From positions 21,137-66,535 of the forward strand of contig NZ_VDGG01000025.1 of NCBI RefSeq assembly GCF_006861775.1: a DNA stretch of 45,399 bases. Direction: 5' to 3'. Of the stretch, positions 1 to 45,399 are shown piece after piece (the stretch's first letter is position 1; each line of letters opens with the position of its first letter). The position numbers and the translations under genes were made by a program. The notes under the pieces were generated by a model. The model was not told the origin of the DNA. It saw only the letters and a program-made list of their open reading frames with translations, and did not search any database. Source of the stretch: Psychrobacillus soli. Its GTDB lineage: Bacteria; Bacillota; Bacilli; Bacillales_A; Planococcaceae.

Positions 1-92
1 CGAGCGGATAAATTTAGCTTTCATGTCGTTCGGAAAAGGGTGTAAAATGTTTCAAATTCCTGCTAATAAGAAAATAAATGGAGGTTTTCATT

Positions 93-1172
93 TTGACAAA
101 ACGTAAATTTGGTTTAGGTCTTTCACTTGTCCTAGCTGCTGGTACTATTCTTGGCGCTTGTGGTACAAAAAACGATGAAAAAGCATCAACTGGTTCAGAA
201 GGTACAGATAAAGGTACTACAGAATCAACAGACTTCTCTATTGCAATGATCACTGACGTTGGTGGAGTAGACGACAAATCTTTCAACCAATCAGCTTGGG
301 AAGGTTTTAAAGCGTGGGGTGCAGAACATGGTCTTGAAAAAGGCGATGGTGGTTTTGACTATCTTCAATCAGCAGGAGATGCTGATTACGTAACAAACTT
401 AAATAACTTAGTACGTCGTGATTTCGACATCGTTTATGGTATTGGTTTCTTATTAGAAGAGCCGATTGGAACAATTGCGGACCAAAAACCGGATAATAAA
501 TTCGTAATTCTTGATGGTGTTGCGGATAAACCAAATGTTGTTTCTGTATTGTTTAAAGAACAAGAGGTAGCATACCTTGCTGGTGTTGCAGCTGCGCTTA
601 TGTCAGAAACGAAACAAGTTGGTTTCGTTGGAGGAATGGAAATTCCAGTTATCGAACGTTTCGAAGCAGGATTCGTTGAAGGTGTTAAAGCAGTAGATCC
701 AAGTATTAAAGTAGATGTACAATACACTGGTAAATTTGATGATGCTGCACTTGGTAAAACAACTGCTAACCGTATGTATTCTTCAGGTGTAGATATTATT
801 GCACACGCTGCTGGTGGTACTGGTAACGGTGTATTCGCAGAAGCAAAAGAACGTAAAACAAAAGATGCAAATGCAAATGTATGGGTAATCGGAGTTGACT
901 CTGACCAATACGAAGAAGGTGCTGTTGGCGATACTAATGTAACACTAACTTCAATGTTGAAAAAAGTAGGAACTGCGGTACAAGACGTTGCGGATGCTGC
1001 AATGGCTGGAGACTTCCCAGGTGGAACTACATTAACTTATGGTTTAGCTGAAGAAGGCGTTGAACTTGCTGATTCACGTGGGAATATCCCACAAGACGTT
1101 TTAGACCAAATCCAAGAGTACGCAGATAAAGTTGCTTCTGGAGAAATTACTGTTCCTGAAACATTGGAATAG
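93..1172 (+). CDS. nupN: Nucleoside ABC transporter substrate-binding lipoprotein (BMP family)
   Basis: This is the extracytoplasmic receptor of a purine-nucleoside importer. The TTG at 93 is preferred over the in-frame ATG at 78 because GGAGG at 80-84 lies correctly before the TTG and overlaps the ATG. From the TTG the protein has 359 residues: a basic start (TKRK), a hydrophobic stretch and a lipobox ILGAC with Cys23 as the lipidation site, followed by a Ser/Thr/Glu-rich linker and a BMP-family (PF02608) fold with DVGGVDDKSFNQSAWEG near the mature N-terminus. The gene is separated from nupO by a strong terminator at 1187-1225, which fits higher expression of the receptor than of the membrane parts. 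The family includes B. subtilis NupN (guanosine uptake); the exact ligand here is inferred. Confidence 0.9.
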   Translation: MTKRKFGLGLSLVLAAGTILGACGTKNDEKASTGSEGTDKGTTESTDFSIAMITDVGGVDDKSFNQSAWEGFKAWGAEHGLEKGDGGFDYLQSAGDADYVTNLNNLVRRDFDIVYGIGFLLEEPIGTIADQKPDNKFVILDGVADKPNVVSVLFKEQEVAYLAGVAAALMSETKQVGFVGGMEIPVIERFEAGFVEGVKAVDPSIKVDVQYTGKFDDAALGKTTANRMYSSGVDIIAHAAGGTGNGVFAEAKERKTKDANANVWVIGVDSDQYEEGAVGDTNVTLTSMLKKVGTAVQDVADAAMAGDFPGGTTLTYGLAEEGVELADSRGNIPQDVLDQIQEYADKVASGEITVPETLE

Positions 1173-1186
1173 TTTGTTAAACGAAA

Positions 1187-1225
1187 ATCATAAAGACCGA
1201 GTTATTTCGGTCTTTATGATATTTT
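1187..1225 (+). terminator. Intrinsic terminator/attenuator between nupN and nupO
   Basis: Perfect 14-bp stem (ATCATAAAGACCGA with its complement at 1207-1220) around a 6-nt loop, followed by ATTTTAATT. It lies inside an otherwise co-directional operon and probably makes most transcripts end after the lipoprotein gene. Confidence 0.8.
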
Positions 1226-1304
1226 AATTAATAGAAGAAAGATTTTAAAAATTTAAAGTCTTTCCTGTATTAATTTTGTACTAGAATAGTAGGGAGTGAA
1301 TTCA

Positions 1305-2855
1305 TTGGAATATGTAATAGAGATGCTAGGCATTCGAAAAGAGTTTGGATCATTTGTTGCGAATGATAATATTACTCTCCAATTAAAAAAAGGAGAGATT
1401 CATGCTCTTTTAGGAGAAAATGGAGCTGGAAAGTCCACTCTCATGAATGTACTATTTGGCCTATATCAACCGGAAGCCGGAGAGATAAAAGTAAATGGGA
1501 AGACTGTGAATATAACAGATCCGAACGTAGCGAATGATCTTGGTATCGGGATGGTTCATCAGCATTTTATGCTTGTGGAAAATTTCACAGTGACAGAAAA
1601 CATTATTTTAGGGAACGAATTAACAAAGGGCGGCGTGATCGATATTAAAGATGCTGCCAAAAAAATTCATTCTTTATCAGAAATGTACGGTTTGGCAGTG
1701 GATCCATACGCTAAAATTGAAGATATATCTGTTGGTATGCAACAACGTGTAGAAATTTTAAAAACACTATACCGAGGAGCAGAAATACTAATATTCGACG
1801 AACCGACCGCATCTCTTACTCCTCAAGAAATAGTGGAGCTTATCCAAATTATGAAGCGGCTCATTCAAGAAGGAAAGTCAATCATTTTAATCACACATAA
1901 ATTAAAAGAGATTATGGACGTTTCAGACAGAGTGACTGTTATTCGAAAAGGAGAAGGAATTGGTACAGTTATCACTTCTGAAACAAATCCCAATGAACTT
2001 GCTTCTTTAATGGTTGGTAGACAAGTTGATTTTACAACGGTGAAAGACGAAGCAAATCCTACTGATGATGCGCTAGTTGTTAAAAATCTAGTTGTTACTG
2101 ATTATCGTGGCGTTGAAAAAGTTAAAAATTTAAATTTAACAGTACGTAAAGGTGAGATTTTAGGAATTGCAGGAATTGACGGAAATGGTCAATCGGAGTT
2201 AATCGAAGCTATTACTGGACTTAGAAAAACAAAGAGTGGATCTATTTCGATAAATGGACAAGATATTACGAACAAAAAGCCTCGTAAGGTGACGGAAACA
2301 GGGGTTGGGCATATCCCACAAGACCGTCATAAGCACGGGTTAGTACTGGATTTCCCAATCGGGCATAATATTGCATTACAAACGTACTACGTAGATCCTA
2401 TTTCCAAAAATGGTATTATGAACTACGGAAAAGTTTCGGACTTAGCACAAAAAATAATTCGTGAATATGATGTTCGAACACAAGGAGAACATACTCCAGC
2501 ACGTGCTTTATCTGGTGGTAATCAGCAAAAAGCGATTATTGGACGAGAGATCGAACGTAATCCTGAATTATTAATCGCTGCACTTCCAACTAGGGGATTA
2601 GATGTTGGTGCAATCGAATTTATTCACCAAAGATTGATCGAACAACGTGATAAAGGCAAAGCAGTACTTCTACTATCGTTTGAACTAGATGAAGTGATGA
2701 ACGTTTCAGACCGAATCGCGGTTATTTATGATGGGCAAATTGTGGATACATTATTGCCAAAAGAAACAACAGAGCAAGAGCTAGGATTGTTAATGGCAGG
2801 TCAAAATACCAGAGAAAATGTTGTAAAACAGGGGGATAAAGAAAATGCCGAATAG
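1305..2855 (+). CDS. nupO: Nucleoside ABC transporter ATPase, two tandem ABC domains
   Basis: This is the energy-coupling subunit, 516 residues, the usual size of ribose/nucleoside-type double ATPases. The TTG at 1305 is chosen because AGGGAG at 1291-1296 is spaced for it; an in-frame GTG at 1296 falls inside that ribosome binding site. The first ABC domain has Walker A GENGAGKST, signature SVGMQQR and Walker B ILIFDEPTA. The second has a degenerate Walker A (GIDGNGQSE), a canonical signature (LSGGNQQK) and an altered Walker B (LLIAALPTRGLD). This asymmetry of one normal and one degenerate site is typical of the family. The end overlaps nupP by 11 bp, which indicates translational coupling. 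Confidence 0.92.
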   Translation: MEYVIEMLGIRKEFGSFVANDNITLQLKKGEIHALLGENGAGKSTLMNVLFGLYQPEAGEIKVNGKTVNITDPNVANDLGIGMVHQHFMLVENFTVTENIILGNELTKGGVIDIKDAAKKIHSLSEMYGLAVDPYAKIEDISVGMQQRVEILKTLYRGAEILIFDEPTASLTPQEIVELIQIMKRLIQEGKSIILITHKLKEIMDVSDRVTVIRKGEGIGTVITSETNPNELASLMVGRQVDFTTVKDEANPTDDALVVKNLVVTDYRGVEKVKNLNLTVRKGEILGIAGIDGNGQSELIEAITGLRKTKSGSISINGQDITNKKPRKVTETGVGHIPQDRHKHGLVLDFPIGHNIALQTYYVDPISKNGIMNYGKVSDLAQKIIREYDVRTQGEHTPARALSGGNQQKAIIGREIERNPELLIAALPTRGLDVGAIEFIHQRLIEQRDKGKAVLLLSFELDEVMNVSDRIAVIYDGQIVDTLLPKETTEQELGLLMAGQNTRENVVKQGDKENAE

Positions 2856-3891
2856 AGTAGTTAATATACTTGTCCCTGTTATTTCCGTTATATTAGGTCT
2901 ACTTGTTGGAGCAGTAGTAATGTTAGCAAGTGGATACGATCCAGTAGCAGGTTATGCCGCATTATGGAACGGTATTTTTGGAGATTCCTATACAATAGGA
3001 GAAACCATTCGTACAATAACTCCTTATTTGTTATCCGGTTTAGCAGTTGCGTTTGCTTTCCGTACAGGGTTATTTAATATCGGTGTAGAAGGACAATTAC
3101 TAGTTGGCTGGTTCGCAGCTGCATATGTAGGAATTGCGTTCGATCTACCAATGTATATTCATTTACCACTTGCCATTATCGCAGCTGCTGTAGCAGGAGG
3201 GTTATGGGCATTTATACCTGGTCTTTTAAAAGCAAAATTACAAGTACATGAAGTAATTGTAACGATTATGATGAACTATATTGCACTTCATACGACGAAT
3301 GTGCTTATACGTATGGTTGCAAATGGGAAAGAAACAACAGCACCAATCAAAGAAACGGCTTCTTTGAAGTCTGCTTTTTTTGAAAGTATGACAGATTTTT
3401 CTAGATTACATTATGGTATTTTTATAGCGCTCGCTATGGTGTTAGTAATGTGGTTTATTTTAGAAAAAACGACGACTGGTTTTGAATTGAAGGCAGTTGG
3501 ATTTAATAAGCATGCTTCTGAGTATGCTGGTATGAATGTAAACAAAAATATTATTCTTTCTATGGTTATTTCTGGAGCATTTGCGGGTCTTGCAGGTGCG
3601 ATGGAAGCATTAGGTACATTCCAATATGCAAGTGTAAAAGGTGGCTTCACAGGAATTGGATTTGACGGGATAGCAGTAGCACTTTTAGGAGCAAATACTC
3701 CTTTAGGGGTCGTGTTCGGTGCAGTCTTATTCGGTGCCCTTAAATTCGGTGCATTAAATATGCCGAATGCGGCGGATATACCGGTTGAAATTGTTTCAAT
3801 CGTTATTGCCCTTATAATTTTCTTTGTAGCATGTGGATACATTATTCGCTATTTCCTTGAAAAGTTGAACAAGAAAAAGGAGGCGAAATAA
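2845..3891 (+). CDS. nupP: Nucleoside ABC transporter permease 1
   Basis: An integral membrane permease of 348 residues with about nine or ten hydrophobic segments, starting with a long one at residues 7-29. It carries the BPD_transp_2 family pattern (FRTGLFNIGVEGQLLVG, then KAVGFNKHASEYAGMN and GIGFDGIAVALLG). Its start is inside the end of nupO with a GGGGGA ribosome binding site, and nupQ follows one base after its stop. It would pair with NupQ to form the translocation path of the purine nucleoside importer. Confidence 0.9.
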   Translation: MPNRVVNILVPVISVILGLLVGAVVMLASGYDPVAGYAALWNGIFGDSYTIGETIRTITPYLLSGLAVAFAFRTGLFNIGVEGQLLVGWFAAAYVGIAFDLPMYIHLPLAIIAAAVAGGLWAFIPGLLKAKLQVHEVIVTIMMNYIALHTTNVLIRMVANGKETTAPIKETASLKSAFFESMTDFSRLHYGIFIALAMVLVMWFILEKTTTGFELKAVGFNKHASEYAGMNVNKNIILSMVISGAFAGLAGAMEALGTFQYASVKGGFTGIGFDGIAVALLGANTPLGVVFGAVLFGALKFGALNMPNAADIPVEIVSIVIALIIFFVACGYIIRYFLEKLNKKKEAK

Positions 3892-3892
3892 C

Positions 3893-4852
3893 ATGAGCTT
3901 TTTAGAAGTTCTATATTTCATTATTCCGTCGGCCATATTTTATGCCGCTCCGTTAATCTTTACAGCGATTGGTGGAGTTTTCTCTGAACGTTCTGGTGTT
4001 GTTAACATTGGACTAGAAGGTTTAATGGTAATGGGAGCATTTATCGGGATCGTTTTCAACTTGACGTTTGTTGGTACTTTTGGTGCGATGACTCCTTGGG
4101 TTTCGATAATAGCTGCAATGATTGTCTCTGGTATATTTGCGATTATGCATGCTGTAGCTACGATTTCATTCCGTGCAGATCAAACGATTTCCGGGGTAGC
4201 GATCAATATGCTAGGTGTCGCGATTGCATTGTTTTCTGTTAAAATGATTTACGGGAAAGGACAAACAGATTATATTCAAGAAAGATTTATCCGTTTTGAT
4301 ATTCCTTTTTTAAGTGATATTCCGGTTCTAGGACCTATGCTTTTTAAAGATGTTTATTCGACATCGATTTTAGCTTTCATCGTAGCAATCGGTGCGTGGT
4401 TTGTTATTTATAAAACACCATTTGGCTTACGTCTCCGTGCAGTAGGGGAACACCCGATGGCAGCAGATACGATGGGGGTCAATGTAACGAAAATGCGCTA
4501 TATTGCCGTTATTTTATCTGGTATGCTTGCAGGTGTCGGTGGGGCTGTTTATGCACAATCTATTTCAGCTGAATTTAGCCATTCGACGATTAATGGACAA
4601 GGGTTTATGGCGCTTGCAGCTATGATTTTCGGTAAATGGCATCCACTTGGAGCGCTTGGTGCTGCATTATTCTTTGGTTTTGCACAGGCACTAAGTATTG
4701 TTGGTGGGCAAATTCCGATTATCAATCAAGTACCAAGCTATTACTTGCATATATTACCGTATGTATTGACAATTTTAGCGGTAGCTGGATTTATTGGAAA
4801 AGCACATGCACCAAAAGCTAGTGGTGTACCATATATTAAAGGGAAACGATAA
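3893..4852 (+). CDS. nupQ: Nucleoside ABC transporter permease 2
   Basis: The second permease of the importer, 319 residues, with about eight or nine membrane segments and the family patterns SERSGVVNIGLEGLMVMGA and LRAVGEHPMAADTMGVN. AGGAGG lies just before the ATG and the gene is one base from nupP. A terminator follows at 4860-4886 and ends the operon. BMP lipoprotein, double ATPase and two permeases match the NupNOPQ arrangement of B. subtilis, although in that species the operon is elsewhere on the chromosome. Confidence 0.9.
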   Translation: MSFLEVLYFIIPSAIFYAAPLIFTAIGGVFSERSGVVNIGLEGLMVMGAFIGIVFNLTFVGTFGAMTPWVSIIAAMIVSGIFAIMHAVATISFRADQTISGVAINMLGVAIALFSVKMIYGKGQTDYIQERFIRFDIPFLSDIPVLGPMLFKDVYSTSILAFIVAIGAWFVIYKTPFGLRLRAVGEHPMAADTMGVNVTKMRYIAVILSGMLAGVGGAVYAQSISAEFSHSTINGQGFMALAAMIFGKWHPLGALGAALFFGFAQALSIVGGQIPIINQVPSYYLHILPYVLTILAVAGFIGKAHAPKASGVPYIKGKR

Positions 4853-4859
4853 AATGTGA

Positions 4860-4886
4860 GGGACCAATTAAATTTGGTCCCTTTTT
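4860..4886 (+). terminator. Terminator of the nupNOPQ operon
   Basis: Stem GGGACCAA / TTGGTCCC around a 6-nt loop, directly followed by TTTTT. Confidence 0.88.
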
Positions 4887-4994
4887 GTTGTGTAGGAAAC
4901 TATATGTGATTGACTTTTTTCAAGTATCATAAAGTATTGCATTTTTTTATAGTACGGACCGACGAAATCGCCAGCTAGCATTTGCTAGACAGGT

Positions 4995-5078
4995 TTGTCG
5001 TGTTCAACGATGTCATTGTCTCATTAGAGGTGTGTATTGTCGTGTTCAGTGGCGAGCTTGTCGCGTTCAATCATTTAT
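4995..5078. repeat. Intergenic array, four units, 21-bp period, core TTGTCGTGTTCA
   Basis: Four consecutive 21-nt units begin at 4995, 5016, 5037 and 5058. Each starts TTGTC; units 1, 3 and 4 continue CGTGTTCA, CGTGTTCA and GCGTTCA, while unit 2 is degenerate (TTGTCTCATTAG). The second half of each unit is not conserved. The array lies after the nup terminator and before the ymfF promoter, and has no open frame with a plausible start. Function unknown. Confidence 0.6.
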
Positions 5079-5117
5079 TATTAATACCGGACCCCGATAA
5101 GCTAGTTTTTTCATTGG

Positions 5118-5241
5118 TTTTCGCTGCAGACGGCGACTCCAGTGGGATCAAGTGAGTAAGATGAGACTTCACAACGTACGCGCAAGCGGCGGTGAAGGCT
5201 CATCACTCACCCCACGGAAAGCGTCCGTCCTGCAGCGAAAA
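5118..5241. repeat. 124-bp imperfect palindromic element
   Basis: The outer arms TTTTCGCTGCAG (5118-5129) and CTGCAGCGAAAA (5230-5241) are perfect complements. Inside, ACGGCGACTCCAGTGGG and GTGAGTAAGATGAGACTTCAC on the left match, with a few mismatches, the complement of the right half (GTGAAGGCTCATCACTCACC, then CCACGGAAAGCGTCCGT). The centre is GC-rich. The GC content is far above the surrounding intergenic DNA. The look is that of the dispersed palindromic repeats found many times in Planococcaceae/Bacillaceae genomes; that identity is from memory and not from a search. A short open frame runs through it but is a by-product of the repeat. Confidence 0.7.
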
Positions 5242-5330
5242 TCACAGTGGTCACTTAATAGAACTCTCTACGACGCATTCTCTGTATTATCTACGATATT
5301 CCATTCATCGTTTCCATTTGCTATAGTTGT

Positions 5331-5360
5331 TTGAATATGTACAATGAATACATGTATAGT
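5331..5360 (+). promoter_or_regulatory. Candidate sigma-A promoter for ymfF
   Basis: TTGAAT at 5331-5336 and TATAGT at 5355-5360 with an 18-bp spacer, about 47 bp before the ymfF start. Confidence 0.5.
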
Positions 5361-5406
5361 AAAATGGTATAAGAGATAAACTAGAAAGAAAAAGGGGGAT
5401 AACAAC

Positions 5407-6684
5407 ATGTTTCAACAATTCGAACTTGCCCGAGGAGTTAAACTTTACGTAAGACCGACAGAACAATTTAAAACGATTAATATTTCGTTTAAATGGAAAC
5501 AACAGCTAACCGAAGAACAAGCAGCAATTCGTGCTGTTTTAGCGAATGTATTGCAATATAGTAATGCTGAATATCAAACAAACGCGGAATTCCGCAAACG
5601 TTTAGATGACTTATATGGTGCTGTTTTATATTTTGATACGGGGAAAAAAGGGAATCATCATATTTTTTCGTTGAATGCAGAAACAGTAAACGATGCTTAT
5701 TTATCCAATGAAAAAGTGGTAGATGAAGTATTCACCTTACTACATACAGTCTTATTTAAACCAAAATTAGTAGATGGAAAATTTGTTGAAACGATTGTCA
5801 AGAGAGAAAAAGAACAAGTCATTGAACGAATTCAATCGATGTATGATGATAAAACGAGATACGCGCAACAACGTTTACTTGAAAATATTCGACCAAATCA
5901 CGCGGCTTCTATTTCGGCTAACGGTACAGTTCCAGCAGTGAAAGCGGTAACGAACGAACAATTAGTAGAGATGCATAATACACTTCTCACAAAAGACAAT
6001 TTGTCTATTTATATTGTCGGGGATGTAAATGTGCAAGAAATAAAAGAAAAAATAGAGCGCCATTTTCCTTTCGCAAATAGATCGGAGGAACTTGTGCATG
6101 AAGTAGAAGTGACAAAAACTTCGAATGAAAAAGGATTTTTACATGAAATACAAGATATGAAACAAGGAAAACTGCATATAGCTTATCGTACACCTGTCAC
6201 TTTTTTCTCGGAGGAATTCCCAATTATGCAAATAACTAATGGTATATTTGGTGGGTTTGCTCATTCTAAAATATTTATGAACGTGCGAGAAAAAGAAAGT
6301 ATGGCCTATTATGCCTCAAGTAGCTACTCTTCTTTATATGGATTAATATTCGTCTTAGCAGGAATTGATGCAAATTTACAGGAAAAGGCTGTAAAGTTAA
6401 TAGATGAACAGTTAAAAGCGATGCAAGAAGGGGACATTTCGGATTTAGAAATAAATCAAACAAAATCGATGCTAACGAATCAATTAAAAGAGGCATTGGA
6501 TTCTGCCCGCGCACAAATTGAAATTTATGATCAGTATAAAGAAATAAACGAGTCATTTACAGTGGAAAACTGGGTTGCCAAATGGTCCAATGTAACGAAG
6601 GAACAAATCGGACAAATGGCACAAAAAATAGAGAAGGAATTCGTCTATTTCCTATCTGGTAAGGAAGGTGCAGCCAATGAATGA
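5407..6684 (+). CDS. ymfF: M16 peptidase-like protein lacking the zinc motif
   Basis: 425 residues with the two-domain M16 (insulinase-like) architecture. The HxxEH zinc site expected about 60-70 residues in is absent: the corresponding region reads RAVLANVLQYSNAEYQ. This is what is known for YmfF, the inactive partner of a heterodimer-like M16 pair in which YmfH carries the active site. The ribosome binding site is AAAGGGGG. It overlaps ymfH by 8 bp, so the two are probably made together. The role is unproven; the gene is a fixed neighbour of pgsA-cinA-recA in Bacillales. Confidence 0.85.
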   Translation: MFQQFELARGVKLYVRPTEQFKTINISFKWKQQLTEEQAAIRAVLANVLQYSNAEYQTNAEFRKRLDDLYGAVLYFDTGKKGNHHIFSLNAETVNDAYLSNEKVVDEVFTLLHTVLFKPKLVDGKFVETIVKREKEQVIERIQSMYDDKTRYAQQRLLENIRPNHAASISANGTVPAVKAVTNEQLVEMHNTLLTKDNLSIYIVGDVNVQEIKEKIERHFPFANRSEELVHEVEVTKTSNEKGFLHEIQDMKQGKLHIAYRTPVTFFSEEFPIMQITNGIFGGFAHSKIFMNVREKESMAYYASSSYSSLYGLIFVLAGIDANLQEKAVKLIDEQLKAMQEGDISDLEINQTKSMLTNQLKEALDSARAQIEIYDQYKEINESFTVENWVAKWSNVTKEQIGQMAQKIEKEFVYFLSGKEGAANE

Positions 6685-7981
6685 AACATATTTTAAACAA
6701 TTAGAAGAAACTTTATATTACGAGAAATTACCGAATGGGTTACAAGTGTATATTTTGCCGAAAAAAGGATTTTCTAAAACATTTGTTACTTTTTCTACGA
6801 AGTATGGATCAATTGATCGAGAATTTATACCACTTGGTAAAAAGGACGCGGTCGTTGTTCCTGACGGTATTGCCCATTTTTTAGAGCATAAAATGTTTGA
6901 GAAAGAAGAAGGAGATGTTTTTCAACAGTTTAGTGAAAAAGGTGCTTCTGCGAATGCATTCACTTCGTTTACAAAAACGACTTACTTATTCTCATCAACT
7001 GATCATGTATTAGAAAATACGAAGACATTGCTTGATTTTGTGCAACAGCCTTATTTCACGGAAGAAACCGTAGAAAAAGAAAAGGGTATCATTGCCCAGG
7101 AAATAACGATGTACGATGATCAGCCTGATTGGCGTTTATACTTTGGTGCAATTGAGAATATGTATAAAGAGCATCCGGTGAAAATTGATATTGCAGGAAC
7201 GGTAGAATCCATTGATAAAATTACTGCGGATCATTTGTATGAGTGTTATAACACATTCTATCACCCATCTAATATGACTGTATTTGTTGTTGGTGCGGTG
7301 AATCCACAGGAAATGATGGCTTTTATAAAACAAGATCAAGCTTCTAAAACATTCGAAGCACCACAAGAAATTCAACGATTCTTCCCGACCGAACAACAAA
7401 ATGTTGCTTTTTCAGAACGTTCTTTACAAATGGATGTGCAAAAACCAAAAATTATTTATGGCATTAAAGCAAATAACACGAATATTTCAGGCAAAGAGAT
7501 GTTGAATTATGAGCTATCGATGCAAGTAGCAATTGAACTCTTATTTGGCAGAACATCTACATTTTATCAGGATGTTTATGAAAATGGATTAATCGATGAA
7601 TCGTATTCAGCAGACTTTTCCATGGAGCAAGGGTATGGATTTACAATGATCGGCTCCGATACTGTAAATGCAAAAGAACTTACCGAAAAAATTAAACAAT
7701 CGATTATAGAGCATGGAAAAGCGTGGCAGTTTACGGATGCTGATTTGAAGCGGGTTACACGCAAAAAGATTGGTTTTTTCTTAAGAGCTTTGAATTCAAT
7801 CGAATATATTGCAAACCAATTCACAAGATATTCATTTAATGATATGAATTTATTTGATGTTGTCCCTGCACTCGAAAATTTAACAATGGAACAAGTGAAA
7901 CAAGCATTTGAATCTTTGAAGGATGAGCAAACGCATACTGTATTTACGATCGTTCCATTCGATAAAAACAGTGATGGGTAA
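6677..7981 (+). CDS. ymfH: M16 family zinc peptidase-like protein
   Basis: 434 residues from the ATG at 6677, which is preferred over the in-frame GTG at 6668 because AAGGAAGG at 6661-6668 is correctly spaced for the ATG. The inverted zinc motif HFLEH is at residues 67-71, and the distal glutamate region follows about 70 residues later (EKEKGIIAQEITMYDDQP), so catalytic residues look intact. This is the active member of the YmfF/YmfH pair. The end overlaps ymfI by 8 bp. The substrate is unknown. Confidence 0.87.
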   Translation: MNETYFKQLEETLYYEKLPNGLQVYILPKKGFSKTFVTFSTKYGSIDREFIPLGKKDAVVVPDGIAHFLEHKMFEKEEGDVFQQFSEKGASANAFTSFTKTTYLFSSTDHVLENTKTLLDFVQQPYFTEETVEKEKGIIAQEITMYDDQPDWRLYFGAIENMYKEHPVKIDIAGTVESIDKITADHLYECYNTFYHPSNMTVFVVGAVNPQEMMAFIKQDQASKTFEAPQEIQRFFPTEQQNVAFSERSLQMDVQKPKIIYGIKANNTNISGKEMLNYELSMQVAIELLFGRTSTFYQDVYENGLIDESYSADFSMEQGYGFTMIGSDTVNAKELTEKIKQSIIEHGKAWQFTDADLKRVTRKKIGFFLRALNSIEYIANQFTRYSFNDMNLFDVVPALENLTMEQVKQAFESLKDEQTHTVFTIVPFDKNSDG

Positions 7982-8705
7982 AAAGTTTGCATTAATTGTA
8001 GGTGCTTCTGGAGAAATAGGAAATACCATTTGTCGTGAATTAGCAGACAATGGCTGGTCTCTATACCTACACTATTCAAGCAATAAAGCACGTGTAAGCT
8101 CGCTTATGAATGAGTTGGAACATTCGTACCCTACACAAGAGTTTATGCTTATACAAGCAGATATGAGGGAAGCAAGCTCTATCGAAAAATTAGCAAATTC
8201 AATTTTTTCCCTTCATTCGATTATTTTTGCTCATGGACATAGCTTGTATAAAGGGCTAGAAGATACAACAGTGGAAGATATACGCCACTTGTTTCAAGTA
8301 CATGTGGAGCATCCAATGTTCCTTTTAGGAAAAGTGACCTCGAAGCTTCGAAAGCATTTGCATAGTTCGATTATTTTCGTTGGATCTATTTGGGGTGAAA
8401 CGGGGGCTTCTTATGAAGCGGCTTACTCTGCTGCTAAAGGAGCTCAACATGCATTTGTGAAAGCTTATGCAAAAGAGGTTGCGCACGCAAGAATTACTGT
8501 AAATGCGGTAGCTCCAGGATTCATCGATACGAAAATGAATATCCATGTGGAAGATGAAGCACGTACACTTATTTTAGAAGAAATACCTGCAGGTGTTTTC
8601 GGCACGACGCAAGACGTAGCAAATGCGGTCGTCTTTTTGACTAGTGAAAAAGCAAATTATATAACGGGTCAAATTATTCGTGTAAACGGCGGATGGTATA
8701 TTTAA
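7974..8705 (+). CDS. ymfI: Short-chain dehydrogenase/reductase
   Basis: 243 residues from the ATG at 7974, inside the end of ymfH. The NAD(P)-binding loop is GASGEIG (residues 10-16), a variant of the usual TGxxxGxG. The catalytic YxxxK pair is present in YSAAK, with a preceding serine in FVGSIWGE. The C-terminal NAVAPGFIDTKMN and GQIIRVNGGWYI match 3-oxoacyl-ACP reductase (FabG-like) SDRs. In B. subtilis a small DUF3243 gene (ymfJ) follows; it is absent here and a terminator stands in that place. The actual substrate cannot be read from the sequence. Confidence 0.83.
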   Translation: MGKKFALIVGASGEIGNTICRELADNGWSLYLHYSSNKARVSSLMNELEHSYPTQEFMLIQADMREASSIEKLANSIFSLHSIIFAHGHSLYKGLEDTTVEDIRHLFQVHVEHPMFLLGKVTSKLRKHLHSSIIFVGSIWGETGASYEAAYSAAKGAQHAFVKAYAKEVAHARITVNAVAPGFIDTKMNIHVEDEARTLILEEIPAGVFGTTQDVANAVVFLTSEKANYITGQIIRVNGGWYI

Positions 8706-8712
8706 CAGAAGT

Positions 8713-8750
8713 AAAAGAAAAGAGAGAAGTTCATGCTCTTTTCTTTTTTT
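8713..8750 (+). terminator. Terminator after ymfI
   Basis: 12-bp stem AAAAGAAAAGAG / CTCTTTTCTTTT around an 11-nt loop, ending in a run of T. Confidence 0.75.
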
Positions 8751-8831
8751 CTTTTATTCGACCCGGAATTCATATATGATAGAACTTATAATGGGTAAAT
8801 AACGTCATCTAACAAGAGAGGATAGATACGT

Positions 8832-9638
8832 ATGGCATGTGAGTGGTTTTTTGAGTACGAAATTCAAATAAATCGTCCCGGACTTTTAGGGGATATTTCT
8901 TCTTTACTTGGTATGCTTCGAGTAAATATTGTTACGATTAATGGCGTAGATGAAGGTCGTCGTGGTATGCTTATAAAAGCAGAAAAAAAGGAAAATGTGG
9001 AGCGTTTTGAGCATATCGCTTCTACGATGGAAACCATTCATTTAACTAAATTTAGAGAACCGAAGCTTCGAGATCGTTTGGCAGTGCGTCATGGTCGGTA
9101 TATCCAACGTGATGCGGATGATAAAAAAACATTTCGATTTGTTCGTGCAGAGTTAGGAATTCTTGTGGACTTTATGGCGGAAATCTTTAAACAAGAAGGT
9201 CATAAGCTTATTGGGATAAGAGGAATGCCTCGTGTCGGAAAAACCGAATCGGTCGTTGCTGCGAGCGTTTGTGCAAATAAAAAATGGATTTTTCTTTCTT
9301 CTACAATGATTAAACAAACTATTAGAAGCCAACTTATTGGGGACGAGTTTAGCGACCATAATATTTTTATTCTTGATGGCATTGTGACGAGAAATTCAAA
9401 TGATGAAAAACATCAAATGTTAGTAAGAGAAATGATGAGAATGCCTACGATTAAAGTAGTAGAGCATCCTGATATGTTCATTCAACACTCCGAGTACTCC
9501 ATTGACGATTTTGACTATATTATTGAGCTTCGTCATAATCCCGAAGAAGAAATTTCGTATGAAATGATGGAGAAAAACCACACAATGTCGGACAAAGGAA
9601 TGAGTGGCTTTGGTGGGTTTGGTGGATTTAATTTTTAA
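8832..9638 (+). CDS. ymfK: YmfK-like protein: ACT domain plus P-loop region (DUF3388)
   Basis: 268 residues. The first ~75 form an ACT-like regulatory domain (EYEIQINRPGLLGDISSLLGML, VNIVTINGVDEG). A second domain follows with a Walker A-like loop GMPRVGKT at residues 131-138, then an aspartate strand FILDGIV. The tail is unusual, a short glycine/phenylalanine repeat (GFGGFGGFNF). The arrangement and neighbours match YmfK (DUF3388) of Bacillus. The ACT domain suggests amino-acid sensing and the P-loop suggests nucleotide binding, but no activity is established. Confidence 0.8.
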   Translation: MACEWFFEYEIQINRPGLLGDISSLLGMLRVNIVTINGVDEGRRGMLIKAEKKENVERFEHIASTMETIHLTKFREPKLRDRLAVRHGRYIQRDADDKKTFRFVRAELGILVDFMAEIFKQEGHKLIGIRGMPRVGKTESVVAASVCANKKWIFLSSTMIKQTIRSQLIGDEFSDHNIFILDGIVTRNSNDEKHQMLVREMMRMPTIKVVEHPDMFIQHSEYSIDDFDYIIELRHNPEEEISYEMMEKNHTMSDKGMSGFGGFGGFNF

Positions 9639-9654
9639 TGGGCAGGTGTTTTAG

Positions 9655-10509
9655 TTGACTGAACTTGGCGCTCGCTTAAAAGAAGCGAGATTAGCAAAAG
9701 GGTATAGTATTGAGGATTTACAAGAAATAACGAAGATTCAAAAAAGGTATTTGACGGGTATTGAAGAAGGAAATTATGCCACAATGCCAGGTGCATTTTA
9801 TGTGCGTGCATTTATTAAACAATATGCAGAGGCTGTTGGTTTAAACGGAGACGAACTTTTGGAAACGTATAAAACCGATATCCCTTCTCCAGCGAACGAC
9901 GAACTGTCTAAAAGTATTCCCGCTACACCATCTAGAAGAACTTTAGGTGGACGCTCGTCGAACAAATTTATGGAAGTTTTCCCGATGATTGTCGCTGTAT
10001 TATTTGTTATTGCAATTATTGTGATGTTTTGGTTCTTATACCAGAACAAACCGGGAGGGTCATCTGAATCATTTGAACCTAAAGATGAGCTTGTGATTGA
10101 ACAACAGCCACAAACAGAGCAAGACATAAAGGATCCAGTAGTGGAGGAAGAAGAACCGGAAGAACCTGTTGAGGAAGAAGTAGAAGAGCCGGAACCTGCG
10201 CAACAGCTGACTTTTGTGGAAACGCAAGGGGAAACGTCTACGTATGATTTAACTGGTGCAGAAAGTTATGTAGTGAAATTGGTCGCAACGAATAATACTT
10301 GGTTAAACATTAGAGACCAAGATAACAAAATTTTAGTTGATAAAGCAATCGTAGCTGGCGAGACTTTCGAATTAGATGTGGCTAGTTCATCCAGAGTTCG
10401 CGTACGTATTGGTTCAACTCCAGGTAATACAGTTTATATGAATGACCAAGTAGTTGAATTCCCAACCGATAGACCTACGCAAAATTTAGTTATACAGTTT
10501 CAAAAATAG
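9655..10509 (+). CDS. ymfM: RodZ-like membrane protein with N-terminal HTH
   Basis: 284 residues from a TTG start at 9655, 16 bases after ymfK. Residues 1-70 are a Cro/CI-type HTH domain (ARLKEARLAKGYSIEDLQEITKIQ). A single membrane segment lies near residues 108-130 (FPMIVAVLFVIAIIVMFWFLY). A Glu/Pro-rich extracellular linker (about 145-180) and a DUF4115 beta domain at the C-terminus complete the usual RodZ layout. RodZ links MreB to the cell-wall elongation machinery at the membrane. The stop codon sits in the stem of a small terminator at 10506-10535. Confidence 0.85.
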   Translation: MTELGARLKEARLAKGYSIEDLQEITKIQKRYLTGIEEGNYATMPGAFYVRAFIKQYAEAVGLNGDELLETYKTDIPSPANDELSKSIPATPSRRTLGGRSSNKFMEVFPMIVAVLFVIAIIVMFWFLYQNKPGGSSESFEPKDELVIEQQPQTEQDIKDPVVEEEEPEEPVEEEVEEPEPAQQLTFVETQGETSTYDLTGAESYVVKLVATNNTWLNIRDQDNKILVDKAIVAGETFELDVASSSRVRVRIGSTPGNTVYMNDQVVEFPTDRPTQNLVIQFQK

Positions 10510-10535
10510 TCATCTTTTAGATGGCTATTTTGTTT
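10506..10535 (+). terminator. Short terminator at the end of ymfM
   Basis: Ten-bp stem ATAGTCATCT / AGATGGCTAT (one G-T wobble) around a TTT loop, followed by TTTGTTT. The TAG stop codon of ymfM is in the stem. Likely partial, since pgsA starts 25 bases on. Confidence 0.6.
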
Positions 10536-10559
10536 GAAAATGAAAGGAGTTACATATAA

Positions 10560-11138
10560 ATGAATATACCGAATCAAATTTCGATGTTCCGTATTTTTTT
10601 AATACCAGTATTTATGTTTTTTATGCTTGTAAACTTTAACTGGGGAGATGTCAGTTTTCTTGGTGCGACGATTCCGGTAGGGCATTTAATTGGAGCAATT
10701 ATTTTTATTATCGCATCGATTACGGACTTCATTGATGGTTACTATGCGAGAAAATATAATTTAGTAACGAATATGGGGAAATTTTTGGACCCACTAGCAG
10801 ATAAACTACTAGTGTCTGCTGCGCTTATTATTTTAGTACAATTGGGAGTAGCCCCAGCTTGGGTAGTCATTTTAATCATTAGCCGTGAGTTTGCAGTAAC
10901 TGGACTACGTTTAATCCTTGCAAACGAAGGAGAAGTGGTTGCAGCTAACCAACTAGGTAAAATTAAAATGTGGACGCAAATTATAGCCATCTCTTCTTTA
11001 CTATTAGGAAATGTATTTTTTGAAATGTTCCATATTCCTTTTGATATAATTATGTTGTATGTTTGTTTATTCTTTACATTATGGTCCGGCTTTGATTATT
11101 TTTATATAAATCGTAAAGTGTTACTGGATTCTAAGTAG
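10560..11138 (+). CDS. pgsA: CDP-diacylglycerol-glycerol-3-phosphate 3-phosphatidyltransferase
   Basis: Makes phosphatidylglycerol phosphate from CDP-diacylglycerol and glycerol-3-phosphate, the committed step to phosphatidylglycerol and cardiolipin, at the cytoplasmic membrane. 192 residues, as in B. subtilis. The full CDP-alcohol phosphatidyltransferase signature is visible: D59-G60-x2-A63-R64-x8-G73-x3-D77-x3-D81. Several hydrophobic helices surround it. AAAGGAG lies before the ATG. cinA follows 15 bases after the stop. Confidence 0.95.
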   Translation: MNIPNQISMFRIFLIPVFMFFMLVNFNWGDVSFLGATIPVGHLIGAIIFIIASITDFIDGYYARKYNLVTNMGKFLDPLADKLLVSAALIILVQLGVAPAWVVILIISREFAVTGLRLILANEGEVVAANQLGKIKMWTQIIAISSLLLGNVFFEMFHIPFDIIMLYVCLFFTLWSGFDYFYINRKVLLDSK

Positions 11139-11153
11139 GAAGGATGTTTTTTT

Positions 11154-12401
11154 GTGAAAGCTGAAATTATTGCAGTTGGTTCTGAATTATTATTAGGTCA
11201 AATTTCTAATACAAATGCACGATTCATTTCTTCACAGTTAGCAGAGTTAGGAATTGATGTTTACTATCATACAGTCGTTGGTGATAATCCTAATCGTTTA
11301 GTAGACTCTATTAAAATTGCGGAGAATCGAGCAGACTTAATCATTTTTTCAGGTGGATTAGGACCTACCAAAGATGATTTAACGAAAGAGACGATCTCGA
11401 AACATTTAAACAAAAATCTTGTATTAGATCATCATGCATTAATCTATATTGAAGATTTCTTCAAACGCATGAATCGAAAGATGACAGAAAATAACAAAAA
11501 ACAAGCACTTGTTTTAGAAGGTTGTACTGTTTTAGAAAACAAGCATGGGATGGCACCTGGAATGTTTTTATCGACCAAAACGCATTCGTATATTCTACTT
11601 CCAGGTCCACCAAAAGAAATGGAGCCAATGTTCCAATTCGAAGCGAAACCTATTCTTTCTAAGCTACTACATAATGAATCCATCATTAAGTCCCATGTTA
11701 TTCGATTTTACGGGATTGGAGAAGCAGAACTAGAAACGGAAGTACAAGATTTATTGCACAATCAAACGAATCCAACGCTTGCTCCACTTGCGTCTGATGG
11801 AGAAGTCACCTTACGATTAACGGCTAAAAGCGATACAGAAGAAGAAGCTTGGAAACTAATTGATGCTATGCAAACGGAGATTTTCAATCGATTAGGAAAA
11901 TTTGTGTATGGCTATAATAATGATTCTCTTGCATCGAAGCTGCGAGATATACTAGTTGAAAATAATTTAACGATCTCCGCTGCCGAAAGTATGACAGCCG
12001 GTTTATTTCAATCAGAACTTGCTGCGGTTTCGGGTATGGGGCAGGCTTTAGTTGGTGGGATGATTACGTACACCGAAGACATTAAAATAAAGCAACTAGG
12101 TGTCAAGGAAACGACGATCAAAGAATTTAGTGTAGTTTCTAGTCCATGTGCAGAAGAAATGGCCGTGCGGGTGAAAGAGAAGTTTGGTACTAATATTGGT
12201 GTCGGTATTACAGGTGCAGCTGGACCAGATGGGCACGGAGGACAACCGGCGGGAACGGTTTGGATTGGCATTGCAATCGACGATTCCGCACCAGTTTCTT
12301 ACAAGTTAAACCTATCCGGTATGCGGAATACAAACAGACTAAGAGCGGTGAAATTTACGATCCATTATTTAATACGCTTACTTCATGACCAAGGATTGTA
12401 G
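11154..12401 (+). CDS. cinA: CinA-family protein (MoCF-like domain + NMN amidohydrolase domain)
   Basis: 415 residues from a GTG start at 11154 behind AGGAAGG. The N-terminal half is a molybdopterin-binding-like domain (AVGSELLLGQISNTNA, FSGGLGPTKDDLTKE, LLPGPPKEMEPM). The C-terminal half is the PncC-type nicotinamide-nucleotide amidohydrolase domain (SAAESMTAGLF, GVGITGAAGPDGHGGQPAGTVWIGI). CinA-type proteins act in pyridine nucleotide recycling and are linked to competence in some Firmicutes. It is directly upstream of recA as in B. subtilis and streptococci, but here a strong terminator separates the two. Confidence 0.93.
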   Translation: MKAEIIAVGSELLLGQISNTNARFISSQLAELGIDVYYHTVVGDNPNRLVDSIKIAENRADLIIFSGGLGPTKDDLTKETISKHLNKNLVLDHHALIYIEDFFKRMNRKMTENNKKQALVLEGCTVLENKHGMAPGMFLSTKTHSYILLPGPPKEMEPMFQFEAKPILSKLLHNESIIKSHVIRFYGIGEAELETEVQDLLHNQTNPTLAPLASDGEVTLRLTAKSDTEEEAWKLIDAMQTEIFNRLGKFVYGYNNDSLASKLRDILVENNLTISAAESMTAGLFQSELAAVSGMGQALVGGMITYTEDIKIKQLGVKETTIKEFSVVSSPCAEEMAVRVKEKFGTNIGVGITGAAGPDGHGGQPAGTVWIGIAIDDSAPVSYKLNLSGMRNTNRLRAVKFTIHYLIRLLHDQGL

Positions 12402-12420
12402 AAAATTAATTTTGAACATA

Positions 12421-12458
12421 AAAAACAGCCTAAAATTGAATTTTGGGCTGTTTTTAGC
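12421..12458 (+). terminator. Terminator after cinA
   Basis: A 16-bp stem starting AAAAACAGCCTAAAAT (one wobble) with a TGA loop, ending in TTTTT. It uncouples recA from the upstream operon. Confidence 0.88.
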
Positions 12459-12487
12459 GACCAAAATGAAATAGTCGCAAAAATTAA

Positions 12488-12501
12488 CGAATAAACGTTC
12501 G
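12488..12501 (+). promoter_or_regulatory. LexA (SOS) box of recA
   Basis: CGAATAAACGTTCG matches the Bacillus LexA consensus CGAACRNRYGTTCG at 13 of 14 positions (T for C at position 5). It lies eight bases upstream of the recA -35 element. Confidence 0.75.
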
Positions 12502-12509
12502 CTTTTTTC

Positions 12510-12538
12510 TTGTGTATTTCTCAAAAACCTAGTATAGT
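12510..12538 (+). promoter_or_regulatory. recA promoter
   Basis: TTGTGT (12510-12515) and TATAGT (12533-12538) with a 17-bp spacer, about 46 bases before the recA start and just downstream of the LexA box. Confidence 0.7.
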
Positions 12539-12584
12539 AAACATAGAAATAAAAATCAGAGAATCTTCTAAGGAGGAAATATAG

Positions 12585-13649
12585 TTGGCTAATGATCGTA
12601 AAGCAGCGCTTGAGATGGCGTTAAAACAAATAGAGAAGCAATTCGGTAAAGGTTCTGTTATGAAACTAGGAGAAAAAACAGACCGTGAAATATCAACTTC
12701 TTCAAGTGGTTCTTTAGCACTTGATGCAGCACTAGGAATAGGCGGTTATCCAAGAGGGCGTATTATTGAAATATACGGTCCTGAAAGCTCAGGTAAAACA
12801 ACTGTTGCCCTTCATGCGATTGCAGAAATACAAAAAACTGGTGGTCAAGCAGCGTTTATTGATGCGGAGCACGCATTAGATCCAGTATATGCACAAAAAC
12901 TAGGTGTTAATATTGATGAATTATTATTATCTCAGCCAGATACAGGTGAGCAAGCACTTGAAATAGCAGAAGCACTTGTACGTAGTGGTGCAATTGAGAT
13001 TTTAGTAATTGACTCGGTTGCAGCTTTAGTACCTAAAGCTGAAATTGAAGGAGAAATGGGAGATTCACATATGGGTCTTCAAGCTCGACTAATGTCTCAA
13101 GCATTACGTAAACTTTCAGGTGTTATTAATAAATCGAACACAATCGCCATCTTCATCAACCAAGTTCGTGAAAAAATTGGCGTAATGTTTGGAAATCCGG
13201 AAACTACGCCAGGTGGTCGTGCACTTAAATTCTATAGTTCAGTACGTTTAGAAGTAAGACGTGCAGAAGCGATTAAACAAGGCACAGATATTATGGGGAA
13301 CAAAACGAAAATAAAAGTTGTTAAAAACAAAGTAGCACCACCATTTAAAACTGCTGAAGTAGATATTATGTACGGTGAAGGGATTTCTCAAGAAGGAGAA
13401 ATTGTCGACATTGGTTCAGAGTTTGATATTATCCAAAAAAGTGGTTCTTGGTATGCTTACAATGAAGAACGAATTGGGCAAGGAAGAGAAAATGTAAAAC
13501 AATTCTTAAAAGAAAACCCAGCTATTAAAAATGAGATTTCTTTAAAGATTCGTGAGTCTCTTGGAATGGCAGCAAGCGCCTTAACAATCGGTGGTCATGA
13601 AGTAGGGGAAGACGACGCAGAATTTGAATTAATGTTAGATGAAGAATAA
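12585..13649 (+). CDS. recA: Recombinase RecA
   Basis: Strand-exchange and SOS co-protease protein, 354 residues. TTG start at 12585 with a consensus AAGGAGG. Walker A GPESSGKT at residues 65-72, Walker [11 protein letters not shown], the L1 loop around [22 protein letters not shown] and L2 around [20 protein letters not shown] are all intact. The acidic C-terminus ([13 protein letters not shown]) is normal. It is transcribed alone from a LexA-controlled promoter, bounded by terminators on both sides. Confidence 0.98.
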
Positions 13650-13657
13650 GATAATCA

Positions 13658-13687
13658 AAGTCTCTCAACTTGAGAGGCTTTTTTTTG
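13658..13687 (+). terminator. Terminator after recA
   Basis: Nine-bp stem AAGTCTCTC / GAGAGGCTT (one wobble) with a 5-nt loop and eight T. Confidence 0.85.
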
Positions 13688-13770
13688 AACTAGAAAGCAT
13701 GTAGTATCAACTCGCTAAAAACAAAATTTTATACAGGTATTTCGAATATGTGAATCCAGTAAATGGCTTA

Positions 13771-13874
13771 GGGCAACCAATCGGTCATTGAAAGCAACCA
13801 GTTCTACTCAGAAAGCAATCAAATCAATCCGAGAGCAACCAAATTGCTATTGAAAGCAACCAATTCATAAAATA
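13771..13874. repeat. Intergenic array, five units, ~21-bp period, core AAGCAACCAA
   Basis: The core GCAACC/GCAATC occurs at 13773, 13794, 13815, 13835 and 13856, a spacing of 21, 21, 20 and 21 bp. Each core is usually preceded by (GA)AA and followed by A and a variable half-unit. It begins about 85 bases after the recA terminator. No credible gene is present. Function unknown. Confidence 0.6.
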
Positions 13875-13885
13875 ACAAGTTTACT

Positions 13886-13980
13886 TGTAGTGTGACGACT
13901 ATTACTGTGACTCGTTTTTTATAAATGTTGCGCGTTTGGAGGGAAATGTTGTGCCAAGGCTCTTCTCAACGTTGCGAATT
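13886..13980. repeat. Possible second, more decayed repeat tract (core TGTTGCG)
   Basis: TGTGACTCGTTT, TGTTGCGCGTTT, TGTTGTGCCAAG and CGTTGCGAATTT occur near 13906, 13926, 13947 and 13970, spaced 20-23 bp. The similarity is loose, so this may be chance. Confidence 0.25.
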
Positions 13981-14149
13981 TATATATTGACATTCTTCTC
14001 CAAGTAAAGATTTTGTAGATACTTTGCTTAATACGCATTATTCCTATTTTAAGAAGTAAAGTATTAAGAATACAGCTATAATTCATTAGAAAACTTGCAA
14101 TTTTTTCATAAAAAAACCTTGTAAAATCAATAATATTCCTATCGTTTCC

Positions 14150-14178
14150 TTGACAGAGTATTTCTACATCTATACAAT
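14150..14178 (+). promoter_or_regulatory. rny promoter with overlapping palindrome
   Basis: TTGACA (14150-14155) and TACAAT (14173-14178) with a 17-bp spacer. The -10 element is inside the perfect palindrome ATACAATT-AA-AATTGTAT at 14172-14189, a possible operator. The start codon of rny is about 100 bases further on, so there is a sizeable leader. Confidence 0.65.
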
Positions 14179-14287
14179 TAAAATTGTATAATTTCTTTAT
14201 TAAATGATGAAAAAAGGCAATTCATTTATGCACTTGCATTTATGTGCCGACTGAAACTTAAAAAGAATAGCAATAGGGGGTGTTCGA

Positions 14288-15847
14288 ATGCCATATGAAA
14301 TTATCATCTCCGCTTTGCTTGGTCTGTTTGTCGGTGCCGTTGTTGGTTATAATTATCTGAAAAAAGTGAACGATTCAAAAGTGACTGGTGCAAAACAATC
14401 TTCTGCACTCATCCTAGATGAAGCAAAGCGAGAAGCAGAAGCATTAAAGAAAGAAGCACTATTAGAAGCCAAAGATGAAACTCACCAATTACGAAATGAA
14501 GCAGAATCTGACATCCGTGAACGCCGTATGGAACTGCAAAAACAGGAAAATCGGTTATTACAAAGAGAAGAGAACCTTGATCGTAAGGATGATGCTCTAA
14601 ACAAGAGAGAAGTAGGTCTTGAGCGTAAAGAAGATGCTCTAACCGAAAGACAACAGCATATCGAACGGAAAGAAAGTAAAGTGGACGAGCTAGTTGATAA
14701 ACAACAAAGTGAACTAGAACGAATTTCTACATTAACACGTGAAGAAGCAAGAGCGGTTATTCTTCAAGAAGTAGAAAATGAACTAGCTACTGATATAGCT
14801 GTTATGACAAAAGAATCGGAGACAAGAGCGAAAGAAGAGGCAGATAAGAAGTCTCGTGAAATTCTTTCACTTGCTTTACAACGATTTGCAGCCGATCATG
14901 TAGCAGAAACAACTGTTTCCGTTGTTAATCTACCGAATGACGAAATGAAAGGTCGTATCATTGGTCGTGAAGGTAGGAACATTCGTACGCTTGAAACTTT
15001 AACTGGAATCGATTTAATTATTGATGATACACCAGAAGCTGTTATACTATCAGGATTTGATCCGATACGAAGAGAAACTGCTCGTCTAGCACTAGAAAAA
15101 TTAGTGCAAGACGGACGAATTCATCCAGCACGTATTGAGGAAATGGTAGAAAAATCAAGAAGAGAAGTAGATGAACAGATTCGAGAAATCGGAGAACAAA
15201 CTACATTTGATGTAGGCGTTCATAATCTACATCCTGACTTGATCAAGATTCTTGGTAGATTACGTTATCGTACAAGCTATGGGCAAAACGTATTGAAACA
15301 TTCAACAGAAGTAGCAGTTTTAGCTGGTTTACTTGCTGCTGAACTTGGAGAAGACGTAACCCTTGCAAGACGTGCAGGATTACTTCACGATATTGGGAAA
15401 GCGATTGACCATGAAGTAGAAGGAAGCCACGTAGAAATTGGCGTCGAGCTTGCGACGAAATATAAAGAACATCCAGTCGTTATTAATAGTATTGCTTCTC
15501 ACCACGGAGATACAGAGGCCACTTCCGTTATTGCGGTATTAGTAGCAGCTGCTGACGCTTTATCGGCAGCACGACCTGGTGCAAGAAGTGAAACATTAGA
15601 AAACTACATTCGTCGTTTAGAAAAACTGGAAGAAATTTCGGAATCCTATGATGGTGTGGAAAAATCGTTTGCCATTCAAGCAGGGAGAGAGATTCGCATT
15701 ATGGTTCGTCCAGATCAAATTGATGATATTTCTGCTCATCGTTTGGCACGGGATATTCGTAAGCGAATCGAAGAAGAACTCGATTACCCAGGTCATATTA
15801 AAGTGACAGTAATTAGAGAGACTAGAGCTGTAGAATACGCAAAATAG
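14288..15847 (+). CDS. rny: Ribonuclease Y
   Basis: Membrane-anchored endoribonuclease that initiates decay of many mRNAs. 519 residues: an N-terminal membrane helix (about 5-24), a long charged coiled coil (about 30-200, e.g. [18 protein letters not shown]), a KH RNA-binding domain with GREG at 226-229, and an HD domain with H367-D368 (LLHDIGKA) as metal-binding catalytic pair. AGGGGGTG precedes the ATG. ymdB follows after an attenuator hairpin, the same order as in B. subtilis (ymdA-ymdB-spoVS). YmcA, encoded further on, works with RNase Y in some RNA maturation events. Confidence 0.96.
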
Positions 15848-15851
15848 AAGG

Positions 15852-15877
15852 AAGGCTTCGAAGTGAAGCCTTTTTTT
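15852..15877 (+). terminator. Terminator/attenuator between rny and ymdB
   Basis: Stem AAGGCTTC / GAAGCCTT around a 5-nt loop, then five further T. ymdB has its own start 22 bases on, so read-through is probable. Confidence 0.75.
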
Positions 15878-15898
15878 CGTTAAGGAAGTGGATGAATT

Positions 15899-16696
15899 AT
15901 GAAGATTTTATTTATAGGTGATATTGTTGGTTCAATTGGTAGAGAGACATTAGAAAGTTATTTACCAAGATTAAAGAGAAAGTATAATGTGGATGTCGTT
16001 ATTGCAAACGGTGAAAATGCTGCGGCTGGTCGTGGAATTACAAAGAATATTTTTCAAGACCTGCTACATATGGGTGTAGACGTCGTAACGATGGGGAACC
16101 ACACATGGGATCAAAAAGAAATTATGGATTTTATTGATGATACGGATTATTTAATTCGTCCTGCCAATTTTTCGGAAGAAGCGCCAGGCAAAGGAATGAC
16201 GTCAGTTTCCAAAAATGGGCATACTATTTCGGTTATTAATATGCACGGACGAACGTTTTTGCCGCCTCATGATGATCCTTTTAAAAAAGCGACGGAGTTA
16301 GTAGAAGAAGCGAAGAAATTATCGCCAATTGTTTTCGTTGATTTTCATGCGGAAGCAACGAGTGAAAAAATTGCTTTTGGATGGCATCTAGATGGTAAAG
16401 CTTCCGTTGTCGTAGGGACGCATACGCATGTACAAACAGCGGATTCTCGTATTTTACCAGGCGGTACAGCATATATTACAGACGTTGGTATGACTGGGCC
16501 TTATGACGAAGTTTTAGGGATGAAAAAAGAAGACGTCTTATACCGTTTTCAAACGAATATGCCAACTCGTTTTGAAGTACCGAAAAGTGGTCGTTCCGTA
16601 TTAAGTGGATTCTTTATAGAAGTAGATAATTCTACCGGAAAAGCTATTCATCAAGAACGTGTCTATATTAATGATGACTACCCATTTCAAGGCTAA
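15899..16696 (+). CDS. ymdB: YmdB-type metallophosphoesterase
   Basis: 265 residues of the calcineurin-like family. Metal-site motifs are in order: GDIVG with D8, NGENAAAGRG with E39/N40, GNHTWD with N67/H68, DFHAEATSEK, and GTHTHVQTAD near the C-terminal third. In B. subtilis YmdB is a phosphodiesterase with activity on 2',3'- and 3',5'-cyclic nucleotides and influences biofilm and motility gene expression. It lies between rny and spoVS as expected. Confidence 0.93.
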   Translation: MKILFIGDIVGSIGRETLESYLPRLKRKYNVDVVIANGENAAAGRGITKNIFQDLLHMGVDVVTMGNHTWDQKEIMDFIDDTDYLIRPANFSEEAPGKGMTSVSKNGHTISVINMHGRTFLPPHDDPFKKATELVEEAKKLSPIVFVDFHAEATSEKIAFGWHLDGKASVVVGTHTHVQTADSRILPGGTAYITDVGMTGPYDEVLGMKKEDVLYRFQTNMPTRFEVPKSGRSVLSGFFIEVDNSTGKAIHQERVYINDDYPFQG

Positions 16697-16781
16697 AAAA
16701 GTCTAAATATTTCTTCCGAAGCATAAGGTAGGTTATGGACGAAAGCAAGTTCATAATCTAGCTATAAAAGGAGAAATGATA

Positions 16782-17048
16782 GTGGATTCATTAAAAGTAT
16801 CTTCTCGTTCTAACCCCAATTCAGTTGCTGGAGCACTTGTTGCAGTAATTAGAGAACAAGGGTATGCAGAGATGCAAGCAGTAGGGGCAGGTGCACTAAA
16901 TCAGGCGATTAAAGCGATTGCGATTGCTAGAGGATTTGTTGCACCTAGTGGTACAGATTTAACTTGTTCACCTGCTTTCACAGATATCGTTATTTCGGGT
17001 GAAGATCGAACTGCTTTGAAGTTATTAGTAGAGAAAAGGGTAAAATAA
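16782..17048 (+). CDS. spoVS: Stage V sporulation protein S
   Basis: Small Alba-like protein required for spore coat and cortex steps in B. subtilis. The GTG at 16782 gives 88 residues (DSLKVSSRSNPNSVAGAL...), the usual length. The in-frame ATG at 16776 is only two or three bases after the ribosome binding site AAAAGGAG and is unlikely. The conserved core GAGALNQAIKAIAIARGF and VAPSGTDL is intact. Its presence supports a spore-forming host. A perfect hairpin terminator follows. Confidence 0.95.
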   Translation: MDSLKVSSRSNPNSVAGALVAVIREQGYAEMQAVGAGALNQAIKAIAIARGFVAPSGTDLTCSPAFTDIVISGEDRTALKLLVEKRVK

Positions 17049-17051
17049 CCG

Positions 17052-17088
17052 TGAAGTCGCTACTGATCGTTGTAGCGACTTCATTTTG
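17052..17088 (+). terminator. Terminator after spoVS
   Basis: Perfect 12-bp stem TGAAGTCGCTAC / GTAGCGACTTCA with an 8-nt loop, followed by TTTTG. Confidence 0.8.
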
Positions 17089-17223
17089 TATTTCGAATAT
17101 ATTGTGACGATTTCATTTCCGTCAAAGGTCTGATTTTGATGAAAAACATAGAGAATACATAGTGAATCGCACTACTTCATGGTAAACTAATGAAGGAAAA
17201 AAGCATTTAATGAACAATAAAAG

Positions 17224-17255
17224 CATTTTAGCAGGGTTCAAGTCCCTGCTAAATG
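17224..17255 (+). other. Hairpin resembling a tRNA T-arm in the korA leader
   Basis: TTTAGCAGGG (17227-17236) pairs perfectly with CCCTGCTAAA (17244-17253) around the 7-nt loop TTCAAGT, and with one bulge the stem extends to 17224/17255. GGGTTCAAGTCCC has the layout of a tRNA T-stem and loop. No acceptor, D or anticodon arm can be built around it, so it is not a tRNA gene. There is no T-run, so it is not a terminator. Confidence 0.55.
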
Positions 17256-17263
17256 AAGTTAAA

Positions 17264-17350
17264 GCCTCCGGCGGATGTTACAGATTTTGAAAGGAATTAA
17301 TTGAGCAGGCTCAATTCAAAATCTGAACACAAATACGCCAAGGCATATTT
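17264..17350. repeat. Structured element (nested inverted repeats) before korA
   Basis: CAGATTTTGAA (17281-17291) and TTCAAAATCTG (17315-17325) are perfect complements. Between them AATTGAGC and GCTCAATT (17299-17306, 17309-17316) form an inner hairpin. A third hairpin AAATACGCC-AA-GGCATATTT is at 17331-17350, and CCTCCGGCGG lies at the left border. It could be a folded leader or a copy of a dispersed repeat; it resembles repeats I associate with Lysinibacillus-type genomes, from memory only. Confidence 0.55.
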
Positions 17351-17376
17351 GATAATGACAGTAAGGAGATGTTTAT

Positions 17377-19119
17377 ATGTTGCAACAACTTTCTTGGAAA
17401 GTAGGAGGGCAGCAAGGAGAGGGTATTGAAAGTACTGGGGAAATGTTCTCTATGGCGATGAACCGCCTTGGATATTACTTATACGGATACCGTCATTTCT
17501 CTTCTCGAATTAAAGGTGGCCACACAAACAATAAAATCTGTGTACGTCCTACGCAAGTACGTACAATTCCAGATAATTTAGATATTTTAGTAGCATTTGA
17601 TCAAGAAACAATAGATGTAAATTACAAAGAACTAACAGAAAAAAGCGTTATTTTAGCGGATGCGAAATTTTCACCGGTAGCTCCGGAAGATTGCATTGCT
17701 CCAATGTATATCGTGCCATTTACAGAAGTTGCTGCAGAGCTAGGGACGTCACTGATGAAAAACATGGTAGCAATTGGAGCTACTTCTGCACTATTAAACT
17801 TAGATAAAGCAGTTTTCCAAGAAGTTGTAAATGAAATTTTCGGTAAAAAAGGACAAGAAGTCGTTGAAAAGAATATGCAAGCCATTCAACAAGGCTTCGA
17901 TACGATGGCGGAACAATTAGGAGACCGTCTAGGCGAGTGGGAACTTGTTCCAGCAGACGGGCAACACCGGATGTTCATGATTGGAAATGATGCAATTGCA
18001 CTTGGAGCTTTAGCGGCAGGTGTTCGATTTATGGCAGCATATCCAATTACGCCAGCTTCCGAAATTATGGAATACATGATTAAAAAGCTGCCTTTATTTG
18101 GTGGAGCAGTTATCCAAACAGAAGACGAAATTGCTGCAGCTACAATGGCGATTGGATCTAACTACGGTGGTGTTCGTGCATTCACGGCTTCAGCGGGTCC
18201 TGGTTTATCGCTTATGATGGAAGCAATCGGTCTATCTGGCATGACAGAACAACCACTTGTTATTGTGGATACGCAGCGTGGTGGCCCATCCACTGGACTT
18301 CCAACGAAGCAAGAGCAATCCGATTTAATGCAAATGATTTACGGTACACATGGGGAAATTCCGAAAGTAGTTATTGCTCCAAGTACAGGAGAAGAAGCGT
18401 TCTTCGATACGATTCAAGCATTTAATATTGCGGAAGAATTACAACTTCCAGTAATTATTTTATCCGATTTACAACTTTCACTCGGTAAACAAACGGTAGA
18501 ACCATTTGATTATTCGAAAATTGAAATTCGTCGCGGTAAATTAGTGCAAAATGAGGAAATTCCAGAAGCAGTAGATAAATCTTATTTCAAACGCTTTGAA
18601 GTAACAGACGACGGCGTATCGCCACGCGTATTACCAGGAACAGAGCATGCCATTCACCATGTTACAGGTGTAGAACATGATGAGACTGGTAAGCCTTCAG
18701 AAGCTGCTTCTAATCGTATAGCGCAAATGGATAAGCGTATGAAAAAATTACAACATGTAAACTTTAATGAGCCTGTTTATGTAAATGCACCTTATGAAGA
18801 AGCAGATATTTTATTCGTCGGATTCAACTCGACTAGAGGTGTGTTAGAAGAGTTACAACAAACACTTATAGCGCAAGGAATGAAAGTGAATCATGCACAT
18901 ATCCGATTGATCCACCCATTCCCGTCTGGGGAAATGCAACCACTTGTAGCAAATGCGAAAAAAGTAGTCGTTGTAGAAAATAATGCAACAGGTCAGCTAG
19001 CGAACATTTTAAAAATGAATGTCGGCGGACATGATAAAGTGATCAATGTATTGAAATATGATGGAACACCATTCTTACCATTGCAGCTAGAAAAACAAGT
19101 AAAGGAGTTGCTTAACTGA
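17377..19119 (+). CDS. korA: 2-oxoacid:ferredoxin oxidoreductase, alpha (fused gamma-alpha) subunit
   Basis: 580 residues. The N-terminal ~190 residues are the gamma-type domain (GGQQGEGIESTGEMFSMAMNRLGYY, then SRIKGGHTNNKI). The alpha domain follows with the family motif YPITPASEIME, EDEIAAATMAIGSNYGG and TQRGGPSTGLPT, then a C-terminal transketolase-like domain. With KorB it would oxidatively decarboxylate 2-oxoglutarate or a related 2-oxoacid to the acyl-CoA, reducing ferredoxin. AAGGAG precedes the ATG. The stop overlaps the korB start by one base (TGATG). The 2-oxoglutarate assignment follows annotation habit in Bacillus; pyruvate or branched oxoacids are possible. Confidence 0.88.
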   Translation: MLQQLSWKVGGQQGEGIESTGEMFSMAMNRLGYYLYGYRHFSSRIKGGHTNNKICVRPTQVRTIPDNLDILVAFDQETIDVNYKELTEKSVILADAKFSPVAPEDCIAPMYIVPFTEVAAELGTSLMKNMVAIGATSALLNLDKAVFQEVVNEIFGKKGQEVVEKNMQAIQQGFDTMAEQLGDRLGEWELVPADGQHRMFMIGNDAIALGALAAGVRFMAAYPITPASEIMEYMIKKLPLFGGAVIQTEDEIAAATMAIGSNYGGVRAFTASAGPGLSLMMEAIGLSGMTEQPLVIVDTQRGGPSTGLPTKQEQSDLMQMIYGTHGEIPKVVIAPSTGEEAFFDTIQAFNIAEELQLPVIILSDLQLSLGKQTVEPFDYSKIEIRRGKLVQNEEIPEAVDKSYFKRFEVTDDGVSPRVLPGTEHAIHHVTGVEHDETGKPSEAASNRIAQMDKRMKKLQHVNFNEPVYVNAPYEEADILFVGFNSTRGVLEELQQTLIAQGMKVNHAHIRLIHPFPSGEMQPLVANAKKVVVVENNATGQLANILKMNVGGHDKVINVLKYDGTPFLPLQLEKQVKELLN

Positions 19120-19985
19120 TGGTAACATTTAAAGATTTTCGTAATAATGTAAAACCAAACTGGTGCCCAGGATGTGGTGACTTCTCTGTTCAAGCAGCTA
19201 TTCAGCGTGCAGCAGCCAATGTTGGCATACAGCCTCACGATCTAGCGGTAATCTCTGGTATCGGTTGTTCAGGACGTATTTCAGGCTATATCCATTCATA
19301 CGGATTCCACGGAATTCACGGTCGTGCTTTACCAATAGCACAAGGATTGAAAATGGCAAACAAAGATCTACACGTCATCGCTTCTGGTGGAGACGGAGAT
19401 GGATTTGCAATCGGTATCGGCCATACTATTCATTCGATTCGTCGTAATATCGATATGACATATGTCGTAATGGATAACCAAATTTACGGATTAACAAAAG
19501 GGCAAACTTCTCCACGTTCAGCGGAAGGATTTAAAACGAAATCGACGCCAGGTGGAGCAATAGAGCCTTCTCTTAAACCACTTGAACTAGCACTTACATC
19601 AGGAGCAACTTTTGTAGCTCAAGGATTCTCTTCTGATATTAAAGAGTTAACTGCAATCATTGAAGCTGGTATTAACCATAAAGGTTTTGCTTTCATCAAT
19701 GTATTCAGTCCTTGCGTAACATACAATAAAGTAAATACGTACGACTGGTTCAAAGAAAACTTAACGAAGCTTTCCAATGTGGAAGGGTATGACCATACAA
19801 ATCGTGAAGAAGCAATGCGAGTTGTGATGGAAAATGAAGGATTAGTGACTGGAATCATTTATCAAAATGAAAATGCGCCGTCTTACCAAGAACAAGTTCC
19901 TGGCTACGCACCAACGCCACTCGTAGACCAAAACTTAAAGATGAGTGAAAAAGAATTTAATACATTATTACAAGACTTTATGTAA
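19119..19985 (+). CDS. korB: 2-oxoacid:ferredoxin oxidoreductase, beta subunit
   Basis: 288 residues, the TPP- and [4Fe-4S]-binding subunit. Cluster ligands are likely C16 and C19 (WCPGCGDFS), C50 (GIGCSGR) and C199 (FSPCVTYN). The TPP motif runs from GDGDGFAIGIGH (91-102) to VMDNQIYG about 25 residues on. It is translationally coupled to korA and ends at a terminator. Confidence 0.9.
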   Translation: MVTFKDFRNNVKPNWCPGCGDFSVQAAIQRAAANVGIQPHDLAVISGIGCSGRISGYIHSYGFHGIHGRALPIAQGLKMANKDLHVIASGGDGDGFAIGIGHTIHSIRRNIDMTYVVMDNQIYGLTKGQTSPRSAEGFKTKSTPGGAIEPSLKPLELALTSGATFVAQGFSSDIKELTAIIEAGINHKGFAFINVFSPCVTYNKVNTYDWFKENLTKLSNVEGYDHTNREEAMRVVMENEGLVTGIIYQNENAPSYQEQVPGYAPTPLVDQNLKMSEKEFNTLLQDFM

Positions 19986-19990
19986 TGACA

Positions 19991-20025
19991 AAGAGGCTAC
20001 CTACGTTTATGGGTAGCTTTTTTGT
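19991..20025 (+). terminator. Terminator after korB
   Basis: Stem around GCTACC / GGTAGC, extended by outer A-T pairs, then six T. Confidence 0.8.
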
Positions 20026-20077
20026 TGGTTAGAAAATGATGAAGCGGGCATTTCCCATCGCGAGGTGGGGGTGTCTA

Positions 20078-20420
20078 AATCGCAAGATCCTAAGCCCGAA
20101 TCGCAAGATAGAGTACTTAAATCGCAAGATCCCAAGCCCAAATCACAAGATAGGGACTCCAAACCGCAAGATACACTCTCCAAATTGCGAATCGCAAGAT
20201 ATATACCTCGAATCGCAAGATAGAATGTCTAAATCGCAAGATCCCAAGCCCAAATCACAAGATAGGGACTCCAAACCGCAAGATATACTCTCCAAATTGC
20301 GAATCGCAAGATATATACCTCGAATCGCAAGATAGAGTATCCAAATCGCAAAATTCCTAGCCAGAATGGCAAGATAGATACCTCAAATCGCAAGATCTCT
20401 AGCCAAAACCGCAAGTTTCA
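20078..20420. repeat. Intergenic array, about 16-18 units, strict 21-bp period, core AATCGCAAGAT
   Basis: Taking the T of the core AATCGCAAG as reference, units fall at 20080, 20101, 20122, 20143, 20164, 20185, then 20192, 20213, 20234, 20255, 20276, 20297, then 20304, 20325, 20346, 20367, 20388 and 20409. All steps are 21 except two identical 7-bp steps where AAATTGCGAATCGC makes a 28-bp unit. The second half of each unit varies (CCCAAGCCC, AGGGACTCC, ATATACCTCG). Frames through it give heptad peptide repeats, but the 7-bp steps break any frame and no ribosome binding site is present. It lies between the korB terminator and the miaB promoter. Confidence 0.85.
20119..20336. repeat. 112-bp tandem segmental duplication inside the array
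   Basis: Bases 20119-20224 recur at 20231-20336, an offset of 112 bp (5 x 21 + 7), with a single difference (C at 20174, T at 20286). The near identity implies a recent duplication of a five-unit block. Confidence 0.85.
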
Positions 20421-20522
20421 CTCACCCAAATATCCAAACCCAAAATCAAGAGTGTAAAATGTAATATTCCCTCTCCAAAAATACTTTCTTATGTCCAATT
20501 AAGTACTTTTAAGCTTTATACC

Positions 20523-20552
20523 TTGTGGCTATAGTGCAGTATTCAGTATAAT
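20523..20552 (+). promoter_or_regulatory. Candidate miaB promoter
   Basis: TTGTGG (20523-20528) and TATAAT (20547-20552), 18-bp spacer, about 50 bases before miaB. Confidence 0.6.
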
Positions 20553-20603
20553 AGGTTGATGGATGTTCGTGTTAGTTACGAATGAAAGAAAGGAGCGTCT
20601 TCT

Positions 20604-22151
20604 ATGAACGAAGAATCGCGTTTACAAAGTACACAGGTGAAAGAACCTAATTCTCCGGACAAAAAATCCGAAAAGGATTATAGCCAATATTTTCAAACAG
20701 TTTATACTCCACCATCCTTAAAAGAAGCAAAAAAACGAGGAAAAGAAGAAGTAGCCTACCATAATGACTTTGCAATCCCTGAGCAATTTAAAGGTATGGG
20801 GCAAAATCGTAAATTTTTTATTCGTACGTATGGCTGCCAAATGAATGAGCATGACACAGAAGTCATGGCAGGTATTTTCATGCAGCTTGGATATGAACCT
20901 ACGGATACGGTAGAGGATGCAAATGTTGTTCTCCTCAATACATGTGCTATTCGTGAAAATGCGGAGAACAAAGTATTTGGGGAACTTGGCCATTTAAAAC
21001 ATTTAAAACAAAATAATCCAGACGTATTAATCGGTGTTTGTGGATGTATGTCCCAAGAAGAATCCGTTGTCAATAAAATATTAAAAACATATAACCAAGT
21101 AGATATGATTTTCGGAACGCATAATATTCACCGCCTACCTAATATTCTAAACGAAGCGTATCTTTCGAAAGAAATGGTCGTTGAAGTTTGGTCTAAAGAA
21201 GGAGATGTTATTGAAAACTTGCCACGAGTGAGAAAAGGTTCGATCAAAGCTTGGGTAAATATTATGTATGGTTGCGATAAATTCTGTACATATTGTATCG
21301 TTCCTTACACGAGAGGAAAAGAACGTAGCCGTCGCCCAGAAGACATTATTCAAGAAATAAGACATTTAGCAGCGCAAGGCTATAAAGAAGTAACATTACT
21401 TGGTCAAAACGTAAACGCTTACGGTAAAGACTTTGATGATTTAGATTACCGTTTTGGTGATTTAATGGATGATCTTCGCAAAATCGATGTAGCTCGTATT
21501 CGTTTTATGACGAGTCACCCTAGAGACTTTGATGATCATTTAATCGAAGTACTTGCAAAAGGCGGAAATTTAGTCGATCATATTCATTTACCAGTTCAAT
21601 CTGGATCTTCCGATATTTTAAAAATAATGGCTCGTAAATATTCAAGAGACCATTATTTAGAATTAGTTCGTAAGATTAAAGCGGCTATTCCAAATGTCTC
21701 GTTAACAACAGATATTATTGTCGGATTCCCGAACGAAACGGATGAGCAATTTGAGGAAACGATGTCTTTATATAAAGAAGTAGGATTTGAAATTGCTTAT
21801 ACGTATATTTATTCGCCGCGTGAAGGTACTCCAGCTGCCAAAATGGTCGATAATGTACCGATGGAAGTGAAAAAAGAGCGCCTACAACGGTTAAATAAAT
21901 TAGTAAATGATATGTCTGCAGAAGCAATGAAAAAATACGAAGGTCAAGTGGTGGAAGTGCTAGTAGAAGGGGAAAGTAAAAATAACCCGGATGTACTCGC
22001 AGGATATACACCGAAAAGCAAGCTAGTAAACTTCGTTGGACCAAAAGATATTATTGGTAAGCTTGTGCAAGTGAAAATTACAGATGCCAAAACATGGTCG
22101 CTTACTGGAGAACTAATAGAAGTACCAAATGAGCAAAAGGTGGGAATATAA
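20604..22151 (+). CDS. miaB: tRNA-2-methylthio-N6-dimethylallyladenosine synthase
   Basis: Radical-SAM methylthiotransferase that converts i6A37 to ms2i6A37 in tRNAs reading UNN codons. 515 residues, with an N-terminal extension of about 70 typical of Bacillus. Auxiliary cluster cysteines C78 ([10 protein letters not shown]), C114 (NTCAIRENA) and C148 (CGCM); radical-SAM cluster C224-x3-C228-x2-C231 ([10 protein letters not shown]). A TRAM domain ends the protein. AAAGGAG precedes the ATG. The stop overlaps the ymcA start by one base. Confidence 0.96.
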
Positions 22152-22585
22152 TGTCTACTAAATATACAAGAGACGATATTATTGAAAAAGCAAAAGAAAT
22201 CGCAACAATGATTGCAAATACGGAAGAAGTAGATTTCTTTAAACGTGCAGAAGCACAAATTAACGAAAACCAAACCGTACGTGAAAAAATTGCTAGTCTG
22301 AAAAGCTTACAAAAACAAGCGGTTAACTTTCAACATTTAGGGAAAGAAAAAGCGCTGAAAATGATTGAAGGAAAAATTGAAGCGATTGAAGCAGAAATTG
22401 ATGACTTGCCAATCGTACAAGAGTTCAAACAATCACAAGGTGACGTGAATAGCCTTCTACAATTAGTAGCAAACTCGATTTCCAATAATGTAACGAACCA
22501 AATTATCGAAGCAACAGAAGGCGATTTATTAAGAGGTGAAACTGGCTCAAAAGTAAAAAATACGACGTATGATAGTTGTTCATAA
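22151..22585 (+). CDS. ymcA: RicA-family regulator (YmcA/YlbF type)
   Basis: 144 residues, helical and charged, with the YmcA/YlbF domain (AKEIATMIANTEEVDFFKRAEAQI). In B. subtilis YmcA (RicA) acts with YlbF and YaaT on RNase Y-dependent mRNA maturation and on competence, sporulation and biofilm entry. It is translationally coupled to miaB through a TAATG overlap. In B. subtilis cotE and mutS follow; here a terminator and unrelated transporter genes follow. Confidence 0.9.
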   Translation: MSTKYTRDDIIEKAKEIATMIANTEEVDFFKRAEAQINENQTVREKIASLKSLQKQAVNFQHLGKEKALKMIEGKIEAIEAEIDDLPIVQEFKQSQGDVNSLLQLVANSISNNVTNQIIEATEGDLLRGETGSKVKNTTYDSCS

Positions 22586-22595
22586 ATAAAGGAAC

Positions 22596-22637
22596 AAAAA
22601 CATACATTAATCTAAAAGATTAATGTATGTTTTTTTG
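22596..22637 (+). terminator. Terminator after ymcA
   Basis: Perfect 18-bp stem (AAAAACATACATTAATCT and its complement) with an AAA loop; the A-rich side also allows termination from the other strand. Confidence 0.88.
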
Positions 22638-22672
22638 TTAAAAATAGAGAAAAGGCTAAATAGATCGACAAC

Positions 22673-22686
22673 TGGAAGCGTTTTTA
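22673..22686 (+). promoter_or_regulatory. Possible CcpA (cre) site before the TAXI-TRAP operon
   Basis: TGGAAGCGTTTTTA resembles the cre consensus with about two mismatches and lies within the likely promoter region (TCGACA at 22665, TAATAT at 22690). Weak. Confidence 0.35.
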
Positions 22687-22738
22687 TGTTAATATTATTA
22701 TGAACAAGGGGAATATATATAAAAAGGGAGGAAATGGA

Positions 22739-23722
22739 ATGAGAAAGAAACAATTTAAATGGATTTCTATTATAAGTATCATTGCTTTGTTCATATTATC
22801 GGCATGTGGTTCAGATGATAATAGTACTAGTGGGGATTCTGGTAAAAAGAAAGAAGATTACAAGTTTTTAAGTATTTTAACAGGTGGGGTACAAGGAACT
22901 TATTATCCGCTTGGTGGTACGTTTGCAGATTTAATTAGTAAAGAAACTGGTATTAAAACGACTGCAGAAGTTTCGCAAGCATCTGCGGCTAATATGACTG
23001 CTCTTCAAGAAGGTACACAAGAAATCGCTTTCGTTCAAACAGATATTGCCTACTATGCAACGGAAGGAAAATTCATGTTTGAAGACAACAAAATTGACAC
23101 AATCTCAGCACTTGGATCATTATATCCAGAGACGGTTCAATTAGTTACTACCGATAAAACGGGAATTAAATCATTCGCAGATTTAAAAGGAAAGAAAATA
23201 TCGGTAGGTGCTCCAGGTTCAGGAACATATGCGAATGCTGAACAATTGCTTGAAATCCATGGTATAACAATGGATGATATTGAGCCTCAAAATTTAGATT
23301 TTGGTGAATCTCAAGATAGTTTACAAGCAGGACAAATTGATGCGGCGTTTATTACTGCTGGTACGCCAACTGGTGCCGTTGAAGCGTTAAACGCTGTAGC
23401 AAACGTGCTAATTATCCCTGTGGAAGATGCGAAAGCAGATGAATTAATTGGAAAATATCCATATTATGCAAAAGACGTGGTGCCTTCAGGTACTTATGGT
23501 TTAACAGAAGATGTTCCAACGGTTTCTGTAGGAGCGATGCTTGCAGTGGCGAACGAACTTCCAGAAGATTTAGTGTATGAAATGACAAAAGCTATTTATG
23601 AAAATGCAGCTAGTATTACACATCCAAAAGGGCAATTTATTAAAGCAGAAACAGGGCTAGACGGTATTGGTATACCAGTTCATCCTGGTGCTCAAAAATA
23701 CTTCGATGAAGTAAACAAATAA
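22739..23722 (+). CDS. TAXI-family TRAP transporter solute receptor (lipoprotein)
   Basis: 327 residues from the ATG at 22739 (AAAGGGAGG upstream), which begins MRKK, a hydrophobic helix and the lipobox LSAC with Cys23. The mature part has the TAXI receptor pattern: SILTGGVQGTYYPLGGTFADLI, then QASAANMTALQEG, and KKISVGAPGSGTYANAEQLLE. TAXI receptors bind carboxylates such as glutamate or other organic acids and deliver them to a fused TRAP permease, which is encoded two genes on. The substrate is not readable. A hairpin terminator after the gene suggests that the receptor is made in excess. Confidence 0.9.
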   Translation: MRKKQFKWISIISIIALFILSACGSDDNSTSGDSGKKKEDYKFLSILTGGVQGTYYPLGGTFADLISKETGIKTTAEVSQASAANMTALQEGTQEIAFVQTDIAYYATEGKFMFEDNKIDTISALGSLYPETVQLVTTDKTGIKSFADLKGKKISVGAPGSGTYANAEQLLEIHGITMDDIEPQNLDFGESQDSLQAGQIDAAFITAGTPTGAVEALNAVANVLIIPVEDAKADELIGKYPYYAKDVVPSGTYGLTEDVPTVSVGAMLAVANELPEDLVYEMTKAIYENAASITHPKGQFIKAETGLDGIGIPVHPGAQKYFDEVNK

Positions 23723-23733
23723 CCCAAAATATG

Positions 23734-23770
23734 AAGGGGCTATGTTGCGCATGCTTCAGGCCCCTTTTTT
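23734..23770 (+). terminator. Attenuating terminator after the TAXI receptor
   Basis: Seven-bp stem AAGGGGC / GCCCCTT with a 19-nt loop containing GCGCATGC, then a T-run. Confidence 0.65.
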
Positions 23771-23807
23771 AACTTTCTCAGATTTTGAAGTGAATGGAGG
23801 AGCGAGT

Positions 23808-24347
23808 ATGCGATTTCTCCAAAGGCTTGTTATTTTCTCTATTATTTGCGGTTTAGTGCTACTTATATTTTATCCAACTCAGCTCGCATTTGTCTTTACA
23901 GAAACAAGAACAGCTCATCCAACAGTTCATTATATTCCTGTGCAAGAGGACCGCACCTTTCAAATCCGGTATACGCATTCCATTCACAAATCGGATGTAA
24001 TAGAGTCGTATAAAATTAGAAACAACGCAAGCATACAATTATTAACAATGGAATATACAGATTTAGCCATCGGATTGCCAGGATATGCAGAAGAAGGTCA
24101 ACTATTTGAAGAGCTAGATGGTAAATACATGCTTACATACAAAAGTGAAGTAATTGATACGTTTACGATATTCATAGCCAATATAGATATGGACTTAGCT
24201 TTCCGATATGGTGGCGAAGAATTGGATTTGAAAAAGACATTGAATCGTGGTAAATCATATGAAGTAAACGTAAAAAAACTATCACGTTATCAACAAATGA
24301 AAGGAGAAAAAATGCATGAAGGAAAAAAATACAACTACTCAAAATGA
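23808..24347 (+). CDS. DUF1850 protein of the TAXI-TRAP system
   Basis: 179 residues from the ATG at 23808, chosen because GGAGGAGCG directly precedes it. One N-terminal membrane helix (LVIFSIICGLVLLIFYP) and an extracytoplasmic domain with RYTHSIHKSDVIESYKI, the conserved DUF1850 pattern. Such small proteins are found between TAXI receptor and fused permease genes; the role is unknown. It overlaps the permease gene by 32 bp. Confidence 0.8.
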   Translation: MRFLQRLVIFSIICGLVLLIFYPTQLAFVFTETRTAHPTVHYIPVQEDRTFQIRYTHSIHKSDVIESYKIRNNASIQLLTMEYTDLAIGLPGYAEEGQLFEELDGKYMLTYKSEVIDTFTIFIANIDMDLAFRYGGEELDLKKTLNRGKSYEVNVKKLSRYQQMKGEKMHEGKKYNYSK

Positions 24348-26337
24348 AGAAGAATTTAAGCAATTATCGGAAGAAGAGCAGCAAGAGATTTTAAAAAAAT
24401 ATGATCCTGAGTCCAATACTAGATCCGTTGATGGAATCATGAAAAAGGTTATTTTTATAGGATTGCTTGCATTTTCTCTTTTCCAACTGTACACAGCAAT
24501 TTGGGGACAATATACAGCATACCTACAACGCTCCATCCATTTAGGTTTTGCCTTATCGCTTATTTTCTTATTATTTCCTGCTCGTAGAAAGTTCCTGAGA
24601 AAAGGAACGATCCCGTTCTATGATTACATTTTGTCACTTCTAGCAATTGGGATTGGATTGTACTGGCCTCTGCAATATCAAGAATTAGTTTTTAGAGTAG
24701 GAAAGTTAACACAATTAGATTTTATTGTCGGGTTATTAGCAGTGCTTTTAACGTTAGAAGCAGCTCGTCGGGCGGTAGGAATGCCAATTACGATTATTGC
24801 AACTGCCTTTTTAGCTTATGGGATTTTTGGTCCGTATTTCCCCGGATTCCTTGCGCATAGAGGGCAAGATTTAAGCAGCCTGATTCATCTGATGTTCTTC
24901 ACAACGGATGGTATATTAGGAACACCGATTAGTGTATCTGCTACGTTTATATTTGTGTTCTTATTATTTGGGGCATTCCTTGTAAAAACAGGGGTTGGCC
25001 AATATTTTAATGATTTAGCAGTAACACTAGCAGGACGTTTAGTAGGTGGCCCTGCAAAAGTTGCTATCTTTTCAAGTGCACTTCAAGGAACGATTTCAGG
25101 TAGCTCGGTTGCAAACGTCGTTACTTCCGGTTCTTATACAATTCCAATGATGAAAAAGCTTGGTTACCGAAAGGAATTTGCAGGTGGAGTGGAGGCAGCA
25201 GCATCCACAGGAGGACAGTTGATGCCACCAATTATGGGAGCAGCAGCATTCTTAATGGTCGAATTTATCGGTGGTATTACCTATTGGGAGATTGCAAAAG
25301 CAGCGGCAATTCCAGCGGTTTTGTACTTTACCGGAATTTGGATTATGACGCATTTTGAAGCAAAACGAGTAGGTTTAAAAGGCATGTCCAAAGAGGAAAT
25401 GCCAGATCGTAAAGAAGTTCTAAAAAAACTGTATCTTCTCATCCCAATTATTGCAATTATCGTGTTGATGTTTATCGGGGTTCCAACGATGCAAGCAGCA
25501 TTATGGGGAATAGTGGCAGCAGTTGTATTTAGTGCGATCGATAAACAAACAAGAATGAACTTTAAAGATATTATTGAAGCATTAGTTGATGGTGCAAGGA
25601 CAGCTCTAGCAGTAGCAGCAGCGACTGCAGCAGCTGGTATTATCGTTGGAGTTGTTGTGAAAACTGGGCTAGGTTTAAGCTTGGCTAATGGGCTTATTTC
25701 AGCATCCGGTGGAAATATTTTCTTGACGCTTATTTTTACAATGCTAGCCTCAATCGTGCTAGGAATGGGATCACCAACGACGGCAAACTATGTTATTACT
25801 AGTACAATTGCTGCTCCAGCGATTATTACATTACTGATGATTGATATGCCAGCAGGTTCAACCATTCCGTTAGTAGTTGCATTGTCAGCGCATTTATTTG
25901 TTTTCTATTTTGGGATTATTGCCGATATCACACCACCAGTAGCACTTGCTGCATTTGCTGCTTCAGGCGTATCAGGTGGAGATCCGATTAAAACAGGGGT
26001 AGTAGCAGCAAAATTAGCGATTGCTGCGTTTATCATTCCATATATGATTATTTTCTCGCCTGCTTTATTAATGATGGACACGACTTTCCTAGAAATTGTC
26101 TGGGTAGTCTTTACTGCCATTACGGGTATGGTAGCTATTGGTGCAGGTATGATTGGATACTGGTATCGTAAAGTTACATGGATTGAAAGAATTTTCGCGG
26201 TTGGGGCTGGATTATTACTAATCTATCCTGAGAGTTTTTCAGATATCACAGGATTAGTAATTTTCGCAATACTGTTAGCCATCCAATTCTTCACACGTGA
26301 AAAAGAGGATCCTGCTAAAAAAGCAGCGGTAGCTTAA
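24316..26337 (+). CDS. TRAP transporter fused permease (small + large subunits)
   Basis: 673 residues with a cytosolic charged N-terminus, four helices equivalent to the small subunit and a large DctM-like portion. Family motifs include SGSSVANVVTSGSYTIPMMKK, GGVEAAASTGGQLMPPIMGAAAF and GMGSPTTANYV. It would use an ion gradient to import the ligand of the TAXI receptor. AAGGAG at 24301 is spaced for the ATG at 24316, inside the end of the DUF1850 gene. A terminator follows. Confidence 0.92.
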   Translation: MKEKNTTTQNEEEFKQLSEEEQQEILKKYDPESNTRSVDGIMKKVIFIGLLAFSLFQLYTAIWGQYTAYLQRSIHLGFALSLIFLLFPARRKFLRKGTIPFYDYILSLLAIGIGLYWPLQYQELVFRVGKLTQLDFIVGLLAVLLTLEAARRAVGMPITIIATAFLAYGIFGPYFPGFLAHRGQDLSSLIHLMFFTTDGILGTPISVSATFIFVFLLFGAFLVKTGVGQYFNDLAVTLAGRLVGGPAKVAIFSSALQGTISGSSVANVVTSGSYTIPMMKKLGYRKEFAGGVEAAASTGGQLMPPIMGAAAFLMVEFIGGITYWEIAKAAAIPAVLYFTGIWIMTHFEAKRVGLKGMSKEEMPDRKEVLKKLYLLIPIIAIIVLMFIGVPTMQAALWGIVAAVVFSAIDKQTRMNFKDIIEALVDGARTALAVAAATAAAGIIVGVVVKTGLGLSLANGLISASGGNIFLTLIFTMLASIVLGMGSPTTANYVITSTIAAPAIITLLMIDMPAGSTIPLVVALSAHLFVFYFGIIADITPPVALAAFAASGVSGGDPIKTGVVAAKLAIAAFIIPYMIIFSPALLMMDTTFLEIVWVVFTAITGMVAIGAGMIGYWYRKVTWIERIFAVGAGLLLIYPESFSDITGLVIFAILLAIQFFTREKEDPAKKAAVA

Positions 26338-26363
26338 TGTAAATTAGAAATAGCAATCTAATT

Positions 26364-26399
26364 AGAGACACGATTCGAATGCGAATTGTGTCTCTTTTA
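26364..26399 (+). terminator. Terminator of the TRAP operon
   Basis: 14-bp stem AGAGACACGATTCG / CGAATTGTGTCTCT (one wobble), AATG loop, then TTTAT. Confidence 0.85.
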
Positions 26400-26466
26400 T
26401 AATGTTCATTTATTCAGTAATTGGTATAATAAGAAAATTAAGAATAATAGAAATGAGGATATAACA

Positions 26467-26663
26467 ATGTCTTTAAATTTTTTGCAAGCCGAAAAACATA
26501 TACATGATACAATCGTTTTTCCGGCTTTCGATTTAACTATACATACTGGGGAAGTTGCTGCAATTTGTTGAAATGTGAATGTACGGGAGCAGCTGATTGA
26601 TATTTTATTAGGAAAAAAATTATTATCGGATGGGGAGATACGATATACTGATTCAAAAAAATA
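26467..26663 (+). pseudogene. Decayed ABC transporter ATPase (N-terminal fragment)
   Basis: Starting at an ATG at 26467, the frame reads SLNFLQAEKHIHDTIVFP and continues AFDLTIHTGEVAAIC, then a TGA at 26569-26571, then NVNVREQLIDILLGKKLLSDGEIRY and a final stop at 26661. This matches the start of an ABC ATPase up to the position of Walker A, whose GxxGxGK is missing. An extended -10 (TGGTATAAT) lies at 26422-26430. The rest of the gene is absent. Confidence 0.6.
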
Positions 26664-26796
26664 GCATTCTTTTTCTTGAATGAGGCAAGTTACAATCATT
26701 TCGTTAAAAAAGTATAGAATACTTTGCGAGTCAGTAAAGAAATTTTTAAATCCCCCGAAGTTTCTTCTGCTTGCTACATGATAAAGGAGATTTTGA

Positions 26797-26814
26797 ATGA
26801 ATCGTCCAATTTAA
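26797..26814 (+). pseudogene. Five-codon remnant of a gene start
   Basis: AAAGGAG followed by ATGAATCGTCCAATTTAA: a well-formed ribosome binding site and start with a stop after five codons. Between the ABC remnant and the MFS remnant it is best read as the leftover start of a deleted permease gene. Confidence 0.35.
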
Positions 26815-26864
26815 CCCCATAAAATTACTTCAACTAAATAAGTGATTTTAAACATGGGGGGATA

Positions 26865-27361
26865 ATGATGAAAGTTAATAAAAATTTTCTTTTTCTACTG
26901 CTCGGTCAGTCTACAGCTAATTTAGGTGATGTATTTTATATCGTTAGCACGATTAGTATTTTATATAAGTTAACTGGTTCGGCAACTATATCGGCATTTG
27001 TGCCGTTTACTTTTACTTCTGCGGTGCGTTGCTTTCCGGTTTACTGACTATGGTTTTTGGTATGACTAGCCAGCCTATAATAGCATTGATGCTGTCGGCG
27101 ATTATTGGTCTATGTTCACAACTAAAAAATATACCGCAGCAAACGATAGTGCAACGAAGTGTTTCAACTGACAAGCTAGTAACTGTTTATACATCGATGG
27201 GCACAGTAGCAACTGGAGTATTTGGAGTTTCTTCTTTACTTATGGGGATATTAGTGGATTTACTTGGTGTACGGATCGTATTTGTATTTTCAGGTTTGCT
27301 ATTATTAGTCATCAGTTTGATAGCTTTTAAAAATAAACGATTATTTGTATTAAAAAGCTAA
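26865..27361 (+). pseudogene. MFS transporter remnant with internal deletion and frameshift
   Basis: The start at 26865 or 26868 (GGGGGGA upstream) gives KVNKNFLFLLLGQSTANLG and the first two membrane segments up to about 27035. The frame then shifts, and the next frame (27029-27361) reads SGLLTMVFGMTSQPIIALML through LLGVRIVFVFSGLLLLVISL, the last two or three segments of an MFS drug-type permease. About half or more of a normal ~400-residue protein is missing. Two substitution/deletion events are enough to explain it. Confidence 0.7.
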
Positions 27362-27368
27362 ATTCTAC

Positions 27369-27474
27369 ATGGATGGTTGAGATGAATAAATGAAAAAAGT
27401 GTCTTCGGCTACAAATTTTGTAGAAAGAAGACACTTTTTACTTTGGATTGTTTTTGTCTCAACTAACCATCCAT
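27369..27474. repeat. Nested inverted repeat with a terminator inside
   Basis: Outer arms ATGGATGGTTGAGA (27369-27382) and TCTCAACTAACCATCCAT (27457-27474) are complementary apart from a 4-nt insertion. Inside is a strong terminator-like hairpin AAAAAAGTGTCTTC / GAAGACACTTTTT (27393-27439). Similar 9-10-bp sequences AAATTCTAC and AAATTTCTAC lie outside both arms. It may be a small MITE-like insertion or a compound terminator. Confidence 0.45.
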
Positions 27475-27524
27475 TAATAAAAATTTCTACCATATAAATC
27501 TATCATTTTTAACGGTTCAAAAAA

Positions 27525-27553
27525 TTGTATTTGAGAATTTGGAATACTACAAT
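27525..27553 (+). promoter_or_regulatory. Promoter of the alpha/beta hydrolase gene
   Basis: TTGTAT (27525-27530) and TACAAT (27548-27553), 17-bp spacer, about 20 bases before the start codon. Confidence 0.55.
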
Positions 27554-27574
27554 AAATAAAAGGGAGGAATAGAA

Positions 27575-28402
27575 ATGGCGTTTTTTGAAACAAGTGATGG
27601 AGTGAAATTGTATTATCAACAACAAGGGGAAGGCAATTCAATCGTTTTAGTCCATGGTTGGTCAGCAGATCACACGGCATTCGATCTATCGTTTGATGAT
27701 TTGAGTAAAAATTATCAAGTAATCTCCTTTGATTTAAGAGGGCATGGTAGTTCCGACCGTCCGGAAAAAGGGTTATCACTCAAACGATTTGCGACAGATT
27801 TGGAGGAATTAATGGAATACTTAAATCTTCAAGATGTCACATTAGTTGGGCATTCAATGGGAGGGGCCACTACATTCGAATATGTAAGAAACTTTGGCGT
27901 ACATAGATTGAAATCTGTTTCCATTTTCGATATGACGCCAAAGTTGGTGAATGAAGGAGAGTGGAATCTTGGACTTTATCATGGGAAATATACAAGAGAA
28001 GATTCGCTAAATGATTTGACAGTCATAAATGAGGATTTTAGTGAATTTGCGAAGCCATTTTTCAAAATTGTTGTGCCATATTTAACAGAAGACCTTTTGA
28101 ATGAGCAGCTCGATTTAGTGGTTGATAACAATACTCCACATGTTCTATCTGCAATGTGGCATGCGATGGCGGTTTCAGATTTCCGAGATGTGCTACCAAA
28201 TATCACAGTTCCTACACAAATAGTGTACGGAGAGAAGAGCACATTATATTCAAAAGAGACTGCTGCCTATTTAGCATCACAAATTCCTCATGCCAAAGTA
28301 GTCCCTTTTGAAAACTGCACGCATCTTTTAGTTGTAGAAAACCCTGCAAAAACAACAGAGGTAATTGAAGAAATGGTTAAACTAACTTACAACCGAAAAT
28401 AA
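27575..28402 (+). CDS. Alpha/beta hydrolase
   Basis: 275 residues with a complete alpha/beta-hydrolase layout: oxyanion region LVHGWSAD, DLRGHGSSDRP, nucleophile elbow GHSMGG with Ser94, and C-terminal His at about 250 (NCTHLLVVENP). The acid residue is probably the aspartate/glutamate near VYGEKSTLY. AGGGAGG precedes the ATG. No signal peptide. Substrate unknown; esterase, haloperoxidase-like and lactonase roles are all compatible. It appears to be a single-gene unit. Confidence 0.85.
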   Translation: MAFFETSDGVKLYYQQQGEGNSIVLVHGWSADHTAFDLSFDDLSKNYQVISFDLRGHGSSDRPEKGLSLKRFATDLEELMEYLNLQDVTLVGHSMGGATTFEYVRNFGVHRLKSVSIFDMTPKLVNEGEWNLGLYHGKYTREDSLNDLTVINEDFSEFAKPFFKIVVPYLTEDLLNEQLDLVVDNNTPHVLSAMWHAMAVSDFRDVLPNITVPTQIVYGEKSTLYSKETAAYLASQIPHAKVVPFENCTHLLVVENPAKTTEVIEEMVKLTYNRK

Positions 28403-28453
28403 AAGAGCTGTTCCAAAAGGGGAATCAATGGTCTGATAGGGCTAGATATCCTA

Positions 28454-28654
28454 ATGACTGGAAAGTTTATCATTGATATAGAGATTTTAGAGTTAGTCCA
28501 AAATCATTATTCAAATGATGAATCCTATAGTAATTTAGTTATAGCGTATCTCCCAGCTAAGGGACAGGCTTATTTTTGTTTAGATCCATTTTCTGGAATT
28601 GTAATTTGTCCCCGTGTTAGAAATAACTTGGAAACTATTCAGTATTGTATCTAA
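28454..28654 (+). CDS. Small hypothetical protein (66 aa), doubtful
   Basis: A 66-residue frame (FIIDIEILELVQNHY...) that I do not recognise. There is no clear ribosome binding site. The DNA before it (AAAGAGCTGTTCCAAAAGG) resembles one half of a terminator stem, so this may be a fragment left by a deletion. Confidence 0.3.
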   Translation: MTGKFIIDIEILELVQNHYSNDESYSNLVIAYLPAKGQAYFCLDPFSGIVICPRVRNNLETIQYCI

Positions 28655-28682
28655 TATATCGATAGTAAAGAGATGGCGGAAA

Positions 28683-28742
28683 GTGAAAAAGATTGCGTTA
28701 ATTGGATCAGGTAGAGGGGGAGAAATATGGAATCTAAGCTAA
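28683..28742 (+). pseudogene. Remnant of a second P-loop kinase gene start
   Basis: GTG at 28683 reads VKKIALIGSGRGGEIWNLS then stop. KKIALIGSG is the typical beginning of FlaR/adenylate-kinase-like 'topology modulation' proteins, whose P-loop should continue GGSGKST. The sequence breaks off exactly there and runs into the start of the intact kinase gene. Confidence 0.4.
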
Positions 28743-29224
28743 TTATCATAAGAGGAAACTCTGGAAGTGGAAAAACAACGACTGCAAAAAGTCTTCAAAA
28801 TCATTTGGGGCGTGGAACACTCTTGGTTTCTCAGGATGTCGTCCGACGTGAAATGTTAAAGGTTCACGACAGAGAAGGGAATCTTTCAATTGATTTGATT
28901 CGCCAAATCGCAGAATATGGTAAAGATAAATGTGAGTTTGTTATTGTGGAAGGAATTTTGAATAAAAGTCGGTATGGTGAAATGTTGAATAACTTGATCC
29001 AGTTTTATAACGAAAAAACATATACTTTTTATTTCGATTTATCCTTTGAAGAAACAATCATACGGCACAACTCTAGATCGAAAAAGATGGATTTCGGAGA
29101 AGATTCTTTACGTGCCTGGTGGAATCCAAGTGATTATCTTGGAGTGGATGGAGAAAAAATATTGACTGATGATATGTCGCATAACGATGTTTTAAATCTT
29201 ATTGTAAATCAACTTCAAAAGTAA
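28727..29224 (+). CDS. P-loop kinase-like ATPase
   Basis: 165 residues with P-loop GNSGSGKT at 10-17, a following SQDVVRREMLKV segment (substrate/lid region of gluconate-kinase-like and zeta-toxin-like folds), the strand CEFVIVEGILNKS and the arginine-containing region HNSRSKKMDFGEDSLRAWW. GAGGGGGAG precedes the ATG. It resembles small stand-alone AAA/kinase proteins of Bacillus; the phosphate acceptor is unknown. An antitoxin partner is not evident, so a toxin role is not supported. Confidence 0.75.
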   Translation: MESKLIIIRGNSGSGKTTTAKSLQNHLGRGTLLVSQDVVRREMLKVHDREGNLSIDLIRQIAEYGKDKCEFVIVEGILNKSRYGEMLNNLIQFYNEKTYTFYFDLSFEETIIRHNSRSKKMDFGEDSLRAWWNPSDYLGVDGEKILTDDMSHNDVLNLIVNQLQK

Positions 29225-29249
29225 TCATTTAGAGTGGTCTGAAATACAA

Positions 29250-29645
29250 ATGGTAGAGTTGTATAGAAGAGAAAAAATGACAACTGATGAATTGAATGCA
29301 AAACATGAGATTCAATTTAATAACAAAACAGGAATGACAATCGATGAGTGGTTACTTAACAAATATAAAACGATCACACCATTTGAATTGATGAAAGCAT
29401 ATGAAGTGGTAGCTAAAGATGAAGAAACACTTGTGAAGGATTTGCACGATTTGGGACTTCATAATGAAGTGATAAATGCGTTGTTGGAATATGTTTTTGT
29501 TTGTAATGGAAAAGGGTTTGTGGAATCATTCGTAATGAAAATCGGAATGAATTGGGTGGAAAATGATATATTAACAATTAAAAAAGCGATTGAATTTATG
29601 AAGGATCAAGATAGAAAGAAGTTTAATGAGTCGTCTGAAAGATAG
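29250..29645 (+). CDS. DnaB_2 (DnaB/DnaD C-terminal)-like small protein
   Basis: Up to 131 residues; an in-frame ATG at 29277 is an alternative start and has a slightly better purine-rich leader. The central part (TPFELMKAYE, then LGLHNEVINALLEYVFVCNGKGF, then SFVMKIGMNWVENDILTIKKAIEFMKD) has the pattern of the DnaB_2 domain (PF07261) of Firmicute helicase-loader proteins DnaB and DnaD. There is no N-terminal winged helix, so it is half a normal protein. It overlaps the next gene region. Assignment is by eye. Confidence 0.55.
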   Translation: MVELYRREKMTTDELNAKHEIQFNNKTGMTIDEWLLNKYKTITPFELMKAYEVVAKDEETLVKDLHDLGLHNEVINALLEYVFVCNGKGFVESFVMKIGMNWVENDILTIKKAIEFMKDQDRKKFNESSER

Positions 29646-29670
29646 TACAAAAGATAATGTAGGTGAAAAA

Positions 29671-29910
29671 ATGATTTTATTATTGCAGCTTTCATTGTTC
29701 TTAACAATTGCCACTTTATTCGTGGGTGTTTTTAGAATGTCTTGGGTATTCTTACTAATTAGTACGTTCATGTCGATACCGATATCCTATTATTTATCAG
29801 GGGCAAATAATGCTTTGAAATATGCTAGTTTGTCTCCAATCATACTACTATTTCTAACGATATTCATGTGGTTCATAAGTAAGAAAATAAAGAAACCGAT
29901 TAAAGGATAA
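29671..29910 (+). CDS. Small membrane protein, three helices
   Basis: 79 residues from the ATG at 29671, which has AGGTG at the right distance; an upstream ATG at 29626 would give 94 residues and overlap the previous gene. It has three hydrophobic stretches and a lysine-rich tail (SKKIKKPIKG). I do not recognise the family. Confidence 0.5.
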   Translation: MILLLQLSLFLTIATLFVGVFRMSWVFLLISTFMSIPISYYLSGANNALKYASLSPIILLFLTIFMWFISKKIKKPIKG

Positions 29911-30022
29911 ATCAGAAGCGATTGTTTCAAAGGGAACAGCAAGGACAAGTTTGTGAAATAATGAACTTCAACTATCTTGTACTTTATAGATATCTATTAC
30001 GTGGACAGAGAGTGGAGTGAAT

Positions 30023-30415
30023 ATGGTTAGTCGAAAATTATTTGCAGCATTTTTAACTACAATAATTGGATATTTTATTGTGCCAGTATTTTTCCATGAT
30101 GTTGCAGATTCCTATTTTATTATAGGTTTGGCAGTGAGTATTGTAACGGTTCCTATACTTTTCATAGTGGGTATACTTTCCTCGATAGCGATTGAATCAT
30201 GGAGCTTTAGTAAAAACATTGGTTTGTCCTATTTAACACATTTAGGATGTGCCATACTTTGTGCATTAATTTTTTCCTTAACAGCTTCCGGTGTTTTAAT
30301 TGCTGCAATACTCGTTTCATTTGTTTACACAACAATTTTTTTCACTATAGATAGACTAAGTAAGTATTTTGAAGAGAGAAATCAAAAAGCGTCCCTATGT
30401 AAGAAAAAAACTTGA
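30023..30415 (+). CDS. Membrane protein of unknown function, four helices
   Basis: 130 residues from the ATG at 30023 (GGAG at 30014-30017). Four hydrophobic segments, e.g. LFAAFLTTIIGYFIVPVFF and SYFIIGLAVSIVTVPILFIVG, and a basic tail SLCKKKT. The last codons form the left arm of a long hairpin. No family recognised. Confidence 0.6.
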   Translation: MVSRKLFAAFLTTIIGYFIVPVFFHDVADSYFIIGLAVSIVTVPILFIVGILSSIAIESWSFSKNIGLSYLTHLGCAILCALIFSLTASGVLIAAILVSFVYTTIFFTIDRLSKYFEERNQKASLCKKKT

Positions 30416-30434
30416 ATGTTTCTTACATAGGGAC
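30391..30434. terminator. Bidirectional hairpin between convergent genes
   Basis: Perfect 16-bp stem GTCCCTATGTAAGAAA / TTTCTTACATAGGGAC with a 12-nt loop. It overlaps the end of the + strand membrane-protein gene and lies before the end of the DUF4030 gene on the - strand. The T-runs are weak, so it may also be a small palindromic insertion. Confidence 0.55.
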
Positions 30435-30462
30435 ACTATTAAATAGTCTACTGAATTTATCT

Positions 30463-31386
30463 TTAATCCACTTGCTTATTATCCTTACTTCTTATAATCA
30501 CTTCATATGGCAATTCTTCTACCGATAATTCTTCCCTTTTTAGTTCGATTATTTCATCGACATATTTTACAATCTGCTCGGCTTTTTTATTCGAATTCCA
30601 AGCCCACTTAGATTCGCGTAAGTCCGTTTTTATAATAATTTGCAATGGTTCGGGATGGAATGAGTATGCAAATCCTCTATATTCGTCAAATTTTTTATCG
30701 GTTTCTTCTCTTATTGCACTAAAAATCGGTTGCCATTTTTCGTCTCTTATATCATTCTCACTTTTTCTTGTTATTTTAACTTGAAAGTTAATTTTTGTAT
30801 TTGAAAAAACAACATTGGATACAAGTTGTTGGATATCATTCTTCACATCATCATAATATTCTTTTGTTCCGTCTATTCTTATCTCCATATATGGGTTAGG
30901 GGTACTTGGATCAATCATCATTGCTTTTATGTAAATTCCTTTTTCCTGCAACGAATCAGATGTGATTTTTGAAACTTCATTGATTAAATCATTTAATTTT
31001 TTGTCTTCTTCGCTCAGAGTACTGTGCGTATCAAAGGCTTCCAATTGAATGTTAATAGTATCCATCTTTTTTTCTTTCACGATATCATTAATAAGCGTCT
31101 TTATTTTCTTTTCGTTTTGATCTAAAAATGCTTGATCTTTAACTTGTACGGTAAGTAAACGTTCTTCAAAAGAAAAGAACAATTCTATTTCACCGTAATT
31201 TTCATGCTCGAATGTTTGCTGTATTTTTGTTAAGAGTGCTTCCACTTTCTGCTGTTCCTTTTTAGTTTCTGCCATACTTTCAGCCAATGTCAATTCATTG
31301 TTTTGAGTTTGAACATATAAAAAAGAAAGTATAATAATCCAAGCTATTACAATTCCTAACAATGTAAGGGATTTCTTCTTCATCAT
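30463..31386 (-). CDS. Membrane-anchored DUF4030 protein
   Basis: 307 residues: a basic start (MMKKKS), one membrane helix (TLLGIVIAWIIILSFLYV) and a long extracytoplasmic part. The C-terminal half (GIYIKAMMIDPSTPNPYMEIRIDG, EYRGFAYSFHPEPLQIIIKTDLR, LPYEVIIRSKDNKQVD) fits DUF4030 of Bacillus. An N-terminal repeat-like segment (LTVQVKDQAFLDQNEKKIKTLIND) could be a related domain. GGAGGTGG precedes the start on this strand. Function unknown. It is the first - strand gene in the window. Confidence 0.7.
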   Translation of the reverse strand: MMKKKSLTLLGIVIAWIIILSFLYVQTQNNELTLAESMAETKKEQQKVEALLTKIQQTFEHENYGEIELFFSFEERLLTVQVKDQAFLDQNEKKIKTLINDIVKEKKMDTINIQLEAFDTHSTLSEEDKKLNDLINEVSKITSDSLQEKGIYIKAMMIDPSTPNPYMEIRIDGTKEYYDDVKNDIQQLVSNVVFSNTKINFQVKITRKSENDIRDEKWQPIFSAIREETDKKFDEYRGFAYSFHPEPLQIIIKTDLRESKWAWNSNKKAEQIVKYVDEIIELKREELSVEELPYEVIIRSKDNKQVD

Positions 31387-31476
31387 CTTCCACCTCCAGT
31401 TAATTGGGACGTTAATTTATTACTAAACTTAGAAAAATGAAATGCTTCTTACAGCCCATTATACATTGGAATTAGT

Positions 31477-31505
31477 TTAACAGAACTATTTTTGGGTATT
31501 ATAAA
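31477..31505 (+). promoter_or_regulatory. Candidate promoter of the TRIC-family gene
   Basis: TTAACA (31477-31482) and TATAAA (31500-31505) with a 17-bp spacer. The transcript would include the hairpin at 31530. Confidence 0.4.
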
Positions 31506-31529
31506 TATATTATGCAAGAATAAAACAGT

Positions 31530-31566
31530 AGAGTCGTTCAAAGTTTTCTATTTGAACGACTCTTTT
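31530..31566 (+). terminator. Terminator-like hairpin in the leader of the TRIC-family gene
   Basis: Perfect 12-bp stem GAGTCGTTCAAA / TTTGAACGACTC with an 8-nt loop, followed by TTTT. The neighbouring gene to the left is divergent, so no + strand gene ends here; the hairpin can only act on transcripts entering the downstream gene. Confidence 0.6.
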
Positions 31567-31604
31567 GCGATTAAATCAGGAGATGGAAAAAGGAGGAATC
31601 ACCT

Positions 31605-32222
31605 ATGACCTGGGATATTCTTAACATCATTGGTACTATCGCTTTTGCTATAAGTGGTGTGCTTATCGCTATAGAAGAGGATTATGATCTATTCGGTATG
31701 TACGTATTAGGATTTACGACCGCATTCGGAGGGGGACTAATTCGTAATCTATTAATGGGAATTACAATTGAAAACTTTTGGTTACAGGATCATTTATTTG
31801 AAATAGCATTTTTGGCTATTACGGTCTTTTATCTATTGCCGAAGAAATGGAGAAGTAAATGGAAAAATCGTGTGGTGTTTTTTGATGCCATTGGTTTAGC
31901 AGCATTCGCCATTCAAGGGGCAAATTATGCTGTATCTATAGATGCTCCTTTAATCGTAGTAATCATAGCAGCTTGCATGACAGGTGCAGGTGGTGGGATG
32001 CTAAGAGATTTGTTTGCTGGACGAAAACCAATGATTCTTTCATCTGGAATTTATGCCTTTTGGGCAGTATTAGTAGGTATTGCCATTGGTTTAGATTGGA
32101 TACATGGCCCTTATTCTACATTTTCCCTTTTACTATCAATCGTCATATTAAGAATATTATCCGTCTATTTCAACTGGAATTTACCTTACTTCATTTATAA
32201 TAGAAGACGTATGGACAACTAA
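31605..32222 (+). CDS. TRIC cation channel family membrane protein (YvgT-like)
   Basis: 205 residues with two repeats of a three-helix unit (UPF0126/TRIC family, PF03458). The glycine-rich kinks are visible: GTIAFAISGVLIAIEE, FTTAFGGGLIRNLLMG, then DAIGLAAFAIQGANYAV and CMTGAGGGMLRDLFAG. B. subtilis YvgT is the same size. Likely a trimeric cation channel; physiological role in bacteria unclear. AAAAAGGAGG lies before the ATG. Confidence 0.85.
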   Translation: MTWDILNIIGTIAFAISGVLIAIEEDYDLFGMYVLGFTTAFGGGLIRNLLMGITIENFWLQDHLFEIAFLAITVFYLLPKKWRSKWKNRVVFFDAIGLAAFAIQGANYAVSIDAPLIVVIIAACMTGAGGGMLRDLFAGRKPMILSSGIYAFWAVLVGIAIGLDWIHGPYSTFSLLLSIVILRILSVYFNWNLPYFIYNRRRMDN

Positions 32223-32584
32223 AAATGAAGGAATAACAAAGATGTTTTGAAATAAATCTGAGCGATGATTCTAGAAGAGATTCACGCTTTTTTGTTGCTC
32301 TGCCATGAAAATATAAAAAAGCACAATAAAAAGAGACTGAGAAAATGCTTCTTTAAAAAGGTCGGAATGTTAAAAGAACTAGTCAGTCTATTCTGAAATC
32401 AGGTCAGATTGTAGAGGAAACAGAAAGTGTAATAATACTGAATGTAGATCAATCATATGAAGAATTTCACTTTACCCAATCTCTTTATTGTCATTTTTGT
32501 TGTAAATGCAACAAAAAATAGTTATATTTAATGTATGCCATTTTTATTGCAGTTGCAACAAAAATATGTACTAAGGAGTTTATT
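32223..32584. other. Gap between TRIC-family gene and marR
   Basis: Holds an imperfect terminator (about 32258-32297, AGCGATGATTCT / AGATTCACGCT then six T), unremarkable AT-rich DNA, and the marR promoter with two operators. No further gene is visible. Confidence 0.6.
32494..32564 (+). promoter_or_regulatory. marR promoter flanked by two copies of an operator-like palindrome
   Basis: TTTTTGTTG-N6-CAACAAAAA at 32494-32517 and TTTTTATTG-N6-CAACAAAAA at 32541-32564, 47 bp apart. The promoter TTGTAA (32500-32505), 17 bp, TATATT (32523-32528) begins inside the first copy; the second copy lies just downstream of the probable transcription start. Typical layout for MarR autorepression. Confidence 0.65.
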
Positions 32585-33037
32585 ATGAAGGAAATTCTTC
32601 GTGAAATTGGAATGATTGCCAGGGCATTAGATTCCATTAGCAATATAGAGTTTAAGGAATTTGACCTCACAAAAGGGCAGTATTTGTACCTTGTTCGAAT
32701 ATGTGAAAATCCAGGAATCATTCAAGAAAAGTTAGCTGAGATGATAAAAGTAGACCGAACAACAGCAGCTCGTGCTATAAAAAAGCTTGAAATGAAAGGC
32801 TTTATCGAAAAGGAAGACGATCAACATAACAAAAAAATAAAGAAGCTTTTTCCTACAGAGAAAGGGAAAAAGACTTATCCTTTTATAAAAATAGAAAATG
32901 ATTATTCTAATTTCATTGCATTAGAGGGATTTTCCGAGAATGAAGCAGAAATCATTTTTAATCTTCTTCAAAGGGTAAGAAAAAATGTAGAAAAAGACTG
33001 GGAATTTGTAAAAAAGGGAAATAAAAGAAATTATTGA
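32585..33037 (+). CDS. MarR-family transcriptional regulator
   Basis: 150 residues from the ATG at 32585 (AAGGAG upstream). Winged helix-turn-helix with FDLTKGQYLYLVRICENPGIIQEKLAEM, recognition helix VDRTTAARAIKKLEMKGFIEK and wing DDQHNKKIKKLFPTEKG. Helices at both ends form the dimer interface. It is co-transcribed with the acetyltransferase 25 bases downstream and probably represses both through the two palindromes in its promoter. The ligand is unknown. Confidence 0.88.
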   Translation: MKEILREIGMIARALDSISNIEFKEFDLTKGQYLYLVRICENPGIIQEKLAEMIKVDRTTAARAIKKLEMKGFIEKEDDQHNKKIKKLFPTEKGKKTYPFIKIENDYSNFIALEGFSENEAEIIFNLLQRVRKNVEKDWEFVKKGNKRNY

Positions 33038-33062
33038 TTATAAAAAGGAGAGGCATATTTAA

Positions 33063-33581
<519 letters not shown>

Positions 33582-33707
33582 TTTTTGAGAGGTCGGATTA
33601 AATAACGATCCTATTTGTTACAGTAGAGTGCCCATAAAAATTTCATTTGAATGAAATGAACTTGTATCGAATTACGACGTTTTGATTATTTTTCCATACT
33701 TTACTTA

Positions 33708-33736
33708 CCCCTATCTAAAACAGGATAGGGGTATTC
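33708..33736. terminator. Hairpin in the paiA-MBL gap
   Basis: ACCCCTATC / GATAGGGGT stem with a short loop. The T-run is poor; possible terminator for paiA. Confidence 0.4.
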
Positions 33737-33811
33737 GTGTTGAAAGCAGGGGTTATGCTACCACCTTCAAAACAATTATAATCAATCTATTTAAAATAAT
33801 CAGAAATAATG

Positions 33812-33841
33812 TATAATTGATATTGAGTGAACGCTCAGTCA
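33812..33841 (+). promoter_or_regulatory. Promoter -10 with FadR-like operator
   Basis: TATAAT at 33812-33817, followed at 33824-33841 by TGAGTGAACGCTCAGTCA, a TGAsTGA-N4-TCAsTCA palindrome. It has the same 7-4-7 form as the B. subtilis FadR site (TGAATGAMTANTCATTCA). The site covers the likely transcription start. The regulator could equally be another TetR-family protein. Confidence 0.5.
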
Positions 33842-33877
33842 TACTCGTTTAATTATTGAATTGAAGGGGAATTGCTT

Positions 33878-34846
33878 ATGAAAAAGTCTGAGATTATTTT
33901 CTTTGAACGAAAATTTCCAAGTGCAAATATGATCCTTATAAAAGATGAACTCCCGATTCTGATTGATACTGGTTTTGGTAGTGACGTGCAAGATACAGTG
34001 CTATTAATGAAAGAAGCTGGCGTCTCACCAGAACAATTACATCTTATCGTGAACACGCATTATCATAGTGACCATGTAGGAGGCAATTTTCATTTTCAAG
34101 AAAAGTATGGTCTTCCGATTGCTGCCCATAAATGGGAGGCAGAATTAATTAATGCTCGTGACCCAGAAGCTTGTAGTGCAGAGTGGCTAGATCAGCCTGT
34201 AGGACCTTATCGAGTCGATAGAAAACTATCAGATAATGATGAGATTCATACAGGAAGTAGAACATTGCAAGTCTTGCACACACCAGGGCATACGTTAGGA
34301 CATATTTCTTTATATGACCCGGAAGAAGAGCTTTTAATTTGCGGGGATCTCTTCCACAATAACGACATCGGATGGTTAAATATTTTTCGCGAAGGTGTTT
34401 CATCGATTCAACGATCTTTAGAAAGTTTGGAGCGGTTGTCTATGCTAAGAATCGGAAGGGCTTATTCAGGGCATGGACCTCAAATAGAGAATCCTAAAGC
34501 TTCCATTGATACGGCAAGGAAACGGTTTGAAAAGTGGATCGAGCAACCTGAGAAAATTTCATGGCATGCTTGCAAACGAATTTTTTCGTTCACATTAATA
34601 ATGAAAAATGGATTGGCTAAAGAAGAAATCGATCATTATCTATTGCAGTGTGGCTGGTTCCAGGATTTTGCACGCTACTCTTTCCACGTTCAGCCGGAGG
34701 AATTTATTCCAATTCTACTCGATGAAATGATTCGTTCCGGAGCAGCAAGCTGGCATGACAATTATTTAGTCGCAACCGCTCCGTACAAAGCACCAGCAAA
34801 GGAATGGATGGAAAAGAATATAAAGCAGAGACAATGGAAGGTTTAG
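33878..34846 (+). CDS. Metallo-beta-lactamase-fold hydrolase
   Basis: 322 residues from the ATG at 33878 (GAAGGGGA upstream). Dinuclear metal motif HYHSDH (His61, His63, Asp65, His66), then HTPGHTLGHISLY and GDLFHNNDIGW. The last ~90 residues form an extra helical domain (ISWHACKRIFSF ... LLDEMIRSGAASW) as in BLACT/winged-helix MBL hydrolases. A thioesterase or lactonase-like activity is plausible; the MaoC-like neighbour and the FadR-like operator suggest an acyl-CoA-related role, which is inference. Confidence 0.82.
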   Translation: MKKSEIIFFERKFPSANMILIKDELPILIDTGFGSDVQDTVLLMKEAGVSPEQLHLIVNTHYHSDHVGGNFHFQEKYGLPIAAHKWEAELINARDPEACSAEWLDQPVGPYRVDRKLSDNDEIHTGSRTLQVLHTPGHTLGHISLYDPEEELLICGDLFHNNDIGWLNIFREGVSSIQRSLESLERLSMLRIGRAYSGHGPQIENPKASIDTARKRFEKWIEQPEKISWHACKRIFSFTLIMKNGLAKEEIDHYLLQCGWFQDFARYSFHVQPEEFIPILLDEMIRSGAASWHDNYLVATAPYKAPAKEWMEKNIKQRQWKV

Positions 34847-34874
34847 TCAAGAGCATTTTAAAGGGGAGAATTTT

Positions 34875-35258
34875 ATGTCACTAAAAGTAGGAGATATCAT
34901 TACGTTTGAACGAGCTTTTTCAAGGAGAGATGTGGAATTATTTACAGAAATTTCGGGTGACGAAGGGATTCATCATCTAACCCCAGATGAACAAGGAAGA
35001 CTTATTGTCCAAGGGTTACTAACGGCAACTCTACCAACAAAGGTAGGGGGAGATAATAATGTTCTAGCTCGTACGATGAATTTTGAGTTTTTAAGACCTG
35101 TGTTTACGGGAGATACAATCATCTGTGAAGTGAAAATTGAAAAATATGAAAGGCAAGAAAATAAAAATAATAGAACAGCTATTACTGCATCGTTTTTATG
35201 TATAAATCAACGCGAAAAAGAAGTATTAAAAGGGAATTTTGCAGGCGTAATACTTTAG
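34875..35258 (+). CDS. MaoC-like hot-dog dehydratase
   Basis: 127 residues, single hot-dog fold. The hydratase motif is modified: FSRRDVELFTEISGDEGIHH in place of the usual D-x4-H with NPxH, so the catalytic Asp/His spacing is present but the proline is lost. Then GLLTATLPTKVGG and FEFLRPVFTGDTI, as in (R)-specific enoyl-CoA hydratase-like proteins. AAGGGGAG precedes the ATG, 28 bases after the MBL gene, so they form an operon. Confidence 0.78.
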   Translation: MSLKVGDIITFERAFSRRDVELFTEISGDEGIHHLTPDEQGRLIVQGLLTATLPTKVGGDNNVLARTMNFEFLRPVFTGDTIICEVKIEKYERQENKNNRTAITASFLCINQREKEVLKGNFAGVIL

Positions 35259-35559
35259 ATTCTAATACTTCAACATAATGATCATCTAATAGATACCGTA
35301 AATAAGGAAGCTGCCATAAATAATGTGTAGCTTCCTACTTGTATTGTACTATCTTTTAAGTTACCCTGTTTTTTATTACTCGGATTGAGCCATTCTACAT
35401 TATTCGTATAAAGACTTGGCTAAAAAATATTACTTAACATCATAAAACATCTAACCCGAAAAGTTGTTAAACCAACAGTTCGGTTTTTTTTATTGTTTTA
35501 TATGAATGATATGCTGAGCAAGTATTAAAGTATTTAATGGTCCTTTCTACAAATATCAT
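35259..35559. other. Convergent gap with two terminators
   Basis: AGGAAGCT / AGCTTCCT hairpin at about 35308-35335, and a second hairpin at 35456-35495 (CCGAA / TTCGG with an inner GTTG / CAAC) followed by eight T. The second terminates the MBL-MaoC transcript on the + strand. No gene seen. Confidence 0.6.
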
Positions 35560-36048
35560 CTAAAGGTTTTTGTCTTCCCGTATAGGTAAAACAGTGGAAT
35601 GCTTAATTTCCCTTAATGCTAAGCTAGTTTGTATGCGTGTAATACCAAGCTTATTTAATTTTCTAATAAACTTCTCCAATTCCCTGCGATCTTTGTTTGC
35701 TACCTTTAGAAGATAATCATATTCACCCGTTAAGCAATGACACTCTAAAACTTCTGGCATAGACTTTAATGCATTCTCCAAAGCTTCCAGCTGCTCAGAT
35801 TGATGAATATTCGTACTCATAAAAATAAAAGATAATAAATCAAATCCAAGCTTTTCTTGATTTAAAATAACGACATGTCGATTTATATATCCTTCATTTT
35901 CCAATCTTTTTATGCGTGTGTGAGTAGCAGGTGGAGACAGATTAACTCGTTTAGCAATTTCAGAATTGCTTATCTGTGCTCCATTTTGCAAGATATCTAA
36001 TATTTGAAGATCCAAATCATCAAGTATTTTACTAACTATGGATTCCAC
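35560..36048 (-). CDS. Lrp/AsnC-family regulator
   Basis: 162 residues from a GTG start at 36048 with AAAGGAG upstream on this strand. N-terminal HTH (LQILDILQNGAQISNSEIAKRVNLSPPATHTRIKRLENEGYI) and a C-terminal RAM/ligand domain (VLECHCLTGEYDYLLKVANKDRRELEKFIRKL). It is transcribed away from an EamA-type exporter gene, the usual arrangement in which Lrp-type regulators sense an amino acid and control its exporter. Confidence 0.9.
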   Translation of the reverse strand: MESIVSKILDDLDLQILDILQNGAQISNSEIAKRVNLSPPATHTRIKRLENEGYINRHVVILNQEKLGFDLLSFIFMSTNIHQSEQLEALENALKSMPEVLECHCLTGEYDYLLKVANKDRRELEKFIRKLNKLGITRIQTSLALREIKHSTVLPIREDKNL

Positions 36049-36218
36049 TAAATTCTACTCCTTTATAATTCTTTTTATATACGCACAAAACATGAATAGA
36101 AATTTAATATTATTTTGTAAATGCAGTTACTAACTTACAATTATTTTGAATTTATTCAATTATACAGAAAGAAATGCTGTTTTGGAATAGAAATGTTAAA
36201 ATTATTTAAAGTGAGCGA

Positions 36219-36266
36219 ATCACGCCGCTGGAAAAAGGCTAAAGGTATAGCACTTAGAACGGTGAT
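36219..36266 (+). other. Possible structured leader before the EamA gene
   Basis: ATCAC-(GC)-CG pairs with CGGTGAT (36260-36266) and encloses a small inner stem GCC / GGC. It fits no riboswitch class known to me. Low support. Confidence 0.25.
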
Positions 36267-36283
36267 AAAAGGGGATAGAAGAA

Positions 36284-37201
36284 ATGTCGATTAAGTATTA
36301 TGTATTGCTGCTTTTAACCTGTTTATTTTGGGCAGGGAATTTTGTTGTTAGTAAATCTCTTGTTGAAGATGCTTCTCCAATCACCCTGACAACCCTAAGG
36401 TGGATTATTGCGGTCGTTTGCCTCGTACCTCTTGTATGGTGGAAGGAAAAAAAGATTCTTCCACCGCGAAATGCAATACTTCCTTTGTTTTTAATGGGAT
36501 TAACAGGCGTTGTTCTATTTAACCTTTTGCAATTAGTAGCATTGGAGCATACAACCGCGACAAATGTGGGATTAATAAGTACATTAAATATGATTTCCAT
36601 CGCTGTTTGTTCCGTTATATTTTTGAAAGAAAAAATTAATTTGTTCCAAATTTTTGCCATGGTTTTTTCCCTTTTTGGTGTGATTATTGTACTATCAAAA
36701 GGTAAAATAGCCTACCTGCTTTCATGGGATTTTAATACAGGTGATTTATGGATGATTGCTGCAGTATGTATTTGGGGTATATATACTATTTGCTGCAAAT
36801 GGGCCATGACCAAAACTTCAGCTTTAATGTCTACTTTATATTCTGCTGTTTTTGGACTGATTGTTCTTCTACCTTTGAGCGTCCCTGATTTTACTGTTTC
36901 GAATATAAATACTTCTTTCATATGTTCTATTCTTTATACAGGAGTGATCTCAACAGTAGTATGTATGGTACTTTGGAATATTTGTGTTCAAAAATTAGGT
37001 TCCACTACATCAGGGGTTTTTTTAAATTTTAATCCGATATTTACTTCCATTTTAGCCTTTCTATTTTTAGGTGAACAAATGACTTGGATACAAGGAATTG
37101 GTAGTGCTATTGTAATAATAGGATGTTATTTATTCTCATATTTTAAAGTGAAGGTGAATATAAAACGAAGGGTATTTTCCAATCAAAGCTTTCAAAATTG
37201 A
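36284..37201 (+). CDS. EamA/DMT-family transporter
   Basis: 305 residues with ten hydrophobic helices in two EamA repeats (FWAGNFVVSKSLVEDASPITLTTLRW; later WGIYTICCKWAMTK and YTGVISTVVCMVLWNICVQKLGSTTSGVFLNFNPIFTSI). A basic tail ends the protein. Members export amino acids or metabolites; the divergent Lrp regulator makes amino-acid export likely. Start behind AAAGGGG. Confidence 0.88.
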   Translation: MSIKYYVLLLLTCLFWAGNFVVSKSLVEDASPITLTTLRWIIAVVCLVPLVWWKEKKILPPRNAILPLFLMGLTGVVLFNLLQLVALEHTTATNVGLISTLNMISIAVCSVIFLKEKINLFQIFAMVFSLFGVIIVLSKGKIAYLLSWDFNTGDLWMIAAVCIWGIYTICCKWAMTKTSALMSTLYSAVFGLIVLLPLSVPDFTVSNINTSFICSILYTGVISTVVCMVLWNICVQKLGSTTSGVFLNFNPIFTSILAFLFLGEQMTWIQGIGSAIVIIGCYLFSYFKVKVNIKRRVFSNQSFQN

Positions 37202-37915
37202 TACTTATTAAATTCTCTCTTTATTCCTTTTGTAGTAAACATATAGAATTCTGCAATCATCGAAATTGCTATATATGGAGTCGACCTCTGCTTTGCTTAA
37301 AGATTATTGAGCTGCTTAGTCGGCTCTTTTTTGTTATTTCTGTGATAAATATGTTGCATTTAGAGGTTTTTTTTGGAAGTAAAAAGAGGAGGAAAGAAAG
37401 TTTATTTTGTCATGATTTTCAATGAATTTAGTAATTTTATTTATCCTATTTTTATCATTTTTGTAAAACTACATATGAAGTTACAAAAGTAATATTTATC
37501 GTTGCTTTAATAAGAATGGTCCTGTTTTGAAGGAATACAAAAAATAAAAGCGGTGTTTTGTTCAAGGATGATTTTGCCGTACATGTATACGTATTTGTTG
37601 CTCATTAGGATATGCTATTACTCAATACAGTGAATTGACAATCTAAATTTCGTTAGGTAATATTTCTACCATACTTCAGCAGGGAGGCAAACTTCTGCAG
37701 TAAAACTAGGAAAACATAGGGGGGAACTCTTTCGAACAAATTTGGAATGGCAAAATCGTTTAGCATTTAGTTGTTAAAAAGTATTTTACAACTACGTAAA
37801 TTGAACTTGCATTTTATTTACTAAGGATGGATCATAATAAGACTTTTGAATCTGAATAACTAACAAATACGACTATACGGTAGAATTCTATATTATTAAA
37901 CTATGAGGTGATGAA
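37202..37915. other. 714-bp non-coding gap before the ureide/hydantoin cluster
   Basis: Holds a terminator (37309-37332: GAGCTG / CGGCTC with one wobble, six T) ending the EamA transcript, an inverted repeat GTTGTTAAAA / TTTTACAAC at 37770-37792 that could be an operator, and otherwise AT-rich DNA without a convincing gene. A 75-codon frame at its left end has no ribosome binding site. No strong promoter could be chosen. Confidence 0.5.
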
Positions 37916-39148
37916 ATGGATTTAATAAATAAAGAGCGACTATGGGGAACGATTAATGATTTAGCTACTATTACGATGGAGGACCAACCATGGACAAGAA
38001 GGTCGTTTACTGCAAAGTATAACGAAGGACGAGAATGGTTGATGAAACAAATGAGAGATAGTGGTCTGGAAGTAGAAATAGATGAAGGCTCAAATGTCAT
38101 TGGTCGATTAATCGGAACAGAGCCTAATTTGCCTCCTATTGTGATTGGTTCTCACACTGATACTGTTCCAAATGGTGGGAGATTTGATGGTATTGCAGGT
38201 GTTCTAGCAGGATTAGAAATTGTGAGAGCGATTAAAGAAAATGACATACCTGTTAAACATACAATTGAAGTCGTTGATTTTACATCGGAAGAACCCTCAG
38301 AATACGGTTTATCTACAGTCGGGAGCAGGGCGTGGTCTGGCAACTTAACCGAAGAAATGTTGTCTTATACAAATCCAGCAGGGCAAACTTTGTCAGAAGC
38401 AATTGCGTATGCAGGTGGAAATCCAAGCCACATCAAAAATTGTAAAAAAGAAAAAGGTTCAATTGCTTTATACCTTGAATTGCATATAGAACAAGGCCCT
38501 GTTTTACTAAGAAATAATGCTAGCTTAGGCGTTGTGACTGGAATTGTAGGTATTCAGCGTTATAAAGTGACCGTGGATGGATTACCAAATCATTCGGGCA
38601 CAACCCCAATGAATATGAGAAATGATGCGCTAACAGCAGCCTCTGAGATGACGCTTGCTTTAGAGAGTGTAGCAAATGGCAAGTTTGATCAGCCAGTTGT
38701 GGGGACAGTAGGCGTCTTTAATAATTTTCCTAATGCTTCGAATGTAGTGCCTGGTAAAGTAGAATTTGCAGTTGAAATTCGTAGTATTTCGGAAAAAGCA
38801 ATTGATGAAGTGGGTAGTGAATTTTTGTCAAAAGTGGAGGAAATCGCTTTAAAACGAGAGGTGAAAATAAAAACAGAAAATGTCTCTCGTTCAGGAGCAA
38901 TTGTTATTAGCAATGAAATTAAGCAGTTATTAAAAGAATCTTGTAGTTCAATAACAGAAAAAGTGATTGAATTACCGAGTGGAGCAGGTCACGATGCAAA
39001 CCAAATGTCGTTACTTGCTCCAGTGGGAATGATATTTATTCCATGCAAAGATGGTAGAAGTCATTGTCCAGAAGAATGGGCAGAAAAGGAAGATTTCTAT
39101 TTTGGAGCGAAGGCAATGCTACAAGCTGTATTGGCATTTTCGAAGTAA
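37916..39148 (+). CDS. M20-family amidase (allantoate / N-carbamoyl-amino acid hydrolase)
   Basis: 410 residues, Zn-dependent hydantoinase/carbamoylase-family amidase. Metal ligands by pattern: H80 (GSHTDTVPNGGRFDG), D91, E125/E126 (TSEEPSEYG), a histidine in LELHIEQGPVL and the C-terminal SHCPEEWA. The dimerisation/lid domain (GIQRYKVTVDGLPNHSGTTPMNMRNDA) is complete. It hydrolyses a carbamoyl or ureido group, releasing ammonia and CO2. With the cyclic amidohydrolase downstream this gives ring opening followed by de-carbamoylation. The substrate (allantoate or N-carbamoyl amino acid) cannot be decided from sequence. Confidence 0.85.
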   Translation: MDLINKERLWGTINDLATITMEDQPWTRRSFTAKYNEGREWLMKQMRDSGLEVEIDEGSNVIGRLIGTEPNLPPIVIGSHTDTVPNGGRFDGIAGVLAGLEIVRAIKENDIPVKHTIEVVDFTSEEPSEYGLSTVGSRAWSGNLTEEMLSYTNPAGQTLSEAIAYAGGNPSHIKNCKKEKGSIALYLELHIEQGPVLLRNNASLGVVTGIVGIQRYKVTVDGLPNHSGTTPMNMRNDALTAASEMTLALESVANGKFDQPVVGTVGVFNNFPNASNVVPGKVEFAVEIRSISEKAIDEVGSEFLSKVEEIALKREVKIKTENVSRSGAIVISNEIKQLLKESCSSITEKVIELPSGAGHDANQMSLLAPVGMIFIPCKDGRSHCPEEWAEKEDFYFGAKAMLQAVLAFSK

Positions 39149-39189
39149 AGGCAAAAGCGTAAACTTATGTAATTCCATAAAGTGTGAAA

Positions 39190-39228
39190 AATTCGTTCGT
39201 CATAAATAAATGATGAACGGATTTTTTT
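39190..39228 (+). terminator. Terminator after the M20 amidase
   Basis: Stem AATTCGTTC / GAACGGATT (one wobble) extended inward by TCAT / ATGA, then seven T. Confidence 0.75.
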
Positions 39229-39248
39229 GCGTTTAAAAAATTTTCTGC

Positions 39249-39263
39249 ATGAAAGCGCTTGCG
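39249..39263 (+). promoter_or_regulatory. CcpA cre site
   Basis: ATGAAAGCGCTTGCG fits the consensus WTGNAANCGNWNNCW with one mismatch at the last base. It overlaps the -35 element of the following promoter, so carbon catabolite repression of this operon is likely. Confidence 0.6.
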
Positions 39264-39287
39264 CATTCTGTTGCTCCGGTGTATATT
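39259..39287 (+). promoter_or_regulatory. Promoter of the iclR-amidohydrolase-transporter operon
   Basis: TTGCGC (39259-39264) and TATATT (39282-39287) with a 17-bp spacer. Confidence 0.55.
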
Positions 39288-39323
39288 ATCATTTATAGAT
39301 AATGCGTTATCAAAAAGTGATAA
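39285..39323 (+). promoter_or_regulatory. Two TTATC palindromes, probable IclR operator
   Basis: ATTATC-N7-GATAAT at 39285-39303 and TTATCA-N5-TGATAA at 39307-39323 lie side by side between the -10 element and the iclR start. Two adjacent half-site pairs suit a tetrameric IclR protein. Confidence 0.55.
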
Positions 39324-39367
39324 TTCTGAGGCGTCTATTGAAATTTAAGGAATTGGGGGATATATGA

Positions 39368-40099
39368 TTGAGCGCGGAAAAAACCTTGGATATTTTAGAT
39401 CAGTTTGATTTTGAAACAAGAGCTCTCTCTGTGCCTGAGCTTGCAGAAAGATTACAACAACCTCAAAGTTCAGTGTATAGGCATATGAGAGTACTAAAAG
39501 AAAGAGGATACATTATCGAATATTCCCCAGGATTATATAGTTTAGGTTATAACTTTTTGAAGCTTGCTAGAATTGTGAAGATGGATATTGATCTACCGGT
39601 TATATCTCAAGCAGCCATGAGAGAATTAACAAGATCGACAGGGGAAACATCCATTTTATTGGTTCCCTCCAATCTGCAAGCTGTCTGTTTAGCGGCTGTT
39701 CCGTCAGGTCACCCAATAAAGGTCTCTTCTGAACAAGGAAATATTGTTCCGTTGTACGGTGGTGCTTCCTCTAAAGCACTATTGGCGCATATGGGTGACA
39801 AAATTGTGGAAGATCTCTTTAAGAGTGGAATGGTAATGAAACATACGGATTATACAATTCAAGATTTAGATGAGATGTTAAAACATTTAGCTGATATCCG
39901 AGAAAAAGGTTATTCATTTTCAGTTAGTGAAATTGATGAGGGTGTTATTTCCTACGGTATGCCGATATTTGATAGTGACCGCAAACTAGTTGCCTCATTG
40001 AGTGTGGCAGGACCGAAAGAAAGAATGGAAAAAAACGAAAGTCAAGAAATTATAAACGAGATTCAACAGGCTGTTGAAAAAATTGAAAAACAATTATAA
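39368..40099 (+). CDS. IclR-family regulator
   Basis: 243 residues from a TTG start at 39368 with GGGGGA upstream. N-terminal winged HTH (LSVPELAERLQQPQSSVYRHMRVLKERGYIIEY) and a C-terminal effector domain (ETSILLVPSNLQAVCLAAV, YGGASSKALLAHM, RKLVASLSVAGPKE). Closest in character to AllR/pathway-specific IclR repressors. It is the first gene of an operon with the cyclic amidohydrolase, 14 bases on. Confidence 0.88.
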   Translation: MSAEKTLDILDQFDFETRALSVPELAERLQQPQSSVYRHMRVLKERGYIIEYSPGLYSLGYNFLKLARIVKMDIDLPVISQAAMRELTRSTGETSILLVPSNLQAVCLAAVPSGHPIKVSSEQGNIVPLYGGASSKALLAHMGDKIVEDLFKSGMVMKHTDYTIQDLDEMLKHLADIREKGYSFSVSEIDEGVISYGMPIFDSDRKLVASLSVAGPKERMEKNESQEIINEIQQAVEKIEKQL

Positions 40100-40113
40100 A
40101 AGGAGTCCTTGTT

Positions 40114-41490
40114 ATGAGCCAAGTAGATAGCATTATTAAAGGGAAAATTGTTTTAAAAGATAGAGTAATCAAAGGTGAAGTGGGAATCCAAGAAGGAAAA
40201 ATAGTTAGCATTTTTGAGGGAACAGGTAATCTGGAGTCTGAGGATTGTAAAGATTATGGTGATTCGTTTGTATTCCCCGGGGTGATAGACGTACATGTTC
40301 ATTGTTTTAGTAATCCGGATGAAGGATTTGTGACAACGAGCTCTTCCGCAGCAGCCGGTGGAATTACCACTTTCCTAGACATGCCGTATGATTTACCAAA
40401 CCCGGTTAACAATGTAGATCAATTTAATAAGAAAGTTAAAAAGTTAGAGGAAGAAGCAATTGTCGATATTTGTTTGTGGGGAACAATTTCGAAAACGGAT
40501 GGAACAGATCAAATCAAACCTTTAGCGGAAGCTGGAGCAATTGCTTTTAAAATGTCCACCTTTGAAACCGATGCATATCGTTTTCCAAGAATTCCCGATC
40601 CAGAAATATTGAAAGCAATGAAGCTAATTGAGGAAACAGGTCTTCGCGCTGCTTTCCATTCTGAAAATGACGAAATTATTGTCGATATGATTGACCAATA
40701 TCAGAAAGAAGGAAAGGTTTATCCTAGAGCTCATAACGAAACGCGTCCACCTGTTACGGAAACAAGTGCTGTATTAAAATTATTGGAATTTGCATACTGG
40801 ACAAATGTAAAACTCCATATCGTCCATGTTAGTCATCCAAGAACAATTGACATGATTAAATTGTTCCAAGATCAAGGTGTTAAAGTGACTTGTGAAACAT
40901 GTTATCCATATTTACTAATGGATGTGGATGATTTAGAGAAATACGGACCAATTGCTAAAAATAATCCTCCATTAAGAGAAAAAGCGGAAGTTCAAGGGCT
41001 ATGGAAACATATTGATGAAGGAAATATCGACTTGATTTCCTCAGATCATGCTCCGTGGAGTGCAGAGCAAAAAGAAAGAGGAAACGAGAATATTTTCCTT
41101 GCTTCATCTGGGCTTCCTGGCGTTGAAATAATGACACCGTTAATGTTTAATAGCACTGTTGCAAACGGAAGATTATCACCGAATGACTTTGCAAATTTAA
41201 TGTCTACTCATCCAGCAGAAGTGTTCTCTATACCTGGAAAAGGACAAATCAGTGTGGGATATGATGCTGACTTCACCGTAATCGATCCGACTCAAAAAAC
41301 AGTTATCGACCAAAATTCATTTAAATCTTATTCAAAATTAACTCCTTATAATGGACAAGAATTAAATTGTAAAGTCATTTCTACCATTTTACGTGGTGAA
41401 GAAGTATTTGATGGAGAAAAAGTAACGAAAAATCCTGGATACGGTAAATTTGTCCCTGGATCAGCAGCAAAATCACTTTTGGAAAAATAG
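40114..41490 (+). CDS. Cyclic amidohydrolase (allantoinase/hydantoinase family)
   Basis: 458 residues, amidohydrolase TIM-barrel. All metal-site residues are present: H61 and H63 (DVHVHCF), carboxylated K146 (AFKMSTF), H182 (FHSENDE), H238 (HIVHVSH) and D311 (SSDHAPW). The overall pattern (SSAAAGGITTFLDMPYDLPNPV) is closest to allantoinase, and K146 is at the same number as in E. coli AllB. It would open a cyclic ureide for the M20 amidase encoded upstream. Dihydropyrimidinase or hydantoinase activity remains possible. AAGGAG precedes the ATG. Confidence 0.85.
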   Translation: MSQVDSIIKGKIVLKDRVIKGEVGIQEGKIVSIFEGTGNLESEDCKDYGDSFVFPGVIDVHVHCFSNPDEGFVTTSSSAAAGGITTFLDMPYDLPNPVNNVDQFNKKVKKLEEEAIVDICLWGTISKTDGTDQIKPLAEAGAIAFKMSTFETDAYRFPRIPDPEILKAMKLIEETGLRAAFHSENDEIIVDMIDQYQKEGKVYPRAHNETRPPVTETSAVLKLLEFAYWTNVKLHIVHVSHPRTIDMIKLFQDQGVKVTCETCYPYLLMDVDDLEKYGPIAKNNPPLREKAEVQGLWKHIDEGNIDLISSDHAPWSAEQKERGNENIFLASSGLPGVEIMTPLMFNSTVANGRLSPNDFANLMSTHPAEVFSIPGKGQISVGYDADFTVIDPTQKTVIDQNSFKSYSKLTPYNGQELNCKVISTILRGEEVFDGEKVTKNPGYGKFVPGSAAKSLLEK

Positions 41491-41556
41491 GGGGCAAATT
41501 TCTTAATGCGGAGTGCTCGATTAGATGGGATGAATTCCATTTTAACGCCCCCTTTT
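41490..41556 (+). terminator. Long-loop terminator/attenuator after the cyclic amidohydrolase
   Basis: GGGGGC (41490-41495) pairs with GCCCCC (41547-41552), then TTTT. The 51-nt loop includes the near-palindrome ATGGGATGAATTCCAT. Confidence 0.55.
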
Positions 41557-41594
41557 ACTTAACCTAACACATATTTGAAAGGCAAGGTGAAGAT

Positions 41595-41795
41595 ATGAAG
41601 TATTACTACTTACTAGCTGTACTACCTTTTATCGCAATACTAGGTGGCGTCGCTTTTGTAAATAAAGTTGAACCTTATGTTTTGGGGATACCTTTTTTCT
41701 TATTTTGGATTATTCTTTGGTCTGTTCTTTGTTCAATCATCATGTTGATTATTTATCGTCTAGACCCTTTGAATAGGGAGGGTGAAGAAGAATGA
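41595..41795 (+). CDS. DUF3311 small membrane protein, SSF partner
   Basis: 66 residues with two membrane helices and an acidic tail (NREGEEE). It is directly before, and overlaps (ATGA), a sodium:solute symporter gene. B. subtilis yhjC-yhjB has the same pairing and sizes. Likely an accessory subunit of the symporter. Confidence 0.8.
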   Translation: MKYYYLLAVLPFIAILGGVAFVNKVEPYVLGIPFFLFWIILWSVLCSIIMLIIYRLDPLNREGEEE

Positions 41796-43240
41796 ATATA
41801 GCATTGGCTATTATCACACTATTTTTAATTATTAGTATTGTATTAGGGCTTTTGGCAAAACGCGGAAAAGATATGAGTATGGAACAATGGGCAATCGGAG
41901 GACGTGGCTTTGGTGGACTCTTCGTATTCATCTTGTTAGCTGGAGAAACGTACTCGGTTTTCACATTGCTCGGAACGAGCGGTTTGGCCTTTAACAATGG
42001 AGCAGCAGCATTTTATATATTAGCTTTCACTGTTTTAGGTACCATTACATCTTATTGGATATTACCTCCAATTTGGAAATATGCAAAAGAAAACAATATC
42101 GTATCGCAATCCCAGTTCTTTTCAACAAAATATAAAAGTAAAGGCCTTGGAATATTTGTTGCAATAGTGGGTGTTTTAGCACTAATTCCGTACATCACAA
42201 TTCTGTTTAAATCAATGGGGATATTAGTAGCAGCTACATCGTACGGTGCCATTTCTTCTACTGTAGCCATTTGGGTTGGAATGATTGCATTGTTAGTTTA
42301 CGTCATGGTCTCAGGAATACATGGGTCAGCGTGGACATCTACGGTTAAAGATGTCTTAATATTCTTCGTTATCATATTTTTAGGAGTTTATTTACCGATC
42401 CATTATCATGGAAGTATTGGAGGGTTATTCCAAGCAGTTAATGAAATCAAACCTCATGCATTAACCTTGCCAGAGAAAGGTTTAAGTGTTCCTTGGTTTG
42501 TATCTACTGTAGCTATCAGTTCATTTGCATATTTTATGTGGCCTCATGTTGCACCAACAGTCTTTGCCTCTAAAAATGCAAAAGCCTTTCGATTTAATGC
42601 AGTAATACTTCCAGTTTATGCCTTAATGGTGTTGTTCGTTTACCTTGTTGGGTTTACAGCAGTCGTTGAGCTTCCTGGTTTAAAAAATGGAGACTTTGCA
42701 TTGTTAGAACTTTCAATGAAAACATTCGATCCATGGTTTGTCGGTATTATTGGAGCAACAGGATTATTAGCTACACTTGTTCCTGGATCTATGATGCTGA
42801 TGTCAGCGGCAACAATGATTACCACGAATGTGATTGAACCATTAAAGCCTAATCTTTCAGAGAAAAATAAAGCTATTTCTGCAAAAGGATTTGTTGTTTT
42901 ATTATCAATAGCATGTGCGTTTTTCTCAATGAGTGGAAGTGATACACTAGCAACATTATATCTAACTTCTTTCAGCTTAATAACTCAAATGGCACCTTCA
43001 CTATATTTAAGCTTGAGAAAGAACAATGGAATCACTAAATACGGTGCAGGATTTGGTATGTTTGTAGGTGTGGCAATCGTTATTTATGTCACGTTTACTA
43101 AAACTACAATGGCAAGCTTGTTCCCATCTTTGCCAAGTGCAATTCAAGATTTAAATATTGGTGTCATAGCGTTATTCACAAATATTATCGTAATGTTTAT
43201 TGTAAGTTTCTTCACTAAAAAATCTAATAGTGTTGCTTAA
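41792..43240 (+). CDS. Sodium:solute symporter family (SSF) transporter
   Basis: 482 residues, about 13 membrane helices. SSF features: MEQWAIGGRGFGGLFVFILLAGETYSVFTLLG at helix 1-2, SGIHGSAWTSTVKDVLIFFVII, and ATGLLATLVPGSMMLMSAATMITTNV. It is the last gene of the catabolic operon, so it most likely imports the ureide, hydantoin or purine breakdown product. The start overlaps the DUF3311 stop. A terminator follows. Confidence 0.88.
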   Translation: MNIALAIITLFLIISIVLGLLAKRGKDMSMEQWAIGGRGFGGLFVFILLAGETYSVFTLLGTSGLAFNNGAAAFYILAFTVLGTITSYWILPPIWKYAKENNIVSQSQFFSTKYKSKGLGIFVAIVGVLALIPYITILFKSMGILVAATSYGAISSTVAIWVGMIALLVYVMVSGIHGSAWTSTVKDVLIFFVIIFLGVYLPIHYHGSIGGLFQAVNEIKPHALTLPEKGLSVPWFVSTVAISSFAYFMWPHVAPTVFASKNAKAFRFNAVILPVYALMVLFVYLVGFTAVVELPGLKNGDFALLELSMKTFDPWFVGIIGATGLLATLVPGSMMLMSAATMITTNVIEPLKPNLSEKNKAISAKGFVVLLSIACAFFSMSGSDTLATLYLTSFSLITQMAPSLYLSLRKNNGITKYGAGFGMFVGVAIVIYVTFTKTTMASLFPSLPSAIQDLNIGVIALFTNIIVMFIVSFFTKKSNSVA

Positions 43241-43289
43241 ATACTATAAGAGCAGCATTCTCTATTAAACAATTGTTCCATAATTCAAA

Positions 43290-43330
43290 CAAGAAGAGGC
43301 TGCCTAATTTGGCGGCCTCTTCATTTTACT
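43290..43330 (+). terminator. Terminator of the catabolic operon
   Basis: 12-bp stem GAAGAGGCTGCC / GGCGGCCTCTTC (one wobble), 6-nt loop, then ATTTTA. Confidence 0.8.
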
Positions 43331-43346
43331 TATAAACAGTTTAGTT

Positions 43347-43376
43347 TTGCTGACAAATGATCGTTTGTTATAGGAT
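43347..43376 (+). promoter_or_regulatory. Weak candidate promoter of the alkD-like gene
   Basis: TTGCTG (43347-43352) and TAGGAT (43371-43376) with an 18-bp spacer, overlapped by the near-palindrome CAAATGATCGTTTG at 43354-43367. Confidence 0.3.
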
Positions 43377-43441
43377 AATGGTATTGTATTTAATAGGCGA
43401 AATTATAGAGGAAACATTCTAATAGAAGGAAGTGCTAAACG

Positions 43442-44149
43442 ATGAATTTGGAAATGGTTATGCAGGAGCTTGAAGCGCTTGGCAAGGAACGAATGAAAAA
43501 AATGTACTTATCCAATGGCGCACATGAGCCGCTATTTGGTGTAGCTACAGGCGCTATGAAACCAATCGCAAAGAAAATAAAAATAAACCAGCCTTTAGCT
43601 GAAGAGCTTTATGCCACTGGGAATTACGATGCTATGTATTTTGCAGGCATTATTGCAAATCCAAAAGGTATGACCGAGTCGGATTATGATCGTTGGATGG
43701 ATGAGGCGTATTTTTATATGTTGTCCGATTATGTGGTGGCTGTCACTTTATCAGAGTCCGATATTGCACAAGAGGTTGCGGACAAATGGATCGCAAGTGG
43801 CGAAGAGCTAAGAATGTCAGCGGGCTGGAGCTGCTACTGTTGGCTTTTAGGAAATCGAAAAGACGTTGAATTTTCGGAAGAAAAGATTTCCAATATGCTT
43901 GATACGGTGAAAAATACGATTCATGATTCGCCAGAACGTGCAAAATCCGCTATGAATAATTTTGTATACACCGTAGGGATTTCCTATGTGCCGCTCCATG
44001 AAAAAGCAGTCGAGACCGCAAAGGAAATAGGTATAGTAGAAGTGAAACGGGAAAAGAAAAAAAGTAGTTTCCTAAATGCAAACGAAAGTATTCAAAAAGA
44101 AGTGGATAGAGGCAAGCTTGGTTTTAAACGCAAGTATGTAAGATGTTAA
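43442..44149 (+). CDS. DNA alkylation repair protein (AlkD-like)
   Basis: 235 residues, all-helical HEAT-like repeat protein of the DNA_alkylation (PF08713) family. Visible segments: GVATGAMKPIAKKIKINQPLAEELYATGNYDAMYFAGIIANP, then helical pairs and a basic tail (KREKKKSSF, RGKLGFKRKYVRC). The family includes AlkD glycosylase, but many members of this subtype lack proven activity. AGAAGGAAG precedes the ATG. Confidence 0.75.
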   Translation: MNLEMVMQELEALGKERMKKMYLSNGAHEPLFGVATGAMKPIAKKIKINQPLAEELYATGNYDAMYFAGIIANPKGMTESDYDRWMDEAYFYMLSDYVVAVTLSESDIAQEVADKWIASGEELRMSAGWSCYCWLLGNRKDVEFSEEKISNMLDTVKNTIHDSPERAKSAMNNFVYTVGISYVPLHEKAVETAKEIGIVEVKREKKKSSFLNANESIQKEVDRGKLGFKRKYVRC

Positions 44150-44176
44150 TTCCAAAAGCATTTATCGCTATTTTCG

Positions 44177-44215
44177 TTTTAGCATAAGATGGTACAAATT
44201 CGTCTTATGCTAAAA
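44177..44215. terminator. Hairpin after the alkD-like gene
   Basis: Perfect 13-bp stem TTTTAGCATAAGA / TCTTATGCTAAAA with a 13-nt loop. No T-run on the + strand, so termination is uncertain. Confidence 0.4.
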
Positions 44216-44232
44216 ACAAGAGGGTGTGTTTT

Positions 44233-44661
44233 TTGGTAAATAAACGATTGTTTTTAATATTAATCATTTCTGTTCTCAGTGCTTGCAGTCAACTACAAGC
44301 TACAGAAGATAATTCAACCATGGATCAAATTACAATAGAACAAATTGAAACTACTCTAACGGAACAAAACTTAAAATTAGAAGAATCAAATTTACCGAGT
44401 AACAATGTTTTTTTCCAACAATTAAACGATGTTATTCCAATTGCATATTTTATTGATGGTAAGCCCCTGTCTATTTATGTATTTCCAAATGAACAGGAAA
44501 GAGAAAAAGGAAAGCTTGAATTTGAAGAAAAAACAGCGGCAGCAGAATTAGTGATTCATCAAACATATGCTACTAAAAACATATTGGTATATTATATTGA
44601 TGGAAATGAAGAAACAATTAATAAAATAAATAGCGCAATAAATCAATTAAACGAAGAGTAA
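44233..44661 (+). CDS. Small lipoprotein of unknown function
   Basis: 142 residues from a TTG at 44233, supported by AGAGGG at 44219-44224; an in-frame GTG at 44224 would lie in that ribosome binding site. Signal peptide VNKRLFLILIISVLSAC with a lipobox Cys18. The mature part is short, acidic and not assigned to a family (QLNDVIPIAYFIDGKPLSIYVFPNEQERE). Surface protein anchored to the outer face of the membrane. Confidence 0.75.
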   Translation: MVNKRLFLILIISVLSACSQLQATEDNSTMDQITIEQIETTLTEQNLKLEESNLPSNNVFFQQLNDVIPIAYFIDGKPLSIYVFPNEQEREKGKLEFEEKTAAAELVIHQTYATKNILVYYIDGNEETINKINSAINQLNEE

Positions 44662-44683
44662 AAGTTATAAGAAAGAGGGCCTC

Positions 44684-45148
44684 ATGTATCGTGAAACTGT
44701 ATTACATCAAATAGAAGTAGCTGTCAAAACAATAATTGAAATAATAGAGAAATTAGAAGAAGCTGATTTACAAAAAAGACCTACATCTAATAAACAGTCC
44801 ATTGGGGAATTATTGGAACATATTGCAGTGATTTGCGAAGCGGATTGGCATATTTCAAATGGTGCAACAAAAGAAGAAATGGAAAACTATTATTCGGCAA
44901 TATCCTATAAAACATTAGGTGCATTAAAAAAGGGGTTGCTTACTAATTTTAATGCATTAGAAAGTAATGTGAGACAATTATCGGAGGAGGAACTTAAAAG
45001 GGAAACTACTTCCTATTGGGGTTTGACTTATACGAAATTTGAGTGGCTGCTAGAAATATTAGCACATCTGTATCATCATAGAGGACAATTACATGCTATG
45101 CTCGTTCATTGCTATCATAAAGATCCAAAAATATTAATGTTTGAGTAA
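44684..45148 (+). CDS. DinB-family protein
   Basis: 154 residues, four-helix bundle of the DinB/YfiT type. Metal-binding histidines are likely H46 (GELLEHIAVI) and two of the cluster LAHLYHHRGQLH (about H128 and H131 or H132). Such proteins include thiol S-transferases (bacillithiol-dependent) and DNA-damage-induced proteins; the specific reaction is unknown. AAGAGGG precedes the ATG, 22 bases after the lipoprotein gene. Confidence 0.82.
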   Translation: MYRETVLHQIEVAVKTIIEIIEKLEEADLQKRPTSNKQSIGELLEHIAVICEADWHISNGATKEEMENYYSAISYKTLGALKKGLLTNFNALESNVRQLSEEELKRETTSYWGLTYTKFEWLLEILAHLYHHRGQLHAMLVHCYHKDPKILMFE

Positions 45149-45278
45149 ATAATGAAAATGAGAAATAGGTAATCAGGTCGGATTTACTTTTTCATTGATT
45201 TGTACCATCATAATTTTTTGGTAAATATTCGATCCTAGTTAATAAAAAAGAAAAGGGTGTATTTATCCGGAGTGAACT

Positions 45279-45332
45279 GAACCCCGAATAGTAGACACTT
45301 TAGAAAAAGTGTAGCTATTCGGGGTTTTTTCT
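45279..45332 (+). terminator. Terminator just inside the IS end
   Basis: Long stem: AACCCCGAATAG / CTATTCGGGGTT with an inner ACACTT / AAGTGT, then TTTTTTCTTTTT. It could stop outside transcription from entering the transposase gene and ends the DinB transcript. Confidence 0.75.
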
Positions 45333-45386
45333 TTTTCAAAACCCCGTTATACTAGAATTTACGAACTTTGAACGGGAGAAATCATT

Positions 45387-45399
45387 ATGAGTAAAATAA
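45387..45399 (+). CDS. Start of a gene cut by the window edge (possible IS orfA)
   Basis: ATGAGTAAAATAA is preceded by CGGGAGAAA at a normal distance. Only four codons (MSKI) are inside the window. The interpretation as transposase orfA depends on the putative IS end upstream. Confidence 0.4.

What the first reader, a model, noticed from the sequence alone, without database searches (positions are those of the whole stretch)
4995..20420. Three operon gaps carry arrays with different cores but the same 21-bp period
The arrays at 4995-5078, 13771-13874 and 20078-20420 share no core sequence (TTGTCGTGTTCA, AAGCAACCAA, AATCGCAAGAT), yet all repeat every 21 bp and all lie between a terminator and the next operon of the conserved backbone. 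Each unit has a conserved half of about 10 bp and a variable half. 21 bp is two helical turns, so each core would face the same side of the DNA. This hints at a class of element defined by period and location, perhaps bound by a nucleoid-type protein or made by a slippage-and-drift process. Functional meaning is inference.
Basis: partly seen in the sequence, partly recalled or inferred. Interest (0 to 1): 0.82.

Follow-up and report, generated by a model that had tools for sequence, protein, structure and literature searches.

The report
Lineage-specific 21-bp phased intergenic DNA arrays
Between operons this soil bacterium and its relatives carry rows of a short DNA word set two helix turns apart; the word differs from lineage to lineage but the spacing hardly changes, which points to an undescribed class of protein-binding array.

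Summary
The three arrays are real; the window is from a Psychrobacillus genome. A has 16 units, B five, C three plus a decayed one, spaced 21 bp with two 28s and one 20. Core-A spacings are quantised: 78 of 95 at 21, 14 at 18, 28 or 29, none at 19-20 or 22-27, while spacers are poorly conserved. Cores diverge 2-3 times more slowly than spacers in two tests. Own arrays avoid divergent gaps and face either way. One orthologous gap holds an array in 7 of 8 Psychrobacillus genomes although the core differs in two. RNA structure, intrinsic bending, coding and plasmid or phage origin found little or no support. Best reading: sites for an unidentified DNA-binding protein assembling on one DNA face, with fast-changing specificity. 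Protein and function are unknown; selfish DNA is the main rival.

The parts
4858..4883 (+). intrinsic terminator before array C
4995..5078 (+). array C, core TTGTCGTGTTCA, units at 4995, (5016 decayed), 5037, 5058
13657..13681 (+). intrinsic terminator after recA, before array B
13755..13770 (+). conserved leader of the B element (CCAGTAAATGG near-palindrome)
13771..13865 (+). array B, core RAGCAAYCAA, 5 units, spacings 21, 21, 20, 21
13874..13889 (+). conserved tail of the B element (CAAGTTTACTTG near-palindrome)
13923..13977 (+). short array of a fourth core D (AATGTTGCGC): two units 21 bp apart and a weak third about 23 bp on, read by eye
   Evidence: D arrays elsewhere in the genome
19993..20024 (+). 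terminator-like hairpin after the 2-oxoacid oxidoreductase beta subunit gene, before array A
   Evidence: read by eye; not listed by the scan
20078..20418 (+). array A, core AATCGCAAGAT, 16 units; 5-unit blocks of 112 bp closed by a 28-bp step

Best explanation
Each array is a row of weak sites for a sequence-specific DNA-binding protein that works only as an assembly. One subunit reads one 9-12 bp core. Neighbouring subunits touch because cores recur every two helix turns (20-21 bp) on one DNA face. Spacers are largely free in sequence but fixed in length. The assembly sits in gaps without divergent promoters, in the window beyond operon terminators, where it would act as an orientation-independent roadblock, insulator or chromosome-folding point. 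Each lineage has its own core word or words because the protein's specificity, and its sites with it, change fast, like a dialect. Shown here: period, near-fixed spacer length, slower core evolution, lineage-specific cores, gap bias. Inferred: that a protein binds, its cooperativity, and any cellular role.
For: Period 20-21 in 15 of 19 own and 10 of 15 other-genus arrays, none of 6 in shuffles. Core-A spacings of 95 distinct units: 78 at 21, 8 at 29, 3 at 28, 3 at 18, one each at 9, 30 and 42, none at 19-20 or 22-27; spacer identity 0.39 against 0.26 by chance, core identity 0.90; 18 and 28.5 differ by one helix turn. Core versus spacer divergence 21/430 vs 61/379 in block repeats of A and 91/1295 vs 206/1337 in 29 dispersed copies of B. 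Exact A cores: 36 found, 34 with an exact neighbour, the other 2 inside an array with altered neighbours, 0 single in coding DNA. Orientation to tandem genes 15 same, 10 opposite; 0 of 34 placed arrays in divergent gaps against 47 of 218 gaps, and 0 of 12 against 41 of 172 in the stretches not chosen for arrays. Relatives with their own core: CGTGATCAT 21 of 21 pairs at 21 bp, CTGGCGTTC 302 pairs, TAGCCCATAA in OK028 17 of 26 at 21. Same gap, changed core.
Against: No binding protein was identified and no binding or expression data exist. Gaps without promoters also tolerate neutral repeats, so location is not specific to function. B is spread as a copied element; its pair count varies from 0 to 191 among congeners, which looks like turnover of selfish DNA, and 12 of its spacings are 20. 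Some steps break phase (18, 28, 29). Period is 20 in one species and 19/21 in another. Array-only use is shown for A alone: exact E cores occur singly in coding DNA 9 times (shuffled-core mean 2.4), and C and D have singles too. 17 loci of other named Planococcaceae gave no 20-21 bp array with the 9-base detector.
Confidence: 0.55

Rival explanations
1. Selfish or neutral intergenic repeats: minisatellites that expand by unequal exchange, some (B) spread as MITE-like elements by a transposase that binds the cores; no host function.
For: B has a conserved leader and tail and 43 matches over 100 bp, the window's own included, with 40 of 204 candidates scored; 5-unit blocks are duplicated in A; copy number varies widely among congeners; gaps used are insertion-tolerant. 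A transposase binding phased sites would also explain core constraint.
Against: Neutral exchange predicts equal divergence along the unit, not slower cores, and 1-bp spacing drift, which is absent in A. By eye, A arrays at different loci share no flanks. No match of A or B in plasmid or phage collections.
Confidence: 0.3
2. The arrays act as RNA (repeat-carrying 3' ends or small RNAs that titrate a protein or RNA).
For: Many lie downstream of genes; one of 12 strands tested folds better than shuffles (A minus strand, z -2.3).
Against: Orientation to neighbouring genes is mixed (15/10); 11 of 12 strands fold like shuffles; no Rfam match in the window at gathering score.
Confidence: 0.05
3. Sequence-independent DNA bending: phased cores curve the helix, and any core that bends will do.
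For: Two-turn phasing; one array (P. faecigallinarum) reaches a curvature that only 2 of 100 shuffles reach, another (L216) 6 of 100.
Against: The other 15 of 17 arrays are reached by 10 to 99 of 100 shuffles in a wedge model that responds to an A-tract control (parameters recalled); one core shared by unrelated loci is not needed for bending.
Confidence: 0.05
4. Coding repeats or annotation artefact: 21 bp is seven codons.
For: Open frames run through some arrays (99 aa at 20036-20335; 261 aa in L016); 3 of 37 own arrays lie inside ORF calls.
Against: Steps of 20 and 28-29 bp break frame; the S. cyprini period is 20; coding DNA shows 1 of 11 arrays at 21.
Confidence: 0.01

Closest known systems
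BrickBuilt, a MITE-borne minisatellite of Porphyromonas gingivalis (PMC4596501; abstract and passages read)
   Same: tandem units of similar length in intergenic sites, with leader and tail, many copies, species-limited; close to the B element
   Different: its 23-nt repeats have no spacer regions between them; no conserved and variable halves are described in the passages read; one repeat in one species, not many cores at one period
ParR-binding parC centromeres of plasmids, e.g. pSK41 20-bp repeats (PMC9426499; passages read)
   Same: direct repeats bound by a protein around which the DNA wraps, 20 bp in pSK41; family-specific repeats with non-cross-reacting proteins
   Different: a plasmid centromere upstream of parM; here many chromosomal loci and no partition genes among the 8 neighbouring proteins scanned
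Plasmid iterons (recalled; search gave no paper)
   Same: about 20-22 bp direct repeats on one helix face
   Different: single origin next to a rep gene; not dispersed
Neisseriaceae DNA uptake sequence dialects (PMC3630211; search listing only)
   Same: short genome-wide word that changes between related lineages
   Different: single sites (recalled), not phased arrays
BIME/REP elements of enterobacteria (recalled)
   Same: mosaic repeats beyond operon ends
   Different: palindromic units, no 21-bp phased cores

Membership tests
MITE-borne minisatellite (BrickBuilt type) | tandem units inside a mobile element with leader, tail and inverted-repeat ends | tested here: inconclusive
   B has leader and tail with near-palindromes; ends, target duplications and empty sites not established. 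A shows no shared flanks by eye
MITE-borne minisatellite (BrickBuilt type) | whole unit repeated without spacers | tested here: not met
   A spacer identity 0.39 vs core 0.90; information per column in 17 core sets
Neutral minisatellite | divergence even along the unit and free spacing drift | tested here: not met
Plasmid parC centromere / ParR | phased direct repeats about 20 bp apart | tested here: met
Plasmid parC centromere / ParR | adjacent parM and parR genes, plasmid-borne | tested here: not met
   8 proteins by the arrays scanned: permease, peptidase M16, RecA, RNase Y, oxidoreductase, MiaB-type and DctM families; no sequence like array A or B in 72,556 plasmid records
Plasmid iterons | repeats at a replication origin beside rep | not tested
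   only the 8 proteins were scanned; none matches a rep family
CRISPR array | repeats of about 21 bp or more with longer unique spacers and cas genes (recalled) | tested here: not met
   core about 11 bp, spacer about 10 bp, spacers duplicated in blocks; cas genes not searched
DNA uptake sequence | dense single sites genome-wide, also in genes (recalled) | tested here: not met
   core A: all 36 exact copies in arrays, 0 single in coding DNA. For core E, 9 single copies in coding DNA, so not met for A only
Structured RNA | stable or conserved fold, known family | tested here: not met
   no Rfam hit in the window; 11 of 12 strands fold like shuffles

The most novel reading that the evidence does not exclude
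A family of chromosomal array elements shared by Planococcaceae and perhaps wider Bacillales, in which the helical period is conserved and the word is not: each lineage rewrites the same kind of scaffold, even at the same operon boundary, in its own 9-12 bp word matched to a fast-evolving protein. It would be a bacterial counterpart of satellite DNA with co-evolving binding proteins.
Probability: 0.4. Interest if true: 0.92.

Novelty: categorically new. Interest (0 to 1): 0.82.

Why it matters
Repeat families are normally recognised by sequence. Here the conserved property is a spacing of two helix turns, so similarity searches link only a few of these arrays. My searches of a library of open-access papers (no preprints) listed no paper whose title or abstract describes them; apart from PMC4596501 I saw those results only as listings, and one search listed 12 of 320 papers. 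If a protein assembles on the arrays, it would be an unknown architectural or operon-boundary system in common Gram-positive bacteria, with lineage-specific codes that make protein-DNA co-evolution directly testable. If they are selfish, they are a new kind of bacterial satellite.

Tried and rejected
Intrinsic curvature: little support, 2 of 17 arrays at or below 6 of 100 shuffles. RNA folding: 11 of 12 strands like shuffles. Coding: rejected. Known RNA family: none in the window. Plasmid or phage origin: no match for A or B. A single ancestral motif for all cores: not shown. With 16 cores, 12 pairs reach a score of 6 against a mean of 4.6 for intergenic words of equal length and GC (1 of 300 sets reach it), but the summed similarity is ordinary (109 of 300 reach it). 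An earlier set of 16 did exceed shuffles in the sum (0 of 400), but it held two pairs of cores from the same arrays; in it no common 4-position pattern stood out (36 of 200 shuffles reach it). So a few cores recur between genera (A with L235, E with P, L with N) and the rest look unrelated. Core boundaries were chosen by me, mostly. The pattern CTGGCG twice, in 101 genomes of the family, matched in 36, but its reversed control also matched often; the rows look like coding repeats and scattered pairs, not S. cyprini-like arrays (not checked). An A-like pair pattern matched 5 of 249 genomes of the class: this one, one other of the family (at 42, with a middle unit), and three of another family that share one near-identical 39-bp-spaced match, which I take for a conserved sequence rather than an array. 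The core CGGATAGCA pair matched 6 of 200 genomes, 13 of 14 rows at 20-21 bp; in one genome the two spacers are identical.

How samples were drawn. The 34 own stretches are contig starts and include the 463-base L023. The 60 stretches of other genomes were contig starts or positions on contigs of known length; some lie on or near hits of the CTGGCG search, but no 20-21 bp array found there has that core; three are under 5 kb. Five own stretches (L016-L020) were fetched because they hold A arrays; they and the window are but not in 32, 33 and 57. L023 and L116 were dropped. In one search the two AT-rich arrays (L194, L210) count among the 10 of 15. In one search only sites with local spacer identity of 0.6 or more were compared, L019 gave none, L017 shows no difference (5/63 vs 4/58), and repeated blocks are not independent. 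In one search the units at 9 and 30 are a weak L017 cluster and the 42 a skipped unit. B spacings: 65 at 21, 12 at 20, 1 at 22 (in a copy with undetermined bases), 12 others. In one search core columns hold more inserted bases than spacers (24 vs 5), perhaps an extra unit in one copy; not checked. With an 8-base detector Neobacillus, Paenisporosarcina (L048) and two AT-rich loci (L095, L110) also show 20-21 bp arrays that one search does not.
Full report
What is there. The window lies in contig C20 of a 4.23-Mb genome. Its CinA is 93-94% identical to those of Psychrobacillus sp. OK032, NEAU-3TGS and P. lasiicapitis, so I take it for a Psychrobacillus. The three arrays follow the terminators of a permease gene, recA and a 2-oxoacid oxidoreductase beta subunit gene. 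Array A has 16 units, B five, C three plus one decayed unit. A fourth core, D, follows B at 13923.

More than chance. In 34 own-genome stretches taken from contig starts (658,062 bases), strict three-copy arrays in intergenic DNA number 11: 8 at period 21, 2 at 42, 1 at 34. Ten shuffles gave none at 20-21; 555,204 coding bases gave 11 arrays, 1 at 21. Of 343 intergenic segments, 17 hold a repeated 8-mer at distance 21, 7 at 20, 1 at 22, 11 at 42 and 14 at 62. With a detector that allows one base of drift, 15 of 19 own arrays and 10 of 15 arrays in 60 stretches of other genomes of the family have period 20-21; one shuffle of each gave six arrays, none at 20-21. If periods from 14 to 60 were equally likely these counts would have probabilities near 1e-17 and 5e-11; arrays in one genome are not fully independent, since some are copies of one family.

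Cores. In this genome I found A AATCGCAAGAT, B RAGCAAYCAA, C TTGTCGTGTTCA, D AATGTTGCGC and E TTCCAACTAAA, all mainly at 21 bp. Relatives have others: TAGCCCATAA in Psychrobacillus OK028 (26 pairs, 17 at 21 bp, 7 at 40-42) and P. psychrotolerans (2 pairs); GCTCCTAAA in P. faecigallinarum (14 pairs), OK032 (8) and FJAT-22090 (2); CGTGATCAT in Sporosarcina cascadiensis (21 of 21 pairs at 21 bp although 11-41 was allowed); CTGGCGTTC in S. cyprini (302 pairs; the rows listed are at 20 or 40 with one at 21). Stretches of other genera gave AAGTTGNAACTC, TGACGGATAGCA, GGAGCGAATAAA, GTAACCACTC, ATAATCGCC and TTTCAGACGT at 20-21 bp, plus two weak AT-rich arrays. In some searches (12-14 genomes each) the pattern read backwards gave 0 matches in every genome. 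Core A is narrow: exact pairs in this genome and 4 of 8 other named Psychrobacillus, and in none of 5 genomes of other genera. Named loci of other groups were poor in such arrays: with the 9-base detector 20-21 bp arrays were 10 of 11 in 8 Psychrobacillus loci, 2 of 2 in 16 loci of Sporosarcina and kin, 0 of 1 in 17 of other Planococcaceae, 0 of 5 in 16 of Bacillaceae and others (a Neobacillus array shows at 40), 0 in 11 of Paenibacillaceae and others, 0 of 1 in 12 of Enterococcaceae. So the class is uneven even within the family.

How units evolve. For A, 95 distinct units in five genomes give 78 spacings of 21, 8 of 29, 3 of 28, 3 of 18, three stray values and none at 19-20 or 22-27. Spacers are 39% identical (26% by chance), cores 90%. 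The rare steps 18 and 28-29 lie one helix turn apart and close blocks of about five units that are duplicated as wholes. In homologous blocks cores differ at 21 of 430 sites and spacers at 61 of 379 (P 1.5e-7, sites not fully independent). In 29 dispersed copies of B, the best-scoring ones, cores differ from the consensus at 91 of 1295, spacers at 206 of 1337, the frame at 273 of 2576 (P 8e-12). Both point to selection on the core.

Where they lie. Of 37 own arrays of three or more units, 25 lie in tandem gaps, 9 in convergent, 0 in divergent, 3 unplaced; gaps of at least 150 bp are 135, 36 and 47. In tandem gaps 15 have the genes' orientation and 10 the opposite. In the stretches not chosen for arrays: 8 tandem, 4 convergent, 0 divergent, 3 unplaced, against 101, 30 and 41 gaps; in other genera 5, 4 and 1 (the AT-rich L210), against 212, 49 and 87. 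Exact A cores occur only in arrays; that does not hold for E (9 single copies in coding DNA) and is unclear for B, C and D.

One site, changing words. The gap between the oxidoreductase and MiaB-type genes, read in 8 Psychrobacillus genomes, holds a core-A array in five (window, OK032, NEAU-3TGS, P. lasiicapitis, FJAT-22090), a GCYCCTAAA array in P. faecigallinarum, a TAGCCCATAAA array in P. psychrotolerans and none in OK028. By eye NEAU-3TGS and P. lasiicapitis share several spacers; the others largely do not. The faecigallinarum and psychrotolerans cores differ at two of nine bases. In S. cascadiensis a gap in a similar place, before a 516-aa gene that I did not check, holds CGTGATCAT and CGCTCATA units mixed in phase. 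This suggests that words change in place across a whole array, but few gaps were compared, so it could be coincidence.

Mechanism. A protein that assembles on one face explains near-fixed spacer length, slow cores, variable spacers, array-only A cores and mixed orientation. What it does at operon ends, and whether for the cell or for itself, is inference. B's leader and tail and many copies show that at least one core travels inside a dispersed element like BrickBuilt (PMC4596501). The nearest physical model is ParR on plasmid parC, where repeats differ between families and proteins do not cross-react (PMC9426499, passages); membership is not met.

Limits. 'Categorically new' rests on that limited search.

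Noticed in passing
window 5118-5240: GC-rich inverted-repeat element (TTTTCGCTGCAG ... CTGCAGCGAAAA) right after array C; by eye, similar GC-rich elements with GCGACTCCAG or its complement stand in gaps of L036, L042 and L069.
   Followed up: no
window 20036-20335; L016 11139-11921: Open frames of 99 and 261 aa overlap core-A arrays, whose 21- and 18-bp steps are multiples of three; gene callers may annotate them as proteins.
   Followed up: partly
L073 11246-11946; L076 11246-11900: Neobacillus drentensis and Bacillus ISL-18 carry 51-52 bp arrays of TTGTCCAATAG in inverted pairs in the gap after cinA, possibly a related architecture.
   Followed up: no
L088 5362-6142: Alkalihalobacillus pseudalcaliphilus has a regular 52-bp array of about 10 units between genes.
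   Followed up: no
L069 15562-16392: Sporosarcina sp. ACRSL has 62-64 bp GC-rich repeats in a gap before a 517-aa gene, in a place like that of array A.
   Followed up: no
L019 13774-14050: An A array and a B array lie head to tail in one orientation, joined by a 19-bp step (by eye), so different cores can form one composite array.
   Followed up: partly
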